NCBI RefSeq assembly: GCF_016862895.1
Contig: NZ_BONV01000026.1
Location: forward strand, 1-64,000
Origin: Planotetraspora kaengkrachanensis
Lineage (GTDB): Bacteria; Actinomycetota; Actinomycetes; Streptosporangiales; Streptosporangiaceae
Direction: 5' to 3'
DNA length: 64,000 bases
Below, in pieces: positions 1-64,000 of the stretch. The first letter of the stretch is position 1. The number at the start of each line of letters is the position of its first letter. The notes beneath the pieces were generated by a model. That model was not told the origin of the DNA, searched no databases, and worked only from the letters and a program-made list of their open reading frames with translations. The position numbers and the translations under genes were made by a program.

Positions 1-1
1 C

Positions 2-52
2 CCGGATGGGATCCAGGCCGGCGACCCGGAAACCACCATCCTCACGGGCTGA
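2..52 (+). CDS. C-terminal end of an unidentified gene (partial)
   Basis: An open frame enters from the left edge and stops at TGA 50-52, giving sixteen residues (PDGIQAGDPETTILTG). The length is too short to assign a family. It is called only because the frame is open to the edge and the next 440 bases look non-coding; it could be chance. Confidence 0.3.
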   Translation, partial: PDGIQAGDPETTILTG

Positions 53-494
53 GACCCGCGACGACATGAACGGCACAGCAGCGGCGGCTGCCCGCGATCC
101 GAACCCGCCCTGATCGCGGGTGACCACACCTGCCGCCGACCCGTGGGGCCGGACCCCGATGCCGTTGGGCTGTCCAGATGTCCATCGGTCCAGATGTCCG
201 CCAACCCGATGCCTGTTCCGGCGCGCAGACGTCTGCCCGCCCGACGTCTGCCAGCCTCGCGCTGCCCGCCACGAAGTCTGTCGGGCTCCGCCGCCGGGGG
301 CCGGCTCGTTCTCGGCCTGGGCTCATCGGCCGCCGGCCCACTGTTCATACGTCCCGGCCTGTTTCGTGGGTCGGCGTGATTTCGGATGCACGGAGCCTGA
401 GTCGACCACAAGTCGGGAACAAAGGTGACGAAAGGTATGAATAGGCTTATTTCGGGCGCGACCCCATTCCGCAGGGACGGATTCTGGAGGCCCC
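53..494. other. Non-coding stretch upstream of the glycosyltransferase
   Basis: No convincing gene is seen; the open frames here lack a ribosome site and resemble no family I know. The stretch contains short tandem words: TCCAGATGTCC at 173-183 and 189-199 (16-bp step) and GACGTCTGCC at 228-237 and 243-252 (15-bp step). A -10-like TAGGCT lies at 442-447, about 48 bases before the next start, and may be part of that gene's promoter. Confidence 0.5.
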
Positions 495-1808
495 ATGGAC
501 TCGATGAACCCGCTTGATCCGACAGATCCAACTGGCCCGACCGACCCGACCGACCCGACCGACCCGACAGATCCGGCTGACCCGACGGCCCCGACGGAAC
601 CGATCGACCTCCCGGATCTGACCGGACTGACGGACTCGATCGACCTGACGGATTCTGCCGATTTGATCCGACGGTCGGGCTTCAACCCGATCGACCCCGT
701 GGAGGACTCCCGAGGGGAAGGAAACGGCGAAGGGGGCAGAGACGGCGCGGAAGACGGGCTCCACATCGCGCTGGTGGCACCCCCTTGGTACGACATCCCG
801 CCGAAAGGTTACGGCGGCATCGAGTCGATGACGGCCGACCTGGCACGGGGCCTGATGCTGAGGGGCCATCGGGTGACGCTGATCGGCGCGGGCGGCGGCG
901 TCGACCTGCGCACCTATGAGAAACCGCCCTCGGAGCGCATCGGAGAGGCCGTCCCCGAGATGGTTCACGCGGCCCAGGCCGAGCGGTACCTCGACGAGAT
1001 CGAGGCCGACGTCATTCACGACCACTCGCTGGCCGGTCCCCTTGGAGCCCGCGGCAGAGGCGCGCCGACGATCGTCACCTGCCACGGGGAGGTCACCGGC
1101 GAGTTCGGGCGGTTCTACCGCTCGCTCGCGACGACGGTCTCGCTCGTGGCCATCTCCTGGGCGCAGCGGGCCCTCGCGTCCGACCTGAACTGGATCGGCA
1201 GGGTCCACAACGCTGTCGACGTGGGCACCTTCCCGTACCGGGACCGCAAGGACGACTGGGTTCTGTGGCTGGGGCGGTTCAGTCCCGACAAGGGGGCCCA
1301 CCTCGCGATCGAGGCGGCACGGGCGGCCGGCCGTCGCATCCTGCTGGCCGGCAAACGGACCGAGCGTGCGGAGCAGGCCTACTTCGACACCCATATCGCG
1401 CCTCTTCTCGGCCCCGGCGTCGAATATCTGGGCGAGGTCGGCGCCGAGTTCAAGCGTGAGCTGCTGTCCAAGGCCCACTGCCTGGTCTTCCCCCTCCAAT
1501 GGGAGGAGCCGTTCGGGATGATCATGATCGAGGCCATGGCCTGCGGCACGCCCGTGGTGGCGTTGCGGCGGGGGTCGGTGCCCGAGGTCGTGGTCGACGG
1601 CGTCACCGGATTCGTCCGCGACTCCGTGCAGGAGTTGCCCGCCGCGATCGAGGAGGCGGCCGGGCTGGACTTCGCCGCCGTCCGGGCCCACGCCGTGAGG
1701 CGTTTCGACGTCGCGATGATGGCGCGGGGATACGAACGCGTCTACCGCAGGGCCATCGCCCGTGCCCAGACGTGTGGGCGTCGGCACCTGCTCCCGCTGG
1801 CCCGCTGA
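495..1808 (+). CDS. GT4-family glycosyltransferase with Asp-Pro-Thr repeat N-terminus
   Basis: A 437-residue protein. Residues from about 92 onward form a GT-B glycosyltransferase of family 4: an N-terminal acceptor domain starting [20 protein letters not shown], then a C-terminal nucleotide-sugar domain with the [17 protein letters not shown] stretch (the E-x7-E motif). It probably transfers a sugar from a nucleotide donor in the cytoplasm; the acceptor is unknown. The first 70 or so residues are a low-complexity acidic run of DPT/DPA/APT triplets that is not part of the fold. The start at 495 is supported by GGAGG at 486-490, four bases upstream. A shorter protein starting inside the frame is possible but no better ribosome site is seen. 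Confidence 0.85.
538..600 (+). repeat. 9-bp tandem repeat (GACCCGACC, encoding Asp-Pro-Thr)
   Basis: The 5' part of the glycosyltransferase gene is built from degenerate GACCCGACC units, most regular at about 538-570 and decaying towards 600 and beyond. Unit length is three codons, so gain or loss of copies would keep the reading frame. Confidence 0.7.
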
Positions 1809-1875
1809 TCTATGGTGTTACGGTCTCGGCCTGTCACGGGACCGGGCCGGCGCAGTAGGGCGCGGAAGGGCGAGG

Positions 1876-2655
1876 ATGGTCATGGGTGAGTTCGTCAGCG
1901 TGGAGATCGTGGATCGGATCGCGACCGTCCGGCTCGACCGGCCGAAGATGAACGCGCTGAACCGGCAGGTTCAGGAGGAGATCGCCGAGTCCGCCCGGCT
2001 CGTCGACGCCGACCCCGGCGTGCACGCCGTGATCCTCTACGGCGGCGAGCGGGTGTTCGCGGCGGGCGCGGACATCAAGGAGATGGCCGTCATGTCCTAT
2101 GCGGAGATGGCCGTCCACTCCGGGGTCCTGCAGGACTGCTTCACCGCGGTGGCCAGGATCGGCAAGCCGGTCATCGCCGCGATCACCGGGTACGCCCTGG
2201 GTGGCGGCTGCGAACTCGCCCTGTGCGCCGACTTCCGGGTGGCGGGGGAGAGCGCCAAGCTGGGCCAGCCGGAGATCACCTTGGGCATCATCCCGGGGGC
2301 TGGAGGCACCCAGCGGCTGCCGCGGCTGATCGGCCCCTCCCGGGCCAAGGACCTGATCTTCACCGGGCGGCACGTTGACGCGGCGGAAGCTCTGTCCATC
2401 GGCCTGGTGGACCGTGTGGTGCCGGACAGCGAGGTCTACACCGCGGCGCTGGAACTGGCCGCGACCTTCGCGGAGGGTCCTGTGGCGGCCGTGCGGGCGG
2501 CCAAGCTCGCGGTCGACCACGGACTCGAGACCGACCTGGACACCGGTCTGGAGATCGAGCGGCTTCAATTCTCCGGACTGTTCGCCACGGAGGATGCCAA
2601 GGAGGGGATGACGGCCTTCGCCGAGAAGCGCAGACCCACCTTCACCGGCCGGTGA
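1876..2655 (+). CDS. Enoyl-CoA hydratase/isomerase family protein
   Basis: A 259-residue crotonase-fold protein, the normal length for the family. It carries the oxyanion-hole region AGADIKEM, then GGGCELALCADFR and GQPEITLGIIPGAGGTQR, which hold the two glutamates used by true enoyl-CoA hydratases. The likely role is hydration of trans-2-enoyl-CoA in fatty-acid or amino-acid breakdown. ATG 1876 follows GGAAGGG (1864-1870); ATG 1882, six bases after GAGG, is an equal alternative. The frame can be opened back to 1762, but that would overlap the glycosyltransferase and lies outside the fold. The end of the gene is inside a perfect terminator palindrome. The gene stands alone between unrelated genes. 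Confidence 0.88.
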   Translation: MVMGEFVSVEIVDRIATVRLDRPKMNALNRQVQEEIAESARLVDADPGVHAVILYGGERVFAAGADIKEMAVMSYAEMAVHSGVLQDCFTAVARIGKPVIAAITGYALGGGCELALCADFRVAGESAKLGQPEITLGIIPGAGGTQRLPRLIGPSRAKDLIFTGRHVDAAEALSIGLVDRVVPDSEVYTAALELAATFAEGPVAAVRAAKLAVDHGLETDLDTGLEIERLQFSGLFATEDAKEGMTAFAEKRRPTFTGR

Positions 2656-2667
2656 AGGTGGGTCTGC
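2630..2667 (+). terminator. Perfect 19-bp palindrome spanning the stop codon
   Basis: The arm GCAGACCCACCTTCACCGG is followed directly by its exact reverse complement. The stop codon TGA (2653-2655) lies inside the right arm, so the last residues of the hydratase are encoded by the hairpin. A weak T-rich stretch (TTGTCTCTT) follows. Confidence 0.75.
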
Positions 2668-2721
2668 CGGATTGTCTCTTACGGGATAGCGCGTGATGAA
2701 TTGCGGCTATCGTTGCGATCC

Positions 2722-3252
2722 ATGATGCGGTTCGTGCGTGTGCTGGTTCCGGTCCCGGCTCGCCGGGCGGTGAGGTCTCGGCTGGACGCGAGATATGTCA
2801 CCAGGGCCGGCTTGCGGGAGAGCGTGGAGAAGTCCCGGGCGGATCTCCGTAAGACTCGAGAAGACCTCCGTAAGACCCGCGAAGATCTTCGCCAGACCCA
2901 GGAGGAACTCCGGGCGTCCGTGCAGGAGGGGAAGGGCGCATCCCAGGAGATCCGGAAGCTCGGACAGGAGTTCAAGGCAGAGCGCAAGAAGGACGCGGCT
3001 CACCTTCAGGACATGACGAATGGCCTGCGGCAGCTCGAGGCCCTCGTCCAGGAGGTCACGGCGTTGCGCGCCGAGGTCCGGCAGTTGCGGCAGCTCAAGA
3101 CGGCCGTCACCAAGGCCGGTGAGGCGGCCGCGACGGGGCACCAGTTGGCGCTGCAGACCGCGGAGGCGCTCGACCACGTGCTGCAGAACGAGGCCCGAGT
3201 GTGGCAGGCCGTGGACGGTCTGACCGAGCGGACCGCCGCCACAGATCAGTGA
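2722..3252 (+). CDS. Small coiled-coil protein of unknown function
   Basis: About 176 residues. After a basic N-terminus (MMRFVRVLVPVPARRAVRSR) the chain is a long charged heptad pattern, including three near-copies of LRKTREDLRQTQEEL at about residues 45-65, so it should form a long coiled coil. No catalytic motif is seen. A start at TTG 2701 is possible, but ATGATG at 2722 is preferred; no clear ribosome site precedes either. It ends 14 bases before the PP-loop gene, so the two are probably co-transcribed. The hydrophobic Val/Pro-rich N-terminus could be a membrane anchor, but it is short. I do not recognise the family. Confidence 0.6.
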   Translation: MMRFVRVLVPVPARRAVRSRLDARYVTRAGLRESVEKSRADLRKTREDLRKTREDLRQTQEELRASVQEGKGASQEIRKLGQEFKAERKKDAAHLQDMTNGLRQLEALVQEVTALRAEVRQLRQLKTAVTKAGEAAATGHQLALQTAEALDHVLQNEARVWQAVDGLTERTAATDQ

Positions 3253-3266
3253 GGTAGGTAGAAGGT

Positions 3267-4514
3267 ATGCGCGTTAAGTGGACCGTCGCCGACGACGTCT
3301 GGAACCTGACCTTCCTGCTCGACCCAGAAGACGAGATCACTGGGAACTGCAGCGACGGGGCGGCCCTGGAACTGCGCACGAACTCCTGCCAGATCCGGCT
3401 CCCGAAGGGGGCGACCAACGGGGCGAACGTCCATCCGGACCTCCTCGCGGTGGCCGCGTGGACCGTGGTCGCGCCGTGGACCAGGCAGAAGGTGACCTTC
3501 GACCGGCCGATCTCCCCCGCGCTCGCGGAGGTGTTCCGTACTCACTGGAACGTGGACGCCGGCCCGGTCGGCGGGGACCCCAGGTCGGGGACGAGGCTGG
3601 GCATCTCCTACAGCGGCGGCGCCGACTCGATGGCGGCCGCGGACATGTTCCCCGACGCGCCGTTCATCCATTTTCAGCGGATCAGTCATCCCCGGGTGCC
3701 GAACCGCTGGTCGTTCTACCGTTCCGACGTGCTGGCGGGCCTCGCCCAGGAGACCGCCCGGGAGACCGGACGCGAAGTCACGACGGTGCAGTCCGACCTC
3801 GAGTTTCTGCTCCGCCTGCCGCGGCCGGGGTATCCCGAGCACCACGCAGTGACGGTCGGAGCCCTCCTCCTCGCGGACGAGCTGGACCTGGGCGGCATCG
3901 CCCTGGGCTACGAACTCGGCTCGCGCTGGCTCGGCGGAGATCGCTACACCCATCGCTACAGCCCGGACAACCCCATGTGGTCGGCGGACGGGAAGTGGGG
4001 GCGGCTGATGTCCGCGGTCGGGCTGCCGATGGTCCTGCCGGTCGGAGGTCTCAGCGAGCCCGTCACGATGCGGATCGCGATGGAGTCCGACCTGGCCCCC
4101 TACGTCCGCTGGTGCCTGCGCGGCGACAGGTCCGGGCCGTGCCAGAAGTGTGCGAAGTGCCTGCGCAAGGAACTGATCCTCGCCGCGGTGGAGCGCCGTC
4201 CGCTGCGGACGGCGCTGTCGGCCGACAGCACGCCTGCCCGTAAGTGGCAGGAGCCCCCGCCCTACGGAGGCCAGGAGACGATCGAGTACGGCTGCGCGCA
4301 CGTGCCGGGCATCGAGCACACGCCGTTCGCCAAGGCCGCCGCGCACCTCCAGGCGACGGAGGAGTCGACGCGCTGGCTGGAGCACTGTTACGCACCGGCG
4401 ATCGCGGAGATCCCCGAACGGTGGCGTAAGCAGGTGGACGCGTACATCGCGGACAAGGTCGGCTTGATGACCGAGGACGAGGTGCGGCGGGTGGAGACCT
4501 GGGGGACGCGATGA
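3267..4514 (+). CDS. QueC-like PP-loop ATP-pyrophosphatase family protein
   Basis: A 415-residue protein. The ATP-binding PP-loop SGGADS is at residues 116-121. A four-cysteine cluster C-x8-C-x2-C-x2-C (residues 283, 292, 295, 298) follows, the spacing of the zinc site in QueC-type enzymes. Compared with QueC (about 230 residues) it has an extra 110 residues before the PP-loop and about 115 after the cysteines. PP-loop enzymes of this kind activate a carboxylate as an adenylate; QueC makes preQ0, and QueC-like paralogs occur in some anti-phage systems (QatC, Cap9). No other queuosine genes are nearby, so a role in preQ0 synthesis is unlikely. Its stop overlaps the next start (ATGA), implying coupled translation with the M55 peptidase. 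Substrate unknown. Confidence 0.75.
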   Translation: MRVKWTVADDVWNLTFLLDPEDEITGNCSDGAALELRTNSCQIRLPKGATNGANVHPDLLAVAAWTVVAPWTRQKVTFDRPISPALAEVFRTHWNVDAGPVGGDPRSGTRLGISYSGGADSMAAADMFPDAPFIHFQRISHPRVPNRWSFYRSDVLAGLAQETARETGREVTTVQSDLEFLLRLPRPGYPEHHAVTVGALLLADELDLGGIALGYELGSRWLGGDRYTHRYSPDNPMWSADGKWGRLMSAVGLPMVLPVGGLSEPVTMRIAMESDLAPYVRWCLRGDRSGPCQKCAKCLRKELILAAVERRPLRTALSADSTPARKWQEPPPYGGQETIEYGCAHVPGIEHTPFAKAAAHLQATEESTRWLEHCYAPAIAEIPERWRKQVDAYIADKVGLMTEDEVRRVETWGTR

Positions 4515-5353
4515 AGCTGTACGTGTCGGTGGACATGGAGGGTGTCACCGGCCTGACCGATCCCGAGGAGATGCACGCGGGCGGCCGCGGGTACGAGCGC
4601 GGCTGCGAGCTGATGACCGGCGACGCCAACGCCGTCGTCGAGGGGGCTTTCGACGCGGGCGCCGACACGGTGCTGGTCAACGACGCGCACGGATCGACCA
4701 AGAACCTGCGGATCGACCTGATCGACCCGCGTGCCTCACTGATCAGAGGGCCGGGCAAGCCGCACCGGATGGGCCAGGGCCTGTCGGGCGACTTCGACGC
4801 GGCCTGCTTCGCCGGGTATCACGCGCGTGCCGGTGTCCAGCACGGCGTGCTCAACCACACATGGATGGGCAAGGAGATCCACGACGTCTACCTGAACGGC
4901 GAGATCTGCGGCGAGACCAGGCTGGTCGCCGGCCTCGCCGGCTCGCTGGGCGTGCCCGTCGTCCTCGTCACCGGTGACGAGGCGGCGTGCGAGGAGGCCC
5001 GGGAGGTGCTCGGCGACGTCGAGACGGTCGCGGTGAAGAAGGGCATCGACAGGTTCTCCGCCGAACTGCTGCCGCCCAGCGTCGCCCAGGCCCGGATCCG
5101 TGAGGCCACGGCCAGGGCCCTCGGCCGGCTGTCCGACTTCCGGCCCTATCCGGTGAGCCCGCCGTACACGCTGGGCGTGGAGTGGAACTCGACCGCCATC
5201 GCGGCGGGCTGCGCGATCGTCCCCGGGACGAGGCTGGTCGGGCCGAGGCACACCGAGTTCACCACAGACGATTATTGGGACATCATGTCCCTCTTCGGTA
5301 TCTTCGCCACCATCGCTGGCCGGATCGCTTGCGGCAGCGGGGTGTACGGCTGA
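4511..5353 (+). CDS. M55-family D-aminopeptidase (DppA-like)
   Basis: A 280-residue protein of the DppA family, zinc enzymes that remove D-amino acids (typically D-Ala) from the N-terminus of short peptides. The zinc ligands are in the expected places: D8 and E10 in SVDMEG, H60 in NDAHGS, H104 in GYHARAG and E131 in NGEIC. HGVLNHTW around residue 116 holds the catalytic histidine region. No signal peptide is seen, so it should act in the cytoplasm. Its start overlaps the stop of the QueC-like gene (ATGA at 4511-4514). In Bacillus, DppA sits with a dipeptide transporter; here there is no transporter, and the partner is a PP-loop enzyme instead. Confidence 0.88.
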   Translation: MKLYVSVDMEGVTGLTDPEEMHAGGRGYERGCELMTGDANAVVEGAFDAGADTVLVNDAHGSTKNLRIDLIDPRASLIRGPGKPHRMGQGLSGDFDAACFAGYHARAGVQHGVLNHTWMGKEIHDVYLNGEICGETRLVAGLAGSLGVPVVLVTGDEAACEEAREVLGDVETVAVKKGIDRFSAELLPPSVAQARIREATARALGRLSDFRPYPVSPPYTLGVEWNSTAIAAGCAIVPGTRLVGPRHTEFTTDDYWDIMSLFGIFATIAGRIACGSGVYG

Positions 5354-5513
5354 TCGCTGCGCGGGTCGCGTAACGCGTTTGGGCCGGTCGAATGTGGAAG
5401 GCATAAATGATCACGCTTGCCGGTGTGACTGGTGGGGCTGGATGTGCGGGATTGGCATGCATGATCGCGTGCGATGAGGGGCCAGGCCGGCAAGGGCGTT
5501 CCGAGGCCCGCGC

Positions 5514-7070
5514 ATGAGCGAGGGGACGATCTCACGACGGGCCCTGCTGGTGGGGCTCGGCGTCGCAGGCGGAGCGGGAGCCATGTACGCGGCCATGGGC
5601 GCCCTCGGCCTGGCCCCCGATCGGCACACGGATGATTACGCGCCGCCCCAGCGCTCCGACTTCGCGCTGAAGGGCAGGGCCGCCGCCAAGGTCGTGATCC
5701 TTGGCGCAGGCGTCGCCGGCCTGGCGACGGCGTACGAACTGGGGAAGGCCGGCTACGACTGCACCGTGCTCGAGGCGCGGGACCGGGTCGGCGGGCGCAA
5801 CTTCACCATCCGGGGCGGCGACCGGGTACCGGAACTGGACGGCGAGACGCAGGAGGCCCGGTTCGGCGACGGCGTCTACTTCAACGCCGGCCCGGGGCGC
5901 ATCGCCCAGTGGATGGTCACCCTTGACTACTGCCGTGAACTGGGCATTCCCGTCGAGGTGTTCGTCAACGACAACCCCAACGCCTATCTCTTCAACCGCG
6001 GCATGACGACGCCCGTCCGCTTTCGTCAGGCACGCGCCGACACCTACGGCTATGTGAGCGAACTTCTGGCGAAGGCCACCAACGCGGGCGCGCTCGACAG
6101 GACTGTCACCCGATCCGACCGGGAGGTGCTGCTCGACTTCCTCTCCGCATTCGGGGCCCTCGGCGACGACGACGTCTACCGCGCCTCCGAGCGCCGGGGC
6201 TACCAGACGAATCCGGGAGTCGACGCCGGCACTCTCCTCGGCCCGGTGCCGTCCTTCTCCGAGACACTCCGCTACGGTCTCGGCCGCACGGTGGCCTTCC
6301 CCTTCGGCTACGAGCAGGCCATGCCGATGTTCCAGCCCGTCGGCGGGATGGACGCCATCGTGAACAAACTCGCCGACGCGGTCGGCAGCGACCGGATCCA
6401 GGTCTCGACGCGGGTAACGAAGATCACGAACCTGCCCGACGGCGTCGAGGTGGTGCACAGCGGCGGATCGATCAAGGCGGACTACTGCGTCGCGGCGCTG
6501 CCGCCGCACATCCTCGCCCGGATTCCCGGCAATCTCAGCCCGCAGGTGGTCGGCGCGTTGCAGTCCCCCAAGCCGCTGTCGGCGGGCAAGATCGGCCTCG
6601 AGTACCGCCGGAGATGGTGGGAGACGGACGACCGCATCTTCGGGGGCATCACCGAGACCAATCTCGATATCACGCACATCTGGTACCCGTCGTACGGGTT
6701 CAACGGCACCCGCGGACTGGTGGTCGGCTACTACAACCTCGCGGCGGCCGCCGACTCCTACGCGGCGATGAAGCACGTCGACCGGCGGAGCAGGGCCATC
6801 GAACAGGGCGTGCACATCCACGGCGACAAATACCGGACCGAACTGCTGAACAGCGTTTCCATCGCCTGGCGCAGGCAACCGCACATCGAGGGCGCGTGGG
6901 TGGAGTGGCCCTCGTACGGCGCCGCCTTCAAGCTGCTCCAGGAGCCCGCCGGCCGGGTCTATTTCGCGGGCGACTGGCTCACCCACCTCATCGCCTGGCA
7001 GGCCGGAGCCTTCGACTCCGCCCGTAAGGTGGTCACGCAACTGCACCAGCGTGTGTTGAAGGAGGGCTGA
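5514..7070 (+). CDS. FAD-dependent amine oxidase, probably Tat-exported
   Basis: A 518-residue flavin amine oxidase. The N-terminus SRRALLVGLGVAGGAGAMYA looks like a twin-arginine signal followed by a hydrophobic stretch, so export as a folded flavoprotein is likely. The dinucleotide-binding motif VILGAGVAGLATAYELGKAG is at about residue 60, followed by the ARDRVGGRN motif, and the C-terminal YFAGDWL motif also contacts FAD. The family oxidises L-amino acids or primary amines to imines with release of hydrogen peroxide; the substrate cannot be read from sequence. GAGG (5503-5506) lies seven bases before the ATG. The YbaK gene follows after one base and is probably in the same operon. Confidence 0.85.
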   Translation: MSEGTISRRALLVGLGVAGGAGAMYAAMGALGLAPDRHTDDYAPPQRSDFALKGRAAAKVVILGAGVAGLATAYELGKAGYDCTVLEARDRVGGRNFTIRGGDRVPELDGETQEARFGDGVYFNAGPGRIAQWMVTLDYCRELGIPVEVFVNDNPNAYLFNRGMTTPVRFRQARADTYGYVSELLAKATNAGALDRTVTRSDREVLLDFLSAFGALGDDDVYRASERRGYQTNPGVDAGTLLGPVPSFSETLRYGLGRTVAFPFGYEQAMPMFQPVGGMDAIVNKLADAVGSDRIQVSTRVTKITNLPDGVEVVHSGGSIKADYCVAALPPHILARIPGNLSPQVVGALQSPKPLSAGKIGLEYRRRWWETDDRIFGGITETNLDITHIWYPSYGFNGTRGLVVGYYNLAAAADSYAAMKHVDRRSRAIEQGVHIHGDKYRTELLNSVSIAWRRQPHIEGAWVEWPSYGAAFKLLQEPAGRVYFAGDWLTHLIAWQAGAFDSARKVVTQLHQRVLKEG

Positions 7071-7071
7071 G

Positions 7072-7602
7072 ATGCCGCTCGACTGGACTCCCGCCGTGGA
7101 CAGGCTCGACCTCGTCGCGGACCCCGTGGCCAAGGCGATCTCGCAACCCGGCTTCCCGTTGTCCGGCGAGGCTCTCCGGGTGGCGGAGATCGACCCGGAA
7201 CTGGCGGACACGGCAGCGTTCTGTGAGCGGTACGGCGTCGCCCTGGAGGACTCGGCCAACTGCGTGATCGTGGCGGCCAAGCGGGGCGGGGAGACCCGCT
7301 ACGCAGCCGTCATGGTCCTGGCGACCGATCGTGCCGACGTGAACGGGATCGTCCGCCGGCACCTGGACGCCAGGAAGGCGTCGTTCGCCCCGCAGGCGGA
7401 CGCCGTGGCGATCACCGGGATGGAGTACGGAGGCATCACCCCCGTGGGGCTTCCCGCCGACTGGCCCGTTCTCGTTGACGAAAATGTGACTCGCCGTTCA
7501 TCCGTGGTGATCGGGAGTGGCGTGCGCCGTTCCAAGCTGGGGCTTTCCGGTGCGGCCCTGGTCGAGGCGACCGGTGCGGAGGTCATCGCCCTCACTCTGT
7601 GA
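7072..7602 (+). CDS. YbaK/EbsC-family aminoacyl-tRNA deacylase
   Basis: A 176-residue protein of the YbaK/prolyl-tRNA-synthetase-associated domain family. These trans-editing factors hydrolyse mischarged tRNA such as Cys-tRNA(Pro) or Ala-tRNA(Pro). Family features include CVIVAAKRGGETRYAAVMV, with the conserved lysine, and the C-terminal GSGVRRSKLGLSG. GGAGGG (7061-7066) lies five bases before the ATG, overlapping the end of the amine-oxidase gene. Confidence 0.85.
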   Translation: MPLDWTPAVDRLDLVADPVAKAISQPGFPLSGEALRVAEIDPELADTAAFCERYGVALEDSANCVIVAAKRGGETRYAAVMVLATDRADVNGIVRRHLDARKASFAPQADAVAITGMEYGGITPVGLPADWPVLVDENVTRRSSVVIGSGVRRSKLGLSGAALVEATGAEVIALTL

Positions 7603-7707
7603 CCGTTCTTGGGAAACCACTTACCATTTTGTGGCGTTGTGCTTACTAGGAATGTGGCGCGATGGTTCACTCATGGACGGTGTTTTAGTCGGTATGGTGC
7701 TTAGGCC

Positions 7708-9786
7708 ATGAATCAGGACGACCGACTGGGCCCATACCGGCTGCTGAAGCGGCTCGGAGAGGGCGGCATGGGCGTGGTGCACCTCGCCCTCGACGCCCGC
7801 GGGAGGCAGGTGGCCGTCAAGGTCCTGCGCCCGGAGGTGGCGGGCGACGACGTCGCGCGCAGAAGGCTGTCGCGTGAGGTCGAGACCATGCGCAGGGTGC
7901 GCGGCTCGCACATCGCCGAGGTCGTCGACGCCGACGTGACCGGGCGGCGGCCCTACATCGTCACCCGCTACGTTCCCGGCCGCGCCATCGACGAGATGGT
8001 CAAGCAGGACGGCCCGTTCTCGCTCGACGTCCTCCTCAAGGTCGGGCGCGGCGTCGCCGAGGCGCTGACCGCGGTGCACGCGGCAGGCGTGATCCACCGC
8101 GACCTGAAGCCCGGGAACGTGCTCATGCTCGACGACGAGCCCGTTCTGATCGACTTCGGCATCGCCCAGGCGGTCGACGCCACCCGGCTCACCCAGACCG
8201 GCATGTTCATCGGCACCCCCGGCTACCTGGCGCCCGAGATCATCGAAGGCCAGGAGGGCGGCCCCGAGGTCGACGTGCACGCGTGGGCGGGCACGCTGCT
8301 CTACGCCGCGACCGGCCAGCCGCCGTTCGGCAAGGGCACGCTGGAGATGATCTTCTTCAACATCACCTCCGGCAAGGCGAACGTCGAGGCCGCACCCGAG
8401 CCGCTCCGGCCCGTCCTGCGGGCCGCGTTCCATCGGGACCCCGCCAAGCGCCCGTCGGCGGCCGAGTTGCTCCAGTGGACGGACCGCCTGACGCCGCGTC
8501 GCACCGGATACACCGCTCCCGACGAGATCTCCACCGTGGCGGAGGTCGACGAGGCGGCCCGGTGGGACAGGACCGGCGCCTCCCTGCCGTCCGGCGTCTC
8601 CAATCCCGCCGCCCCCGCCCCTCACGCCGCTCCTCCCGCTCCTGTGGCGCAGCCCGGATACGCGAGACCCGCTCCGGCGGCGTCCGGCACGCCCGCCGGG
8701 GAGTTCGTGTCGCTTCTCGACGACGCCCCCGCGAAGGGCCCCGCCCAGCACGGCGGCGACCCCTTCCCCACCGTCCGGGTGACGGGGGAGGACCTGCGCA
8801 GGGCAGGCATCCCGTCCGGCCCGTCGAGCAGACCTCCGGCGGAGGGGGACATCCCCACCAGGAGGGTCACCTCGGAGGAACTCCGCGAGTCGGCCATGCC
8901 CGGCCAGGCCTTCCACGAGCAGGCTCCCGGGTTCGCCCAGCCGCAGACGTACGACCAGACGCCGCGGGTGCAGCAGCCGCATCCCGCACCGTTCCTTCCG
9001 ACCGTCCGCGTCCCTCCGCGGGACGTGCCCCCGCCGCACGGCGTCCCTCCGTACCGGCCGGCGCCGCATGCGACGTCCCCGGCCATGGGCGCGGCGGGCA
9101 TGGCAGGCATCGGCCCGGCGGGCATGGCGGGCACGGCGCCGTCCGCGCATGCCGCTCCGGTGACGGCGGGCGCCCCGTTGCAGCGATCCAAGGCGTACGG
9201 CGTGGCGAGCACGATGTTGCTGATCGCCATGACGGGCCTGGCGGTGATCGCGCCGGTGCGGGTGTGCCTGGTCGCCCTGCCCGTGGTCGTCCTGCTGAGG
9301 GCCGCCGACTTCGCGCAGGCGCGGCTGAGCAGGAAGAGGCCGGCGGGCGCCGCGGCCGCGGACGTCGTCCGCGTGCTGGCGGACCCGGCCGCGCTGATCA
9401 AGTCGATCGGCGTCACGGCCCTGCTCGTGCCGCTCGCCGCCGTGCCGGCGACGTTCGTGACGGTGCTGCTCGCGCTCCTGGCGCGATCGATGACCGTTTC
9501 CGCCGCGGTGAGCTGGGGGGTCGCCGTAGGCTTGCTGATCGTCTGCGCGGGTCCGGGAGTACAGGCCCCCGGCCGGCAGATGCGGCGCATGCTCGCCTCG
9601 CTGGCTCCGGGCGGCCCGGCCGCGGCGAAGCTGGCATGGGGCGCCGGCGTCCTCGCGACCCTGGTGGGGCTGGTCGCGCTCACCAGCGTCGTGGGTAGAC
9701 CAATGGCAGGGCACTTGTGGGGTTCGGTCGACGTTCAATCAGTGCAACAACGCCTGACGGAGCTTCGCGGGACGGGGTATCGGTGA
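7708..9786 (+). CDS. Membrane Ser/Thr protein kinase (first of three tandem kinases)
   Basis: A 692-residue Hanks-type kinase. The kinase domain occupies about residues 8-265: Gly-rich loop GEGGMGVVH, ATP-binding lysine K38 in VAVKVL, catalytic loop HRDLKPGN, DFG, and GTPGYLAPE in the activation segment. A Pro-rich, probably disordered linker follows (about 290-490), then several hydrophobic helices, so the kinase is cytoplasmic and membrane-anchored. No PASTA or other extracellular sensor is seen. A -10-like TATGGT (7693-7698) lies nine bases before the ATG and no ribosome site is evident, suggesting a nearly leaderless mRNA. The next kinase gene overlaps its stop. Confidence 0.92.
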   Translation: MNQDDRLGPYRLLKRLGEGGMGVVHLALDARGRQVAVKVLRPEVAGDDVARRRLSREVETMRRVRGSHIAEVVDADVTGRRPYIVTRYVPGRAIDEMVKQDGPFSLDVLLKVGRGVAEALTAVHAAGVIHRDLKPGNVLMLDDEPVLIDFGIAQAVDATRLTQTGMFIGTPGYLAPEIIEGQEGGPEVDVHAWAGTLLYAATGQPPFGKGTLEMIFFNITSGKANVEAAPEPLRPVLRAAFHRDPAKRPSAAELLQWTDRLTPRRTGYTAPDEISTVAEVDEAARWDRTGASLPSGVSNPAAPAPHAAPPAPVAQPGYARPAPAASGTPAGEFVSLLDDAPAKGPAQHGGDPFPTVRVTGEDLRRAGIPSGPSSRPPAEGDIPTRRVTSEELRESAMPGQAFHEQAPGFAQPQTYDQTPRVQQPHPAPFLPTVRVPPRDVPPPHGVPPYRPAPHATSPAMGAAGMAGIGPAGMAGTAPSAHAAPVTAGAPLQRSKAYGVASTMLLIAMTGLAVIAPVRVCLVALPVVVLLRAADFAQARLSRKRPAGAAAADVVRVLADPAALIKSIGVTALLVPLAAVPATFVTVLLALLARSMTVSAAVSWGVAVGLLIVCAGPGVQAPGRQMRRMLASLAPGGPAAAKLAWGAGVLATLVGLVALTSVVGRPMAGHLWGSVDVQSVQQRLTELRGTGYR

Positions 9787-9797
9787 CGGGGGACGAC

Positions 9798-11744
9798 ATG
9801 TCGGCTACTGAGGCTCCGGAACGGATCGGCCCCTACCGGCTGTTACGCCAACTGGGCGAGGGCGGCATGGGAGTCGTCCACCTCGGGCTCGACGTCGAGG
9901 GCCGTCAGGTGGCCGTCAAGGTCCTGCACCCACACGTCGCCTCGGACCTCAAGGCGCGTGACCGCCTCACCCGCGAGGTCGAGACCATGCGGCGCGTGCG
10001 GAGCAGGCGGGTGGCGGAGGTCCTCGACGCCGACCTGACCGGCGCCACGCCGTACATCGTGACCAGGTACGCGCCCGGCCGGACGCTGGAGCAGGCCGTG
10101 CAGGAGGACGGGCCGCTGCCGGACGGGGAGATCATCCGTCTCGCCCGCGGGTTGTGCGAGGCGCTCGCCTCGATCCACGCGGCCGACGTCATCCATCGCG
10201 ACCTGAAGCCGGCGAACGTGATGCTCGTCGGCGGCGAACCCCTCGTCATCGACTTCGGCATCGCGCATCTGGTCAACGCCACCCGGCTCACCCAGACGGG
10301 GATGTTCGTCGGCACCCCCGGATATCTGGCCCCCGAGATCATCCGTGACTCGGGGATCACCCAGGCGGCCGACGTGCACGCTCTGGCGGCCACGGTGTTC
10401 TTCGCGGCGACCGGCAAGCCGCCGTTCGGCACGGGCACGTTCGAGGCGGTCTGCTTCCGCATCCTCGAGGGCAAGGCGAACATCGACCAGGCGCCGGGCT
10501 GGTTGCGCGCCTGGCTCAGGGCCGCCCTGGCCACGGAGATCGGCGACCGGCCCTCCGCCGGGTCGCTTCTGAGGCTCACCCAGACGCTCGACCCCTCCGT
10601 GACCGTGCTGCACGAGAACGCGCAGGACGGCGGGACCAGGGTGCTCGGCGCGACGGGGGGCGGGCGCGTCACCGACGGGACGAGGATCCTCGACGACGAC
10701 GTCACCTGGCCGGGCCGCGCGGACCGGCGGCAGGGCGTGGACGCCTCCGACGACAGCTACTCCGACCTGCTCCCCCCGGTGAACTACGTCAAGCCGGAGC
10801 GCCCGCGCCGCGAGCCGCCCGCGCCGCGCCAGGCGGCGTTCGCGCCGCAGCCGCAGGGGTACGGCCAGGCCCCGCCCGGCTACGGGACACCGCCCCAGCA
10901 GCCGCCGCCTTACCAGCCCGCGCCGTACCAGCCGGCCGCCTACCCGCCTCCGGCCGCCCAGGCGCCGCCGCCGCGTCCCGACCAGCGGGTGGCGGGATAT
11001 CCCGACCCGCGCACGACCGCCGCGCCGCCCGGCCAGGGCGCGCCCGCGCAGGGCAGGCCGCAGGCGGGGGAGCAGCAGAAAACCCCCTACCGGGGCAGTC
11101 ACCCGCTCGTGTCGGCCTTCCTGCTCGTCGCGCTGGTGGCCCTGACCTGTCTGCTGCCGGTGACCGTGGCCCTGATCGCCGTCGGCCTGTCGGTGTGCCT
11201 GCGCGTGACGCACTACCTGCTCGACGGCATCATGGAGCGGCGCTCGATCCGGGGCAGCAGCGGCGCCGATCCCCTCATCGCGGTGGCGGGCGCCCCGTGG
11301 GCGCTGATCAAGGCCGCGCTCGCGACCCTGGTGCAGGTGCCGCTCGCCGCGTTGTTCGGTGTGTGCGTGTGGGGCGGCTTCTACTACCTCGGGGATTTCA
11401 GCATCGACAGGTCGGCCGCGTACGCCGCCGCCGCCTTCGTGGCCGGGCTGTTCCTCCTGCCCGGAGGCGGCGCGCCCCGCAAGGCCGTCGCACGGACGCT
11501 GAGCTCCGCCATCCGCAGCCCGGGCGCCGCCATGGTCATCACGATCGCGGTGGGCGCGCTGGCGTTCTTCGCCGTGCTGACGGCGATGTCCGCGACCGCC
11601 TCGTGGGCGCCGTGGCGGGCGCCGTCGGGGGTCATCGAAAGCCTGCAGCAACAGGGCAGGGAGACCGTCGGCAACCTCGTGGGCGGGCTCGTCGGCGACC
11701 TTCTGGACAGACTCGGGCTCGGCTTTGTGAGCTTCTGGAACTGA
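9798..11744 (+). CDS. Membrane Ser/Thr protein kinase (second of three)
   Basis: A 648-residue Hanks-type kinase closely related to its neighbour: GEGGMGVVHLG, VAVKVL, HRDLKPAN, DFG and GTPGYLAPE, then a long Pro/Gln/Ala-rich linker (about 345-440) and several membrane helices at the C-terminus. GGGGGA (9788-9793) supports ATG 9798. An in-frame GTG at 9783 would overlap the upstream stop as GTGA and is a real alternative. Either way it is translationally close to the first kinase, so the pair looks like a duplication kept as an operon. Confidence 0.9.
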   Translation: MSATEAPERIGPYRLLRQLGEGGMGVVHLGLDVEGRQVAVKVLHPHVASDLKARDRLTREVETMRRVRSRRVAEVLDADLTGATPYIVTRYAPGRTLEQAVQEDGPLPDGEIIRLARGLCEALASIHAADVIHRDLKPANVMLVGGEPLVIDFGIAHLVNATRLTQTGMFVGTPGYLAPEIIRDSGITQAADVHALAATVFFAATGKPPFGTGTFEAVCFRILEGKANIDQAPGWLRAWLRAALATEIGDRPSAGSLLRLTQTLDPSVTVLHENAQDGGTRVLGATGGGRVTDGTRILDDDVTWPGRADRRQGVDASDDSYSDLLPPVNYVKPERPRREPPAPRQAAFAPQPQGYGQAPPGYGTPPQQPPPYQPAPYQPAAYPPPAAQAPPPRPDQRVAGYPDPRTTAAPPGQGAPAQGRPQAGEQQKTPYRGSHPLVSAFLLVALVALTCLLPVTVALIAVGLSVCLRVTHYLLDGIMERRSIRGSSGADPLIAVAGAPWALIKAALATLVQVPLAALFGVCVWGGFYYLGDFSIDRSAAYAAAAFVAGLFLLPGGGAPRKAVARTLSSAIRSPGAAMVITIAVGALAFFAVLTAMSATASWAPWRAPSGVIESLQQQGRETVGNLVGGLVGDLLDRLGLGFVSFWN

Positions 11745-11801
11745 CGGGCCGGAACTGACGGGCCGGAACTGACCGGGGCCCATCGACGCGGAGGGAGCGG
11801 G

Positions 11802-13163
11802 ATGAGTACGCAGGAAGACCTCGGCTCCTATCGTCTGCTCTCCCTGCTCGGCTCCGGCGGATTCGGCGAGGTGCACCTGGCCCTCGACGCGGGCGGTCAC
11901 ACCGTCGCGGTCAAGGTGCTGCATCCGCACGTGGCCTCCGACGCCTTCGCCCTCACCCGCCTCGCCCGCGAGGTCGAGACGATGCGCCGGGTTCGCGGCC
12001 CGCACATCGCCGAGGTCCTCGACGCCTCGCTGACCGGTCCGCGGCCCTACATCGTCACCCGCTACGTGCAGGGCCGCCCGCTCAACACCGTGATCGCGTC
12101 CGACGGCCCCGTTCGGGGCGACGATCTCGTACGGCTCGCGCGCGGGCTGTCCGAGGCGCTCACCTCGATCCACGCCGCGGGGGTCGTTCACCGGGATCTG
12201 AAGCCGGCCAATGTGATCATCTCCGACGGAGAGCCGTACGTGATCGACTTCGGGATCGCCTGCGCGCTCGAGTCGGCCTCCGTCACGGCGTCGGGCGCCG
12301 TGGTCGGCACGCCCGGTTATCTGGCCCCGGAGGTGCTGGAGGGCCGCGACGCCGGTCCGGAGGCCGACGTCTTCGCCTGGGCCGCGACCATGGCGTTCGC
12401 CGCGGCGGGGCGGCAGCCGTACGGGACCGGACCTGCGGCGGCGGTCGCCTACCGGGTGGTCCATCGCGAGCCGGACCTGTCCGGCGTCCCCTCCTGGCTC
12501 GGCCCGCTGCTCGCGGAGTGCCTGCGGACCGATCCGGGAGCGCGGCCGACCGCGACGCAACTGGCCGCACGCCTCGGTGCGGCCGCGCCCGCTGTCGCCG
12601 AGGTCGCCGAGCCTCGTGGCTCGGGCAGGCGGGCCGCCGAGCCCCGCCCGCTCTACTCAGGCGACCTTCCGCCATTCAACGGTTACTCCGAGAGATACGC
12701 CGAGGGATACGCCGAGCCGGTCCCGCCGCGTGGACGCCCGCTCGACCACCGGGACGCCGAAGTGACCTCGGCCGGCAACGTCAACGAGGCACGTACCCAG
12801 GAGTGGCGGCCCGCCGCGAAGCAGCGATCGGTCGAGGACGCGCGGGCCCGGCACCGCCAGAAGCTCCACCGGCGCTGGGTGATCGGATCGAGCGTGGTCG
12901 TCGGCCTGTTCGCGGCGGCGGCCCGGCAGTACCTGCCCGAGGTCTCGCTCCTGCTGCTCGTGCTGTACGGCATAGGGGTCGTCGTCGACGTCACGTTCGG
13001 GCTGCTGGCGAGGTCGCGCTCCCGCGTGCTCGTGGACGTCATGGGCGGCGTCGGCGCCGTGGCGGTGTGGGCCCTGCTGAGCAGCCTGTTCAGCACGATG
13101 ACGTTGCTGCTCGCCGTCGGCACCGTCCTGTTCCTGCTGATCGGCCTCGTCGTCGCGAGCTGA
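11802..13163 (+). CDS. Ser/Thr protein kinase with C-terminal membrane helices (third of three)
   Basis: A 453-residue kinase with a shorter linker than the other two. Motifs: GSGGFGEVH, VAVKVLHPH, HRDLKPAN, DFG and GTPGYLAPE. A disordered linker at about 270-355 carries a small repeat (SERYAEGYAEPV). The chain ends in three or four hydrophobic helices joined by a basic loop (LARSRSRV). A good ribosome site (GGAGGGAG) precedes ATG 11802. It lies 57 bases after the second kinase, in a short spacer that repeats the words GGCCGGAACTGAC. Confidence 0.92.
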   Translation: MSTQEDLGSYRLLSLLGSGGFGEVHLALDAGGHTVAVKVLHPHVASDAFALTRLAREVETMRRVRGPHIAEVLDASLTGPRPYIVTRYVQGRPLNTVIASDGPVRGDDLVRLARGLSEALTSIHAAGVVHRDLKPANVIISDGEPYVIDFGIACALESASVTASGAVVGTPGYLAPEVLEGRDAGPEADVFAWAATMAFAAAGRQPYGTGPAAAVAYRVVHREPDLSGVPSWLGPLLAECLRTDPGARPTATQLAARLGAAAPAVAEVAEPRGSGRRAAEPRPLYSGDLPPFNGYSERYAEGYAEPVPPRGRPLDHRDAEVTSAGNVNEARTQEWRPAAKQRSVEDARARHRQKLHRRWVIGSSVVVGLFAAAARQYLPEVSLLLLVLYGIGVVVDVTFGLLARSRSRVLVDVMGGVGAVAVWALLSSLFSTMTLLLAVGTVLFLLIGLVVAS

Positions 13164-13271
13164 CGGGCACCCGGCTGCCGCTTCTGGAATAAAGTTCGGT
13201 ATCGTGGCGGGAGTGGACTTCCGGGTATGAGCACGGTCACGTCGCCCGTGACCGGAGGTTTGCGACCAAGC

Positions 13272-13283
13272 TACCCACGGGTA
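13272..13283. promoter_or_regulatory. Candidate operator upstream of etfBA
   Basis: TACCCACGGGTA is an inverted repeat with 5-bp arms, about 156 bases before etfB. A second perfect 12-bp palindrome, GTCTTGCAAGAC, lies at 13352-13363. Inverted repeats of the TACCC/GGGTA kind are used by some TetR-type regulators of lipid metabolism in actinomycetes, so control of etfBA is plausible but unproven. The remaining leader holds no gene. Confidence 0.4.
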
Positions 13284-13438
13284 ACATAGCGCCTGGGAAC
13301 CAGGGAGGACTCCGGGACACCCACTGTCATTAGGCTTACGGGCTCCTGGCAGTCTTGCAAGACGTGCGCGTACCCCCACGGGCGCGTCCGATAAACCGCG
13401 GCGTCAGCCGTACGGAAAGGGGAGGTCGGCCACCGGCC

Positions 13439-14218
13439 ATGAACATCGTCGTCTGCGTGAAGCAGGTCCCCGACACGGCGACCGAGCGCAAGCTGAGGTC
13501 CGATGACAAGACGCTCGACCGCGACGCCGCCGACGGCGTCGTCAACGAGCTCGACGAGTACGCGGTCGAGGAGGCGCTGCGGCTCAAGGAGGCTCACGGG
13601 GGTGAGGTGACCGTCCTTACCATGGGCCCGGCCAAGGCCACCGAGACCATCCGCAAGGCGCTCGCGATGGGCGCGGACAAGGCCGTCCACCTCAGCGACG
13701 ACGCGTTGCACGGGTCGGACGCCCTGTCCACCTCCTACGCCCTGGCGGAGACGCTGAAGAAGATCGGCTTCGACCTGGTGATCCTGGGTTCGGAGTCGAC
13801 CGACGCCCGCACCGGCGTGCTCGCCGCGATGCTGGCCGAGCGGCTGGGCGCGCCCCAGCTGACCCTCGCCAACAAGGTCGAGGTGGACGGATCGGCGATC
13901 ACGATCCAGCGGGTGACCGACTACGGCTACGACCGGGTCGAGGCGTCGCTGCCCGCCGTCGTGTCCGTGGTCGAGAAGATCAACGAGCCGCGGTACCCGT
14001 CCTTCAAGGGCATCATGGCCGCCAAGAAGAAGCCGGTCGAGTCGCTCGCCATCGGCGACGCGGAGATCTCGGCCGAGCAGGTGGGCCTGGCCAGCGCGTG
14101 GAGCGAGGTCGTGGAGTTCGCGGCCGCGCCGCCCCGCGCCGCGGGCACCGTGGTCAAGGACGAGGGCGACGGCGGCGTGAAGGCCGCCGAGTTCCTCGCG
14201 TCGAAGAAGTTCGTCTGA
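13439..14218 (+). CDS. etfB: Electron transfer flavoprotein beta subunit
   Basis: A 259-residue EtfB/FixA protein. It starts MNIVVCVKQVPDTA, the conserved N-terminus of the family, and contains the AMP-binding region VILGSESTDARTGVLAAMLAE. With EtfA it forms the heterodimer that takes electrons from acyl-CoA dehydrogenases and passes them to the quinone pool. The start is set by homology; the GGGGAGG before it (13419-13425) is about 13 bases away, a long spacing. etfA follows 11 bases after the stop. Confidence 0.93.
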   Translation: MNIVVCVKQVPDTATERKLRSDDKTLDRDAADGVVNELDEYAVEEALRLKEAHGGEVTVLTMGPAKATETIRKALAMGADKAVHLSDDALHGSDALSTSYALAETLKKIGFDLVILGSESTDARTGVLAAMLAERLGAPQLTLANKVEVDGSAITIQRVTDYGYDRVEASLPAVVSVVEKINEPRYPSFKGIMAAKKKPVESLAIGDAEISAEQVGLASAWSEVVEFAAAPPRAAGTVVKDEGDGGVKAAEFLASKKFV

Positions 14219-14229
14219 GGGGCCTCGAG

Positions 14230-15183
14230 ATGAGTGAGATTCTGGTGCTCGTCGAGCACGCCGACGGTGACGTCAAGAAGGTCACCCTCGAACTGCTGAC
14301 CCTGGCGCGGTCGCTGGGCGAGCCGTCAGCCGTCTGGGCAGGCCCCGGCTACACGGACGCCGCGAAGGCCAGGCTGGCCGAGTACGGCGCGGCCAAGATC
14401 TACGTCGCCTCGAGCGAGGAGATCGTGGACCACGTCGTGGCGCCGAAGGCCGAGTTGCTGGCCAAGCTCGTGTCCGACTCCTCGCCGGCCGCGGTGCTCG
14501 TCGCCGCCACGGCCGAGGGCAAGGAGATCGCGGGCCGCCTGGCCATCAAGACCGACTCCGGTGTGATCACCGACGCGGTGGGCGTGAGCGAGGGCTTCGT
14601 CGCCGACCAGTCGATCTTCGGTGGCGGCGTAAACGTGCGCAGCCGCGTGACCAAGGGGACGCCGATCGTGGCGGTCCGCCCGAACTCCACCGCCCCCGTC
14701 GCCGAGCCCGGCGCGGGCGCCGAGGAGAAGGTGGAGATCGCCCTGTCGGACTCCGCACGTGCGGCGAAGGTCGTCGAGCGGGTCAAGCAGGAGAGGGGCG
14801 CCCGTCCCGAGCTCACCGAGGCCGCGATCGTGGTCTCCGGCGGCCGCGGCGTCGGCTCGGGCGAGAACTTCGCGATCATCGAGAAGCTGGCCGACTCGCT
14901 CGGCGCGGCGGTCGGCGCGTCCCGCGCCGCCACCGACGCGGGCTGGTACCCGCACCAGTTCCAGGTGGGGCAGACGGGCAAGACCGTGTCGCCGCAGCTG
15001 TACATCGCGACCGGCATCTCCGGCGCCATCCAGCACCGGGCGGGCATGCAGACGTCGAAGACCATCGTCGTGATCAACAAGGACCCCGAGGCCCCGATCT
15101 TCGAGATCGCCGACTTCGGCGTCGTGGGCGACCTGTTCCAGGTCGTCCCCCAGTTGACCGAAGAGATCGAGAAGCGCAAGTAG
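14230..15183 (+). CDS. etfA: Electron transfer flavoprotein alpha subunit
   Basis: A 317-residue EtfA/FixB protein, partner of EtfB. The C-terminal FAD domain contains SGGRGVGSGENF, GASRAATDAGW, the QVGQTGKTVSPQLYIA stretch and GISGAIQHRAGMQ, all typical FAD contacts. GAGGGG (14217-14222) lies seven bases before the ATG and overlaps the etfB stop. A strong terminator follows. Confidence 0.95.
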   Translation: MSEILVLVEHADGDVKKVTLELLTLARSLGEPSAVWAGPGYTDAAKARLAEYGAAKIYVASSEEIVDHVVAPKAELLAKLVSDSSPAAVLVAATAEGKEIAGRLAIKTDSGVITDAVGVSEGFVADQSIFGGGVNVRSRVTKGTPIVAVRPNSTAPVAEPGAGAEEKVEIALSDSARAAKVVERVKQERGARPELTEAAIVVSGGRGVGSGENFAIIEKLADSLGAAVGASRAATDAGWYPHQFQVGQTGKTVSPQLYIATGISGAIQHRAGMQTSKTIVVINKDPEAPIFEIADFGVVGDLFQVVPQLTEEIEKRK

Positions 15184-15223
15184 TAAGCAGGTAGGAAACA
15201 GGCAGGACCCGGCACGACGGGAG

Positions 15224-15254
15224 CGGCGCCGCACGGCATGTGCGGCGCCGTTTT
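15224..15254 (+). terminator. Intrinsic terminator after etfBA
   Basis: CGGCGCCGCAC pairs with GTGCGGCGCCG over 11 bp with a 5-base loop, followed by TTTT. It lies between the convergent etfA and MFS genes. Confidence 0.85.
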
Positions 15255-15350
15255 CGTGTGCCATCCCGCCGTACGGAGGTCCGGCCGCAGGGACGCCCCC
15301 CTGTCCCGGCAGGAGGGGACGTCCCGATTCCTCCAGGACGAACGTCATGT

Positions 15351-16559
15351 TCAGGCGGCCAGCGGCAGCTCTTCCAACTCCTCCAGTTCGAGCAGCGTCT
15401 CCGACTCGACGTCGACAGGGAGCGGCTTGGGCAGGAACCGCGCGGCGCCGGCCACGAACACGCCGAGCACGACCGCGGTCGCCATGGCGGTCCGCAGCGA
15501 GGTCAGCGAGGACAGCCCGCCGATCACGACCGGGCCGAGCAGCAGGCCCGCGTAGCCCATCGCGCCCGCCTGGGCGATCGCCGGACCGGGGTTCGCCGTC
15601 GCCGTGCCCGCAAGGGACAGGGCCATCGGCGAGATCGTCGCCACGGCCAGGCCGACGAAGATCATGGCGCCCACGGCGGTGAGGGCGGACGGGGCGGCGA
15701 CGACGAGCAGGAACGTGGCCGCCGTCGCACCGCCGGAGAACAGGATCAGCCCGCGCGCGCCGTACTTGCCGCGGAGCCGGTCTCCGGACAGCCTGCCGAG
15801 CAGCATGCCGAGCTCGAACGCCGGGTAGCCGAGCGCGGCGACCGCTTCCGGGGCGCCGAGCGTGTCCAGGAGGTAGAGCCCGTTCCAGTCGGCCACGATG
15901 CCCTCGATCATGAACGCGCCGAAGGTGATCGCGCCGAGGAGGTAGATCACGCCGGGCAGCCTCTTCCGGGAGTGACCGGGCCCGTGCTCGGGCTCGGCGA
16001 CCGGGTCCGGCACGTAGGTGCGGCCCAGAACCGCCACGACGGGCAGGGAGATCAGCGCGATCACCGTCAGATGGGCGGTGAGCGACAGGTCGGCGACGAT
16101 GGCGACGGTGCCGACGAGCCCCGCCGAGATCGCGCCCACGCACCAGCCCGCGTGCATGCCGCTCATCAGCGAGTGGCCGTAGGCCTGCTCGACCGCCGAG
16201 CCCTGCGCGTTCATGGCGACGTCCACCGCGCCGAAGGTCATGCCGAAGACGGCGGTGGCCAGCACCATGAGCGGGAATGTGGGAGCGAGGGCGACGAACG
16301 CCAGCGAGACCGCGCAGAGGGGGGCCGCGATCCTGAGGACCGCGCGACTGCCGGCCTTCGCCATGATCACCCGCATCGCCTGCATGCTCAGCAGCGCGCC
16401 GACGCCCCACGCGAGCAGGGCGACGCCGACGGCGGACTCCGGTAAGTGGAGCCTTTCCGCCAGCGCGGGTAGGCGCACGGTGAACGTTCCGCACATAAGG
16501 CCGGCCAGGACGAACGTGAGGACGGCACCGTTGCGGGCCGTCCTCAGGGCGCGGGTCAT
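15351..16559 (-). CDS. MFS transporter
   Basis: A 402-residue major facilitator protein with about twelve hydrophobic segments. It resembles small actinomycete MFS proteins of the sugar-efflux/FucP-like group, but the substrate is not clear. The start MTRALRTARNG follows GGAAAGGAA on the minus strand. It is downstream of, and in the same direction as, the TetR gene, with 107 bases between them; that gap holds an inverted repeat (CCGGTC at 16611-16616 with GACCGG at 16622-16627). The TetR protein probably controls this transporter. The C-terminal tail is rich in Glu and Leu. Confidence 0.85.
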   Translation of the reverse strand: MTRALRTARNGAVLTFVLAGLMCGTFTVRLPALAERLHLPESAVGVALLAWGVGALLSMQAMRVIMAKAGSRAVLRIAAPLCAVSLAFVALAPTFPLMVLATAVFGMTFGAVDVAMNAQGSAVEQAYGHSLMSGMHAGWCVGAISAGLVGTVAIVADLSLTAHLTVIALISLPVVAVLGRTYVPDPVAEPEHGPGHSRKRLPGVIYLLGAITFGAFMIEGIVADWNGLYLLDTLGAPEAVAALGYPAFELGMLLGRLSGDRLRGKYGARGLILFSGGATAATFLLVVAAPSALTAVGAMIFVGLAVATISPMALSLAGTATANPGPAIAQAGAMGYAGLLLGPVVIGGLSSLTSLRTAMATAVVLGVFVAGAARFLPKPLPVDVESETLLELEELEELPLAA

Positions 16560-16666
16560 CACGGGTTCCTTTCCAGGGTTTCCGGGTCGGATGATGCGGG
16601 CAGACAGAAGCCGGTCGCCCTGACCGGCCGTATTGCCGGAAGGGGCGACCACCAAAACGGGGGGAA

Positions 16667-17158
16667 TCAGAGCAGGGCGAGCAGTCCCTGCCGCACCGCG
16701 GCGTAGTCGACGATCGCGGGACAGTGGGTGGCGACCTCCCAGACGCCCTCGCACGCCAGCCGTACGATCTGGGACGTCCGCGGATCGGGTTCGTCGTCCA
16801 GGCCGTGCCGATGCCAGCGGGCCATCGCCTCGCGCAGGGGCGCGAGGAGTTCCGGATCGCCCGCCGCCCCCGTGACCACGGCCCAGCGTCTCAGCCTGCC
16901 GCTTTCGATGGCCTCGAAGGTCGCCTTCAGATAGGCGCGCGTGTACGTGGATTCACGCTGAGCCTCGATCATCGCGTCGAACTCGCCGATAAGGCGTTCG
17001 ATCATGGCTTTGATCAGGGCTTCCTTGTGCGCGAAGTGGTAGAGGAGACCGCCCTTGCTGACGCCGGCGCGCTCGGCCACGGCGGCCAGCGTGAGCCCCT
17101 GGGACCCCTGGTCCTCCAGCAGGCATTCCGCCGCGTCGAGTAGCTCGTCCCTCCTCAT
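16667..17158 (-). CDS. TetR-family transcriptional regulator
   Basis: A 163-residue TetR regulator. The N-terminal helix-turn-helix reads LAAVAERAGVSKGGLLYHFAHKEAL (about residues 24-48), followed by an all-helical ligand domain. The ATG at 17158 has no ribosome site; a -10 element TACAGT ends seven bases upstream, so the mRNA is probably leaderless. An operator-like inverted repeat sits in the promoter, which implies self-repression. The adjacent MFS gene is the likely target. Confidence 0.9.
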   Translation of the reverse strand: MRRDELLDAAECLLEDQGSQGLTLAAVAERAGVSKGGLLYHFAHKEALIKAMIERLIGEFDAMIEAQRESTYTRAYLKATFEAIESGRLRRWAVVTGAAGDPELLAPLREAMARWHRHGLDDEPDPRTSQIVRLACEGVWEVATHCPAIVDYAAVRQGLLALL

Positions 17159-17164
17159 GGCACT

Positions 17165-17190
17165 TACTGTACCGTCTGGACGGTTAAGTA
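17165..17190. promoter_or_regulatory. TetR operator overlapping the promoter
   Basis: ACCGTC-TG-GACGGT (17171-17184) is a perfect inverted repeat, and outer arms TACT (17165-17168) and AGTA (17187-17190) extend the symmetry. On the minus strand it fills the spacer between a -35-like TTGGCT and a -10 TACAGT, 18 bases apart. Repressor bound here would block the TetR promoter; it may also influence the divergent cysteine-desulfurase gene. Confidence 0.75.
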
Positions 17191-17266
17191 GCCAATTCGA
17201 GGATGGAGCGTCTCCCCACGCCGGATACGCTTGGTTGGCTGAGGTGGTAAGGAATCTGGAGGTCCT

Positions 17267-18436
17267 GTGGGAACTGCGTATCTGGACCATGCCTCGACCA
17301 CCCCGATGCTTCCCGAGGCGATCGAGGCCATGACCGCGCAGCTGGGACAGGTGGGCAACGCCTCCTCCCTCCACGCGACCGGCCGGCGCACCCGCCGCGT
17401 CGTGGAGGAGTCCAGGGAGACGATCGCGAGCGCGCTGGGAGCCCGGCCGAGCGAGGTCGTCTTCACCGCCGGCGGAACAGAGGCGGACAACCTGGCGATC
17501 AAGGGGTTGTTCTGGGCCAGGAAGCGGCCGAGGATCCTCATCAGCGCGGTGGAACATCACGCGGCGCTCGACCCCGCCTACTGGCTGGCCGACAACCACG
17601 GCGCGACGGTCGAACTCCTCGAGGTCGACGAGTACGGGCGCGTGCATCCCGACACGCTTCGCGCCGCCATCGAGCGCGATCCCGCGGACGTCGCCCTGGT
17701 GAGCGTGATGTGGGCCAACAACGAGGTGGGAACCGTCCAGCCGATCCAGGCGCTCGCCGCGATCGCGCACGAGCACGGCATCCCGTTCCACACCGACGCC
17801 GTGCAGGCGGTCGCGCAGATGCCCGTGTCGTTCGCGGGGTCGGGCGTCGACGCGATGACGGTCTCCGGGCACAAGGTCGGCGGCCCCATCGGCGTGGGCG
17901 CCCTGCTGCTCGCCCGCGGGGTAGACCCGGTGCCGGTCCTCCACGGCGGCGGCCAGGAGCGCGACGTCCGGTCGGGCACGCTCGACGCCCCCGCCATCGC
18001 GGGGTTCGCGGCCGCCGTGCGCTCGGCCGTCGACCGCCGGGCCGACACCGCCGACCGGCTGTCCATCCTCCGCGACGACCTGATCAGCCGGGTGCGCGAT
18101 GCCGTCCCCGATGTGATCGTGAACGGCCATCCCACCGAGCGACTGCCCGGCAACGCCCACTTCTCCTTCCCCGGCTGCGAGGGCGACGCGCTGCTGATGC
18201 TCCTCGACGCCAGGGGAGTGGAGTGTTCGACCGGGTCCGCCTGCTCGGCGGGTGTGGCGCAGCCGTCCCACGTGCTGCTGGCGATGGGACAGGACGGCGC
18301 CCGCGCCCGCGGGTCGCTGCGCTTCTCCCTCGGCCACACCTCGACCATGGCCGACGTGGAGCGGGTGGGCGAGGTCATCGGCCTGGTCGTGGAGCGCGCC
18401 CGCCGCGCCGGGCTCACCTCCGTCTCCAGAGGCTGA
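17267..18436 (+). CDS. Cysteine desulfurase
   Basis: A 389-residue PLP enzyme of the NifS/IscS class. [10 protein letters not shown] opens the chain, [14 protein letters not shown] holds the PLP-binding lysine, and [10 protein letters not shown] holds the cysteine that carries the persulfide. It removes sulfur from cysteine and hands it to acceptors. mnmA lies about 1.2 kb downstream, so supply of sulfur for tRNA 2-thiolation is a natural role. GGAGG precedes GTG 17267 by four bases. Confidence 0.93.
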
Positions 18437-18485
18437 GCTCTCCGGGGGCTTGGGCTCTCCGGAGACTGAGCCGGGCCCGCTCGCG

Positions 18486-19526
18486 TCAGGTCAGGAAGTG
18501 CGCGACGGCGCTCCAGGACGGGTCGTCGGCCACGTCGACCCGTGCCCGGCCCTCCGTCCAGCTCAGGACGAGTTCCTTGATCACGAGAGCGGCGTCGCTC
18601 GACGGGTCGGCGTAGACGTGCAGCACCCGCGTGCCCCCGGTGCTCAGATGCGCCGCCAGCATGGCCGAACCGAGCTTGTCGAGCCGCTCGCCCAGACGCT
18701 CCTCGAAGGTCCGCAGCGCCTGCAGGGACGTTCCGGCCGGTTGCCCCTCGGCGTCCGCCTGTCCGTACGGCAGGCTGATCGCGATGTGCTGGTCGAACAG
18801 CGGATGGTCGACGGGGCGCAGCGGGTAACGGGCCGTCACCGTCAGGCGGGCGCCCTGTGCCGTCTGGCCTTCGAGCACCGCCCACTGGTCGGGCTTGACC
18901 CCGGCGGCCACGTCGGCGACGACGGCGGGAAGGTGGATCGCGGGGATGGCGTCGATGGGCTCGAACTCGGCCGCGACGATGTCCCCCACCCAGCGGGCGA
19001 CCTCGTCCTCACCGAGGAGCCAGTCGAGCGCGAGCAGGGCCGTCTCCAGCCGGGTCTCATCCTCGATATCCAGAAATATCGGGTGAAAGGCAGAAATGTC
19101 GACGCGGGCGGTGCCCGGCGGAACGCGCAGGCCGAGCACCAGCCTGTCGAGACCGAACTCCCTGCCTGCGACGTCGACGGACATCTCGGCCGCCCTCGGG
19201 TTGGCCTGGCGGGACGGATGGAACTCCCACAGGTCGTCCGCCGGAGGGGCGGCCTTGGCCCACCGGTGGGCGAAGGACCGCAGTTCGGGGTCGCCGGACG
19301 CGCTGACGACCAGGGCGTGCCGTGCCGTGAGGCCCGGCGCGATCTCCCAGATCAGGGCGGGATCGAGCGCGGCGACGGCGGCGCCGATCAGCCCGGCGAG
19401 CGCCTCGGTGTCCTCCGCCTCGATGTGGGAGTCGATCTCGGGGCGGGTCTGCCGCCACCAGGTCCAGAAGTCCGCGATGGCCTCGGCCGGGTCGGCCGGA
19501 CGGCTCTTGCGCCCGAACAGTCGCAT
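18486..19526 (-). CDS. Uncharacterised conserved protein
   Basis: A 346-residue cytoplasmic protein opening MRLFGRKSRPADPAEAIADFWTWW. No signal peptide, membrane helix or catalytic motif is seen. It is mixed alpha/beta with regular acidic and hydrophobic alternation. The C-terminal half (TRVLHVYADPSSDAALV, LSWTEGRARVDVADDP) recalls DUF695-type proteins, but this is a weak impression. It sits antisense between cysteine desulfurase and mnmA. GAGGA precedes the ATG on the minus strand. Confidence 0.7.
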   Translation of the reverse strand: MRLFGRKSRPADPAEAIADFWTWWRQTRPEIDSHIEAEDTEALAGLIGAAVAALDPALIWEIAPGLTARHALVVSASGDPELRSFAHRWAKAAPPADDLWEFHPSRQANPRAAEMSVDVAGREFGLDRLVLGLRVPPGTARVDISAFHPIFLDIEDETRLETALLALDWLLGEDEVARWVGDIVAAEFEPIDAIPAIHLPAVVADVAAGVKPDQWAVLEGQTAQGARLTVTARYPLRPVDHPLFDQHIAISLPYGQADAEGQPAGTSLQALRTFEERLGERLDKLGSAMLAAHLSTGGTRVLHVYADPSSDAALVIKELVLSWTEGRARVDVADDPSWSAVAHFLT

Positions 19527-19639
19527 GACCCGGAATCCTCGCAGGTCGCCCGCTCCGGTGCCAACGCGGCCGCGAGAGCCGTCCGCGTCGGCACCGGAGC
19601 GGCCGATCAGCCCCGCCGTACGGGTAATCTCGAAGTGTT

Positions 19640-20725
19640 ATGAGTTCCACTCAGAGGCTCCGCGTGCTCGCCGCCATGTCCGGCGGCGTCGACTCCGCCG
19701 TGGCCGCCGCCAGGATCGCCGAGGCGGGGCACGACGTGACCGGCATCCACCTCGCGCTGTCGTCCAATCCCCAGTCGTACCGGACCGGGGCCCGCGGCTG
19801 CTGCACGCTTGAGGACTCCCGCGACGCCCGGCGGGCCGCCGACGTGATCGGCATCCCGTTCTACGTCTGGGACATGGCCGAGCGGTTCCACCACGACGTG
19901 GTGGAGGACTTCGTCAACGAGTACGCCGCGGGGCGCACGCCGAACCCGTGCCTGCGATGCAACGAGAAGATCAAGTTCGAGGCGGTGCTCGACCGGGCGC
20001 TCGCGCTCGGGTTCGACGCCGTCGCCACCGGCCATCACGCGCGCCTGTCGGACGGGGTGCTGCGCCGCAGCGTCGACGAGGGCAAGGACCAGTCGTACGT
20101 GCTGGGGGTGCTCACCCGCGAGCAGCTCGCGCACGCGATCTTCCCGCTGGGCGACTCCACCAAGGCGCAGGTGCGGGCCGAGGCCGCCGAGCGTGGACTG
20201 GCTGTGGCGGACAAGCCGGACAGCCACGACATCTGCTTCATCGCCGACGGCGACACCCGCGCGTTCCTGTCCGAGCGCCTGGGAACGTCGGAGGGGCCGA
20301 TCGTCGACGCCCTCACCGGGCAGGTCGTCGGGAGCCACGAGGGCGCCTTCGGGTTCACCGTCGGACAGCGCAAGGGGTTGCGCATCGACCGCCCGGCCGG
20401 CGACGGGCGGCCGCGCTACGTGTTGTCGATCGAGCCGGTCTCCAACACGGTCACCGTCGGCCCGCGCTCCTCGCTGGAGGTCCGCGGCATCGTCGGCGAG
20501 CGGCCGGTGTGGAACGGGCCCGTGCCCGAGGCGTACGAGCCGATCAGGTGCACGGTCCAGTTGCGTGCGCACGGCGAGGTGTACGGCTGCCGTGCCCAGC
20601 TGTCCGGCGACCTGCTGCACATCGAGCTCGACACCCCGGCCACCGGCGTCGCGCCGGGCCAGGGCGCCGTGCTCTACGACGGCGACACGGTGATCGGGTC
20701 GGCCACGATCTCCTCGGCCGTCTAG
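19640..20725 (+). CDS. mnmA: tRNA-specific 2-thiouridylase MnmA
   Basis: A 361-residue protein. The PP-loop SGGVDS is at residues 14-19. The catalytic cysteine lies in [12 protein letters not shown], and the second one in SHDICFI. The C-terminal beta-barrel has the FTVGQRKGL signature. MnmA adenylates U34 of tRNA(Lys/Glu/Gln) and inserts sulfur delivered from a cysteine desulfurase such as the one upstream. The ATG lacks a ribosome site; TAATCT (19625-19630) lies nine bases before it, so the leader is at most a few bases. Confidence 0.95.
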
Positions 20726-20736
20726 GGAGAAGCGGT

Positions 20737-21369
20737 CTAGGACAGCTCGACCGACTCGCCGACGGGGACGCGGCGGAAGTCGGCCTTCTGGCTGTCGGCC
20801 TCCATGCCCAGGAAGTTGTCGATCAGCATCAGGCCGATGTCGTTGGCCAGGCCGTCGTGCGTGGAGTACGCGCGCTCCGGGCGCACGTCACGGAGGTACT
20901 GGATCGTCTCGGCCAGCTTGACCCACGGCCCGGTCGTCGGCACGAGCAGCGTGGCCACGTCGACCTCGGGAACGGTCAGCGCGTCACCGGGATAGAAGAC
21001 CTCCTCGTCCACCAGAAAGCCGACATTCTGGATGGGATCCACACCGGGCAGGTTGACGGCGTGCCATTCGCCGATCACCTTCACGTCGAACCCCGCCGTG
21101 GTGAAGGCGTCGGTGTGCCGCACGACCTGGACCTTCGCCGGGATGTCACCGAGCTGGTCGGCCACGGCCTGACAGGTCCAGATCTCCGGACCGGCCGGCA
21201 TGCTCTTCAGCAGTGCCTCGTCGAGGTGGTCGAAGTGCTCGTGGGTGATCAGCACCGCGTCCGCACCGTCGAGCAGGCCCTCTCCGCTGAAGGTGCCCGG
21301 GTCGATGACGAGCGTCGAGCCGTTCTTCTCCAGACGCCAGCACGCATGGCCCAATTTGGTGAGTTTCAT
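20737..21369 (-). CDS. MBL-fold metallo-hydrolase (UlaG-like)
   Basis: A 210-residue metallo-beta-lactamase-fold protein beginning MKLTKLGHACWRLEKNGSTLVIDPG. The metal-binding motif HEHFDH is present, with the further ligands H (GEWHAVN), D (PGDALTV) and H (STHDG). It belongs to the small UlaG/YcfJ-like group with unknown substrate. It converges with mnmA 11 bases away. Its start codon is only 19 bases from that of the divergent MetE-like gene. Confidence 0.85.
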   Translation of the reverse strand: MKLTKLGHACWRLEKNGSTLVIDPGTFSGEGLLDGADAVLITHEHFDHLDEALLKSMPAGPEIWTCQAVADQLGDIPAKVQVVRHTDAFTTAGFDVKVIGEWHAVNLPGVDPIQNVGFLVDEEVFYPGDALTVPEVDVATLLVPTTGPWVKLAETIQYLRDVRPERAYSTHDGLANDIGLMLIDNFLGMEADSQKADFRRVPVGESVELS

Positions 21370-21388
21370 AGTCCCTAAGCTAGTCCTC
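21370..21388. promoter_or_regulatory. 19-bp divergent promoter with two overlapping -10 elements
   Basis: The whole gap between two divergent start codons is AGTCCCTAAGCTAGTCCTC. On the plus strand TAAGCT (21376-21381) is seven bases before GTG 21389. On the minus strand TAGCTT (21382-21377) is seven bases before ATG 21369. Both fit TAnnnT, and they share five bases of a near-palindrome. There is no room for a ribosome site for either gene, so both mRNAs should be leaderless. Confidence 0.65.
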
Positions 21389-22513
21389 GTGAATGACTAT
21401 CCGTGGGGCGAGGCCACGGCCACCGGCGTGGGGTCCTTTCCCGAAGAGGATCACTTCGCGGCCCTGCGCCTGGCCTTCGACGAGCTGCCCATGCCGTACC
21501 TGCCGGAGCTTCCCGCGCGAGGCGTCGGCGCGGACATGATCGGCAGAGGAGCCACGCTCCTGGTGGAGATGCCCGTCGAGGTGCAGCCCTCGGGATGGCG
21601 GTTCACCGACCGGCCGGGACGGGACGCGAAGCGGGCCCGCGACCACCTGATCCGCGACCTCGACGGGCTCGAGGAGGTCGCGCAGGGCTACCGGGGACCC
21701 CTGAAGATCCAGGCCTGCGGGCCGTGGACCCTCGCGGGGGCGATCGAGCTCAGGCACGGGGACAAGGTGCTGGCGGACGCGGGAGCCGTACGGGATCTGA
21801 CGGACTCCCTGGCGGAAGGGCTGGCCAGGCATGTCGCCGACGTGCGCGCCCGGGTGCCCGGGGCGCGTCTCGTCGTCCAGCTCGACGAGCCCGGACTGCC
21901 CGGCGTCCTCGCCGGGACCGTGCCGACGGCGTCGGGATTCGGCCGCCTGCGGGCCGTGGAGCCGGTGATCGCCCGTGAGCGGCTCGCCACCGTCCTTTCC
22001 GCCGTCGCCCCCCGCGAGCCTGAGCCCGTGGATCCGCTGGAGCTCGCGGCGCTCGGCGCGCCCGGATCATCCGCATCGTCTGGATCATCCGCATCGTCGG
22101 ACGCCGGCCGTCCCGCTGACGACGAGGCGGGCGCCTTCCCGATCGTCCACTGCTGCGCCCCCGGGACGCCCTTCGACCTTCTCCGTACGGCAGGCGCGCG
22201 CGGTGTCTCCGTGGACGCGTCCACACTGCGGCGCAGGGACGAGGACGCGATCGGCGAGGCGATCGAGGCGGGCGTCGCGCTGTTCCTCGGCGTCGTGTCG
22301 GGTGTGGACATCCGCCTGCCGGACGTCGGAGTGATCGCGAAGCCGGCGCTCGAGTTGTGGCGGCGGCTCGGATTCGCCCCGGCGGAGCTCGCGAGGCAGG
22401 TCGTGCTCACGCCGGCGTGCGGGCTCGCCGGAGCCTCGCCCAGATACGCCAAGGCGGCGCTGATCGCCTGCCGGGACGCGGCCCGCGTCCTGCGGGACGA
22501 CCCGGCCGAGTAG
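21389..22513 (+). CDS. MetE-like (cobalamin-independent methionine synthase C-terminal domain) protein
   Basis: A 374-residue protein of the short actinomycete MetE-like/UROD-barrel family. It begins VNDYPWGEATATGVGSFP and contains HCCAPGTPFDLLRTAG, with His and Cys placed as in the zinc site, and LTPACGLAG near the end, the place of the second cysteine ligand. Full-length MetE is about 750 residues, so this half-size protein may use a methyl donor other than folylpolyglutamate. A Ser-rich insert (SSASSGSSASS, near residue 230) splits the barrel. GTG 21389 is preferred because longer starts would run into the divergent hydrolase. Confidence 0.8.
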   Translation: MNDYPWGEATATGVGSFPEEDHFAALRLAFDELPMPYLPELPARGVGADMIGRGATLLVEMPVEVQPSGWRFTDRPGRDAKRARDHLIRDLDGLEEVAQGYRGPLKIQACGPWTLAGAIELRHGDKVLADAGAVRDLTDSLAEGLARHVADVRARVPGARLVVQLDEPGLPGVLAGTVPTASGFGRLRAVEPVIARERLATVLSAVAPREPEPVDPLELAALGAPGSSASSGSSASSDAGRPADDEAGAFPIVHCCAPGTPFDLLRTAGARGVSVDASTLRRRDEDAIGEAIEAGVALFLGVVSGVDIRLPDVGVIAKPALELWRRLGFAPAELARQVVLTPACGLAGASPRYAKAALIACRDAARVLRDDPAE

Positions 22514-22632
22514 GCGCGGGATCCCGGGAGGCGCAGGACGAAGCACTCGGCCTGTGGCCGTCGCGGGCCGGGTCGGCGAAGATGTCGGTGGCCGGAGATA
22601 CGGTTTCACCAGGGCTTCCACTGGGGCGTTGA

Positions 22633-24840
<2,208 letters not shown>

Positions 24841-25088
24841 CCGCGACGCCGTCATGGACGGCCGTGTGCCGTACACCCGATAAGGCCGGACTTCAAACGT
24901 AATCGCTGCAGGAAACCGGCCAGGCGGCGCTTTGGGGTTGCCCGAAACCGGCCATTTTTCGCGAATCCTCGCGGCTTTTGTCAGGGGATCTTAGGAAATC
25001 TACCGTAACGGACCGTGCCCAACCGGTTTCGCGAAGTGGCCCAGAGGCCGTACCCTCCCATAGTGACCTCTTGGGGGGTTTCTGACCT
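24841..25088. other. Regulatory-looking gap between ligA and the GGDEF/EAL gene
   Basis: No gene is seen. GAAACCGGCCA occurs twice in direct orientation (24912-24922 and 24944-24954, 32-bp step), and the inverted word CCGGTTTC occurs at 25023-25030. The stretch is less GC-rich than its surroundings and should hold the promoter of the downstream gene. Confidence 0.45.
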
Positions 25089-27227
25089 ATGGCGATATCT
25101 AGCAATCTCTGGCCATGTGCAGAGATTGCCCGTTCCGGCAGTCTCATGGTGACTTCTGAGATCGCCCCGGCCGACGCGCGTGACACCGGGCCGCGCCCCG
25201 GTTCGCCCCTGTGGGGCTACTTCACGGCCGTCATCGTCCTGGGCTTCGCCGCCCTGATCGCGGCTCAGGTGCGGCTCGGCGTCGGCGAGCTCGCGGACGC
25301 CGCGCGGACCCCGCTGTTCTGGATGCTGGCCGTCCTCGTCGTGCTGGGCGAGCTGCGTCCCGTCATGGTCAGTTCCTCCAACCCCGTCGGCGGCACCCCG
25401 ACGTCCGCGATGTTCACCTTCGCGGTGCTCATGCACTACGGCCTGCCGACGGCGGCGTTGATGCAGGCCGTCGCGGTGGTGGTCAGCGGCGGGCTGCGCC
25501 GCAGGGCGTGGCACCGTGTGATGTTCAACATGGCCCAGGTGACGCTGGCCTGCACGGCGGCGGCCGTCGCCTTCGCGGCGTTCGGCATCCACCCGCGCAC
25601 CGAGGCCCCCTGGACCCCCGACGGAATGGACATCCCGGCCCTCGCCCTGGCGGCGTTCGCCTACTTCGTGGTCCGGGCCTCGCTGGTCTGCTCCGCGGTC
25701 GCGCTGCACGAGCGCAAGCCGATCCTGCGCGTCGTCAAGGCGTCGATCGGCCCGCAGGCCCTCGTCTACGGCGCACTCCTCGGGCTGGCGCCCCTGGTCG
25801 CGGTGGTGATGTCGCACTCGTCGGCCCTGGTGCCGCTCTTCGTGGCGCCCCTCGCCGCCGTGCACTTCACCGCCACGCTGTCGCTGCGCCGCGACCACCA
25901 GGCCACCCACGACGGGCTGACCGGCCTGCCGAACCGGAAGATGCTGATCCTGCACACGATGGAGGCGCTCGCAGAGGCGCGCGAGAACGAGCGCGTCGGC
26001 CTGCTCCTGCTCGACCTCGACCGGTTCAAGGAGGTCAACGACACGCTGGGACACCCGGTCGGGGACCGCCTGCTCCAGCTCGTCGCCCACCGGCTCAGCC
26101 ACAGCGTCCGGCCGGGAGACATGGTCGCCCGCCTCGGCGGAGACGAGTTCGCCGTGCTCCTGCCGTCCATCCGGGACGCCCACGCGGCCAAGGAGGTCGC
26201 CTCGCGGTTACGGGTCGCGCTGACCCAGCCCGTCCGGCTGGAGGGGATGACCTTCGATCTGGACGCCTCGATCGGCATCGCGCTCTTCCCCGACCACGCG
26301 CCCGACTTCGAGCTGCTGCTGCAACGCTCTGACGTGGCGATGTACCTGGCCAAGGAGCACCGGACGGGCGTGGAGTTCTACGCGTCCGACAAGGACCGCA
26401 ACTCGCCCGAGCGGCTGAGCCTCCTCGGCGACCTGCGGATGGCCATCGAGTCGGGCGACCTCGACCTCCACTACCAGCCCAAGGTCAGGCTGAGCGACGG
26501 CACGGTGGAGGGCGTCGAAGCCCTGCTGCGCTGGTGGCACCCCCTGCGCGGCCCGGTTTCGCCCGTCGAGTTCATCCCGCTCGCCGAGCAGTCCTACCTC
26601 ATGCGCGAGATCACCCAGTACGTCATCAAGAAGGCGCTGGCCCAGGCCGGGCAGTGGTGGGAGGCCGGCATCGGCGTGCCGATCTCGGTCAACGTGTCGG
26701 CGCGCGACCTGCTCGACTCCAACCTGCCCGAGCAGCTGGAGTCCGGGTTGAAGGAGCTCGGCCTGCCGGTGGACGCGATCCGCCTGGAGATCACCGAGCG
26801 GGTCCTGATGACCGACCAGGCCTACATCGCCGACACGATCAAGACGCTCGCGGAGATGGGCGTCCACCTCTCACTCGACGACTTCGGCACCGGCTACTCG
26901 TCGCTCGTCCGCCTCCAGCGGCTGCCCGTCTCCGAGGTCAAGATCGACGCGTCGTTCGTCCGGCGGATGACGGAGTCCGACGACGACGAGCAGATCGTCC
27001 GGTCCATCGTCGACCTCGTCAGGTCCCTGGGGTTGCGGGCCGTCGCCGAGGGCGTGGAGTCACTGGAGATCGCGGCGATCCTGCGGGAGATGGGCTGTCC
27101 CGCCGGTCAGGGCCGGTGGCTCGCCAAGCCCATGTCGGCCACGGAGACCGCCGTCTGGCTGCGCTCCCGCCTGAGCCCGGCGTTCGTCTCGCGTGCGGCC
27201 GACCGGGCGCGACTCGCGCCCCATTGA
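25089..27227 (+). CDS. rmdB: Membrane GGDEF/EAL protein (RmdB-like c-di-GMP enzyme)
   Basis: A 712-residue protein. About six hydrophobic helices fill residues 35-270. The GGDEF domain (about 280-440) has the intact motif LGGDEF preceded by RPGD at the I-site spacing, so product inhibition is possible. The EAL domain (about 455-705) keeps EALLRW, NVSARD, EITERV, LDDFGTGYSS, KIDASF and EGVE, so phosphodiesterase activity is expected. c-di-GMP controls development in streptomycetes. The position immediately after ligA and the architecture match what I recall for S. coelicolor RmdB. ATG 25089 is used; ATG 25146 (MVTSEIAPAD) is also possible. Confidence 0.88.
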   Translation: MAISSNLWPCAEIARSGSLMVTSEIAPADARDTGPRPGSPLWGYFTAVIVLGFAALIAAQVRLGVGELADAARTPLFWMLAVLVVLGELRPVMVSSSNPVGGTPTSAMFTFAVLMHYGLPTAALMQAVAVVVSGGLRRRAWHRVMFNMAQVTLACTAAAVAFAAFGIHPRTEAPWTPDGMDIPALALAAFAYFVVRASLVCSAVALHERKPILRVVKASIGPQALVYGALLGLAPLVAVVMSHSSALVPLFVAPLAAVHFTATLSLRRDHQATHDGLTGLPNRKMLILHTMEALAEARENERVGLLLLDLDRFKEVNDTLGHPVGDRLLQLVAHRLSHSVRPGDMVARLGGDEFAVLLPSIRDAHAAKEVASRLRVALTQPVRLEGMTFDLDASIGIALFPDHAPDFELLLQRSDVAMYLAKEHRTGVEFYASDKDRNSPERLSLLGDLRMAIESGDLDLHYQPKVRLSDGTVEGVEALLRWWHPLRGPVSPVEFIPLAEQSYLMREITQYVIKKALAQAGQWWEAGIGVPISVNVSARDLLDSNLPEQLESGLKELGLPVDAIRLEITERVLMTDQAYIADTIKTLAEMGVHLSLDDFGTGYSSLVRLQRLPVSEVKIDASFVRRMTESDDDEQIVRSIVDLVRSLGLRAVAEGVESLEIAAILREMGCPAGQGRWLAKPMSATETAVWLRSRLSPAFVSRAADRARLAPH

Positions 27228-27318
27228 CCTGCCCGGCCGCGATGGGTCGGTCCCGCTAGGAGACGAGCCCTAGGATGGGAAGGTCCAATCTCCATCCATG
27301 AAACGGGTTCGACGACTC

Positions 27319-27618
27319 ATGTCCGCCATAACCCGCGATGAGGTCGCTCACCTCGCCCGGCTGTCCCGGCTGGCGCTGGACGAGGGGGAGCTCGACCACT
27401 TCGCCGCCCAGCTCGACCAGATCGTCGGCGCGGTAGCCCGCGTCGCGGAGGTCGCGGCCGGAGACATCCCGCCCTCTTCGCACGCTCTGCCGTTGACCAA
27501 CGTGTTCCGTCCCGACGAGGTACGGCCCTGCCTGACGCCGGAGCAGGCGCTCTCGGGCGCGCCCGCCGTCGAGGACGACCGGTTCCGCGTGCCGCGGATC
27601 CTGGGGGAGGAAGCATGA
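27319..27618 (+). CDS. gatC: Asp/Glu-tRNA amidotransferase subunit C
   Basis: A 99-residue Gat[26 protein letters not shown] is the family N-terminus, and LRPDEV-like [11 protein letters not shown] follows. GatC holds GatA and GatB together in the complex that converts Glu-tRNA(Gln) and Asp-tRNA(Asn) to the amidated forms. The frame opens at ATG 27298, but 27319 fits the family better. Its stop overlaps the gatA start (ATGA). A -10-like TAGGAT is at 27271-27276. Confidence 0.93.
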
Positions 27619-29105
27619 GCCTGACTCACAAGACGGCCGCGGAGCTGGGACGGCTCGTCGCCTCCCGGGAGACCTCCGCCGTCGAGGTCGCGCAGGCCCA
27701 CCTCGACCGGATCGCCGAGGTCGACTCGAAGGTCTCCGCGTTCCTGCACGTCGACGCCGAGCGGGCGCTCGCACAGGCGCGCGCCGTGGACGAGCGGATC
27801 GCCAGGGGCGAGAAGCTCGGCCCGCTGGCGGGTGTGCCCATCGCCCACAAGGACGTCTTCACCACCGAGGACATGCCGACGACCGCGGGGTCGAAGATCC
27901 TCGAAGGCTGGCGGCCGCCGTACGACGCGACGGTGACCCGCCGCCTCCGCGAGGCCGGGCTGGTCATCCTCGGCAAGACCAACCTCGACGAGTTCGCGAT
28001 GGGCTCGTCCACCGAGAACTCGGCGTACGGCCCCTCGCACAACCCGTGGGACCTGTCCCGGGTCCCCGGCGGCTCGTCGGGCGGCTCCTCCGCGGCCGTC
28101 GCCAGCTACCAGGCGCCGCTGTCGACCGGCACGGACACGGGCGGCTCGATCCGTCAGCCCGCCGCCGTCACCGGCATCGTCGGCATGAAGCCGACCTACG
28201 GGGGCTCTTCCCGGTACGGCCTGATCGCGTTCGCGTCGTCGCTGGACACGCCGGGCCCGTTCGCCCGCAACGTGCTCGACGCGGCGCTGCTGCAGGAGGC
28301 GTTCTCCGGGCACGACGAGTTCGACTCGACCTCGATCGACGCGCCGGTCCCGCCGGTGGTCGAGGCCGCCAGGCAGGCGGACGTCGCCGGCCTGCGCATC
28401 GGCGTGGTCAAGGAGTTCGGGGGCGAGGGATACCAGCCCGGCGTCCTCGCGCGGTTCCACGAGACGGTCGATCTGCTGGAGTCCCTCGGGGCCAAGGTGG
28501 TCGAGGTCTCCTGCCCGACGTTCGGCTACGCGCTCCCGGCGTACTACCTGATCGCCCCCTCGGAGTGCTCGTCCAACCTCGCCCGCTTCGACGCCATGCG
28601 CTACGGCCTGCGCGTCGGGGACGACGGCACCCGCAGCGCCGAGGAGGTCATGGCGCTCACCCGGGCCGCCGGCTTCGGGCCCGAGGTCAAGCGGCGGATC
28701 ATGCTGGGCACCTACGCCCTGTCGTCGGGCTACTACGACGCCTACTACGGCCAGGCGCAGAAGGTCCGCACGCTGATCTCGCGTGACTTCGAGGCGGCCT
28801 TCCACCAGGTCGACGTGCTGATCTCGCCGACCACGCCGACGACGGCGTTCCCGATCGGGGAGCGCGCCGACGACCCGATGGCGATGTACCTGGCGGACCT
28901 GTGCACGATCCCGAGCAACCTCGCGGGGAACGCCGCGATCTCGGTGCCGTGCGGTCTCGCCGACGAGGACGGGCTGCCGGTCGGCCTGCAGATCATGGCT
29001 CCGGTGCTGGGCGACGACCGGTGCTACCGCGTCGGCGCGGCGGTGGAGAAGGCGTTCGACGACCGCTGGGGCGGCCCCCTGCTGTCCAAGGCGCCCGCGC
29101 TCTAG
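27615..29105 (+). CDS. gatA: Asp/Glu-tRNA amidotransferase subunit A
   Basis: A 496-residue amidase-signature enzyme. The catalytic triad is present: K79 in AHKDVF, the cis-serine S154 in [10 protein letters not shown], and the nucleophile S178 in [10 protein letters not shown]. GatA releases ammonia from glutamine and channels it to GatB. GGGGAGG upstream inside gatC supports the start. It is separated from gatB by a 108-base gap that contains a micro-ORF. Confidence 0.97.
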
Positions 29106-29121
29106 AGGGGAGGGACGGCGC

Positions 29122-29217
29122 ATGATCAACGAAATCGATCTCGCGGTTCCGGTCCCCGTGTGCGCGGACCGGTTCGCCGATGCGAGGAACGCAGTGAAGG
29201 GACGGGCTTACCTGTGA
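29122..29217 (+). CDS. Putative 31-residue micro-ORF between gatA and gatB
   Basis: ATG 29122 follows a strong ribosome site (GGGGAGGG, 29106-29113, eight bases away). The frame encodes 31 residues, starting [18 protein letters not shown] and ending GRAYL. Its TGA (29215-29217) overlaps the gatB GTG as GTGA. Translation through it would deliver ribosomes to gatB. No family is recognised and it may have no function beyond coupling. Confidence 0.45.
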
Positions 29218-30722
29218 GCAGCACTGACACGCTCATGCCGTACGACGAGGCGCTGGAGCGCTTCGAGCCGGTGCTGGGACTGGAGACGCACGTCGAGCTC
29301 GGCACCGCGTCGAAGATGTTCTGCGGCTGCTCGACGACGTTCGGGGCCCCGCCCAACACCCACGTGTGCCCGGTCTGCCTGGCGCTGCCCGGCTCGCTGC
29401 CGGTGGCCAACGCCAAGGCGATCGAGTCGACCATCAGGATCGGCCTCGCGCTGAACTGCTCGATCGCGGAGTGGTGCAGGTTCGCCCGGAAGAACTACTT
29501 CTATCCGGACATGCCGAAGAACTACCAGATCAGCCAGTACGACGAGCCGCTGTGCACGGAGGGCTACCTGGACGTCCAGGTGGAGGGCAAGACCATCCGG
29601 GTGGAGATCGAGCGGGTGCACCTCGAGGAGGACACCGGCAAGTCCACCCACGTCGGCGGAGCCACCGGCCGCATCCAGGGCGCCGACTACTCGATCGTGG
29701 ACTACAACCGCGCGGGCATCCCGCTGGTCGAGATCGTCACCAAGCCCGTCGAGGGGACGGACCGGCTCGCCCCCGAGGTGGCCAGGGCGTACGTCACGGA
29801 GCTGCGCGAGCTCCTGCGCTCCCTCGGCGTCTCCGACGTCCGCATGGAGGAGGGCTCGCTGCGCTGCGACGTCAACGTGTCGCTGATGCCGCGCGGATCC
29901 TCGGAATGGGGCACCCGCACCGAGACCAAGAACGTCAACTCGCTGCGCAGCGTCGAGCGGGCCGTCCGGGGTGAGATCGAGCGGCAGGCGGCGATCCTGG
30001 CGGACGGCGGGCGGATCATCCAGGAGACCCGCCACTTCCATGAGGACACCGGGGCGACCACGTCCGGCCGGTCCAAGGAGGAGGCGCAGGACTACCGGTA
30101 CTTCCCCGAGCCCGACCTGGTGCCGATCGCGCCCGATCCCGCGTGGGTGGCGGAGCTGAAGGCGGAGCTGCCCGAGCTGCCGTCCGTGCGGCGGGCCCGC
30201 CTCCAGGCGGAGTGGGGAGTCTCCGACCTCGACATGGCGGCCATGCACAACGCCGGCGCCATCGAACTGGTCGAGGCGACGGTCGCCGCCGGCGCCCCGG
30301 CCGCGGACGCCCGCAAGTGGTGGATGGGTGAGCTGGCCCGGCGGGCCAACGAGGGCGGCACCGCTCTCACGGACCTGCCCATCACACCCGGCGACGTCGC
30401 CAAGGTGACCGAGCTGGTGGCCTCGGGGGCGCTCAACGACAAGCTGGCCCGCCAGGTGCTCGAAGGCGTGCTGGCCGGAGAGGGCACTCCGGAGGCCGTC
30501 GTCGAGAGCCGGGGCCTGCGGATCGTCAACGACGAGGGCGAACTGTCCGCGATCATCGACCAGGTGCTGGCGGGCAACGCCGACGCGGCGGACAAGGTGC
30601 GATCGGGCAAGATCGCGGCTGTGGGCGCCCTGGTCGGCGGGGTCATGAAGGCCAGTCGCGGCAAGGCCGACGCCGGCCGGGCCCGCGAGCTCATCCTCGA
30701 GAAGCTCGGCGTCGAGGGATAG
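29214..30722 (+). CDS. gatB: Asp/Glu-tRNA amidotransferase subunit B
   Basis: A 502-residue Gat[23 protein letters not shown] near the start is the family signature with zinc-site cysteines, LPGSLPVAN and [18 protein letters not shown] follow, and the C-terminal YqeY-like tail ends [16 protein letters not shown]. GatB binds the mischarged tRNA, phosphorylates the side chain and amidates it. GTG 29214 is preferred; the frame opens at 29160, but that lies inside the micro-ORF. Confidence 0.96.
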
Positions 30723-30728
30723 GTCCCG

Positions 30729-30761
30729 CCCGCCGCGAGCGGCGACGCCGCTCGCGGCGGG
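30729..30761 (+). terminator. Stem-loop after gatB
   Basis: CCCGCCGCGAGCGGC pairs with GCCGCTCGCGGCGGG over 15 bp with a 3-base loop (GAC). No T-run follows, so it may act as a rho-type or 3'-stabilising hairpin rather than a textbook intrinsic terminator. Confidence 0.6.
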
Positions 30762-30794
30762 GCTTCACACCGCGACGAGACCTCGATGACAGAT

Positions 30795-30843
30795 GTTCCG
30801 TACGGTGACGCTGTTGTGCCGGCGAGTGCCTGGCACACGGAAC
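30795..30843 (+). promoter_or_regulatory. Nested stem-loop upstream of the VanW gene
   Basis: GTTCCG (30795-30800) can pair with CGGAAC (30838-30843), and inside it TGTGCC (30815-30820) can pair with GGCACA (30832-30837). The two helices abut on the 3' side and leave a 14-base bulge on the 5' side. It lies about 80 bases before the VanW start. Function unknown. Confidence 0.4.
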
Positions 30844-30925
30844 GTTGTTGTTTCATGACATATCTACAAGGCAGGCTTTAGGGTTGGCTGAACGGAGTTG
30901 CCCCTGAGCCGGAGGAGACCGAGGC

Positions 30926-32875
30926 GTGCGGAACGCCGGAGCGTCCATAGATCCGCCGACGGATCCGCTGTCGGCCGTTCCCGCCTCCGATCCGCCCAAG
31001 AAGCATCCGGTCCGGTCGAACGCCTCCGCCCTGCCTCCCGGCGTCTCCGCCGACATCTTCGGCGAACGGCCGGGGCCGTCCGCACCCGGGCCGTCGGCCG
31101 CGGCGCAGGGCAGCCTCCCCCCGCCCGCGACCCCCGTCGAGCTCTGGCCGGTGATCGAGAAGACGATCGTCGAGGAGCCCGCCCCGCTCGAAGCCGGACC
31201 CGAACCGAAACGGCGGACGCTGCGCTACACGGTCATCGGCCTGGTCCTCCTGCTGCTGCTCGCCTATCTGGTCCCCGCGATCTCCATGTCCGGCCGGATC
31301 CTGCCCGGAACCACGGTCCTCGGCGTCGACATCGGCGGGCAGAGCGTGTCCGACGCGGCGTTGAGCCTGCAGGAGAAGCTGTACACCCAGACCCGCTCGC
31401 CCGTCGTCGTCCGGCAGGGCACCCACCGCATTCCCGTCGACCCGATCGAGGCGGGTCTCCAGTTCGACGCGGAAGCGACCGCGCGTCAGGCGCCGACCGG
31501 CTTCCCCAGCCCGGCGCAGGTCGTGGGGTCGATCTTCGGAGGCCGTGAGATCAGGCCGGTGGTCGCGGTCGACCAGGTCAAGCTGGAGGCGGCCGTGGCC
31601 AAGGAGGTCGGCGCCTCCCTCGAGGACCCGGTGCAGGAGGGCGGCGTCAAGTTCAAGGGGACGATCCCCGTGCCGGTCTATCCGCATCCGGGCAACGGGA
31701 TCGACAAGACGATCGTGGCCAGGGACATCCAGCGGGCCTATCTCAGCCCGGACGTCACGGTGATGGCCGCGGCCGTGAAGGACGACCCCCAGGTCGACCG
31801 GGCCGCCGTCCAGGATGCCGTGGCGTGGGCGAAGCGCGCGGTCGCCGAGCCGATCACGCTGACCATCGGCGCGAAGTCCGTCCAGCTCCCTCCGGCTGTT
31901 TTGGCCGGGCACCTGTCGTTCGTGCCTGAGGGCCGCTCCCTCAAGCCCCGGTTCGAGGCCGCGGCCGCCGCCGTCGGCTTCGAGCACCGCCTGGTCGCCG
32001 ACGAGACCGCGGCGAGGAACGCCACGTTCACGATCGAGGACGGCAAGCCGGTCCTGGTGCACGCCCGGGCGGGCAAGCGGGTCGACACCGGCCGCCTGGC
32101 GGTCAACGTGATCGAGGCGATGGGCGGCGGGAGCCGTACCGTGCCAGTGACGCTGGTCACCGCCCCGCCGGTCGTGACGGACGCGGACGTGCTGAAGATG
32201 GGCGTCAAGGAGAAGATCAGCGAGTTCACGACCTCCTACGCCTGCTGCCAGCCGCGGGTGGCCGACATCCAGGCCGCCGCCCGCCTGCTGGACACCCATC
32301 TGGTCCGGCCGGGGGAGACGTTCTCGTTCAACGAGTACGTCGGGAGGCGGGACGCCGTCGGCGGCTTCAGCGGAGTCGCCATGGTCACCGCGATCCGGGG
32401 CGAGACCGGCTCGGACGTCGCGGGCATGAGCCAGGTCGCGACCACGATGCTCAACGCCGTGGTGCGCGCGGGGCTGGGGGGCATCGAGCGCACGGCCCCC
32501 GACGTCTACCTGCCGCAGTATCCGGCCGGGTTGGACGCCGCGGTGTCCTATCCCGGGCCGGACCTGAAATGGACCAACGACAGTCCGTACGGCGTGCTGA
32601 TCCAGGCCTCGGCGAGCGACACGGCGCTGGTCGTGTCGTTGTGGAGCACCAAGCGGTACGACGTGGAGGTCCGCGATCCGGTCAAGACCCGGTTCCTCCA
32701 CCTCGCGCCGGTTGAGGGGAGCGGGCCGGACTGCGTGCCGGCTCCCGAGCAGCCGGGCTTCACGGCGGAGGTGACACGGGTCCTCAAGCGGGACGGCAAG
32801 GCCGAGGACCGGCAGTCGTTCACGACCGTCTACCACCCCCAGTCCGCCGTCACCTGCCCCGCCCCTCCCGCGTGA
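30926..32875 (+). CDS. VanW-family membrane-anchored protein
   Basis: A 649-residue protein. A Pro-rich cytoplasmic N-terminus of about 90 residues precedes one membrane helix (YTVIGLVLLLLLAYLVPA), so most of the chain is extracytoplasmic. Two peptidoglycan-binding-like repeats follow (LGVDIGGQSVSDAALSLQEKL at about 133, and the related region near 300), then the VanW domain with PGETFSFNEYVGRRD, GGFSGVAMV and MSQVATTMLNAVVRAGL. VanW occurs in glycopeptide-resistance clusters and in general cell-wall proteins; its reaction is not known. GGAGGA lies nine bases before GTG 30926. The TGA is part of the first 53-bp repeat unit. Confidence 0.85.
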   Translation: MRNAGASIDPPTDPLSAVPASDPPKKHPVRSNASALPPGVSADIFGERPGPSAPGPSAAAQGSLPPPATPVELWPVIEKTIVEEPAPLEAGPEPKRRTLRYTVIGLVLLLLLAYLVPAISMSGRILPGTTVLGVDIGGQSVSDAALSLQEKLYTQTRSPVVVRQGTHRIPVDPIEAGLQFDAEATARQAPTGFPSPAQVVGSIFGGREIRPVVAVDQVKLEAAVAKEVGASLEDPVQEGGVKFKGTIPVPVYPHPGNGIDKTIVARDIQRAYLSPDVTVMAAAVKDDPQVDRAAVQDAVAWAKRAVAEPITLTIGAKSVQLPPAVLAGHLSFVPEGRSLKPRFEAAAAAVGFEHRLVADETAARNATFTIEDGKPVLVHARAGKRVDTGRLAVNVIEAMGGGSRTVPVTLVTAPPVVTDADVLKMGVKEKISEFTTSYACCQPRVADIQAAARLLDTHLVRPGETFSFNEYVGRRDAVGGFSGVAMVTAIRGETGSDVAGMSQVATTMLNAVVRAGLGGIERTAPDVYLPQYPAGLDAAVSYPGPDLKWTNDSPYGVLIQASASDTALVVSLWSTKRYDVEVRDPVKTRFLHLAPVEGSGPDCVPAPEQPGFTAEVTRVLKRDGKAEDRQSFTTVYHPQSAVTCPAPPA

Positions 32876-33004
32876 TCATGCACGGATTCGGGATCACCCG
32901 GTCCGGCCTGGGCCGTCGCTGGGCGTGATCATGCACAGATTCGCGATCATCCGGTCCGACCTTGGGTGATGCCGGGCGTGATCATGCACGCCCGGCACCG
33001 TTGC
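32871..33004. repeat. 53-bp-period repeat array, locus 1
   Basis: The core CGTGATCATGCACGGATTCG begins at 32871, recurs with one change at 32924, and its first 14 bases recur at 32977. Both steps are exactly 53 bp. In unit 1, GTGATC (32872-32877) and GATCAC (32892-32897) can pair; unit 2 nearly keeps this. The first core contains the stop codon of the VanW gene, and the array ends at the stop of the convergent dehydrogenase gene, filling the intergenic space. Confidence 0.85.
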
Positions 33005-34150
33005 TCAGCCGCCGGCGTTCCCGGTCGGCACGACGAGGATGCGATCGTCGCCCTGGCGGGGCGCACCGCGGCCGTCCTTGTTGCTGGTGCCGACCCACAG
33101 GCTCCCGTCGGGCGCGGTGACCACCGCCCGCAGCCGGCCGTACTCCCCGGCGTAGAGGGCCTCGGGTCGCCCGACCCGGCCTTCGCCGTTCAGCGGGATC
33201 CGCCACAGCCGCTGGCCGCGCAGCGCCGCCGCCCACAGGGAGCCGTCGGCGTACGCGAGCCCGGACGGCGACGCCTCGTCGGTCGACCAGGTGAGCAGCG
33301 GATCGGTGTACTTCCCGCCTCCGCCCATGCCCTCGACGTCGGGCCAGCCGTAGTTGTGGCCCTTCTCGATCAGGTTGATCTCGTCGTAGGTGTTCTGGCC
33401 GAACTCCGTGGCGTACATGCGGCCACCGGAGTCCCAGGCCAGCCCTTGGACGTTGCGGTGGCCGTACGACCAGATCAGGGTGCCGAAGGGGTTGCCGGGC
33501 GCGGGCTTGCCGTCCAGGGTCATCCGAAGGATCTTGCCGGCCAGGGAGTTCCTGTCCTGGGAGAGCCCGCGCTCGCCGGTCTCGCCGGTCGAGGCGTAGA
33601 GGTAGCCGTCCGGTCCGAAGGCCAGGCGGCCCCCGTTGTGGATCGACCCCTTCGGGATGCCGGTGACGAGCGGGACGGGATCGGACAGGCCGCCGTCGTA
33701 CCGGTAGCGGACCACCCGGTTGTCGCCGTTCGCCGAGAAGTACACGAAGACGTAGTGGTCCGTCGCGAAGCTCGGGGACACGGCCACGCCGAGGAGCCCG
33801 CCCTCCCCGGCCGGCGAAACGCCCTCGATCACCCCGACGTCCGACACCTGGCCCTGCGGGGTGACCCGGACGAGCTTGGCCGAGTCCCTCTCCGTCACGA
33901 GCGCGTCGCCGCCGGGCAGGAACGCGATGGCCCAGGGCACCGCGAGATCCGTCACCAGCGTGCGCGGCGACCCGGACGGCCGCGCCTGCGCCGATCCCTC
34001 CAGCGGGGCGGGCGTCAGGGCACCGCCCTGTCCCGGTGCACCGCCGCCGGCCGCCGGCGCCACAGGCGCGGCGGAGCATGCCGTGGCCGTCGTGATCGTC
34101 ACGGCCAGCGCCAGCGCCAGCGCCCGTGTGAATCGGCCCGTCTTCACCAT
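33005..34150 (-). CDS. PQQ-dependent sugar dehydrogenase-like lipoprotein
   Basis: A 381-residue protein of the soluble glucose/sorbosone dehydrogenase family (six-bladed beta-propeller). A lipoprotein-like signal ends TTATAC-SAAP, so it is probably anchored outside the membrane. Family features: VPWAIAFLPGGDALVTERD, EGGLLGVAVSPSF, SIHNGGRLAFGPDG with the catalytic histidine, and SYGHRNVQGLAWD. These enzymes oxidise sugars using PQQ, though many actinomycete members have no proven substrate. GGGAGG lies about twelve bases before the start. It is divergent from the 2-hydroxyacid dehydrogenase. Confidence 0.85.
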   Translation of the reverse strand: MVKTGRFTRALALALAVTITTATACSAAPVAPAAGGGAPGQGGALTPAPLEGSAQARPSGSPRTLVTDLAVPWAIAFLPGGDALVTERDSAKLVRVTPQGQVSDVGVIEGVSPAGEGGLLGVAVSPSFATDHYVFVYFSANGDNRVVRYRYDGGLSDPVPLVTGIPKGSIHNGGRLAFGPDGYLYASTGETGERGLSQDRNSLAGKILRMTLDGKPAPGNPFGTLIWSYGHRNVQGLAWDSGGRMYATEFGQNTYDEINLIEKGHNYGWPDVEGMGGGGKYTDPLLTWSTDEASPSGLAYADGSLWAAALRGQRLWRIPLNGEGRVGRPEALYAGEYGRLRAVVTAPDGSLWVGTSNKDGRGAPRQGDDRILVVPTGNAGG

Positions 34151-34218
34151 GTCTTCGCGACCTCCCTCGTCCCTTCCATACTCGCGTTTCGCCGCGAAGG
34201 TTCCCTAGGTTTGTTCAT

Positions 34219-35151
34219 GTGAAGATCTGGGTCGCCTCGCAGGACCTCGCCGACGTGTTGTCCGATCTGCCCAAGGAATTCCCGGATGATCCTCCGGAGA
34301 TCGAATGCGCCGTTTACGACGGCAAGGGATCGCCGCCGGGTTCGCCAGAGGAGGTGGAGATCTGGGTGCCGCCGCTCGTCCCGGTGCCCGACATCCCCGG
34401 GCTCCTCGGCCGGATGACGGGACTGCGCCTGCTGCAGACCGTGACCGCGGGCGTCGAGCCGTACCTCCCGCACGTCCCGGCGGGGGCGATGCTCTGCAAC
34501 GCGCGCGGCGTGCACGACGCCGGGACCGCCGAGTGGATCGTCGGCGCGGCCATCGCCGTGCTCCGCGAGTTTCCGGGGTTCGCCGCGGCCCAGGCCCGGC
34601 GCGAGTGGACCTACCACCACACCGGCGTCCTCGACGGTTCCACCGTCCTCATCGTCGGGTACGGCTCGATCGGTGAGGCCGTGGAACGCCGCCTGGCGGG
34701 GTTCGAGGTCGACGTGGTCCGCGTGGCGAGGACCGCGCGCGAGGGCGTCCACGGGGAGCACGCCCTCGCCGGTCTGCTGCCCTCCGCCGACGTCGTCGTT
34801 CTGCTCGTCCCGGTGACGACCGGCACCGTGGGCATGGTGGACGCCCGGTTCCTCGCGCGGATGAAGGACGGGGCGGTGCTCGTGAACGCCGCACGCGGCA
34901 CCGTCGTCGACACGGACGCGCTGGTCGCCGAACTCGAGAGCGGACGGCTGCGCGCCGCCCTCGACGTGACCTCCCCCGAGCCGCTGCCCGCGGACCATCC
35001 CCTGTGGACCGCACCCGGGGCTTTCATCACCCCGCACGTCGCCGGCAGCTCACCGGCGTCCCTGCGGCGGACACGCGCGCTCGTGCGGGCGCAGGTCATC
35101 AGATACATGACGGGCGAGAGACTCGCTAACATGATCACGGGTCATTACTGA
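34219..35151 (+). CDS. D-isomer-specific 2-hydroxyacid dehydrogenase
   Basis: A 310-residue NAD-dependent dehydrogenase. The NAD motif is VGYGSIGEAVERRL; the catalytic Arg lies in NAARGTVVD, Glu in TSPEPLP and His in TPHVAGSS. It reduces a 2-keto acid or oxidises a 2-hydroxy acid; the specific substrate is unknown. GTG 34219 has no ribosome site. TAGGTT (34206-34211) lies seven bases before it, so the mRNA is probably leaderless. Confidence 0.88.
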   Translation: MKIWVASQDLADVLSDLPKEFPDDPPEIECAVYDGKGSPPGSPEEVEIWVPPLVPVPDIPGLLGRMTGLRLLQTVTAGVEPYLPHVPAGAMLCNARGVHDAGTAEWIVGAAIAVLREFPGFAAAQARREWTYHHTGVLDGSTVLIVGYGSIGEAVERRLAGFEVDVVRVARTAREGVHGEHALAGLLPSADVVVLLVPVTTGTVGMVDARFLARMKDGAVLVNAARGTVVDTDALVAELESGRLRAALDVTSPEPLPADHPLWTAPGAFITPHVAGSSPASLRRTRALVRAQVIRYMTGERLANMITGHY

Positions 35152-35187
35152 GCGCTCCAGCTCGGGACGACACGGGCGACCAGGCAC

Positions 35188-35216
35188 TTGACTGGAAGTC
35201 CTGACTGGTCCATTAA
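35188..35216 (+). promoter_or_regulatory. Probable promoter of the second GGDEF/EAL gene
   Basis: TTGACT (35188-35193) and CATTAA (35211-35216) are separated by 17 bases, the best sigma-70-type match in the 179-base gap. Transcription would start near 35223, giving a leader of over 100 bases with no feature that I recognise. Confidence 0.5.
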
Positions 35217-35330
35217 GGAATCCGGAACGTGGCTGCTCCGTGACCTGTAGTGCGTACGGTGAACCTCGTCGCGCGCGGCCGGTTATCAGATCGGTGACGA
35301 CTCGCCGGTTGTCGCCGTTCAGATCAGGCA

Positions 35331-38240
35331 GTGTGCGCAGACTGGCCGTGTGACATGGAGAGTAAAGCCGGGTCGAGGACGGGAGGGGCAGTGACATCAC
35401 ACCCCGCCGGGCGAGACGACGCCGACGCGGCTCCACCTCCGGAGGCGGCGCCGGATCCACCGGCACCGGACCTGAGGGTGCCGGAAACGGAGCCACCGGA
35501 CACGGTGGACGCGCTGACGTCCGGAGCCGCCGGCCCTGGCCGTGAGGCGACGGCCGCGGAGACAGTTGCACAGACGGCTACAGGGACAAGGGACACAGGG
35601 GCGATACGCGTGGACGGCAGGCGCAACCCGAGGGGTTCGCTCACCGCCGCGGCCGGACTCGGCGCGGTCGGGCTCACCGCCGCGTTGATCGGCGGAGGCT
35701 CCTCGTCCGTGATCGCCGCGGTGGCGGGCGTCGCCGCCGGCCTTCTCGCCGCGATCTCGCTGTTCCTGGCCGCCTCCCGCGCCCAGCCGGGGCAAGGGCT
35801 GCGGCCCGCCGCCTCGCGCTGGCTCGCGATGGGCACCCTGACCTGGCTCGTCGGCATCGGGCTGCGCCCGGTCGCCGACGGCACCCCCTTCGTGCTCACC
35901 TTCGCCGACCTGCTGCTTCTCGTCGGGTCCGTGCTGATCTCGATCGGCTGCGGGACCGCCGTCACCCCCTCCGCCTACAGCAGGAGCGCGTTCAGGCAGG
36001 CCGCGGACGCCTACCTGGGCGCCGCGTCGATCTTCACGCTGGGCTGGGTCCTGCTGCTCGGACCCGCCTTCCAGAAGGCGGAGGAACCCGGAGCCTTCAT
36101 CTCCACCCTGGCGCTGCCGATCGTCTGCCTGTTCGCGGCCTGCGCCGTCGCGCCCGCCGTGGCCGCCGCCCGGTCGGGAGGCCGGCTCGTCGGTCTCGCC
36201 GGTGTGATCGTGCTCGGGGCCGTCACCGTGGCCGAGGTGAGCACCGCCCTGGCCCGGCTCAGCGGCGACGACCCGCCCATGGTGACGGTCCTGGTCGCGC
36301 CGGCCGCCTTCCTCCTGCTCGCCGTCGCGCCGTGGCTCGACCAGCGGCGTTTCCGCAAGCCCCTGCCGGCCGCGGTGACGGCCGCCACGCCGCTCGTGCT
36401 GGTGGCCGTCGCCACCGTCGCGGTGGCCGTCCAAGCGGTCGGCGGCGACCGGGACGCGGCCCTTTCCGCCGTCGCGGCCTCCGTCGTCCTCGTCCTGCTC
36501 GGCCGGCTGTTCGTGCTCCTGGTGGAGACCGCGGGCATGCGCCGCCTCGTCGACGTCGGCGAGCGGCAACTCCGCCAACTGGCGGAGAACGCGGGCGACC
36601 TCGTTCTCATATGCGATCACGACGGCGTGATCAGGGAGATCGGCGCGGCCGTCCAGGAGACGTACGGCTACTGCCCCGAAGACCTCGAGGGCCACCCGAT
36701 GTTCGACTACATCCACCCCGAGGACGTGCCCGGCATCCACGCGCTGCTGCGGCGCATGACCGCCTTCGAGGACGCCGACGGGCACGGGACCTGCCGGATC
36801 GCCTGCCGGGTCCGGGCGGCGGACGGCACCTGGCGGCCGACCGAGTCGGTCGCCACCCGGGACGTACGGAACGAGGACCTGATCCTCGTCAGCGTCAGGG
36901 ACATGAGCGACCAGGTGGCGCTGCGCAACCAGGTCACCCACCTGACCTTCCACGACGGCGTGACGGGCCTGCCCAACCGGGCCTACTTCGAGGAGCGCGC
37001 CCGGGAGGTCCTCGCCCGCCGGGGCTCCGGCAGTACCGCCGTGATCTTCCTGGACCTCGACGGCTTCACCGGCGTCAACGACTCGGTCGGCCACGCCAGC
37101 GGCGACTACCTGCTCGGCCAGGCCGCGCGCCGCCTCCGCTCCGCCGTACGCGCCGACGACACGCTGGCCCGCTGGGGCGGAGACGAGTTCGCGGTACTGC
37201 TGGAGGGCGGCGTCTCCTCAGGGGCGGACGCCCAGACCGCGATCGACCTGGCGGAACGGCTCGTCCGGGCGGTCTCGTCCGAGCCCTTCCGGGTGGCCGA
37301 CCGCGACATGGCCCTCACCGCCAGCGTGGGCGTCGCGTTCGCAGAGGACGGCCTGCCCGCCGGCGACCTGCTCCGCAACGCCGACGTCGCGATGTCCCGG
37401 GCGAAGGAACTGGGCGGCCGGCGGGTCGAGGTGTTCGCCGCGCAGATGCACGCCGAGGTCGTACGGCGGCTGGAGATCGCGGCCGACCTCCAAAGGGCAC
37501 TGCTCGACAACCAGTTCGCCATCGAGTACCAGCCCGTCGTCGACCTGGCGACCTCCCGCGTCACCGCAGTGGAGGCGCTGGTCCGCTGGTGGCGGGGAAG
37601 CGAGTTCGTGCCGCCGGAGCAGTTCCTCGGGCCGGCCGAGGACACGGGCCTCATCGTGCCGCTGAGCGAGTGGATTCTGCGCGAGGCGTGCAACGAGGTG
37701 GCCGCGTGGCGGGCCTCCTCGCTGGACATCGGCCTGTCGCTCAACCTGTCCCTGCGCCAGATCACGGCACCGGGGTTCGTCGAGACGATCTCCCAGGCGC
37801 TCACCGAGAGCGGGCTGCCCGCCAGCGCGCTGACCCTCGAGGTCATCGAGGAGATGCTCGTCGAGGACGCCGAGGACACGATCAACAAGCTGTCGCAACT
37901 GCGCGCCCTCGGGGTGCGGCTCGCGATCGACGACTTCGGCACCGGCTACGCGTCGCTGGCGTTCCTCCGCCAGCTGCCCGTCGACATGATCAAGATCGAC
38001 CCGTCGTTCGTCTCCGGGCTCGGCCGGGACGAGACGCTCACGCTGCTGACCCGCACGATCGTACGGCTCGGCCATGATCTCGGCCTGATCGTCGTCGCCG
38101 AGGGGATCGAGCGGCCCGAGCAGCTCGAACTGCTGCGGGAGATGGGCTGCACCCGCGGCCAGGGCTACCTGGTCGGCCGCCCCATGGCCGCCCGCGGCGT
38201 CGACTCCCTCATGCGGACATCCCTCCAGAACACTGCTTGA
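35331..38240 (+). CDS. Membrane PAS-GGDEF-EAL protein (c-di-GMP turnover)
   Basis: A protein of up to 969 residues. A Pro/Ala-rich N-terminus of about 100 residues is followed by some nine hydrophobic helices (about 105-400), a PAS domain (about 415-535, NAGDLVLICDHDGVIREIG), a GGDEF domain with WGGDEF preceded by RADD at I-site spacing, and an EAL domain with EALVRW, NLSLRQ, EVIEEM, IDDFGTGYAS, KIDPSF and EGIE. Both catalytic sets look intact. The position just before ilvB matches a Streptomyces GGDEF/EAL gene of the same layout. The start is uncertain: GTG 35331, ATG 35355 and GTG 35391 are all in frame, and only the last has a purine-rich site nearby, very close. Confidence 0.85.
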   Translation: MCADWPCDMESKAGSRTGGAVTSHPAGRDDADAAPPPEAAPDPPAPDLRVPETEPPDTVDALTSGAAGPGREATAAETVAQTATGTRDTGAIRVDGRRNPRGSLTAAAGLGAVGLTAALIGGGSSSVIAAVAGVAAGLLAAISLFLAASRAQPGQGLRPAASRWLAMGTLTWLVGIGLRPVADGTPFVLTFADLLLLVGSVLISIGCGTAVTPSAYSRSAFRQAADAYLGAASIFTLGWVLLLGPAFQKAEEPGAFISTLALPIVCLFAACAVAPAVAAARSGGRLVGLAGVIVLGAVTVAEVSTALARLSGDDPPMVTVLVAPAAFLLLAVAPWLDQRRFRKPLPAAVTAATPLVLVAVATVAVAVQAVGGDRDAALSAVAASVVLVLLGRLFVLLVETAGMRRLVDVGERQLRQLAENAGDLVLICDHDGVIREIGAAVQETYGYCPEDLEGHPMFDYIHPEDVPGIHALLRRMTAFEDADGHGTCRIACRVRAADGTWRPTESVATRDVRNEDLILVSVRDMSDQVALRNQVTHLTFHDGVTGLPNRAYFEERAREVLARRGSGSTAVIFLDLDGFTGVNDSVGHASGDYLLGQAARRLRSAVRADDTLARWGGDEFAVLLEGGVSSGADAQTAIDLAERLVRAVSSEPFRVADRDMALTASVGVAFAEDGLPAGDLLRNADVAMSRAKELGGRRVEVFAAQMHAEVVRRLEIAADLQRALLDNQFAIEYQPVVDLATSRVTAVEALVRWWRGSEFVPPEQFLGPAEDTGLIVPLSEWILREACNEVAAWRASSLDIGLSLNLSLRQITAPGFVETISQALTESGLPASALTLEVIEEMLVEDAEDTINKLSQLRALGVRLAIDDFGTGYASLAFLRQLPVDMIKIDPSFVSGLGRDETLTLLTRTIVRLGHDLGLIVVAEGIERPEQLELLREMGCTRGQGYLVGRPMAARGVDSLMRTSLQNTA

Positions 38241-38244
38241 TTTT

Positions 38245-38263
38245 GCCGAGCCTTCGGCTCGGC
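38245..38263 (+). terminator. Stem-loop after the PAS-GGDEF-EAL gene
   Basis: GCCGAGCC-TTC-GGCTCGGC is a perfect 8-bp hairpin capped by a stable C(TTCG)G loop, five bases after the stop codon. There is no following T-run. It is also the first copy of a word repeated in the adjacent island. Confidence 0.6.
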
Positions 38264-38274
38264 GGGCGCTGTGT

Positions 38275-38707
38275 TTGATTGCCTCGCCTTCGGCTCGGCG
38301 GGCTCGGTGCGCCCTAGAGGCCGGGTCTTCCCTCGTCACGTCCTCGTTCGTTCCTCGCTGCGGGCGTTCCTCAGTCCAGACCCCGGCCGCGCCCCTCGCG
38401 TTCCATGTTGCTCATACGTCGACAGCGGCATCCGCAGCTCTTGTGCACCCCACAGGTATCGCGAGGGGGCGGCGGTGCCTGGATTGAGGAACGAGCGAGG
38501 AGCAAAGGCGAGTGACCTGCGGTGCGCAACCGTCACGCGAGGGGCGCGGCGGTGTCTGGACTGAGGAGTGAGCGGGGAGCGAGGTACGAGCGACCCCGAA
38601 CGACGAGGGAAGACATCGCCAAAAAGAGCGCCCCGAGCCCGCGTGAGCGGAGCGAGCGCAATAAACAGGGCGCCCCGAGCCCGCCGAGCCGGAGGCGAGG
38701 CAATCAA
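38275..38707. repeat. 433-bp island bounded by 41-bp inverted repeats
   Basis: Bases 38275-38315 and the reverse complement of 38667-38707 match at 39 of 41 positions; each arm begins TTGATTGCCTCGCCT. Further inner pairs exist: TCTTCCCTCGTC at 38326-38337 with its exact inverse at 38602-38613, and a 33-34-base block at 38368-38401 with its inverse at 38535-38567. That last block has a diverged direct copy at 38459-38490. GCGCCCCGAGCCCGC is repeated at 38628 and 38670. No real gene is seen inside. It could be a MITE-like element or the source of a highly folded RNA. Confidence 0.75.
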
Positions 38708-38761
38708 GCGCAGAGCAATAAACACACCATCCCGGATGCTGAGACTTCCGTCCCAGATGAT

Positions 38762-38791
38762 TTGACGTGAGGGCTCGGGATCGGACATGGT
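38762..38791 (+). promoter_or_regulatory. Promoter of the ilvB leader
   Basis: TTGACG (38762-38767) and CATGGT (38786-38791) are 18 bases apart. The -10 ends six bases before the leader-peptide ATG, so the leader peptide is probably translated from a leaderless mRNA. Confidence 0.6.
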
Positions 38792-38797
38792 GTAGCC

Positions 38798-38845
38798 ATG
38801 CATCGCGATGGGATTCTCGTAGTACTTCGCAGGCGCGCAGCCTGA
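38798..38845 (+). CDS. ilvB attenuator leader peptide
   Basis: A 15-codon frame encodes MHRDGILVVLRRRAA. The run Ile-Leu-Val-Val-Leu (38813-38827) contains all three branched-chain amino acids, as expected of a leader peptide that measures the charging of their tRNAs. Ribosome stalling here would decide between the antiterminator and the terminator downstream. Confidence 0.85.
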   Translation: MHRDGILVVLRRRAA

Positions 38846-38900
38846 CGAAGTCTCAGTCCTGCGCGCGCCCCAGCTCCGCTAAGCGGATGGGGCGTTTTTT
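38824..38900 (+). promoter_or_regulatory. Transcription attenuator of ilvBNC
   Basis: Three alternative helices are visible. Hairpin 1:2 pairs ACTTCGCAGGC (38824-38834) with GCCTGACGAAGT (38840-38851), with one bulge. An antiterminator can pair AGGCGCGCAG (38831-38840) with CTGCGCGCGCC (38859-38869). The terminator pairs CGCCCCA (38866-38872) with TGGGGCG (38888-38894), extended by TCCGC-TAA-GCGGA, and is followed by six T (38895-38900). The antiterminator uses bases of the terminator's 5' arm, so the two exclude each other. Confidence 0.85.
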
Positions 38901-38948
38901 ATGCCATCGCAAGCCCAGCAGACAAGCTCAGCCACAAGGAACGAGCCG

Positions 38949-40694
38949 ATGACCGAACAGATGACAGGTGCCCAGGCTCTCGTTCGAGCCCTGGAGCACG
39001 TTGGGGTCGACACGGTGTTCGGGATCCCGGGCGGCGCAGTGCTCCCCGCCTACGATCCCCTCTACGACTCGGTCAAGGTCCGGCACGTGCTTGTACGGCA
39101 CGAGCAGGGCGCAGGCCACGCTGCTGAGGGATACGCCCAGGCCACCGGCAAGGTGGGGGTCTGCATGGCCACCAGTGGGCCGGGGGCGACCAACCTGGTC
39201 ACCCCGATCGCCGACGCCTACATGGACTCGGTGCCGATCGTCGCGATCACGGGTCAGGTCCCGACGCCGCTGATCGGGACCGACGCCTTCCAGGAGGCGG
39301 ACATCTCCGGCATCACCATGCCGATCACCAAGCACAACTTCCTCGTCACCGAGGCCGCGGACATCCCCAGGACGATCGCCGAGGCGTTCCACATCGCGTC
39401 GACCGGCCGTCCGGGCCCGGTGCTGGTGGACATCGCCAAGGACGCGCTGCAGGACATGATGGAGTTCTCGTGGCCGCCGGTCATGCAGCTCCCCGGCTAC
39501 CGTCCCGTCACCCGGCCGCATTCCAAGCAGATCCGTGAGGCCGCCAAGTTGATGATCGAGGCCAAGCGCCCGGTCCTCTACGTCGGCGGCGGCGTGCACA
39601 AGGCGCACGCCTCGGCCGAGCTGATCGAGCTCGCCGAACTGACCGGCATTCCCGTCGTGACCACGCTGATGGCGCGAGGGACGTTCCCCGACAGTCACCC
39701 TCAGCACATGGGGATGCCGGGCATGCACGGCAGCGTCTCCGCGGTCGGCGCCCTGCAGCGCTCCGACCTGCTGATCGCGCTGGGCACGCGGTTCGACGAC
39801 CGGGTGACCGGCCAGCTGTCCAGCTTCGCGCCGAACGCCAAGATCATCCATGCCGACATCGACCCGGCGGAGATCTCGAAGAACCGCCACGCGGACGTGC
39901 CGATCGTGGGCGACTGCCGTGAGGTGATCGGCGACCTCGTCACGATCATGCGCAACGAACGCGACGAGGGCCGCAAGGGCGACTACTCCGAATGGTGGCA
40001 GCTGCTCAACGGATACAAGCAGACCTATCCGCTCGGCTATGAGTCGTACGACGACGGGTCTCTCGCCCCGCAGTACGTCATGGAGCGGCTGAGCGCCATC
40101 GTCGGGCCGGACGCCTTCTACGTGGCGGGCGTCGGCCAGCACCAGATGTGGGCCGCGCAGTTCATCGGTTACGAGAACCCGGGGTCGTTCATCAACTCGG
40201 GCGGCGCCGGAACGATGGGCTTCGCCGTCCCCGCCGCGATGGGCGCCAAGATGGGACGGCCGGACGCCACGGTGTGGGCCGTGGACGGCGACGGCTGTTT
40301 CCAGATGACCAACCAGGAGCTCGCCACCTGCGCGATCGAGGGTGTGCCGATCAAGATCGCGGTCATCAACAACGGTAACCTCGGCATGGTCAGGCAGTGG
40401 CAGACGCTGTTCTACGACGAGCGCTACTCCAACACGGACCTGCAGAGGGTCAAGAGGATTCCGGACTTCGTGAAGCTGGCCGAGGCATACGGATGCGTGG
40501 GCCTGCGCTGCGAGCGGCCGGAGGACGTCGACGCGACCATCCAGAAGGCCATGGAGATCAACGACGTGCCCGTGGTGGTCGACTTCGTCGTCCACCAGGA
40601 CGCGATGGTCTGGCCCATGGTCGCGGCCGGCACCAGCAACGACGACATCAAGTACGCACGTGACATGGCGCCGAAGTGGGAGAACGAAGAATGA
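38949..40694 (+). CDS. ilvB: Acetolactate synthase large subunit
   Basis: A 581-residue thiamine-diphosphate enzyme. The catalytic glutamate E52 is in [29 protein letters not shown] and GLGQHQM-like [11 protein letters not shown] lie in the middle; the ThDP/Mg motif [15 protein letters not shown] is near residue 450. It condenses two pyruvates, or pyruvate and 2-ketobutyrate, as the first common step to valine, leucine and isoleucine. AAGGA (38936-38940) is eight bases before ATG 38949. An upstream in-frame ATG at 38901 sits directly after the terminator T-run and has no ribosome site, so it is rejected. Confidence 0.97.
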
Positions 40695-40750
40695 GCGAGC
40701 GGGGCGAAGGGGCCTGCGCCGAGGGCGCCATGAAGAGGTGGGTGGCATGA
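40691..40750 (+). CDS. Putative 19-residue micro-ORF bridging ilvB and ilvN
   Basis: ATG 40691 overlaps the ilvB stop as ATGA, and its own TGA (40748-40750) overlaps the ilvN ATG as ATGA. The frame encodes [19 protein letters not shown]. It spans the gap exactly and would allow continuous translational coupling from ilvB to ilvN. The opening word ATGAGCGAGCGGGGCGAAGG resembles the GAGCG-rich words of the repeat island upstream, so it may have come from such a repeat. It may not make a stable peptide. Confidence 0.4.
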
Positions 40751-41271
40751 GTCGTCATACGCTGTCCGTGCTGGTCGAGAACAAGCCGGGAGTCCTGGCG
40801 AGGGTCGCCGCGCTCTTCAGCCGGCGCGGGTTCAACATCGACTCCCTGGCCGTCGGGCCGACCGAGCACCATGACATCTCACGGATGACCATCGTGGTGA
40901 ACGTGGAGGCCCTCCCTCTCGAGCAGGTCACCAAGCAGCTCAACAAGCTGGTCAACGTTCTCAAGATCGTTGAGTTGGACAACGTCCAGTCGGTGCAGCG
41001 CGAGCTGATGCTGATCAAGGTGCGGACCGATTCCGAGAGCCGGTCCCACGTCCTGGAGCTGGTCAACCTCTTCCGCGCCCGTTGCGTCGACGTCGCCCCG
41101 GACGCGGTGACGATCGAGGTGACCGGCACGACCGACAAGCTGGCCGCGTTCGTCAAGGTCCTGGAGCCGTACGGCATCAAGGAGCTTGTGCAGTCGGGCA
41201 TGGTGGCTGTCGGCCGGGGCGCCCGTTCCATCACCGATCGATCGTTGCGGGCGCTCGACCGCATCGCCTAG
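40747..41271 (+). CDS. ilvN: Acetolactate synthase small (regulatory) subunit
   Basis: A 174-residue protein with an N-terminal ACT domain (TLSVLVENKPGVLARVAALFSRRGFNIDSLAVG) and a second ACT-like domain in the C-terminal half. It binds IlvB and gives feedback inhibition by valine. It is in the attenuated ilvBNC operon; ilvC starts 81 bases after its stop. Confidence 0.96.
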   Translation: MSRHTLSVLVENKPGVLARVAALFSRRGFNIDSLAVGPTEHHDISRMTIVVNVEALPLEQVTKQLNKLVNVLKIVELDNVQSVQRELMLIKVRTDSESRSHVLELVNLFRARCVDVAPDAVTIEVTGTTDKLAAFVKVLEPYGIKELVQSGMVAVGRGARSITDRSLRALDRIA

Positions 41272-42348
<1,077 letters not shown>

Positions 42349-42387
42349 CCCGCGGCGCCGGTATCACGCCGGCCCGACGCAGTGCGA

Positions 42388-42423
42388 CGACGCGGCGCCG
42401 CCGATCTCGGCGGCGCCGCGTCG
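42388..42423. terminator. Bidirectional terminator between ilvC and dacB
   Basis: GACGCGGCGCCGCCGA pairs with TCGGCGGCGCCGCGTC over 16 bp (42389-42422) with a two-base spacer, so the real loop is a few bases wider. It lies between the convergent ends of ilvC and the D-Ala-D-Ala carboxypeptidase and can serve both. Confidence 0.8.
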
Positions 42424-42428
42424 CGCTT

Positions 42429-43976
42429 TCAGCACTGGACGGGTTTGCGCCACGAACACTCGAGGTCGCCGCTCACGGGCGGGTTCACCCGAAGGACCGA
42501 GGCGCCGTCGACCGCGGTCGACCGCTTGAACTCGGCCAGCCGGACGGCGATCTTGTCTTCCAGGTCCTTCGGCGACCCGGAGAGGTATCCGTTGGAGATC
42601 ACGGAGAAGACGAGCGGCTCGCCGTCGGCGCTGGTCACGTAGCCGGAAAGCGCCGAGACTCCGGTCAGCGACCCGGTCTTCGCGTGGACGTTCCCCGCCG
42701 CCGCGGTGCCCGCCATCCTGCCGCTGAGGGTCCCGCCGACGAACCGCTCGCTCTCGCCGGCGACGGGAAGTGAGCGGTACCAGGTCTGGAACCAGGGCTT
42801 GGCCCTGAGGTTCACCAGCAGCGAGGCGATGCCCGACGGCGTGAGGCCGTCGATCCTGGACAGGCCCGAGCCGTCGCGGAGCCGTGCGCTCGGGACTCCG
42901 TTGTTCTGCGCGAACGCCGAGGTCACCGCCAGTCCGGCGGCCCAGGTGCCCTGGCCGGAGACCTTGCGGCCCATTGCCTTGGTCAGGATCTCCGCGTGCA
43001 TGTTGTTGCTCAGCTTCATGAACGGCACGAGGAGTTCGCCGAGCGGCATCGATCGGTGATCGGCCACCGTCGTGGCGTCGCCGGGTGCGGCCCCGCGCAC
43101 GGTGGGGCCGTGGACGCGCACGCCGTGCCTGGCGAGTGCGGCACGGAACAGCGACGCCGTGTAGAGCGTGGGATCCCACACCGAGATCCAGTCCTCGTAC
43201 CGGTCGGCCACGGTGCCGCTGATCACGACCGTGTTGGTGCCGTGCTCACGGGTGATGTCGGCATTGGTCGTCGTGCCGGTGACCGCCTTGTTGACGATCT
43301 TCAGGTAGTCGGTGGGCGGGGTGGTGGTGATCTTGGCGGGCTTGCCCGGCGCGCTCCCCGGGTCAGCCGAGACGATCACCGATCCGGCGTCGAAGTCGGT
43401 GTCCGGCGAGGTGGTCAGCGCGGAGATCTGGCCGGCGTAGTAGTACGGCTCGTCGTCCCAGGTCCAGTCGGCGCCGAGCCGTACGTCGTCGAACCAGGTG
43501 TCGTCGGCGACCAGGCGGCCGGTGACCTCCTTGACCCCCGACCGGGCGACCTTCGCGGCGAGCGCGTCGTAGTCGGCGGCGAGCATGGTGGGGTCGCCCG
43601 TCCCCTTCAGCACGAGGTCGCCCTTGATCGAGCGCCCCGGCTTGGACGTCGCGAGGACCGTCGTGCTGAACCGGTAGTCCAGGCCCAGCGTCTCGACCGC
43701 GGCGGCGGAGGTGACCAGCTTCGTGTTGGACGCCGGGATGAACAGCTTGCCCGGCTGGAGCGAGTAGAGGTCCTCGCCCGTCTCCGCGCTCTTCACGACC
43801 ACCCCGGCCTGGGCGACCGCGAGCCGTGGGTCGTCGAGTATCTGGTCGAGGTCGTGCGTCAGATCGCTGACGCCGGGCGCCGGATCAAGAGCGCTCGCCG
43901 GAATCCCGGAACCCGCGACCCCCGCCACGAGAACCGCTCCCACGAGCGCGATCGAGCTTCGTCGTGACAACCGCAC
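42429..43976 (-). CDS. dacB: D-alanyl-D-alanine carboxypeptidase/endopeptidase (PBP4 type)
   Basis: A 515-residue S13-family penicillin-binding protein with an N-terminal signal (SSIALVGAVLVAGVAGSG). The three active-site motifs are present: SxxK as SNTK in FIPASNTKLV, SxN as SNN in MKLSNNMHAE, and KTG in HAKTGSLTG. It trims or cleaves peptidoglycan peptides outside the membrane. GTG 43976 is chosen because TGGGGG lies six bases upstream; the frame can be opened two codons earlier at TTG 43982, but then the ribosome site touches the start. Confidence 0.93.
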   Translation of the reverse strand: MRLSRRSSIALVGAVLVAGVAGSGIPASALDPAPGVSDLTHDLDQILDDPRLAVAQAGVVVKSAETGEDLYSLQPGKLFIPASNTKLVTSAAAVETLGLDYRFSTTVLATSKPGRSIKGDLVLKGTGDPTMLAADYDALAAKVARSGVKEVTGRLVADDTWFDDVRLGADWTWDDEPYYYAGQISALTTSPDTDFDAGSVIVSADPGSAPGKPAKITTTPPTDYLKIVNKAVTGTTTNADITREHGTNTVVISGTVADRYEDWISVWDPTLYTASLFRAALARHGVRVHGPTVRGAAPGDATTVADHRSMPLGELLVPFMKLSNNMHAEILTKAMGRKVSGQGTWAAGLAVTSAFAQNNGVPSARLRDGSGLSRIDGLTPSGIASLLVNLRAKPWFQTWYRSLPVAGESERFVGGTLSGRMAGTAAAGNVHAKTGSLTGVSALSGYVTSADGEPLVFSVISNGYLSGSPKDLEDKIAVRLAEFKRSTAVDGASVLRVNPPVSGDLECSWRKPVQC

Positions 43977-44072
43977 AATCAACCCCCAATGACAGGCCTT
44001 TCGCGATCATTGAGAATTCTCGACGGCACCTCAATACGGAAATATGCGTATCTGTTCCCGGATGAGGGGCGA

Positions 44073-44609
44073 TCAGGCCTGCGCGGCCACCAGGAAGGCG
44101 CAGTCCCCGAAGGCGATCTCGTCGCCGGTCCGCACTCGCGCGGGACCGGCCAGCCGCCAGCCGTTCAGCCTGGTCCCGTTCATGGAACCCAGGTCGACCA
44201 GCGTCCACGAATCGTCGGTGTCCTTACGCAACTCGGCGTGGACCCGCGAGACCGTCAGGTCGGTCAGCACGAGATCGCAGGTCGTCCCCCTGCCGACGAC
44301 GTAGCGGGCGCGGTTGTCCACCGGCAGGGCGAGACGCGGCAGGCGGGGCCGGCGCCACGCGGCCTCGACCCGGTGGGTGAAGTCCGACACCGAGCCGACC
44401 GCCTCCGTGATGCGCCGGCGCCAGCGGCCGCGGTGAGGCAGGTCGGCGATCAGCTCGTCCAGCTCGCCGCGGCTTCGAGCCCGCAACGCCATGTCGACCC
44501 GGCCGACGAAGGTCTCCATGGACAGCCGACCCTCGGCGGCGCGGTCGCGAAGCTCGCTGAGCGCACGCTCGCGATCCCCGTCAGAGGCGCGAACCGGGGG
44601 AGAACTCAT
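44073..44609 (-). CDS. DUF1707-FHA domain protein
   Basis: A 178-residue cytoplasmic protein. Residues 7-60 (RASDGDRERALSELRDRAAEGRL ... LDELIADLP) match the DUF1707 domain of actinomycetes. Residues from about 95 form an FHA domain: YVVGRGTTCDLVL, VSRVHAEL and DLGSMNGTRLNG, with the phosphothreonine-binding Arg, Ser and Asn present. It should bind a Thr-phosphorylated partner; Ser/Thr kinases are encoded elsewhere in this window. The mRNA looks leaderless. Confidence 0.9.
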   Translation of the reverse strand: MSSPPVRASDGDRERALSELRDRAAEGRLSMETFVGRVDMALRARSRGELDELIADLPHRGRWRRRITEAVGSVSDFTHRVEAAWRRPRLPRLALPVDNRARYVVGRGTTCDLVLTDLTVSRVHAELRKDTDDSWTLVDLGSMNGTRLNGWRLAGPARVRTGDEIAFGDCAFLVAAQA

Positions 44610-44615
44610 GATTGG

Positions 44616-44645
44616 AGTATCCGACGCACGCGCGCGGAGTGTCCA
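44616..44645 (-). promoter_or_regulatory. Promoter of the FHA gene
   Basis: On the minus strand TGGACA (44645-44640), an 18-base spacer and GATACT (44621-44616) are followed by six bases and then the ATG at 44609. It is one of the best promoter matches in the window and implies a leaderless mRNA. Confidence 0.65.
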
Positions 44646-44695
44646 GAAGATCCCTGCATTATCTCCTTTTCGGGGTGCTCCTGCCCGGGGTTCGG

Positions 44696-45643
44696 TCAGG
44701 GCTTGCCGAAGTCCTGCGTCCAGTACGGGCCGCCGGCCTTGGCGTAGCCGACGCCGATCTCCGTATAGGCGCAGTTCAGAATATTCGCCCGGTGCCCGGA
44801 GCTGTTCATCCAGCCGTCCACGACGGCGGCGGCGCTGCTGTAGCCCTTGGCGATGTTCTCGGCGGCGGCGGAGAACGAGTAACCGGCCGCCTTGATGCGG
44901 TCGACGAACGTCCTGCCGTTCTTGGAGTCGTGGTCGAAGTAGTTCTGTGCCGACATGTCGGCCGAGTGGCCGAACGCGGCGGCGCGGAGCTTCGCGTTGG
45001 CCTTGAGCGGACGGCATCCGGCCTTCGCGCGCTCGGCGTTGGTGAGGCGCACGACCTCCTGCTCGACGGCGGTGCCGACGGCGGAGGAGGAGCCGCCCGA
45101 GGAGGACCCGCCCGAGGTTCCACCCGATCCCGAGGTGCCCCCTGAGCTGCCGCCCGAGGGAGTCGAGCCGCCTGTGGGGGTGCTGGCGGGAGGCGCGGGG
45201 CAGGCCACGCGAATCTGCTTCGAGGTGCCGGTGTGTCCCTTCTGGTCGGTGACGGTCGTGTAGAACACGCCGTTCGCGCAGGGGAGGGCGACCGTCAGCT
45301 TCGCGTTGACGGTGGCCTTGGAAGCGATCTTCGTCATCCGGTCGTTCCCCGGCGCGACCCGCCAGACGCGGACCTGGAAGGTCGCCTTGTCGACGCAACC
45401 TGCGCGCGAGCCCGCCGCACGGATCTTCCCGTCGGAGGCGCGGGACGGCACCCCGGCGAAGACCCGGCAGTTCTTCCCCGCCGTCGCACTGGGGGAGGAG
45501 GACGGGGACGGCGTCGGGGTGGGGCTGGTGGAGACCTCGGCCTGCGCGTTGGCGACGGGCGCCGCGGTGGGGGTGGAAGTCGTCTGGGCGCCACAGGCCG
45601 CCAGACTTCCGACGCACAGGATCGCTCCGAGCGCTCTCTTCAC
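44696..45643 (-). CDS. CAP/SCP-domain lipoprotein
   Basis: A 315-residue lipoprotein. The start VKRALGAILCVGSLAAC gives a clean lipobox (LAAC); GGAG lies close upstream of GTG 45643, while the longer frame to 45679 would spoil the signal. A Thr/Pro/Ser-rich stalk, a small beta domain (about 50-145) and a Gly/Ser/Thr-rich spacer lead to the C-terminal CAP domain with NAERAKAGCRPL, HSADMSAQNYFDHDS, AENIAKGYSS and GHRANILNCAYTEIGVGY, which carry the conserved His and Glu residues. Bacterial CAP (YkwD-like) proteins are extracytoplasmic; their function is unsettled. Confidence 0.9.
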   Translation of the reverse strand: MKRALGAILCVGSLAACGAQTTSTPTAAPVANAQAEVSTSPTPTPSPSSSPSATAGKNCRVFAGVPSRASDGKIRAAGSRAGCVDKATFQVRVWRVAPGNDRMTKIASKATVNAKLTVALPCANGVFYTTVTDQKGHTGTSKQIRVACPAPPASTPTGGSTPSGGSSGGTSGSGGTSGGSSSGGSSSAVGTAVEQEVVRLTNAERAKAGCRPLKANAKLRAAAFGHSADMSAQNYFDHDSKNGRTFVDRIKAAGYSFSAAAENIAKGYSSAAAVVDGWMNSSGHRANILNCAYTEIGVGYAKAGGPYWTQDFGKP

Positions 45644-45873
45644 GATCTTTCTCCAGTGGGGGTTCGACGCTGGATGCAAATCGCCATTATGGGGCGCTCG
45701 GACCGCATTTGTCCTGCTAAATCGCTCGTCTCTCTGAAATATCGCCCAAGTAGGACCGCCTCAGAGATCACATGAGTCACTCCGGACGCGGCCTACGGAC
45801 GGCCTCTGGACCGTTTTCTCCAGCGGTTGTGCGCACCGCCGAGGACGCCTGATCTCGTTGGCGGGCTTGCCCG

Positions 45874-45905
45874 ATGAATACTGAGTATGCATACTCAGTA
45901 TTCAT
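45874..45905. promoter_or_regulatory. 32-bp perfect palindromic operator of the PadR gene
   Basis: ATGAATACTGAGTATG (45874-45889) is followed at once by its exact reverse complement, ending at 45905. It covers the -10-like CATACT (45890-45895) and the first two bases of the PadR start codon; a -35-like TTGCCC is at 45867-45872, 17 bases from the -10. Bound PadR would block RNA polymerase, so autoregulation of the PadR-ABC operon is expected. Confidence 0.85.
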
Positions 45906-46443
45906 GTCGATCCGGCACGGACTGCTCGCTCTGCTACGTCAGGGATCGCGACACGGCTACCAGTTGCGCGCCGAGTTCGAGGCGTCGACGGGGGCGACGT
46001 GGCCGCTGAACATCGGCCAGGTCTACACGACGTTGTCGCGCATGGAGCGGGACGGTCTCGTCGCACCCGGCGAGCAGGACGAACAGGGCCGGATCGCCTA
46101 CTCGATCACTTCGGACGGGCGGGCCGAAGTCGATCGCTGGTTCGCCACGCCCATCACCCAGACCGAACGGCCGCGCGACGAGCTCGCCATCAAGCTCGCC
46201 ATGGCCGTCACCGCCCCCGGAGTCGACGTCGCGCAGGTCGTCCAGGCGCAGAGGACCGCCACCATGCGCACCCTGCAGGAACTCACCCGGAGCAAGCGGG
46301 GCCTGGACCCTCCGCTCGGCACCGCGCAGACGCTGATCCTTGATTCCAAGATCTTCCAGGCCGAGGCCGAGTTGCGTTGGCTCGACCACTGCGAGGCCTT
46401 CCTCTCCCGTAGATCCCTTCAGCACCCCCAGGAAAAGCAATGA
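45904..46443 (+). CDS. PadR-family transcriptional regulator
   Basis: A 179-residue PadR regulator. The N-terminal winged helix contains LLALLRQGSRHGYQLRAEFE and NIGQVYTTLSRMERDGLV, followed by the helical dimerisation tail typical of the longer PadR subfamily. The start at 45904 is preferred; the frame opens at 45874, but that puts the start inside the operator. The ATG has no ribosome site, suggesting a leaderless mRNA. Its stop overlaps the ABC ATPase start (ATGA), so it almost certainly controls the ABC transporter. Confidence 0.93.
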   Translation: MSIRHGLLALLRQGSRHGYQLRAEFEASTGATWPLNIGQVYTTLSRMERDGLVAPGEQDEQGRIAYSITSDGRAEVDRWFATPITQTERPRDELAIKLAMAVTAPGVDVAQVVQAQRTATMRTLQELTRSKRGLDPPLGTAQTLILDSKIFQAEAELRWLDHCEAFLSRRSLQHPQEKQ

Positions 46444-47195
46444 TCGATCGTGATCTGTCCCCCGTCCCACCTGCCGCCGAGGAAGACCCCGGTCGTGATC
46501 TTGTCGTGGAGTTGGCCGATGTCAGCCGTGTCCATGTCGAGGGGACGCAGTTCGTCCACGCGCTGAAAGAGGTCAGCCTGGAGATCCGGGCGGGTGAGCT
46601 CATCGCGGTGATGGGGCCGTCGGGATCAGGTAAGTCAACGTTGCTCAACATCGTCGGCGGTCTTGATCGGGCGACGTCCGGTGAAGTCATGGTGGAGGGG
46701 GAGCTTCTGGATCTTCTGCCGCCGTCGCGGCTGGCCGCCCTGCGCAGGCGGCGGGTGGGTTATGTGTTCCAGGATCTCAACCTCATTCCGTCGTTGACGG
46801 CGGTGGAGAACGTCATGTTGCCGAGGGAGCTGGACGGGGTCCGTACGGGGAAGGCGAGGCAGGAGGCCCGGGCGGTGCTCGGCGAGATCGGCCTCGCGGA
46901 TCTGGCCGGCCGTTTCCCCGAGGAGTTGTCCGGGGGGCAGCGTCAGCGGGTGGCCATCGCCCGCGCGCTGGTGGGGGAGCGGCGGCTCATTCTGGCTGAC
47001 GAGCCGACCGGCGCGCTCGACACCGCGGCGGGTGATGACATCCTGCGTCTGCTCCGCGCCAGGGCCGACGCCGGCGCGGCCGTCCTTCTGGTCACCCATG
47101 AGCCTCGCTATGCCGGGTGGGCCGACCGCGTCGTGTTCCTGCGGGACGGGCAGATCGTCGACTCGGCCGCGGCAGGCCTGGTGAGCGCGCGATGA
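46440..47195 (+). CDS. ABC transporter ATP-binding protein (LolD/MacB type)
   Basis: A 251-residue ATPase: Walker A GPSGSGKST at about residue 60, Q-loop VFQDLNLIPSLTAVEN, signature LSGGQRQRVAIARAL, Walker B LILADEPTGALD and the H-loop histidine in LLVTHEPRY. It pairs with the FtsX-type permease downstream, with ATGA overlaps on both sides. Such PadR-controlled pairs often export lipids, lipopeptides or antibiotics; the cargo is unknown. Confidence 0.94.
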   Translation: MIDRDLSPVPPAAEEDPGRDLVVELADVSRVHVEGTQFVHALKEVSLEIRAGELIAVMGPSGSGKSTLLNIVGGLDRATSGEVMVEGELLDLLPPSRLAALRRRRVGYVFQDLNLIPSLTAVENVMLPRELDGVRTGKARQEARAVLGEIGLADLAGRFPEELSGGQRQRVAIARALVGERRLILADEPTGALDTAAGDDILRLLRARADAGAAVLLVTHEPRYAGWADRVVFLRDGQIVDSAAAGLVSAR

Positions 47196-49819
47196 GCGCT
47201 TTCAGGGTCGCGCTCCGGATCTCCCGCAGGAACGCGTGGCGGGCCAAGCGGCGCAGCGCGCTCATTCTCACCATGATCGCAATCCCCGTCCTCGTCGCGA
47301 CGTGTCTCGTCACCATCCTGGACGCCTACGTGAGTTCGGACGGCCCCCTTGATCGGAGGCCTCTGGGCCGGGCCGACGTTCGCCTGTGGGGGTCGCCTGA
47401 ATGGACGCATGTCTCCCAGGACAGACGCGGCAACAGCGAACGGCAGGAGTCGGCTGGGGACGCGAGACCGTTCACGGAGGCAGAGATCACGGGGATGTTC
47501 GGGCCCGGAAGCCGTACGGTCCGGATCGACGAGGGACCCCTTCGCTACCTGACTCCCCAGGGCTACACCTCCGAATACGTCGGTCAGGCAGACCTGCGGG
47601 ATCCGCTCTTCCAGGGCACCTACCGCCTGGTGGACGGGCGGTTGCCCGACGCGCCGGGCCAGGTGGTCATATCCAGGGACGCCCTGCGCAGGGGAGTGAA
47701 GATCGGACAGACGCTGTTCGCCGGTCCGGGGCGCGCGCCGTTACGCGTTGTGGGAGCCGGTTTGTTATGGCCGACGTCGGGACCGCAGGCGAGCTTCATC
47801 GCGTTCCCCGGGACCCTGCCCGCCGGTCTCCTCCGGGGGCCGGAGACGACGGTGTCCTGGCTGGTGGACACGCAGAAGCCGGTGTCCTGGGCGGACGTCC
47901 GGAGTCTCAATCTGCGAGGGGCGATGGCCGTCAGCCGGGCGGTGCCCGATGAGTCGGCACCCGGTGACCAGTCCCATGTCGATGGTGAAACCGTCCTCTA
48001 CGCAGTTCCCTGGATCGCGATGATGTTGCTGGAGGTGATCCTTCTTGCCGGAGCCGCGTTCGCGGTGGGCCAGCGGCGGCGGACCGGGGAGTTCGCCCTT
48101 CTCGGAGTCCAAGGGGGCTCGCCGCGGCAGCTCAGGACGGTCGCCCTCGCTGACGGGCTGCTCTTCGGCGTCAGCGCCTCGGTGATCGGAGCGGCTGCGG
48201 GCATCGTCGTGGCGGCAGTGGGTCTGCCTCGATTCGAGGACTTCTACGGGAAACTGGCAGGGACTTTCACGGTGCCCTGGGCGATCGTGGCGGTCATCGT
48301 CGCGATGGGCACCGCAGCCGGACTGCTGGCCTCCCTCGCCCCGGCCCAGCGCGCGAGCCGTACGAACCCTGTCGCGGTGCTCACCGGTAGGCGCGTACCT
48401 GGCAGGGACCGGGCGGGCCGGCCGGTGCTGGGGCTCGTGCTCATCGTCATGGGGCTCACCGCCACGGTCTTCGCCGCCAGTCATGGCGTCTCCCGGGTGG
48501 TCGCCGCGGCCCTGCTCACCCAACTCGGGCTGATCGCGGCGCTGCCGTGGCTGATCACCAGGGTGAGCCGCCTCGCGGGGATGCTCCCTTTCACGCTCAG
48601 GTTCGCCGTACGGGATGCGGCGCGCAATCGCGGCCGTACGGTTCCCGCCGTCGCGGCGGTGATGATCGCCGTCACTTTGTTGACCGGGTGGGGCGTGGCA
48701 TGGAGGAGCGTTCTGTCCGATGTACCTGACCGGCCCCTCGGCTATTCTCTGGGACCCGCGGGGGGGTGGTGGGTCCGGGGCGACGAACTGGGCACCGAGC
48801 TGTGGGGCCGCGTCAGGGCCTCAGTCCGTGCGGCACTCCCCGCCGGGGTGCCGATCACCGAGGTGAAGTCCGTGGTGAGTGGATCAGACGAACAGGTCTT
48901 CGCGAATATCCTGATGCCGGAGACGTCGTCCGGTGAAGGGCGGATCTCCACCGGCGCCGCGGAGCCCGTCTCCCCGGAAGAACTACTCATCGGCGACGAG
49001 CGACTGCTCCACTACGTGCTCGGCCGGGATGACCCCGCCGCGGTGTCGGCCCTGCGCGAGGGGAAGGCCGTCGTCCTGGATCCAGCGGCCGTCCGTGACG
49101 GAAAGGTCGAGATCGATCTGCTGAAAGCCGGTGAGAGCAGCTCGGATAAGGGGCCTGCTCTGATCCTTCCCGCCATCGGAGTGCGGGCGAGCACGCGGAC
49201 CTATGCGGACGTCGTCGTCGCGCCAGAGACGGTCACGAAGCACGGCTACACGACGGCCACCTCGTACCTTGTGGTCGATCCGGCCGACTTCCGGATGACA
49301 CCGGATATGGCACGGCGGCTGATGACGGATCTGAGAGCCCTCACTCCGCAGGTGACGGGCCAGCTCGAGGCGCCGCAGACTCCGGACGACACCCCGATCC
49401 TCGCTCTGCTGGGGCCGGCCGCGGCGGTACTGGTCCTGGGCATGAGCTTCGTCGCCACCGCACTCGCGGCGGCGGAGGCCCGGCCGGATCTGGCGGTGAT
49501 GTCCGCGGTCGGAGCCGCGCCCCGCACGAGACGGGCGGTGAAGGCCGGGCAGGCCCTCGTCGTCGCGCTGGTCGGCACGATCGTCGGAGTCGTCGCCGGC
49601 CTCGTGCCGGGTGTCGCCGTCAGATGGGCGCTGGCCAACCCGCCGGGGAGTGCGTCCACCGTCGGCGGCATCCGTGCCATGTATCACGCGTTGCCGATGA
49701 TCGTCGTCCCGTGGAGCCTGATCGCGCTGCTGGTGGTGGGGCTTCCGCTGCTGGCCGCGCTCGTCTGCGCCGTGTTCACCAGGTCGACACTCCCGGCGCC
49801 CCGGCGCAGACCGGCGTGA
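47192..49819 (+). CDS. FtsX-type ABC transporter permease
   Basis: An 875-residue permease starting MSAFRVALRISRRNAWRAKRR, followed by a first membrane helix and a large extracytoplasmic domain (about 55-280). A group of helices with the FtsX pattern (about 290-420), a middle helix region, a second extracytoplasmic domain and a second FtsX helix group at the C-terminus follow. This long form with two FtsX units is common in actinomycetes. ATG 47192 overlaps the ATPase stop. It ends 16 bases from the convergent GPH transporter. Confidence 0.9.
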   Translation: MSAFRVALRISRRNAWRAKRRSALILTMIAIPVLVATCLVTILDAYVSSDGPLDRRPLGRADVRLWGSPEWTHVSQDRRGNSERQESAGDARPFTEAEITGMFGPGSRTVRIDEGPLRYLTPQGYTSEYVGQADLRDPLFQGTYRLVDGRLPDAPGQVVISRDALRRGVKIGQTLFAGPGRAPLRVVGAGLLWPTSGPQASFIAFPGTLPAGLLRGPETTVSWLVDTQKPVSWADVRSLNLRGAMAVSRAVPDESAPGDQSHVDGETVLYAVPWIAMMLLEVILLAGAAFAVGQRRRTGEFALLGVQGGSPRQLRTVALADGLLFGVSASVIGAAAGIVVAAVGLPRFEDFYGKLAGTFTVPWAIVAVIVAMGTAAGLLASLAPAQRASRTNPVAVLTGRRVPGRDRAGRPVLGLVLIVMGLTATVFAASHGVSRVVAAALLTQLGLIAALPWLITRVSRLAGMLPFTLRFAVRDAARNRGRTVPAVAAVMIAVTLLTGWGVAWRSVLSDVPDRPLGYSLGPAGGWWVRGDELGTELWGRVRASVRAALPAGVPITEVKSVVSGSDEQVFANILMPETSSGEGRISTGAAEPVSPEELLIGDERLLHYVLGRDDPAAVSALREGKAVVLDPAAVRDGKVEIDLLKAGESSSDKGPALILPAIGVRASTRTYADVVVAPETVTKHGYTTATSYLVVDPADFRMTPDMARRLMTDLRALTPQVTGQLEAPQTPDDTPILALLGPAAAVLVLGMSFVATALAAAEARPDLAVMSAVGAAPRTRRAVKAGQALVVALVGTIVGVVAGLVPGVAVRWALANPPGSASTVGGIRAMYHALPMIVVPWSLIALLVVGLPLLAALVCAVFTRSTLPAPRRRPA

Positions 49820-49835
49820 CGCCGGGACGGCGGTG

Positions 49836-51230
49836 TCAGGCCTCCGGCGCCGCCGTCTCCGGTGTCCCCTTCGGCTCCGGGGCCGGTTCCGAGGCGGTGA
49901 TCGTGGCCAGGCGCTCGGCAGAGAGGTCGTACTTGAGGGTCATCCAGACGCCCAGGATGGTGATCACGGCGGGGATGGCGGTGAGGCCGACGATGACGGC
50001 GGTGTGTGCGCTCTCCGGCTGGGTCACCGGGTTCTCCGGGTCGGAGGAGATGAAGCCGCCCAGCGCCAGGACCGCGCCGTAGATCGTCGCGCCGAAGGCG
50101 GCGACCGCGTTCTCGGCGGCCGTCCACAGGCCGGTGAAGACGCCGCCCCTGCGTTCGCCGCTGACGGCGCCGTCGTAGGCGATCACGTCGGCCAGCATGG
50201 AGAACTGGAGGAGTTGCAGGCCCGCGTAACCGACGCCGACCACCACCACCGCGAGGTGGGCGTACAGCGAGCCCAGGGTGGGAGCGCCGACTGCCAGGAG
50301 GTCGCCGAGCGCGAACAGCGAGCCGGCGAGGACCATCGCGCCGCGCTTGTCCATCCTGCGGGCCAGCCACACCCACAGGGGCATGGTCACCAGCATGGGC
50401 CCGACGAGAGCGGCGAAGAGCGTGGTCTTCGCGTCAGGGTCGCCCAGCGTGTACGCGGCGAAGTAGGGCGCGCCCGCCAGCATCACGCCGGCGGCGAGGG
50501 TCTGGGCGGAGCTGAGCCCGAGCAGCCAGAGGAAGGGCTTCGAGGTCCGGGCCGCCCGCAACTGGGCCCGCAACGACCCCGCGGACTGCTGCTGACCGGT
50601 GAAGGGCGCCCGCGCCGTGCCGTAGAACGAGCCGATCATCGCGGCGAGGAGGATGACGGCGAAGACGATGCCCATCGTGCGGTAGCCGTCCACGGTGTGA
50701 CCGGCGATGAGCGGCGCGACGATCCCGCTGAGCCCGATCGAGACCGCGATGAAGATCATGCGCCACTGCAGCAGCGACGTCCGCTCGTGGTAGTCGGTGG
50801 TCATCTCCGCCGGCATGGCCTTGTACGGCACCTCGTACAGCGCGAACCCCGTCGCGGCGATCAGGAACATCACGCCGACGAAGATCCCGGCCGGGACGCC
50901 CTTGAGCGGCGGGCCGATGAACATCAGGGCGAAGAAGAGCGGGAGCACGGCCGCTCCGGCGAGCAGCCACGGCCGCCGCGGGCCCCACCGTGACGTCGTG
51001 CGGTCCGACCACTGCCCGACGAGCGGGTTGGCGATCAGGTCCCAGGCCTTGGGCAGGAAGACCACGATGCCGGCGAGCAGCGCGGGCACCGCGAGCACGT
51101 TGGTCATGTAGTAGAGCAGGAGCAGCCCGGGGATGGTCGTGAAGTTCGCCGAGCAGAACGAGCCGACGGCGTACCCGAGGCGCACGCCGGTCGACACGTT
51201 CGAGGGGGGTCTGGCCGCCGCGGATACCAT
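49836..51230 (-). CDS. GPH/MFS-family sugar:cation symporter
   Basis: A 464-residue transporter of the glycoside-pentoside-hexuronide (MelB-like) family with about twelve helices. Family features: YYMTNVLAVPALLAGIVVFLPKAWDLIANPLVGQWSDRT (the conserved Asp and the first cytoplasmic motif) and GFALYEVPYKAMPAEMTTDYHERTSL. It likely moves a sugar or glycoside with a cation. ATG 51230 is preferred over a start seven codons earlier. No sugar-utilisation gene adjoins it. Confidence 0.85.
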   Translation of the reverse strand: MVSAAARPPSNVSTGVRLGYAVGSFCSANFTTIPGLLLLYYMTNVLAVPALLAGIVVFLPKAWDLIANPLVGQWSDRTTSRWGPRRPWLLAGAAVLPLFFALMFIGPPLKGVPAGIFVGVMFLIAATGFALYEVPYKAMPAEMTTDYHERTSLLQWRMIFIAVSIGLSGIVAPLIAGHTVDGYRTMGIVFAVILLAAMIGSFYGTARAPFTGQQQSAGSLRAQLRAARTSKPFLWLLGLSSAQTLAAGVMLAGAPYFAAYTLGDPDAKTTLFAALVGPMLVTMPLWVWLARRMDKRGAMVLAGSLFALGDLLAVGAPTLGSLYAHLAVVVVGVGYAGLQLLQFSMLADVIAYDGAVSGERRGGVFTGLWTAAENAVAAFGATIYGAVLALGGFISSDPENPVTQPESAHTAVIVGLTAIPAVITILGVWMTLKYDLSAERLATITASEPAPEPKGTPETAAPEA

Positions 51231-51302
51231 GCCGCAATTCAAGCCGAGCAAGCGCCCGACCGGAAGAGTTTCTAGATCGCAATCCGGGTACGGGAGCGGT
51301 GC

Positions 51303-52166
51303 TCAGTCCGTGACGTCGGCGCAGACGACGTGTGCTCCGAGCTCGATCATCCGGCGCTCGGTGTGGGAGTCCGCCACGCGGGCCATGAGCGCGGGCGCCT
51401 CGCTGGCCGCGAGTTGCGGCAGCTGCGCCCGGACCCGGCGGTGCAGGCTCTTGACGATGTCGTCCGCGGACGGTGTGTGCACCTTGACGTGCAGCATGAT
51501 CCCCGACGAGCCGGCCGCGGTCCGCGCCTCGGAGATCCACACGTGGTGGACCAGCGGGAAATCGCGGAGCATCTCGCCGATCGCCACCCGGAGGGCGGGC
51601 AGGATCGGATGGTTCGTCCGGCGATAGCTGGGATCGACCACCGGCGCGGCGGTCGGCGCGTGCTGCCGCGGCGCGGGCACCCACGACGACGACACGGGGG
51701 CGGACGCCGGGACGGGTGCGCTTCGCGGCATGTGCGCGCTGGTGATGGCCGCCATGGCCCCCGTGGCGTACGCCGCGGGGACAGGGGTGGTCTGCCTGTT
51801 CAGCGCGGGTGTGGGGCCGGTGCGGGTCGTCCGGAGATATCGCTGGAGGTCCTCGATCGGCACGGCGGCCGCCGCGGGGCCGGCGGCGTCGATGACGACC
51901 TCCCGGACTCCGGTGACGCGCTGGATGTCGAGGATGGTGTCCGCGTCGCAGACCGACAGGGAGTGGCTCCCGTTGTGCCGCGCGTAGGTCGCGGGTCCGG
52001 TGTAGCCGAGCAGAACGCGCTCGCCGTTCTGGGTAGTGCCGAGCACCACGGAGCGGTCGGGCCGGACGGCCACCAGGATGCCCCACTCCGCCAAAGCGGC
52101 AAGCAACTCCTGGGGTCCGCCGTGCTGCGCGAGCACTTCGCCGAGGGAGGGGTTCCCGATGCTCAT
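51303..52166 (-). CDS. SseB-like protein of unknown function
   Basis: A 287-residue cytoplasmic protein. The N-terminal 110 residues (ELLAALAEWGILVAV ... VLLGYTGPATYARH) resemble the SseB domain. A Pro/Ala-rich linker (about 120-185) leads to a C-terminal domain (ALRVAIGEMLRDFPLVHHVWISEA, IMLHVKVHTPS) like SseB_C. Role unknown. The ATG is preceded at seven bases by TATCGT on the minus strand, so the mRNA may be leaderless. Confidence 0.65.
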   Translation of the reverse strand: MSIGNPSLGEVLAQHGGPQELLAALAEWGILVAVRPDRSVVLGTTQNGERVLLGYTGPATYARHNGSHSLSVCDADTILDIQRVTGVREVVIDAAGPAAAAVPIEDLQRYLRTTRTGPTPALNRQTTPVPAAYATGAMAAITSAHMPRSAPVPASAPVSSSWVPAPRQHAPTAAPVVDPSYRRTNHPILPALRVAIGEMLRDFPLVHHVWISEARTAAGSSGIMLHVKVHTPSADDIVKSLHRRVRAQLPQLAASEAPALMARVADSHTERRMIELGAHVVCADVTD

Positions 52167-52480
52167 ATGCTGAACGATAGGTAGAGAACCATGGCTTAAG
52201 CAGGCTAATCGTCAAGATTGGGTGCTTTCAATACCAAGACGACCGCTGTACGGATAGGACCGGTCCAAGTTGGGTAAACAAGCCCACTAGTGCCCACATC
52301 GGCACAGGCCTCACCGTTCTCTGTAGTCACAGGAGACCCCCGGCCCCGGCGCGCCGAACCCCTGCCTTCGTGGAATCCACACGGGTTCCGTCTCGGATGG
52401 CGGATCGCTCGTGAGAGCTTTCACAAGCTCCGGCTAGACTCGCGCGTGTCCGAGCCGTCGCACTTCCGAAGGACTGACCA
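52167..52480. other. Divergent promoter region between the SseB-like gene and serA
   Basis: No gene is seen in these 314 bases. For serA, a -10 TAGACT is at 52435-52440, with a weak -35 (TGAGAG, 52412-52417) and an imperfect palindrome GTGAGAGCTTTCAC between them. For the SseB-like gene, TATCGT (52179-52174) serves as -10, and a TTGACG at 52215-52210 suggests a second promoter. Confidence 0.5.
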
Positions 52481-54070
52481 GTGACTAGGCCCGTCGTACT
52501 TGTCGCAGAAGAGCTCTCCGATGCTGGTCTCGCCGTCCTCGGCGCGGACTTCGAGGTCCGACATGCCGACGGCGCGGACCGGGCGCAGCTGCTGCCCGCG
52601 CTCGCCGACGTGGACGCCGTGATCGTCCGCAGTGCCACCCAGATCGACGCGGAGGCCGTGGCCGCGGCGCCGAAGCTGCGGGTCGTCGCCCGTGCGGGCG
52701 TCGGACTCGACAACGTCGACGTCGAGGCGGCGACCAAGGCCGGTGTCATGGTCGTCAACGCGCCGACCTCCAACATCACCAGCGCCGCCGAGCACACCGT
52801 CGCCCTGATCCTCGCCAGCGCCCGCAACGTCGCCCAGGGCCACGCCGCGCTCAAGGACGGCGAGTGGAAGCGCTCCAAGTACACCGGAGTCGAGCTCGAC
52901 GGCAAGGTCGTCGGCATCCTCGGCCTCGGGAAGATCGGCCAGCTGGTCGCGCAGCGCCTGCAGCCGTTCGGCGTCGAGCTCATCGCCTACGACCCCTACC
53001 TGCAGCCGGCCCGGGCCGCGCAGATGGGCGTGCAGCTCGTCTCCCTCGAGGAGATCCTCGAGAAGTCCGACTTCATCACCGTGCACCTGCCGAAGTCGAA
53101 GGAGACCGTCGGTCTCATCGGCGACCGCGAGCTGCACCAGGTCAAGCCGTCCGTGCGCCTGATCAACGTCGCCCGCGGCGGCATCATCGACGAGAACGCC
53201 CTCTACTCCGCCATCAAGGAGGGCCGCGTCGCCGGCGCCGGCATCGACGTGTTCGCCAAGGAGCCCTGCACCGACAGCCCGCTGTTCGAGCTCGACCGGG
53301 TCGTGGTGACGCCCCACCTCGGCGCCTCCACCCACGAGGCCCAGGAGAAGGCCGGCACCCAGGTCGCCCGCAGCGTGAAGCTCGCGCTCGCCGGCGAGTT
53401 CGTGCCGGACGCCGTCAACGTCCAGGGCGGCGCCGTCGCCGAGGACGTCAAGCCGGGCCTGCCGCTCACCGAGAAGCTCGGGCGCATCTTCACCGCTCTC
53501 GCGGGCGAGGTGGCGACCCGCCTCGACGTCGACGTCCGCGGGGAGATCGCCGCCCAGGACGTGCGCGTGCTCGAACTCGCCGCCCTCAAGGGCGTCTTCA
53601 CCGACGTGGTCACCGACGCGGTGACCTACGTCAACGCCCCGCTCCTCGCCAAGGACCGCGGTGTGGTGGTCGAGCTGGTGACCAGCTCGGACAGCCCCGA
53701 CTGGCGCAACGTGATCACCGTCAAGGGTGTACTCGCCGACGGCCGCACGGTGTCGGTCTCCGGCACGCTGTCCGGTCCCCGGCAGATCACCAAGATCGTC
53801 GAGGTCAACGGCTTCGCGATGGAGATCGAGCCCACCGACCACCTGGCGTTCTTCACCTACACCGACCGTCCCGGCATCGTGGGCATCGTGGGCCACCTGC
53901 TCGGCGAGCACAGCGTCAACATCGCCTCCATGCAGGTCTCCCGGAACGTGAAGGGCGGCAAGGCCCTCATCGCGCTCACCGTCGACTCGGCCATCCCGGC
54001 CGAGGTCGTCGAGCAGATCGGCGCCGAGATCGGCGCCGACAGCGGCCGTACGGTCGACCTCGAGGACTGA
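52481..54070 (+). CDS. serA: D-3-phosphoglycerate dehydrogenase
   Basis: A 529-residue long-form (type I, mycobacterial-like) enzyme. Substrate and NAD domains come first, with GLGKIGQLVAQRL as NAD motif, catalytic Arg in NVARGGIIDE, Glu near KEPCTDSP and His in TPHLGAST. Then comes the intervening domain (about 320-450) found only in the long form, and a C-terminal ACT domain (FTYTDRPGIVGIVGHLLGEHSVNIASMQVSR) that binds serine for feedback control. First step of serine synthesis. AAGGA lies eight bases before GTG 52481. A strong terminator follows. Confidence 0.97.
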   Translation: MTRPVVLVAEELSDAGLAVLGADFEVRHADGADRAQLLPALADVDAVIVRSATQIDAEAVAAAPKLRVVARAGVGLDNVDVEAATKAGVMVVNAPTSNITSAAEHTVALILASARNVAQGHAALKDGEWKRSKYTGVELDGKVVGILGLGKIGQLVAQRLQPFGVELIAYDPYLQPARAAQMGVQLVSLEEILEKSDFITVHLPKSKETVGLIGDRELHQVKPSVRLINVARGGIIDENALYSAIKEGRVAGAGIDVFAKEPCTDSPLFELDRVVVTPHLGASTHEAQEKAGTQVARSVKLALAGEFVPDAVNVQGGAVAEDVKPGLPLTEKLGRIFTALAGEVATRLDVDVRGEIAAQDVRVLELAALKGVFTDVVTDAVTYVNAPLLAKDRGVVVELVTSSDSPDWRNVITVKGVLADGRTVSVSGTLSGPRQITKIVEVNGFAMEIEPTDHLAFFTYTDRPGIVGIVGHLLGEHSVNIASMQVSRNVKGGKALIALTVDSAIPAEVVEQIGAEIGADSGRTVDLED

Positions 54071-54108
54071 GCACCGACCGGCGGCCCCGCGGCCGCCGCC
54101 GAACACCC

Positions 54109-54143
54109 GAACAGGGAGCCGATCGCCGATCGGCTCCCTGTTC
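54109..54143 (+). terminator. Terminator after serA
   Basis: GAACAGGGAGCCGATC pairs with GATCGGCTCCCTGTTC over 16 bp with a 3-base loop (GCC), followed by CGTTTTCC. Confidence 0.85.
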
Positions 54144-54246
54144 CGTTTTCCGGGTCCCTCACGTGACCGGCCTCATGTAACAGGTGGGATCCAGGAGGCA
54201 AAAGAGACGAACGTGCCTGGTCAGGCCGGTGATGCAGGTGAGACTT

Positions 54247-54287
54247 CATCTCAGTAAGTGAGATGCTAGGTCGTCCTACAAGATACT
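54247..54287 (+). promoter_or_regulatory. Promoter with palindromic operator upstream of a small-gene unit
   Basis: CATCTCA (54247-54253) and TGAGATG (54259-54265) form a perfect inverted repeat around GTAAG. The right arm overlaps a -35-like position, 17 bases before a -10 GATACT (54282-54287). A repressor bound at the repeat would cover the -35. The regulator is not identified. Confidence 0.6.
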
Positions 54288-54305
54288 GGGGTAACCTGAC
54301 TGGTG

Positions 54306-54353
54306 ATGACGCGCCAGGTGTTCGTACTCCTTACCTGCCGCGGCGGGGCCTGA
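54306..54353 (+). CDS. Putative leader peptide upstream of the 36-residue protein
   Basis: ATG 54306 opens a 15-codon frame encoding MTRQVFVLLTCRGGA, 19 bases after the -10. It is rich in Val and Leu (V-F-V-L-L) and ends at the start of overlapping stem-loops, the arrangement of an amino-acid-sensing leader. Which amino acid is sensed is open; Leu/Val or Cys would fit. Confidence 0.5.
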   Translation: MTRQVFVLLTCRGGA

Positions 54354-54399
54354 TCATGGCAGGCCGGCGACCCGCCGCGGTGTGCGGCGCGTGCCGGCC
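54338..54399 (+). promoter_or_regulatory. Mutually exclusive stem-loops after the leader peptide
   Basis: CCGCGGCGGG (54338-54347) pairs perfectly with CCCGCCGCGG (54371-54380). GGCCGGC (54362-54368) pairs with GCCGGCC (54393-54399). The second helix interleaves with the first, so both cannot form together. The first arm lies within the leader-peptide codons, so a translating ribosome would choose between them. No T-run follows, so control might be of translation or of a factor-dependent terminator. Confidence 0.5.
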
Positions 54400-54514
54400 A
54401 GTGGCTTCTCGGTTCCAGGGCGTGTGATCCGCGCCGGAGCTCGAAAGTCATGAGCCCCGGGTTCGCGACCGGAATCCGCCTCCCAGCATTCCTTTCCTGG
54501 AGATGAGATCCGCC

Positions 54515-54625
54515 ATGTACGAGATGTATCCCTGGAATCGGCCAGAAGACGCGGAAGACGAGGCCGCCTCCGCGCTGCAGACCGCCCTCGACCGGCGTGA
54601 CAACGGCGGCTCGCCGCAGCGCTGA
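54515..54625 (+). CDS. 36-residue acidic protein
   Basis: Encodes 36 residues, beginning MYEMYPWNRPEDAEDEAASA and ending RRDNGGSPQR. The composition is clearly protein-like: an aromatic head, an acidic and Ala-rich helix, and a polar tail. A start four codons earlier (ATG 54503) is possible; GGAG (54499-54502) lies twelve bases before ATG 54515 and touches ATG 54503. I believe similar small proteins exist in related actinomycetes but cannot confirm it here. Its own promoter, operator and leader lie upstream. Function unknown. Confidence 0.65.
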   Translation: MYEMYPWNRPEDAEDEAASALQTALDRRDNGGSPQR

Positions 54626-54652
54626 CCTTCACCGGTCCCCGGGGGCACGCCC

Positions 54653-55651
54653 TCACATGATCGGCCGGGTGGCCGGCGTGTCCCCGTCCAACGCCATCGC
54701 GATCGCCCCGTAGAGGGGCGCGTCGTCCACGAAACGCGCCGGCACGACCTCCGGCGGGTACGGCACGGCCTGCCGTACGGCCTCGCGCAGGCGGGGCATG
54801 ATCGACGAGGCCGCGCCCATCATGCCGCCTCCGACCACGACGCGGGACGGGTCGAGCGTGACGCAGAGGTTGGCCACGGCGAGCCCCAGCGCGTCGAGGG
54901 CGTCCTCGAGCAGGGTCCGCACGCGCGGCTCGTCGCCGCGCTCGAACAACTGGGCCGCGGTCACCGGACTGCCGAGCAGTTCGGTGCCGCGTTCGGCCAG
55001 CGCGATCCCGGAGACGTACTCCTCCAGATGCGCCCGCGCGGCGTCGGGCTCCGCTCCGTCCTGCACGCGCGCCGCGACCGCGGCGTGTCGGGGGACGCGC
55101 AGGTCGTCCGCGTGACGGGCGAGGTAGGCGATCTCGCCCGCCGCGCCGTGCGAGCCCCGGGCCACCCGGCCGTCGACGACGAGCCCGGCCGCGAGCCCGG
55201 TGCCGAGGTTGAGGTAGATCCCGTCACGCACCCCCGCGAGGTTGCCCCACCTCAGTTCGGCGGTGGTCGCGGCCTTCACGTCGTTGGCGACGTACACCGG
55301 CGTCCCGCCGAACTCCTCCCGCAGCAGCCCGGGCAGTGGCAGCCCCTCCCACCCCGGCACGTTGGGCGCGAGCCGTACGACGTCGTCGCGGACGATGCCG
55401 AATGTGGACACGCCGACCGCGACCAGTTCTCCGGCCCGCGAGGCGAGCAGCGCACGGCAGGCCTCCACGGTGCGGCGCACCACCTCGGCCGCCCCTTCGA
55501 AGCCGCGGGTCTCCAGGCGCGTCACCTCCAGGACCGGTAGCGTCGCCCCGGGCGCTCCCGTGGCACCCGCCGGTGCCACGGTGAGCGCCACCTTGGTGCC
55601 CCCGAAATCGATGCCCAGCACGTGGGGGAGCGGCCTCGCGGTTCCGCTCAC
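54653..55651 (-). CDS. ROK-family sugar kinase
   Basis: A 332-residue ROK protein without a DNA-binding domain. The phosphate motif LGIDFGGTKVALTV is at the start; YVANDVKAATTAELRWGN and IYLNLGTGLAAGLVVDG follow, with the catalytic Asp in NDV. The usual zinc-site cysteines of ROK kinases (CxCGxxGC) are missing: after GSHGAAGEIAYLARHAD the loop holds no cysteine. It probably phosphorylates the sugar brought in by the adjacent ABC transporter. Its GTG overlaps the permease stop (GTGA), so it is the last gene of the operon. Confidence 0.88.
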   Translation of the reverse strand: MSGTARPLPHVLGIDFGGTKVALTVAPAGATGAPGATLPVLEVTRLETRGFEGAAEVVRRTVEACRALLASRAGELVAVGVSTFGIVRDDVVRLAPNVPGWEGLPLPGLLREEFGGTPVYVANDVKAATTAELRWGNLAGVRDGIYLNLGTGLAAGLVVDGRVARGSHGAAGEIAYLARHADDLRVPRHAAVAARVQDGAEPDAARAHLEEYVSGIALAERGTELLGSPVTAAQLFERGDEPRVRTLLEDALDALGLAVANLCVTLDPSRVVVGGGMMGAASSIMPRLREAVRQAVPYPPEVVPARFVDDAPLYGAIAMALDGDTPATRPIM

Positions 55652-56835
55652 GTGGTGCTGCCGCGCCGGGCGAGCGAGTCGATGGCCACGGCGAGCGCGA
55701 GGACCGCGGCGGTGACCATGTACCTGACGGAGGAGTCCACGCTCAGCAGGAACATGCCGTTCGTGATCGACTGGATGACCAGGATGCCGAGCAGCGCCGC
55801 GTAGGTCCGCCCACGGCCGCCGAACAGCGACGTTCCGCCGATGACCGCAGCGGCGATCGCCATGAGGAGGATGTCGCTGCCGCCCGAGCCCTGGTTGACG
55901 GCCGACAGGCGGCTCGCCGACAGGATGCCGCCGAAGGCCGCGAGCGTGGACGACAACACGAACGCCAGCACCCGGATCCGGGTCACGCTGATGCCCGCCC
56001 GCCTGGCCGCCTCGACGTTGCCGCCGACGGCGTACATCCACCGGCCGAAGGCCGTGTGCCGCAGCACGAGGTCGAAGGCGACCACGAGCGTGCCGAAGAT
56101 CACCAGGAGGAGCGGCACGCCCCGGTCGGCCGACATGACCAGTACGGCTCCCGCCAGCACCGCGGTCAGCGCGCCGATCTTGACGGCGGCCCACCACGCC
56201 GGCGGCACGGGCAGCTCGGCCGCGAGCCGCAGCCGCCGGTTGACCAGGCTCGACCCGCCGGAGGTCAGGACCAGCAGAGCGACGATCGTCCAGGCGAGCC
56301 AGGCCGGCAGCCAGGTGTCGCTCAGCTTGGCGACGAAGCCGTCGAAGGGCAGGTTGACGATGCCGCCCTCGCCGAGCAGGTAGAGCAGCAGGCCCTGCCA
56401 GCCGATCAGACCGGCGAGCGTGACGACGAACGACGGCATCCTGAGCTTGGTGAACATGATCCCGTGCAGGAGGCCGACCAGCGCTCCGGCCGCCAGGGCG
56501 ACGACGATCGCCAGGATCGGGTTCCAGCCCTGCCGTACGGACAGGATGGCCATGACGACCGCGCACAGGCCGCTGACCGATCCCGCGGACAGGTCGATCT
56601 CGCCCAGCAGGAGCACCATGATGATGCCGAGCGAGATCGTCCCCGTCGCCGCCATCTGCAGCGCGAGGTTCGTGAGGTTCTCCGGGGACAGGAAGTGCTC
56701 GTTGAGCGAGCCGAAGACCACGGCGATCGCGACCAGGGCGCCGACCACCGGCCAGGCGCCGAGGTCCCCGTGCCGCAGCCGCTCGACCGCCTCCTTCGGC
56801 GTGTACGGCTTTCGCGTGACGGTGGCGGCGTTCAT
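55648..56835 (-). CDS. Sugar ABC transporter permease (XylH/MglC type)
   Basis: A 395-residue permease with about ten to twelve helices and the family loop GEIDLSAGSVSGL near residue 70. It lacks a signal peptide and starts with a short cytoplasmic tail. It forms the channel for the ATPase and binding protein encoded upstream; the ATPase stop overlaps its start (ATGA). Xylose, ribose or galactose are typical substrates of the family. Confidence 0.92.
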   Translation of the reverse strand: MNAATVTRKPYTPKEAVERLRHGDLGAWPVVGALVAIAVVFGSLNEHFLSPENLTNLALQMAATGTISLGIIMVLLLGEIDLSAGSVSGLCAVVMAILSVRQGWNPILAIVVALAAGALVGLLHGIMFTKLRMPSFVVTLAGLIGWQGLLLYLLGEGGIVNLPFDGFVAKLSDTWLPAWLAWTIVALLVLTSGGSSLVNRRLRLAAELPVPPAWWAAVKIGALTAVLAGAVLVMSADRGVPLLLVIFGTLVVAFDLVLRHTAFGRWMYAVGGNVEAARRAGISVTRIRVLAFVLSSTLAAFGGILSASRLSAVNQGSGGSDILLMAIAAAVIGGTSLFGGRGRTYAALLGILVIQSITNGMFLLSVDSSVRYMVTAAVLALAVAIDSLARRGSTT

Positions 56836-57551
56836 GCGGCGGCTCCGGTGATGGCGGCCACGATCGACTCCTGGGTGGCGTCGGCCGTGCGGAACTCGCC
56901 GGCGTTGCGGCCGAGACGCAGCACGACGACGCGGTCGCTGACGGCGCGCACGTCGGCGAGGTTGTGGGAGATGAGCAGTACGGCGAGGCCGCGTTCGCGC
57001 AGCCGCCTGATGAGGTCGAGCACCTGGGCGGTCTGCTCGACGCCCAGGGCGGCGGTCGGCTCGTCGAGGATGACCAGGCGGGGCTCGCCGATCAGCGCGC
57101 GCGCGATGGCCACCGACTGGCGCTGGCCGCCGGAGAGCATGGCCACGGGCACCCTGATGTCGCGGATGCGCACATCGAGCGAGGTCAGCAGGTCACGCGC
57201 GGATCGTTCCATGCGGATGTGGCTCAGCAACGACCACTTCCGGCGTTCCGCGCCGAGGTACAGGTTGGCCACGACGTCGAGGTTCTCGCAGAGCGCGAGG
57301 TCCTGGTAGACGGTCGAGATGCCGAGCCGCTGGGCGTCGTGCGGGTTGCCGATGTGCGCCGGCTCGCCGTCGATCGTGACGCCTCCGGAGTCGGGGCCGA
57401 CCACGCCGGCGATGACCTTCACCAGGGTCGACTTGCCGGCCCCGTTGTCGCCGACCAGGGCGACGACCTCGCCGGGGTGCAGGTCCAGGCTCACCTCCTG
57501 GAGAGCCTGGACCGCGCCGTAACGCTTGGACACGTTTTTCGCGGAGATCAT
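56832..57551 (-). CDS. Sugar ABC transporter ATPase
   Basis: A 239-residue ATPase with a single nucleotide-binding domain: Walker A GDNGAGKST, signature LSGGQRQSVAIARAL, Walker B LVILDEPTAALG and switch histidine in LLISHNLAD. Ribose/xylose-type ATPases are usually about 500 residues with two domains; the one-domain form is an actinomycete variant and should act as a homodimer. The start follows directly on the TAG stop of the binding-protein gene. Confidence 0.93.
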   Translation of the reverse strand: MISAKNVSKRYGAVQALQEVSLDLHPGEVVALVGDNGAGKSTLVKVIAGVVGPDSGGVTIDGEPAHIGNPHDAQRLGISTVYQDLALCENLDVVANLYLGAERRKWSLLSHIRMERSARDLLTSLDVRIRDIRVPVAMLSGGQRQSVAIARALIGEPRLVILDEPTAALGVEQTAQVLDLIRRLRERGLAVLLISHNLADVRAVSDRVVVLRLGRNAGEFRTADATQESIVAAITGAAA

Positions 57552-58655
57552 CTACTGGATGCCCGCCTTCGCGCACGCGTCCTTGAGCTCCGGTGTGCAG
57601 ATGTCGGACGCCTTGTAGAAGCCGTCCTTGACGATGGTCCCGGCGATCTTGTCCGCGGTGACGGGGATGGGGTCGAGCAGGAACGAGGGGATGCTCGCGG
57701 TGCCGTTGTTCATGGTGGTGGGCGCCGTGGGCTTGTCGCCCTTGGCCAGCGCGACCGCCAGCTCGGCCGACTTCTCCGCCTCGGCCCTGATGTCGAGGTA
57801 GATGGTCATGTACTGGTCGCCGCTCAGGATGCGCTGGACGGCGGCGAGCTCGGAGTCCTGGCCGGTGATCGGCGGCATGGTGCTGTAGCCCGCGCGCTTC
57901 ATGGCGGCGATGGCGCCGCTGGCCATGCCGTCGTTGGCGGACAGGACGCCCACGATGTTCTCCCGGCCGAGGGCGGTGATGGCCTGCTCCATCTCCTGCT
58001 GTGCCTTGTCGGGGCTCCAGTCGGGCGTGTCGAACTCCCGGCCGATCTTGACCTTGCCGTCGAGGACGTTGTGTGCGCCCTTCTTGTAGTCGGCCGAGCT
58101 GGGGTCGGTCGGGGAGCCGTGGATCATCACGATCTGGCCCTTGTCCACCGTCCCGGCCGCGGTCAGCGCGTCGAGCAGGCCCTGCCCCTGCATCTCACCG
58201 ACCCGGACGTTGTTGAACGACACGTAGTAGTCGTAGCCGATGCCGGAGATCAGACGGTCGTATGCGATGACCGGCACGTTCTTCTGCTTGGCCTGGTTGA
58301 CCAGCGGGGCCACGGCCGCGGCGTCGACCGCGTCGAGCACCAGCACGTCGGCGCCCTGGGTCAGGGCGGCCTCGACCTGCTGCTGCTGTTTGGTGGCGTC
58401 CTGGTCGGCGTTGGAGTAGAGGAGCTCGCAGTCCGCGCAGAGGGCCTTCACCTTCGCCTCGAACAGCGGCCGGTCGAAGGCCTCGTACCGGGTCGTCTTC
58501 GACTCGGGCAGGAAGAGGGCGATGGTCTTGCCGCCGCCGCCCTCCTCTCCTCCGGGCTGCGTGGAGCCCGTGGTCGAACCGTTCCCGCATGCCGCGGCGA
58601 GCAGAAGCGCCGCGGCGGATATGGCAGCGGATATGGCCGGCGTTCCTCGACGCAT
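57552..58655 (-). CDS. Sugar-binding lipoprotein (XylF type)
   Basis: A 367-residue solute-binding protein. The signal ends LLLAAAC-GNG, so the mature protein is a lipoprotein. A Gly-rich linker is followed by the periplasmic-binding fold: IALFLPESKTTRYEAFDRPLFE, LYSNADQDATKQQQQVEAALTQGADVLVLDAVD, and the hinge region VLSANDGMASGAIAAMKRAG. The motif set is closest to xylose-binding XylF/ChvE proteins. It is the first gene of the operon, divergent from the ROK regulator. Confidence 0.92.
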   Translation of the reverse strand: MRRGTPAISAAISAAALLLAAACGNGSTTGSTQPGGEEGGGGKTIALFLPESKTTRYEAFDRPLFEAKVKALCADCELLYSNADQDATKQQQQVEAALTQGADVLVLDAVDAAAVAPLVNQAKQKNVPVIAYDRLISGIGYDYYVSFNNVRVGEMQGQGLLDALTAAGTVDKGQIVMIHGSPTDPSSADYKKGAHNVLDGKVKIGREFDTPDWSPDKAQQEMEQAITALGRENIVGVLSANDGMASGAIAAMKRAGYSTMPPITGQDSELAAVQRILSGDQYMTIYLDIRAEAEKSAELAVALAKGDKPTAPTTMNNGTASIPSFLLDPIPVTADKIAGTIVKDGFYKASDICTPELKDACAKAGIQ

Positions 58656-58687
58656 TGGACACGATCCTTTCTCACGACCCGGGGGGT

Positions 58688-58712
58688 TGATAAGAAAGGT
58701 AATTTACTATCA
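58688..58712. promoter_or_regulatory. Candidate ROK-regulator operator
   Basis: TGATA (58688-58692) and TATCA (58708-58712) are inverted around an AT-rich centre containing GGTAATTTAC. This is the only AT-rich patch in the divergent gap between the binding-protein gene and the ROK regulator, and ROK repressors favour such AT-rich palindromes. It could control both directions. Confidence 0.5.
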
Positions 58713-58836
58713 GGTGGGATGACTAGGGGTTGGGGAAGATCACGTTCGCGGAGGCCGCATGGTGCAGGGCGATCCACTGATGATCAACTGGCCCGCCTTC
58801 CGCGGCGGGTATGTCAACCTTGGGAACGTGGTGAGT

Positions 58837-60027
58837 ATGAGCGGCGGGACCGCCAACACGACGAGCCTGCTCAGGGTGATGAACGAGCGGGCGGTGTTCG
58901 GCGAGATCTTTCGGCTCGGCAAGGTCTCCCGGCCCGAGCTCGCTCAGGCCACCGGGCTGTCCAAGCCGACGATCTCCATGGCGCTCGCCGATCTGGAGCG
59001 TGCCAGACTGGTCCGCCCCGTCGGCCTGCGGACCGGCAACGCCGGTCGCGCCGCCCTGCTGTACGAGATCCGCCCGCAGGCGGGCGCGGTGCTGGCGGTC
59101 GACATCGGCCGGGCTTACGTCAGGCTCGCGCTCGCCGACCTGGTCGGCGACATCGTCGCGCGCAGGGACGAGCCGTCGCGGGCGGAGAGCTACGACGAGG
59201 TGCTCACCCAGCTGTCGGGGATCGTCGACCAGCTCACCGCCGAGGCGGGCATGGCCCGCGCGGACATCACGCTCAGCGTGTTCGGCACCCCCGGCATCCA
59301 CGACAAGGAGACGGGGATCCTGCGGCTCGCCCCCAATCTCCCCGGCTGGGAACAGCCGGGCGCGGTCGAGCGGCTCGCCGACGTCACCGAGTCGCCGTAC
59401 GTCGTGGAGAACGACGTCGACCTCGCCGCGGTGGGGGAGGGCGCCTACGGTCTCGGGCAGGGCGTGTCCCACTTCGTCTACGTCTCCATCGGCACCGGGA
59501 TCGGCATGGGCGTCGTCATCGACGGCAAGCTCTACCGCGGCTCCCAGGGGGCGGCGGGCGAGATCTCCTACCTGCCGGTCGGCGAGGGGGATCCGCTGGT
59601 CAACCCGGGACGCGGCATGTTCGAGTCCGTCGCGTCCGCCGACGGGGTGGTGGCCGCGGCGGGACGGCTCGGCATGGTCGCGGCCACGGCCAAGGAGGTC
59701 TTCGACGCGGCCAGGTCGGGCGACGAGATCGCCGGCAGGGTCGTCGCGGCCGAGGCCGACCACGTCGCGCACGCGCTCGCGGGCGTCACCGCCGTGCTCG
59801 ACCCCGAACTGGTCGTCCTCGGCGGGGGGATCGGGGCGCAGGCGGGCGACCTGCTGATCGAGCCCGTCGCCAGACGGCTGGAGTCGCTCGTCGCGCTGAG
59901 GCCGCCGCGGATCGAGAGCTCCACACTGGGCTCTGACGCGGTGCTCCTCGGCGCCATGGCCTTCGGGCTCACCACCGCCCGTGATCTCGTCTTCGAGCGC
60001 GCGGTGGCCACGACGCCGCTCGGATGA
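58837..60027 (+). CDS. ROK-family transcriptional repressor (XylR-like)
   Basis: About 396 residues. An N-terminal winged helix (FRLGKVSRPELAQATGLSKPTISMALADLERARLV) is fused to a ROK sugar-binding domain (AVDIGRAYVRLAL, YVVENDVDLAAVGE, FVYVSIGTGIGMGVVIDG). As in the kinase next door, the CxCGxxGC zinc motif is absent. It is divergent from the sugar ABC operon and most likely represses it until the sugar binds. The frame is open back to 58759, but MSGGTANTTSLL matches the family start; GTG 58831 is another candidate. Confidence 0.88.
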   Translation: MSGGTANTTSLLRVMNERAVFGEIFRLGKVSRPELAQATGLSKPTISMALADLERARLVRPVGLRTGNAGRAALLYEIRPQAGAVLAVDIGRAYVRLALADLVGDIVARRDEPSRAESYDEVLTQLSGIVDQLTAEAGMARADITLSVFGTPGIHDKETGILRLAPNLPGWEQPGAVERLADVTESPYVVENDVDLAAVGEGAYGLGQGVSHFVYVSIGTGIGMGVVIDGKLYRGSQGAAGEISYLPVGEGDPLVNPGRGMFESVASADGVVAAAGRLGMVAATAKEVFDAARSGDEIAGRVVAAEADHVAHALAGVTAVLDPELVVLGGGIGAQAGDLLIEPVARRLESLVALRPPRIESSTLGSDAVLLGAMAFGLTTARDLVFERAVATTPLG

Positions 60028-60072
60028 TGAGACCGTTGTTCGACCTCCGAGACGAGCCGGTAAGGTACACGC

Positions 60073-61119
60073 ATGGAGTCGAGCAGCATCCGCCTGGCGG
60101 TGATCCCCGGTGACGGCATCGGCGGCGAGGTCGTCGCCGAGGGCCTCAAGGTCCTTCAGGCCGCGGGCGTCAAGGCGGAGACGGTCGAGTACGACCTGGG
60201 AGCCAAGCGTTACCACCTGAGCGGGGAGACCCTCCCCGACGGCGTGCTCGAGGAGCTTCGCGGCTTCGACGCGATCCTGCTCGGCGCGGTGGGCGACCCG
60301 AGCGTCCCGCCGGGCGTCCTGGAGCGCGACCTGCTGCTGCGGCTGCGTTTCGAGCTCGACCACTACGTGAACCTGCGCCCGGTCAAGCTCTATCCGGGTG
60401 TGGAGACCCCTCTCGCCGGCGTCCGCCCCGAGGACCTCGACATGATCGTCGTCCGTGAGGGCACCGAGGGCCTGTACGCCGGAGCCGGCGGAGTCCTGCG
60501 CCGCGGCACGCCGCAGGAGATCGCCACGCAGGAGTCCCTGAACACGGCCTTCGGCGTCGATCGCGTCGTCCGCTACGCCTTCGACAAGGCGCAGGCGCGG
60601 CCGCGCCGCAAGCTCACCCTGGTCCACAAGACCAACGTGCTGACCTTCGCCGGCGACCTGTGGGCCCGTACGGTCGACCGGGTCAGCGTCGAGTATCCCG
60701 AGGTCACGACCGACTACTGCCACGTCGACGCGGCCTCGATGTTCTTCGTCAACCAGACGCAGCGGTTCGACGTGATCGTCACCGACAACCTCTTCGGCGA
60801 CATCCTCACCGACATCGGCGCGGCCGTCGCGGGCGGCATCGGGCTCGCGGCCAGCGGCAACGTCAACCCGTCCAGGACCTCGCCGTCCATGTTCGAGCCG
60901 GTCCACGGTAGCGCGCCCGACATCGCGGGCCAGGGCAAGGCCGACCCCACGGCGACGATCCTGTCGGTCGCCATGCTCCTCGACCACGTCGGCCTCGGCG
61001 CCGTGGCCGCCCGGGTCGAGCAGGCCGTCGCCGACGACCTGCTCGGTCGTCAGGTGGCCGGATCGGGCAGGCAGACCCGCGAGATCGGCGACGACATCGC
61101 CGCACGAGTAGCCGGCTGA
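60073..61119 (+). CDS. leuB: 3-isopropylmalate dehydrogenase
   Basis: A 348-residue enzyme: [16 protein letters not shown] at the start, [21 protein letters not shown] with the substrate arginine, [11 protein letters not shown], and the NAD/metal region [27 protein letters not shown], followed by [14 protein letters not shown]. It oxidises and decarboxylates 3-isopropylmalate in leucine synthesis. TAAGGT (60061-60066) ends six bases before the ATG and there is no ribosome site, so the mRNA is probably leaderless. A very strong terminator follows. Confidence 0.96.
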
Positions 61120-61145
61120 GTCCGGGCCGCTCACCCCCTTCCACA

Positions 61146-61183
61146 GCGCACGGCGGCCCGGTTCGGGCCGCCGTGCGCTTTTT
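61146..61183 (+). terminator. Intrinsic terminator after leuB
   Basis: GCGCACGGCGGCCCG pairs with CGGGCCGCCGTGCGC over 15 bp with a GTT loop, followed by five T. Confidence 0.92.
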
Positions 61184-61265
61184 CATACCCATCGCATGCC
61201 CTAGGTTTCCGTTAGCCGCTTCGTCGCACAATGAAGATGACGACGTAGAGAGAAGGATCCACGCC

Positions 61266-62357
61266 ATGACCACCCAGCTCAGCTTCGACGTGCAGCTCAA
61301 CCAGCAGGCCCGCACCGTGGCCGAGCGGGAGCAGGTACTGGCGAGCCCCGGCTTCGGGCAGACGTTCACCGATCACATGGTCTCCATCGACTGGACGGAA
61401 GGACGCGGCTGGCACGACGCACGGCTCGAGCCGTACGGGCCGCTGCTCCTCGACCCCGCCACCTCGGTGTTCCACTACGCCCAGGAGCTGTTCGAGGGAC
61501 TCAAGGCCTACCGGCAGTCCAACGGGTCGATCGTGGCGTTCCGCCCCTACGCCAACGCCGCCCGGTTCAACCGGTCCGCCCTGCGCATGGCGATGCCGGA
61601 ACTGCCCGAGGAGACGTTCGTCGAATCACTCGAACTGCTCGTCCAGACCGACCGCGACTGGGTGCCGACCGCCGAGGGGCACAGCCTCTACCTGCGCCCC
61701 TTCATGATCGCCACGCAGACCGGGCTCGGGGTGAACCACCCGTCGCGGAACTACCGGTACATGGTGATCGCCTCGCCGGCGGCGTCGTACTTCTCCGGCG
61801 GTGTGCGGCCCGTCTCGGTCTGGTTGTCGACCGAGTACACCCGGGCGGCCCCCGGCGGCACCGGGTTCGCCAAGTGCGGCGGCAACTACGCGGCCGCCTT
61901 CGTCGCCCAGCGCCAGGCCGTCGAGGAGGGCTGCGACCAGGTCGTCTGGCTCGACGCCTTCGAGCACCGCTGGGTCGAGGAGATGGGCGGGATGAACCTG
62001 TTCTTCGTCTTCGGCGACCGCCTCGTGACCCCTGCGCTGACCGGCACCCTGCTCCCCGGCATCACCCGTGAGTCGATCCTGAGCATGGCCGGCGAGCTCG
62101 GGATCAAGGCCGAGGAGGGCAAGATCTCCATCGAGGAGTGGCAGTCGGCCTGCGAGGCGGGGGAGCTCACGGAGGTCTTCGCGTGCGGGACCGCCGCCGT
62201 CGTCACGCCCGTGGGCACGGTCAAGGGTTCCGACCGCGGCTGGACGATCGGCGACGGCACCCCCGGCCCGGTCACCCTCAAGATCCGTGAGGAGCTGATG
62301 GGCATCCAGTTCGGCACCCGCCCCGACACCCACAACTGGGTCCACAAGATCTGCTGA
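61266..62357 (+). CDS. ilvE: Branched-chain amino acid aminotransferase
   Basis: A 363-residue class IV PLP aminotransferase. The PLP lysine is K203 in [28 protein letters not shown] and [11 protein letters not shown] are family features. It performs the last step of Val, Leu and Ile synthesis. AGAAGGA precedes ATG 61266 by about nine bases; the frame opens at 61173 inside the leuB terminator, which is rejected. A hairpin and a G-run tract follow the stop. Confidence 0.96.
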
Positions 62358-62358
62358 C

Positions 62359-62375
62359 CCCACCCGGCGGGTGGG
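62359..62375 (+). terminator. Hairpin immediately after ilvE
   Basis: CCCACCCG and CGGGTGGG face each other around one G, so the usable stem is about 6-7 bp with a small loop. It starts two bases after the stop codon. No T-run follows; instead a run of G-tracts begins. Confidence 0.5.
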
Positions 62376-62403
62376 CTGGGGTCGGGTTGGGGTTGGGGTT
62401 GGG
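62373..62403 (+). other. Six-tract G-quadruplex motif in the ilvE 3' region
   Basis: Six runs of three or four G are separated by two-base loops (CT, TC, TT, TT, TT), including telomere-like GGGGTT units. It lies on the same strand as the ilvE mRNA. Confidence 0.7.
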
Positions 62404-62607
62404 TGTGATCACGCACAGGTCCGCGCACCCACCCCCCACCCCCCGCGTGATCATGCACGGGTTCGGGAAAGGTCCCCGCGACCTGCACCCTCCCCCCGCG
62501 TGATCATGCACGGATTCGATGGAAGGCCCTCCGACCAGGCCTTCCACCGGCCGTGACCATGCAGGGGAAGGGGCAAGCCGGCCAGGCCGGCCTTTCGCGG
62601 ACCTGGG
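62404..62607. repeat. 53-bp-period repeat array, locus 2
   Basis: Cores related to CGTGATCATGCACGGATTCG begin at 62404 (diverged), 62446, 62499 (exact) and 62552 (diverged). Steps are 42, 53 and 53 bp. The sequence between cores differs from locus 1, so the spacing is better conserved than the spacers. The array lies between the convergent ends of ilvE and the O-methyltransferase gene, ending near the latter's stop. Confidence 0.85.
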
Positions 62608-63261
62608 TCAGCCCTTGCGGACCAGGGTCAGCCCGTCGCCGATCGGCACCAGCACCGTGCGGACGCGTGCATCATCCACGACCAGGTCGTTGAAGGCGCG
62701 CATCCCCGGGACGTTGCCGCCGTACGACGGGTCGGTGATCTTCCCGTGCTGCAGCGTGTTGTCCACGGCGATCAGGCCGCCCGGTGCGAGTCGCGCGAGG
62801 ATCTCCTCGTAGTAGACGGGGTAGCCGACCTTGTCCGCGTCGATGAAAGCGAAGTCGATCCACTCCTGCTCGGGCAGCGCCCGCAGGGTCTCCGCGGCCG
62901 GGCCGAGGCGGAGCTCGATCTTGTCGGCCACGCCCGCCTCGTCCCAGTAGCGCCGCGCGATCGACGTCCACTCGTCGCTCACGTCGCAGGCCAGGAGGCG
63001 CCCGCCGGACGGCAGGCCGCGGGCGATGCAGATCGACGAATAGCCGGTGAAGGTCCCCACCTCGACGGCCTGGCGTGCACCCGTGAGCTGCACGAGCATG
63101 GTGAGCAACGTGCCCTGCTCGGGGGCGATCTGCATGCCGGCGTTCCCGCCGGTGACCCGCCGCGTCTCCTCCGCAAGGGCGAGCAGCAGATCGTCGGGTG
63201 GGGTGGTGTGTGAGACGGCGTACTCGGCCACTGCGGCGTCGATGAAATTGGCAGCCTTCAT
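62608..63261 (-). CDS. Class I SAM-dependent O-methyltransferase (COMT-like)
   Basis: A 217-residue methyltransferase of the small, metal-dependent catechol/caffeoyl-CoA type: VEVGTFTGYSSICIARGLPSGGRLLACDVSDEW forms the SAM site, FAFIDADKVGYPVYYEEIL holds the metal-binding Asp, and IAVDNTLQHG follows. Substrate unknown. ATG 63261 is preferred; TAGGGT lies seven bases upstream on the minus strand, suggesting a leaderless mRNA. The frame extends six codons to a TTG at 63279. Confidence 0.88.
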   Translation of the reverse strand: MKAANFIDAAVAEYAVSHTTPPDDLLLALAEETRRVTGGNAGMQIAPEQGTLLTMLVQLTGARQAVEVGTFTGYSSICIARGLPSGGRLLACDVSDEWTSIARRYWDEAGVADKIELRLGPAAETLRALPEQEWIDFAFIDADKVGYPVYYEEILARLAPGGLIAVDNTLQHGKITDPSYGGNVPGMRAFNDLVVDDARVRTVLVPIGDGLTLVRKG

Positions 63262-63416
63262 GGCGACCACCCTAGACAACGCGAATATCCCCCGAAATAT
63301 GGCTATTCGGACATCCTTGGGGTCGTGATCAGGGGCGTGTCCCCGCCTGATCGGCGTCTCGTCATTCGAGATCGATGTGCCAAATGCTGAAGTCGTATGG
63401 CAGACTGCAAGGCACT

Positions 63417-63458
63417 ATGCGCTTCAGCCTGCTCATTATCAGCGGGCGCGCCGGTTAA
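63417..63458 (+). CDS. cimA attenuator leader peptide
   Basis: A 13-codon frame encodes MRFSLLIISGRAG. The Leu-Leu-Ile-Ile run (63429-63440) fits control by isoleucine and leucine supply. AAGG lies close upstream at 63409-63412. The frame ends inside the first stem of the attenuator. Confidence 0.8.
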   Translation: MRFSLLIISGRAG

Positions 63459-63507
63459 AGGGACAACGCCGGCGCGCAGACCTCTCACGTCCGTGGGGGG
63501 TCTTTTT
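63446..63507 (+). promoter_or_regulatory. Transcription attenuator of cimA
   Basis: GCGCGCCGG (63446-63454) pairs perfectly with CCGGCGCGC (63469-63477). A terminator follows at 63479-63507: GACCTCTCAC pairs with GTGGGGGGTC (two G-T pairs) around a 4-base loop, with a run of five T. The leader-peptide stop (63456-63458) is just past the first arm, so ribosome position can influence folding. The 63508-63570 stretch only holds the cimA ribosome site. Confidence 0.75.
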
Positions 63508-63570
63508 GTTTGGCCGGAATCCCCGGGAAGCGCGCGCGGCGACATGGACAACCGCGAAGGAGACAGAGCA

Positions 63571-64000
63571 ATGGCCGACGACGGCTTCCACGTGTACGAC
63601 ACGACGCTCCGTGACGGCGCCCAGCAGGAAGGGCTCAACCTCACGGTGGCCGACAAGCTGGCGGTCGCACGTCACCTGGACGCCCTCGGCATCGGCTTCA
63701 TCGAGGGCGGCTGGCCGGGCGCCAACCCCAAGGACACCGAATTCTTCCGGCGAGCCCGAACAGAGCTCGACCTGAAGCACGCGCAGCTCGCCGCGTTCGG
63801 CGCGACCCGCCGGGCCGGAGTGAAGGCCGCCGACGACCCACTGGTGGCCGCATTGCGCGAGTCGGGCGCGCCGATCGTGACCCTTGTCGCCAAGAGCCAC
63901 GACCGGCACGTCGAGCTGGCCCTCCGGACGACACTGGAGGAGAACCTCGCGATGATCCGCGACACGGTCTCCCACCTGCGCGCGGAGGGCCAGCGCGTCT
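63571..64000 (+). CDS. cimA: Citramalate synthase, N-terminal part (cut by window edge)
   Basis: 143 residues are visible. FHVYDTTLRDGAQQEGLNLTVADKLAVARHLDALGIGFIEGGWPGANPKD is the N-terminus of the LeuA-like acyltransferase family, with the catalytic/metal RDG motif, and matches actinomycete citramalate synthases (CimA) rather than LeuA. CimA joins pyruvate and acetyl-CoA to give citramalate, a threonine-independent route to 2-ketobutyrate for isoleucine. The Ile/Leu-rich leader upstream agrees. AAGGAG (63556-63561) lies nine bases before the ATG. It continues beyond 64000. Confidence 0.88.
   Translation, partial: MADDGFHVYDTTLRDGAQQEGLNLTVADKLAVARHLDALGIGFIEGGWPGANPKDTEFFRRARTELDLKHAQLAAFGATRRAGVKAADDPLVAALRESGAPIVTLVAKSHDRHVELALRTTLEENLAMIRDTVSHLRAEGQRV

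Follow-up and report, generated by a model that had tools for sequence, protein, structure and literature searches.

Conserved cores in a 53-bp register behind gene ends of Planotetraspora kaengkrachanensis as possible sites for a DNA-binding protein

Described systems and the two arrays of the window

Several known systems of short repeats or binding sites can be set beside the arrays described here. The intergenic tandem repeats of actinobacteria include the MIRU, one class of which is near 53 bp and whose units are alike over their whole length. Behind eukaryotic rRNA genes, tandem sites of about 20 bp, the Sal boxes, are arranged in arrays where TTF-I forms a protein roadblock; here the analogy is one of layout only, with sites lying directly behind a gene end. 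The DNA uptake sequences of the Neisseriaceae act as terminators where they form inverted pairs. According to PMC3630211, they share with the present arrays a short core found across a group, lineage variants and many copies per genome.

REPs and BIMEs, according to PMC3733652 and PMC2817692, are short and extragenic and number in the hundreds of copies. Most lie downstream of genes, in gaps where the ORFs converge or are co-directional, and they often have regular spacing and opposite orientations. REPs are palindromes of 20-40 bp mostly carrying GTAG or CGTC tags, the GTAG ones being tied to RAYT transposases, and some known classes are also without a known transposase (PMC3733652 or PMC2817692). 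ARG boxes, according to PMC5839063, are degenerate, occur singly or as adjacent pairs and lie mostly near start codons. No paper on arrays of the kind described below was found in the open-licence literature, from which most subscription journals are missing.

The stretch analysed, hereafter the window, comprises 64,000 nucleotides of P. kaengkrachanensis and contains two such arrays, with the following features (genes here and throughout were called with our own codon-usage gene caller):

30926-32875, + strand: flanking gene for a VanW-like protein, ending inside core 1 of array 1
32871-32883, + strand: array 1 core 1, exact CGTGATCATGCAC, holding the stop TGA (32873-32875) of the upstream gene
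32903-32913, + strand: second motif of array 1 unit 1, CCGGCCTGGGC (consensus CYGASCWGCGC; positions 32-42 of the unit profile)
32924-32936, + strand: array 1 core 2, exact CGTGATCATGCAC
32956-32966, + strand: second motif of array 1 unit 2, CCGACCTTGGG (from the unit profile)
32971-32996, no strand: inverted repeat GCCGGGCGTG / CACGCCCGGC including core 3 (surrounding 80 nt fold with z -2.8)
32977-32989, + strand: array 1 core 3, the innermost, exact CGTGATCATGCAC without the RGGTTCG tail
33005-34150, - strand: convergent flanking gene, glucose/sorbosone dehydrogenase family
61266-62357, + strand: flanking gene for a class IV aminotransferase
62404-62416, + strand: array 2 outermost core, TGTGATCACGCAC, with 2 mismatches, 42 bp ahead of the next core
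62446-62458, + strand: array 2 core, exact CGTGATCATGCAC
62478-62488, + strand: second motif GCGACCTGCAC in the unit of core 62446 (from the unit profile)
62499-62511, + strand: array 2 core, exact CGTGATCATGCAC
62517-62549, no strand: inverted repeat enclosing the second motif (arms of 12 nt, 92% complementary)
62531-62541, + strand: second motif CCGACCAGGCC in the unit of core 62499 (from the unit profile)
62552-62564, + strand: array 2 innermost core, CGTGACCATGCAG, with 2 mismatches
62608-63270, - strand: convergent flanking gene for an O-methyltransferase

All core coordinates in the preliminary description are correct; the cores follow one another at exactly 53 bp in 32871-32924-32977 and in 62446-62499-62552, and the extra core at 62404 does lie 42 bp from 62446. 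The repeated word, given there as a 20-bp core, is real but is better divided into a 13-bp core and a 7-bp tail, RGGTTCG, which is usually missing from the innermost copy of an array. Likewise the spacers do differ, but neighbouring 53-bp stretches are 81% alike in array 1 and 77% in array 2. With up to one mismatch, the 12-mer GTGATCATGCAC occurs seven times in the window as against 0.32 expected, a number reached by none of 100 shuffles; six of the seven matches are array cores and one is an unrelated site at 25425. The innermost core of array 2 reads TGATCATGCA in the aligned copies of P. phitsanulokensis and P. mira.

Register and conservation of the repeated unit

The genome-wide scan proposed earlier as a check shows the phenomenon to be larger than first described: CGTGATCATGCAC has 505 exact copies in the genome and its reversed control none. 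The recorded spacings uphold the 53-bp rule. Within 1.42 Mb of the 8.77-Mb genome there are 129 steps below 130 bp between successive cores on the same strand; 106 of them are exactly 53 bp and six more are 52 or 54 bp. In relatives within the genus, 385 of 428 steps are 53 bp, some loci being counted twice. The contigs C1, C3 and C4 were picked because most of the first 100 matches listed fall on them, so that array density is biased upward; contig C2 has three of the core matches listed.

The unit consists of two conserved blocks separated by freely varying sequence: the core CGTGATCATGCAC with its tail, in general form NNNTTCG, and, some 31 bp downstream of it, a smaller block, TGASCWG. Only core and second block are kept here, which by description sets the arrays apart from MIRU. 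A CRISPR array was rejected, judging by the repeats alone, because the spacers carry the conserved second block and the arrays are scattered over dozens of loci.

The five and four helical turns suggested for the steps of 53 and 42 bp find no support as a general phasing beyond 53 bp. The 14 steps below 100 bp other than 52-54 bp in this genome show no 10.5-bp periodicity (Rayleigh p = 0.34), and neither do the 14 in relatives (p = 0.15); moreover, the step is a different one in other lineages.

The same units bear on whether the arrays might be an ordinary tandem duplication, i.e., a functionless minisatellite in slow decay, which we regard as very improbable. Such an origin would fit the change of copy number between species by whole 53-bp units, the few adjacent units that are nearly identical (3 of 60 spacers reach about 85% identity or higher) and, in the distant genomes G352 and G411, the constant step within an array that varies among several arrays. 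However, most adjacent spacers in the 1.42 Mb resemble each other hardly more than spacers taken from separate arrays do (52.5% vs 45.4% identity), although the register is maintained. Between species, moreover, cores persist where spacers have diverged, and one core is common to hundreds of copies at dozens of loci. The earlier statement that the arrays are no decaying tandem duplication thus holds in the sense that they are not simply one.

At orthologous units (81 unit pairs, 60 own units), identity between species is 94.3% for the core, 79.7% for the tail, 73.0% for the second block, 55.6% for the linker and 52.5% for the spacer, the last mean being pulled down by non-orthologous unit pairs (the best pairs often reach 0.6-0.7). 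The underlying 33 ortholog pairs include some loci twice (M1 with L086 and L121; L301 with L306). For comparison, identity is 80.5% at fourfold codon sites and 70.5% in convergent gaps free of arrays. Since cores are conserved at 94% against 53% for spacers and 80% for fourfold sites, core and spacing look constrained, and they appear to resist change because array-free gaps are less identical than cores and differ in length between species in 16 of 16 cases.

Position behind genes and readings at the DNA and RNA level

With respect to neighbouring genes, the 33 arrays in the 1.42 Mb occupy 16 of 111 convergent, 15 of 380 tandem and 2 of 227 divergent gaps, convergent gaps being preferred with an odds ratio of 4.1 over tandem (p = 2.5e-4) and of 19 over divergent ones (p = 7e-7). 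The proposed link to convergent gaps thus applies to both window arrays and as a preference in these 1.42 Mb, but the arrays are not confined to them, 15 of 33 being tandem and 2 of 33 divergent. Of the half-arrays, 36 of 47 begin at a gene 3' end, at a median of 15.5 bp from the stop, and in six the stop codon lies inside a core. Two-sided arrays are strictly head-to-head in 13 of 14 cases, and 19 of 33 arrays are one-sided. The genes between far-apart arms are ordinary ones, coding for GNAT, M20 peptidase, UbiA and aminotransferase proteins.

Copy number, register, pattern of conservation, position behind stops, head-to-head layout, recurrence of the core and fit to an ARG-box model (see below) are the observations from which we infer protein binding and a boundary role, be it of insulator, terminator or nucleoid type. 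By this reading, to which we give about an even chance, the arrays would consist of binding sites, immediately past the ends of genes, for a sequence-specific DNA-binding protein. Given the fixed 53-bp register, proteins bound at adjacent sites would be able to join in a single regular complex, and in convergent gaps, where two arrays often face each other, a two-sided boundary may result that stops or insulates transcription from either gene. Against a strictly polar terminator, arms in tandem gaps run with and against transcription about equally (10 to 8 here; 6 to 7 in G411 and G352 together, one tandem match of G352 in a 31-bp gap being outside the gaps counted).

Alternatively, the arrays might act in RNA, being transcribed and terminating both convergent genes by a Rho-type or hairpin mechanism, with head-to-head inner cores pairing into a stem. 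Folding is unusually strong at the centres of two-sided arrays (mean z -3.0; below -2 in 10 of 14), both window arrays fold well (z -2.8 and -4.4), and a C-rich, G-poor run ahead of the cores, with a C-G skew of 0.33 vs 0.06 after other stop codons and with C at 0.62-0.65 vs G at 0.07-0.11 in two distant genomes, could mean a single-strand or RNA reading. However, the 19 of 33 arrays that are one-sided have inner ends that, as a group, fold like controls (z -1.23 vs -1.07), roughly half of the tandem arms oppose transcription, no covariation was found between unit columns in 93 units, and Rfam at its gathering threshold gave no match in the window and eight loci. A terminator, moreover, needs neither an invariant 12-mer nor an exact 53-bp step, and overall we judge an RNA-level element to be improbable. 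Its strongest form, a hairpin terminator at every inner end, was rejected, as z falls below -2 for 10 of the 14 centres in two-sided arrays and 5 of the 19 inner ends in one-sided ones, against 7 of 40 controls.

Candidate binder, possible mobility and occurrence among actinobacteria

The one named candidate for a binder is ArgR, or a protein of its specificity, as the core looks like an asymmetric ARG box. In Table 1 of PMC5839063, CTCTCCGTGATCATGCACCC is given for the ARG box in a fragment from Streptomyces coelicolor that ArgR was reported to shift, and this box contains CCGTGATCATGCAC; in the same paper, the box holding the core had no effect on expression. In a model built from the other 43 boxes, the core-bearing box scores 11.3, where the boxes in the model average 11.6. 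The cores also fit this model: the 190 own cores have a median of 8.9 bits, reached by 0.031% of 1,417,946 20-mers, 13 of the 25 best sites are cores, and none of 200 column-permuted models reaches their mean. The model is not specific to cores, which account for 95 of the 441 sites that score at least the core median, and an outer core variant in G186/G119 scores only 2.0. The geometry differs as well: in contrast to the degenerate, single or adjacently paired ARG boxes near start codons, the core here is nearly invariant and repeated in tandem at 53 bp behind genes, 36 of the 47 half-arrays lying at gene 3' ends. Presence of ArgR does not follow the arrays; one match each to Arg_repressor (PF01316) was found in 17 of 20 array-bearing and 19 of 20 array-free genomes and none in the array-bearing G050, G090 and G084, all these being drafts with possible gaps.

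By a further explanation, which we consider possible though clearly less probable than protein binding, the arrays are a dispersed, non-autonomous mobile repeat of REP/BIME or MITE type, spread by an enzyme that recognises the core; lineage-specific tails would then be dialects, and the gaps behind genes the places where insertions harm least. The cores avoid divergent gaps and genes, 180 of 190 matches being intergenic and clustered and 10 of 190 lying inside genes as single copies, a distribution that together with hundreds rather than thousands of copies sets them apart from DNA uptake sequences, which are dispersed into coding regions. As with REPs, 31 of 33 arrays lie downstream of genes in co-directional or convergent gaps; the two-arm inverted layout resembles transposon ends, and spacers of outer 53-bp units in the two arms of one locus are sometimes 85-91% alike. 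Unlike REPs, however, the arrays consist of core and tail in same-direction tandem units at 53 bp, and the unit starts with CGTG and has no covarying stem. The RAYT-type transposase domain Y1_Tnp (PF01797), the only such domain searched, had no match in nine of ten array-bearing genomes tested (G000, G022, G125, G104, G059, G050, G090, G051, G186) and partial matches in G077, so that a RAYT-driven REP was rejected; among array-free genomes it matched in G027, G058 and G067 and had no match in G060, G066 and G068. In addition, cores at fixed orthologous places are conserved above the neutral level while spacers decay, which is not expected of dead copies, and viral contigs yielded three stretches with one core each and six low-GC stretches with other repeats; a link with phages was rejected.

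The spread of the arrays across the class is patchy, another point in keeping with mobility and one that speaks against the binding reading. They were found in 15 of 250 genomes within the family and 5 of 353 from other families; in a stricter search, no arrays were found in 358 genomes outside the class. The core GTGATCATGCA recurs in other families with lineage-specific tails and other spacings. Among other lineages, the step is 41 bp in the stretches of G051 that were read and ranges from 30 to 58 bp in G352 and from 34 to 124 bp in G411; these last two, from distant families, share both the core and the preference for gene ends. In the low-copy genomes G025 and G089 the core stands in hairpin stems, as might be expected of a mobile repeat. 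The core as operator of a self-regulated gene in array-poor genomes was rejected, since 14 of 20 stretches are single matches that seem to be coding sequence, 11 because they fall within called genes and 3 as judged from the frame; the other six, which do not look coding, come from G025 (three), G089, G119 and G109.

Returning to protein binding, the arrays could, in a broader and more tentative form of that reading, belong to a patchy actinobacterial gene-boundary system, in which a DNA-binding protein, either a hexameric ArgR turned architectural or another protein of like specificity, would read the almost invariant GTGATCATGCA in several families of the class, while tails and geometry drift as dialects (53 bp, 41 bp, alternating 29/58 bp, 30-45 bp). 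Planotetraspora would then represent a rigid 53-bp lattice, which, extrapolating from 33 arrays on core-rich contigs making up 16% of the genome, probably stands behind more than a hundred gene ends.

Whether bound or mobile, arrays that combine a rigid 53-bp register with decaying spacers are well suited to telling selection on spacing apart from that on sequence. If the arrays are a mobile repeat, they would form a numerous family that has no RAYT enzyme and whose resident copies are more conserved than neutral sequence. If instead a protein reads the core, some Actinomycetes would have an undescribed means to mark or insulate the ends of their genes.

The arrays and their unit

All seven core positions of the preliminary description proved correct, five of the cores being exact and two (62404 and 62552) carrying two mismatches each, and its placement of both groups between converging genes is borne out by the gene calls:

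32871, 32924, 32977: array 1, between a VanW-like gene and a glucose/sorbosone dehydrogenase gene, convergent
62404, 62446, 62499, 62552: array 2, between a class IV aminotransferase gene and an O-methyltransferase gene, convergent

The first core of array 1 holds the end of the VanW-like gene. With at most one mismatch, the core 12-mer occurs seven times in the window against 0.32 expected, and six of the seven are array cores. In the aligned unit, the core CGTGATCATGCAC is followed by a tail (RGGTTCG), which by eye is usually absent from the innermost core, 12 loose bases, a second block (CYGACCTGCGC, read by eye as TGASCWG) and finally some 10 loose bases, C-rich in part.

In the P. kaengkrachanensis genome (8.77 Mb in 96 contigs, window included), the genome-wide scan proposed in the preliminary description found 259 forward and 246 reverse copies of CGTGATCATGCAC, and no copy of its letters in reversed order, taken as a control. 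A search of one genome per species for core pairs spaced 37 to 67 bp gave at least 87 stretches, all from Planotetraspora among the matches listed. A count of GTGATCATGCAC across 250 family genomes gave 165 to 698 copies in the five Planotetraspora genomes, 552 in strain A-T 1434, 24 to 37 in four more and at most six in each of the other 240. Same-strand core-to-core distances on contig C1 (606 kb) have maxima at 53, 106, 159 and 212 bp; in a sample of 1.42 Mb (contigs C1, C3 and C4 and the window), consecutive same-strand steps below 130 bp measure 53 bp in 106 of 129 cases, 54 bp in four and 52 bp in two, the remaining 17 ranging from 19 to 106 bp, and in relatives 385 of 428 steps are 53 bp. 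The helical phasing proposed earlier lacks support beyond 53 bp: there is no 10.5-bp rhythm among the 14 steps of this genome that are shorter than 100 bp and lie outside 52-54 bp (p = 0.34). Beyond the outermost core of one minus arm (an arm being the same-direction cores on one side of an array), at C1 ~450760-450870, short degenerate GATCAC repeats follow in steps below 30 bp and do not keep the 53-bp register. The distribution of arrays along the chromosome seems uneven, since contig C2 holds three exact cores and C1 57 among the first 100 listed (raw counts).

Conservation and turnover

Comparison of units with those of relatives (81 ungapped pairs; 60 own units, from 22 of 33 array clusters) gave identities of 94.3% for the core, 79.7% for the tail, 73.0% for the second block, and 52.5% and 55.6% for the loose stretches. 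P. mira and this genome agree at 80.5% of fourfold codon sites and at 70.5% of positions in array-free convergent gaps; these gaps are of unequal length in 16 of 16 cases. Spacer identity is 52.5% between neighbours versus 45.4% across different arrays, with 3 of 60 neighbouring pairs at about 85% or above. Because the best pairs in unit-by-unit matching are often 0.6-0.7 identical, the low mean spacer identity stems partly from gain and loss of units, an effect of which core conservation is independent. In our reading, core and spacing would be under selection and the spacers free to vary.

Array 1 is present in P. mira (four cores) and absent from strain A-T 1434, array 2 recurs in both P. 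mira and P. phitsanulokensis, and copy number differs between species in whole units. At C3:231105-232911 (L064:11105-12911), an M20 peptidase gene separates two array arms, as also in genome G104; in P. mira, P. silvatica and P. thailandica (L301-L304 compared) the arms are contiguous and without this gene, which on the simplest reading may have been inserted in the common ancestor of this genome and G104. The inter-arm distance is ~1.8 kb in P. mira (L101:2279-4124), where no gene is called at typical codon usage, versus ~0.2 kb in P. silvatica (L081:2617-2792). On C1, spacers of outer 53-bp units are 91% (28614/28976) and 85% (100204/100622) alike between plus and minus arm, exceeding other pairs from different arrays and thus pointing to possible within-locus inverted duplication or gene conversion. 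Array direction at P. silvatica L120:2690-3060 is mainly reversed relative to the orthologous C1:393950-394250.

Related arrays in other lineages

RGGTTCC is the predominant tail in strain A-T 1434, where variant cores, CGTGACCTTGCAC among them, lie next to normal cores at array inner ends (L159, L160), forming a near-inverted pair in L160. The P. thailandica stretches read usually have the core CGTGATCATGCAG with AAGTTCG in 53-bp steps, and inner cores placed head-on with ~11 bases between them. Stretches of G051, a further genome, have a 41-bp step and an inverted second block, together with two pairs near 53 bp; in lineage g50 copy direction alternates at spacings of ~29 and 58 bp, and in g65 the core is GTGATCWTGYA, the outer unit often being GTGATCTTGTAGTTTGTCGCA. 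Of 250 family genomes, 15 have a pair of such cores at a distance of 47 to 57 bp (control 0). A wider-gap core pair, in a class-level draw, matches 7 of 394 genomes (control 0), namely P. kaengkrachanensis, G119 and five of 353 from other families (G350 and G411; G352; G470 and G558), and a stricter pattern matches 2 of 396 genomes in a phylum-level draw (P. kaengkrachanensis and G352) and none of 358 outside the class. Within 200 kb from each of G411 and G352, cores lie in 4 of 9 and 5 of 14 convergent gaps and in 0 of 21 and 0 of 18 divergent gaps, respectively; 9 of 17 and 12 of 13 steps below 130 bp fall at 30-45 bp. A C-rich, G-poor run precedes the cores in both, and the Planotetraspora core leader has the same skew in weaker form.

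Patchy spread and lineage-specific tails keep strong the view of the arrays as a mobile repeat, which we rank second and consider possible, if rather unlikely; conservation at fixed places, the maintained register and the fit to ARG boxes described below favour protein binding instead. By position and number, as given in excerpts of PMC3733652 and PMC2817692, the nearest known kind are the REPs/BIMEs, whose palindrome, tag and RAYT features the arrays do not share, the RAYT domain being absent from 9 of 10 array-bearing genomes tested. A word search of the available PMC3733652 text returned neither two core fragments nor 'actinobacteria' nor three genus names, and a search of open-licence literature found no description of such arrays. 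In having a retained core that comes in variants, the arrays resemble uptake-sequence dialects as described in the PMC3630211 excerpt.

Placement behind genes and a candidate reader

By our own gene caller (gaps of at least 60 bp; an array being at least two cores in a gap), the convergent placement described earlier proved a preference rather than a rule: arrays occupy 16 of 111 convergent gaps, 15 of the 380 tandem gaps and 2 of the 227 in divergent orientation (33 gaps in total). Fourteen of the 33 are two-sided, with cores in both directions, and in 13 of these every plus core lies left of every minus core. The 47 half-arrays start at a gene 3' end in 36 cases and at a 5' end in 11; 10 of 190 core matches lie within genes, and in six half-arrays the outermost core contains the stop codon TGA. 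In tandem gaps, 10 arms run along the gene direction and eight against it, and a strictly one-way terminator is therefore not favoured. Action at the RNA level, as a terminator, ranks third and appears improbable. Folding is strong at the centres of two-sided arrays (mean z -3.0; 10 of 14 below -2), while the inner ends of one-sided arrays as a group resemble controls; the units gave no RNA covariation, and the window and eight loci no Rfam match.

With regard to a binding protein, CTCTCCGTGATCATGCACCC is listed in Table 1 of PMC5839063 as an ARG box (11.8 bits) in a Streptomyces coelicolor fragment band-shifted by ArgR; according to the excerpt, tested fragments were picked with a previous model, assignment of the box was computational and transcription was unchanged for this fragment. 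When the CTCTCCGTGATCATGCACCC box was withheld and a model built from the 43 others, that box scored 11.3 and 190 own cores had a median of 8.9, a level reached by 0.031% of 20-mers; 13 of the best 25 sites are cores, and none of 200 column-permuted models matches the core mean. The model is not core-specific, 95 of 441 sites at the core-median level being cores, and the outer variant of genomes G186/G119 scores only 2.0. From this fit, ArgR could be a candidate reader of the core; its presence fails to account for the distribution of the arrays, since an Arg_repressor match was found in 17 of 20 array-bearing (not in G050, G090 and G084) versus 19 of 20 array-free genomes. The 53-bp spacing behind genes also differs from the ARG boxes in the PMC5839063 excerpt.

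Since cores are conserved where they stand, the register is maintained and the cores fit ARG boxes, we favour, ahead of both rivals and at about an even chance, putative DNA-level binding arrays that would act as a boundary behind genes.
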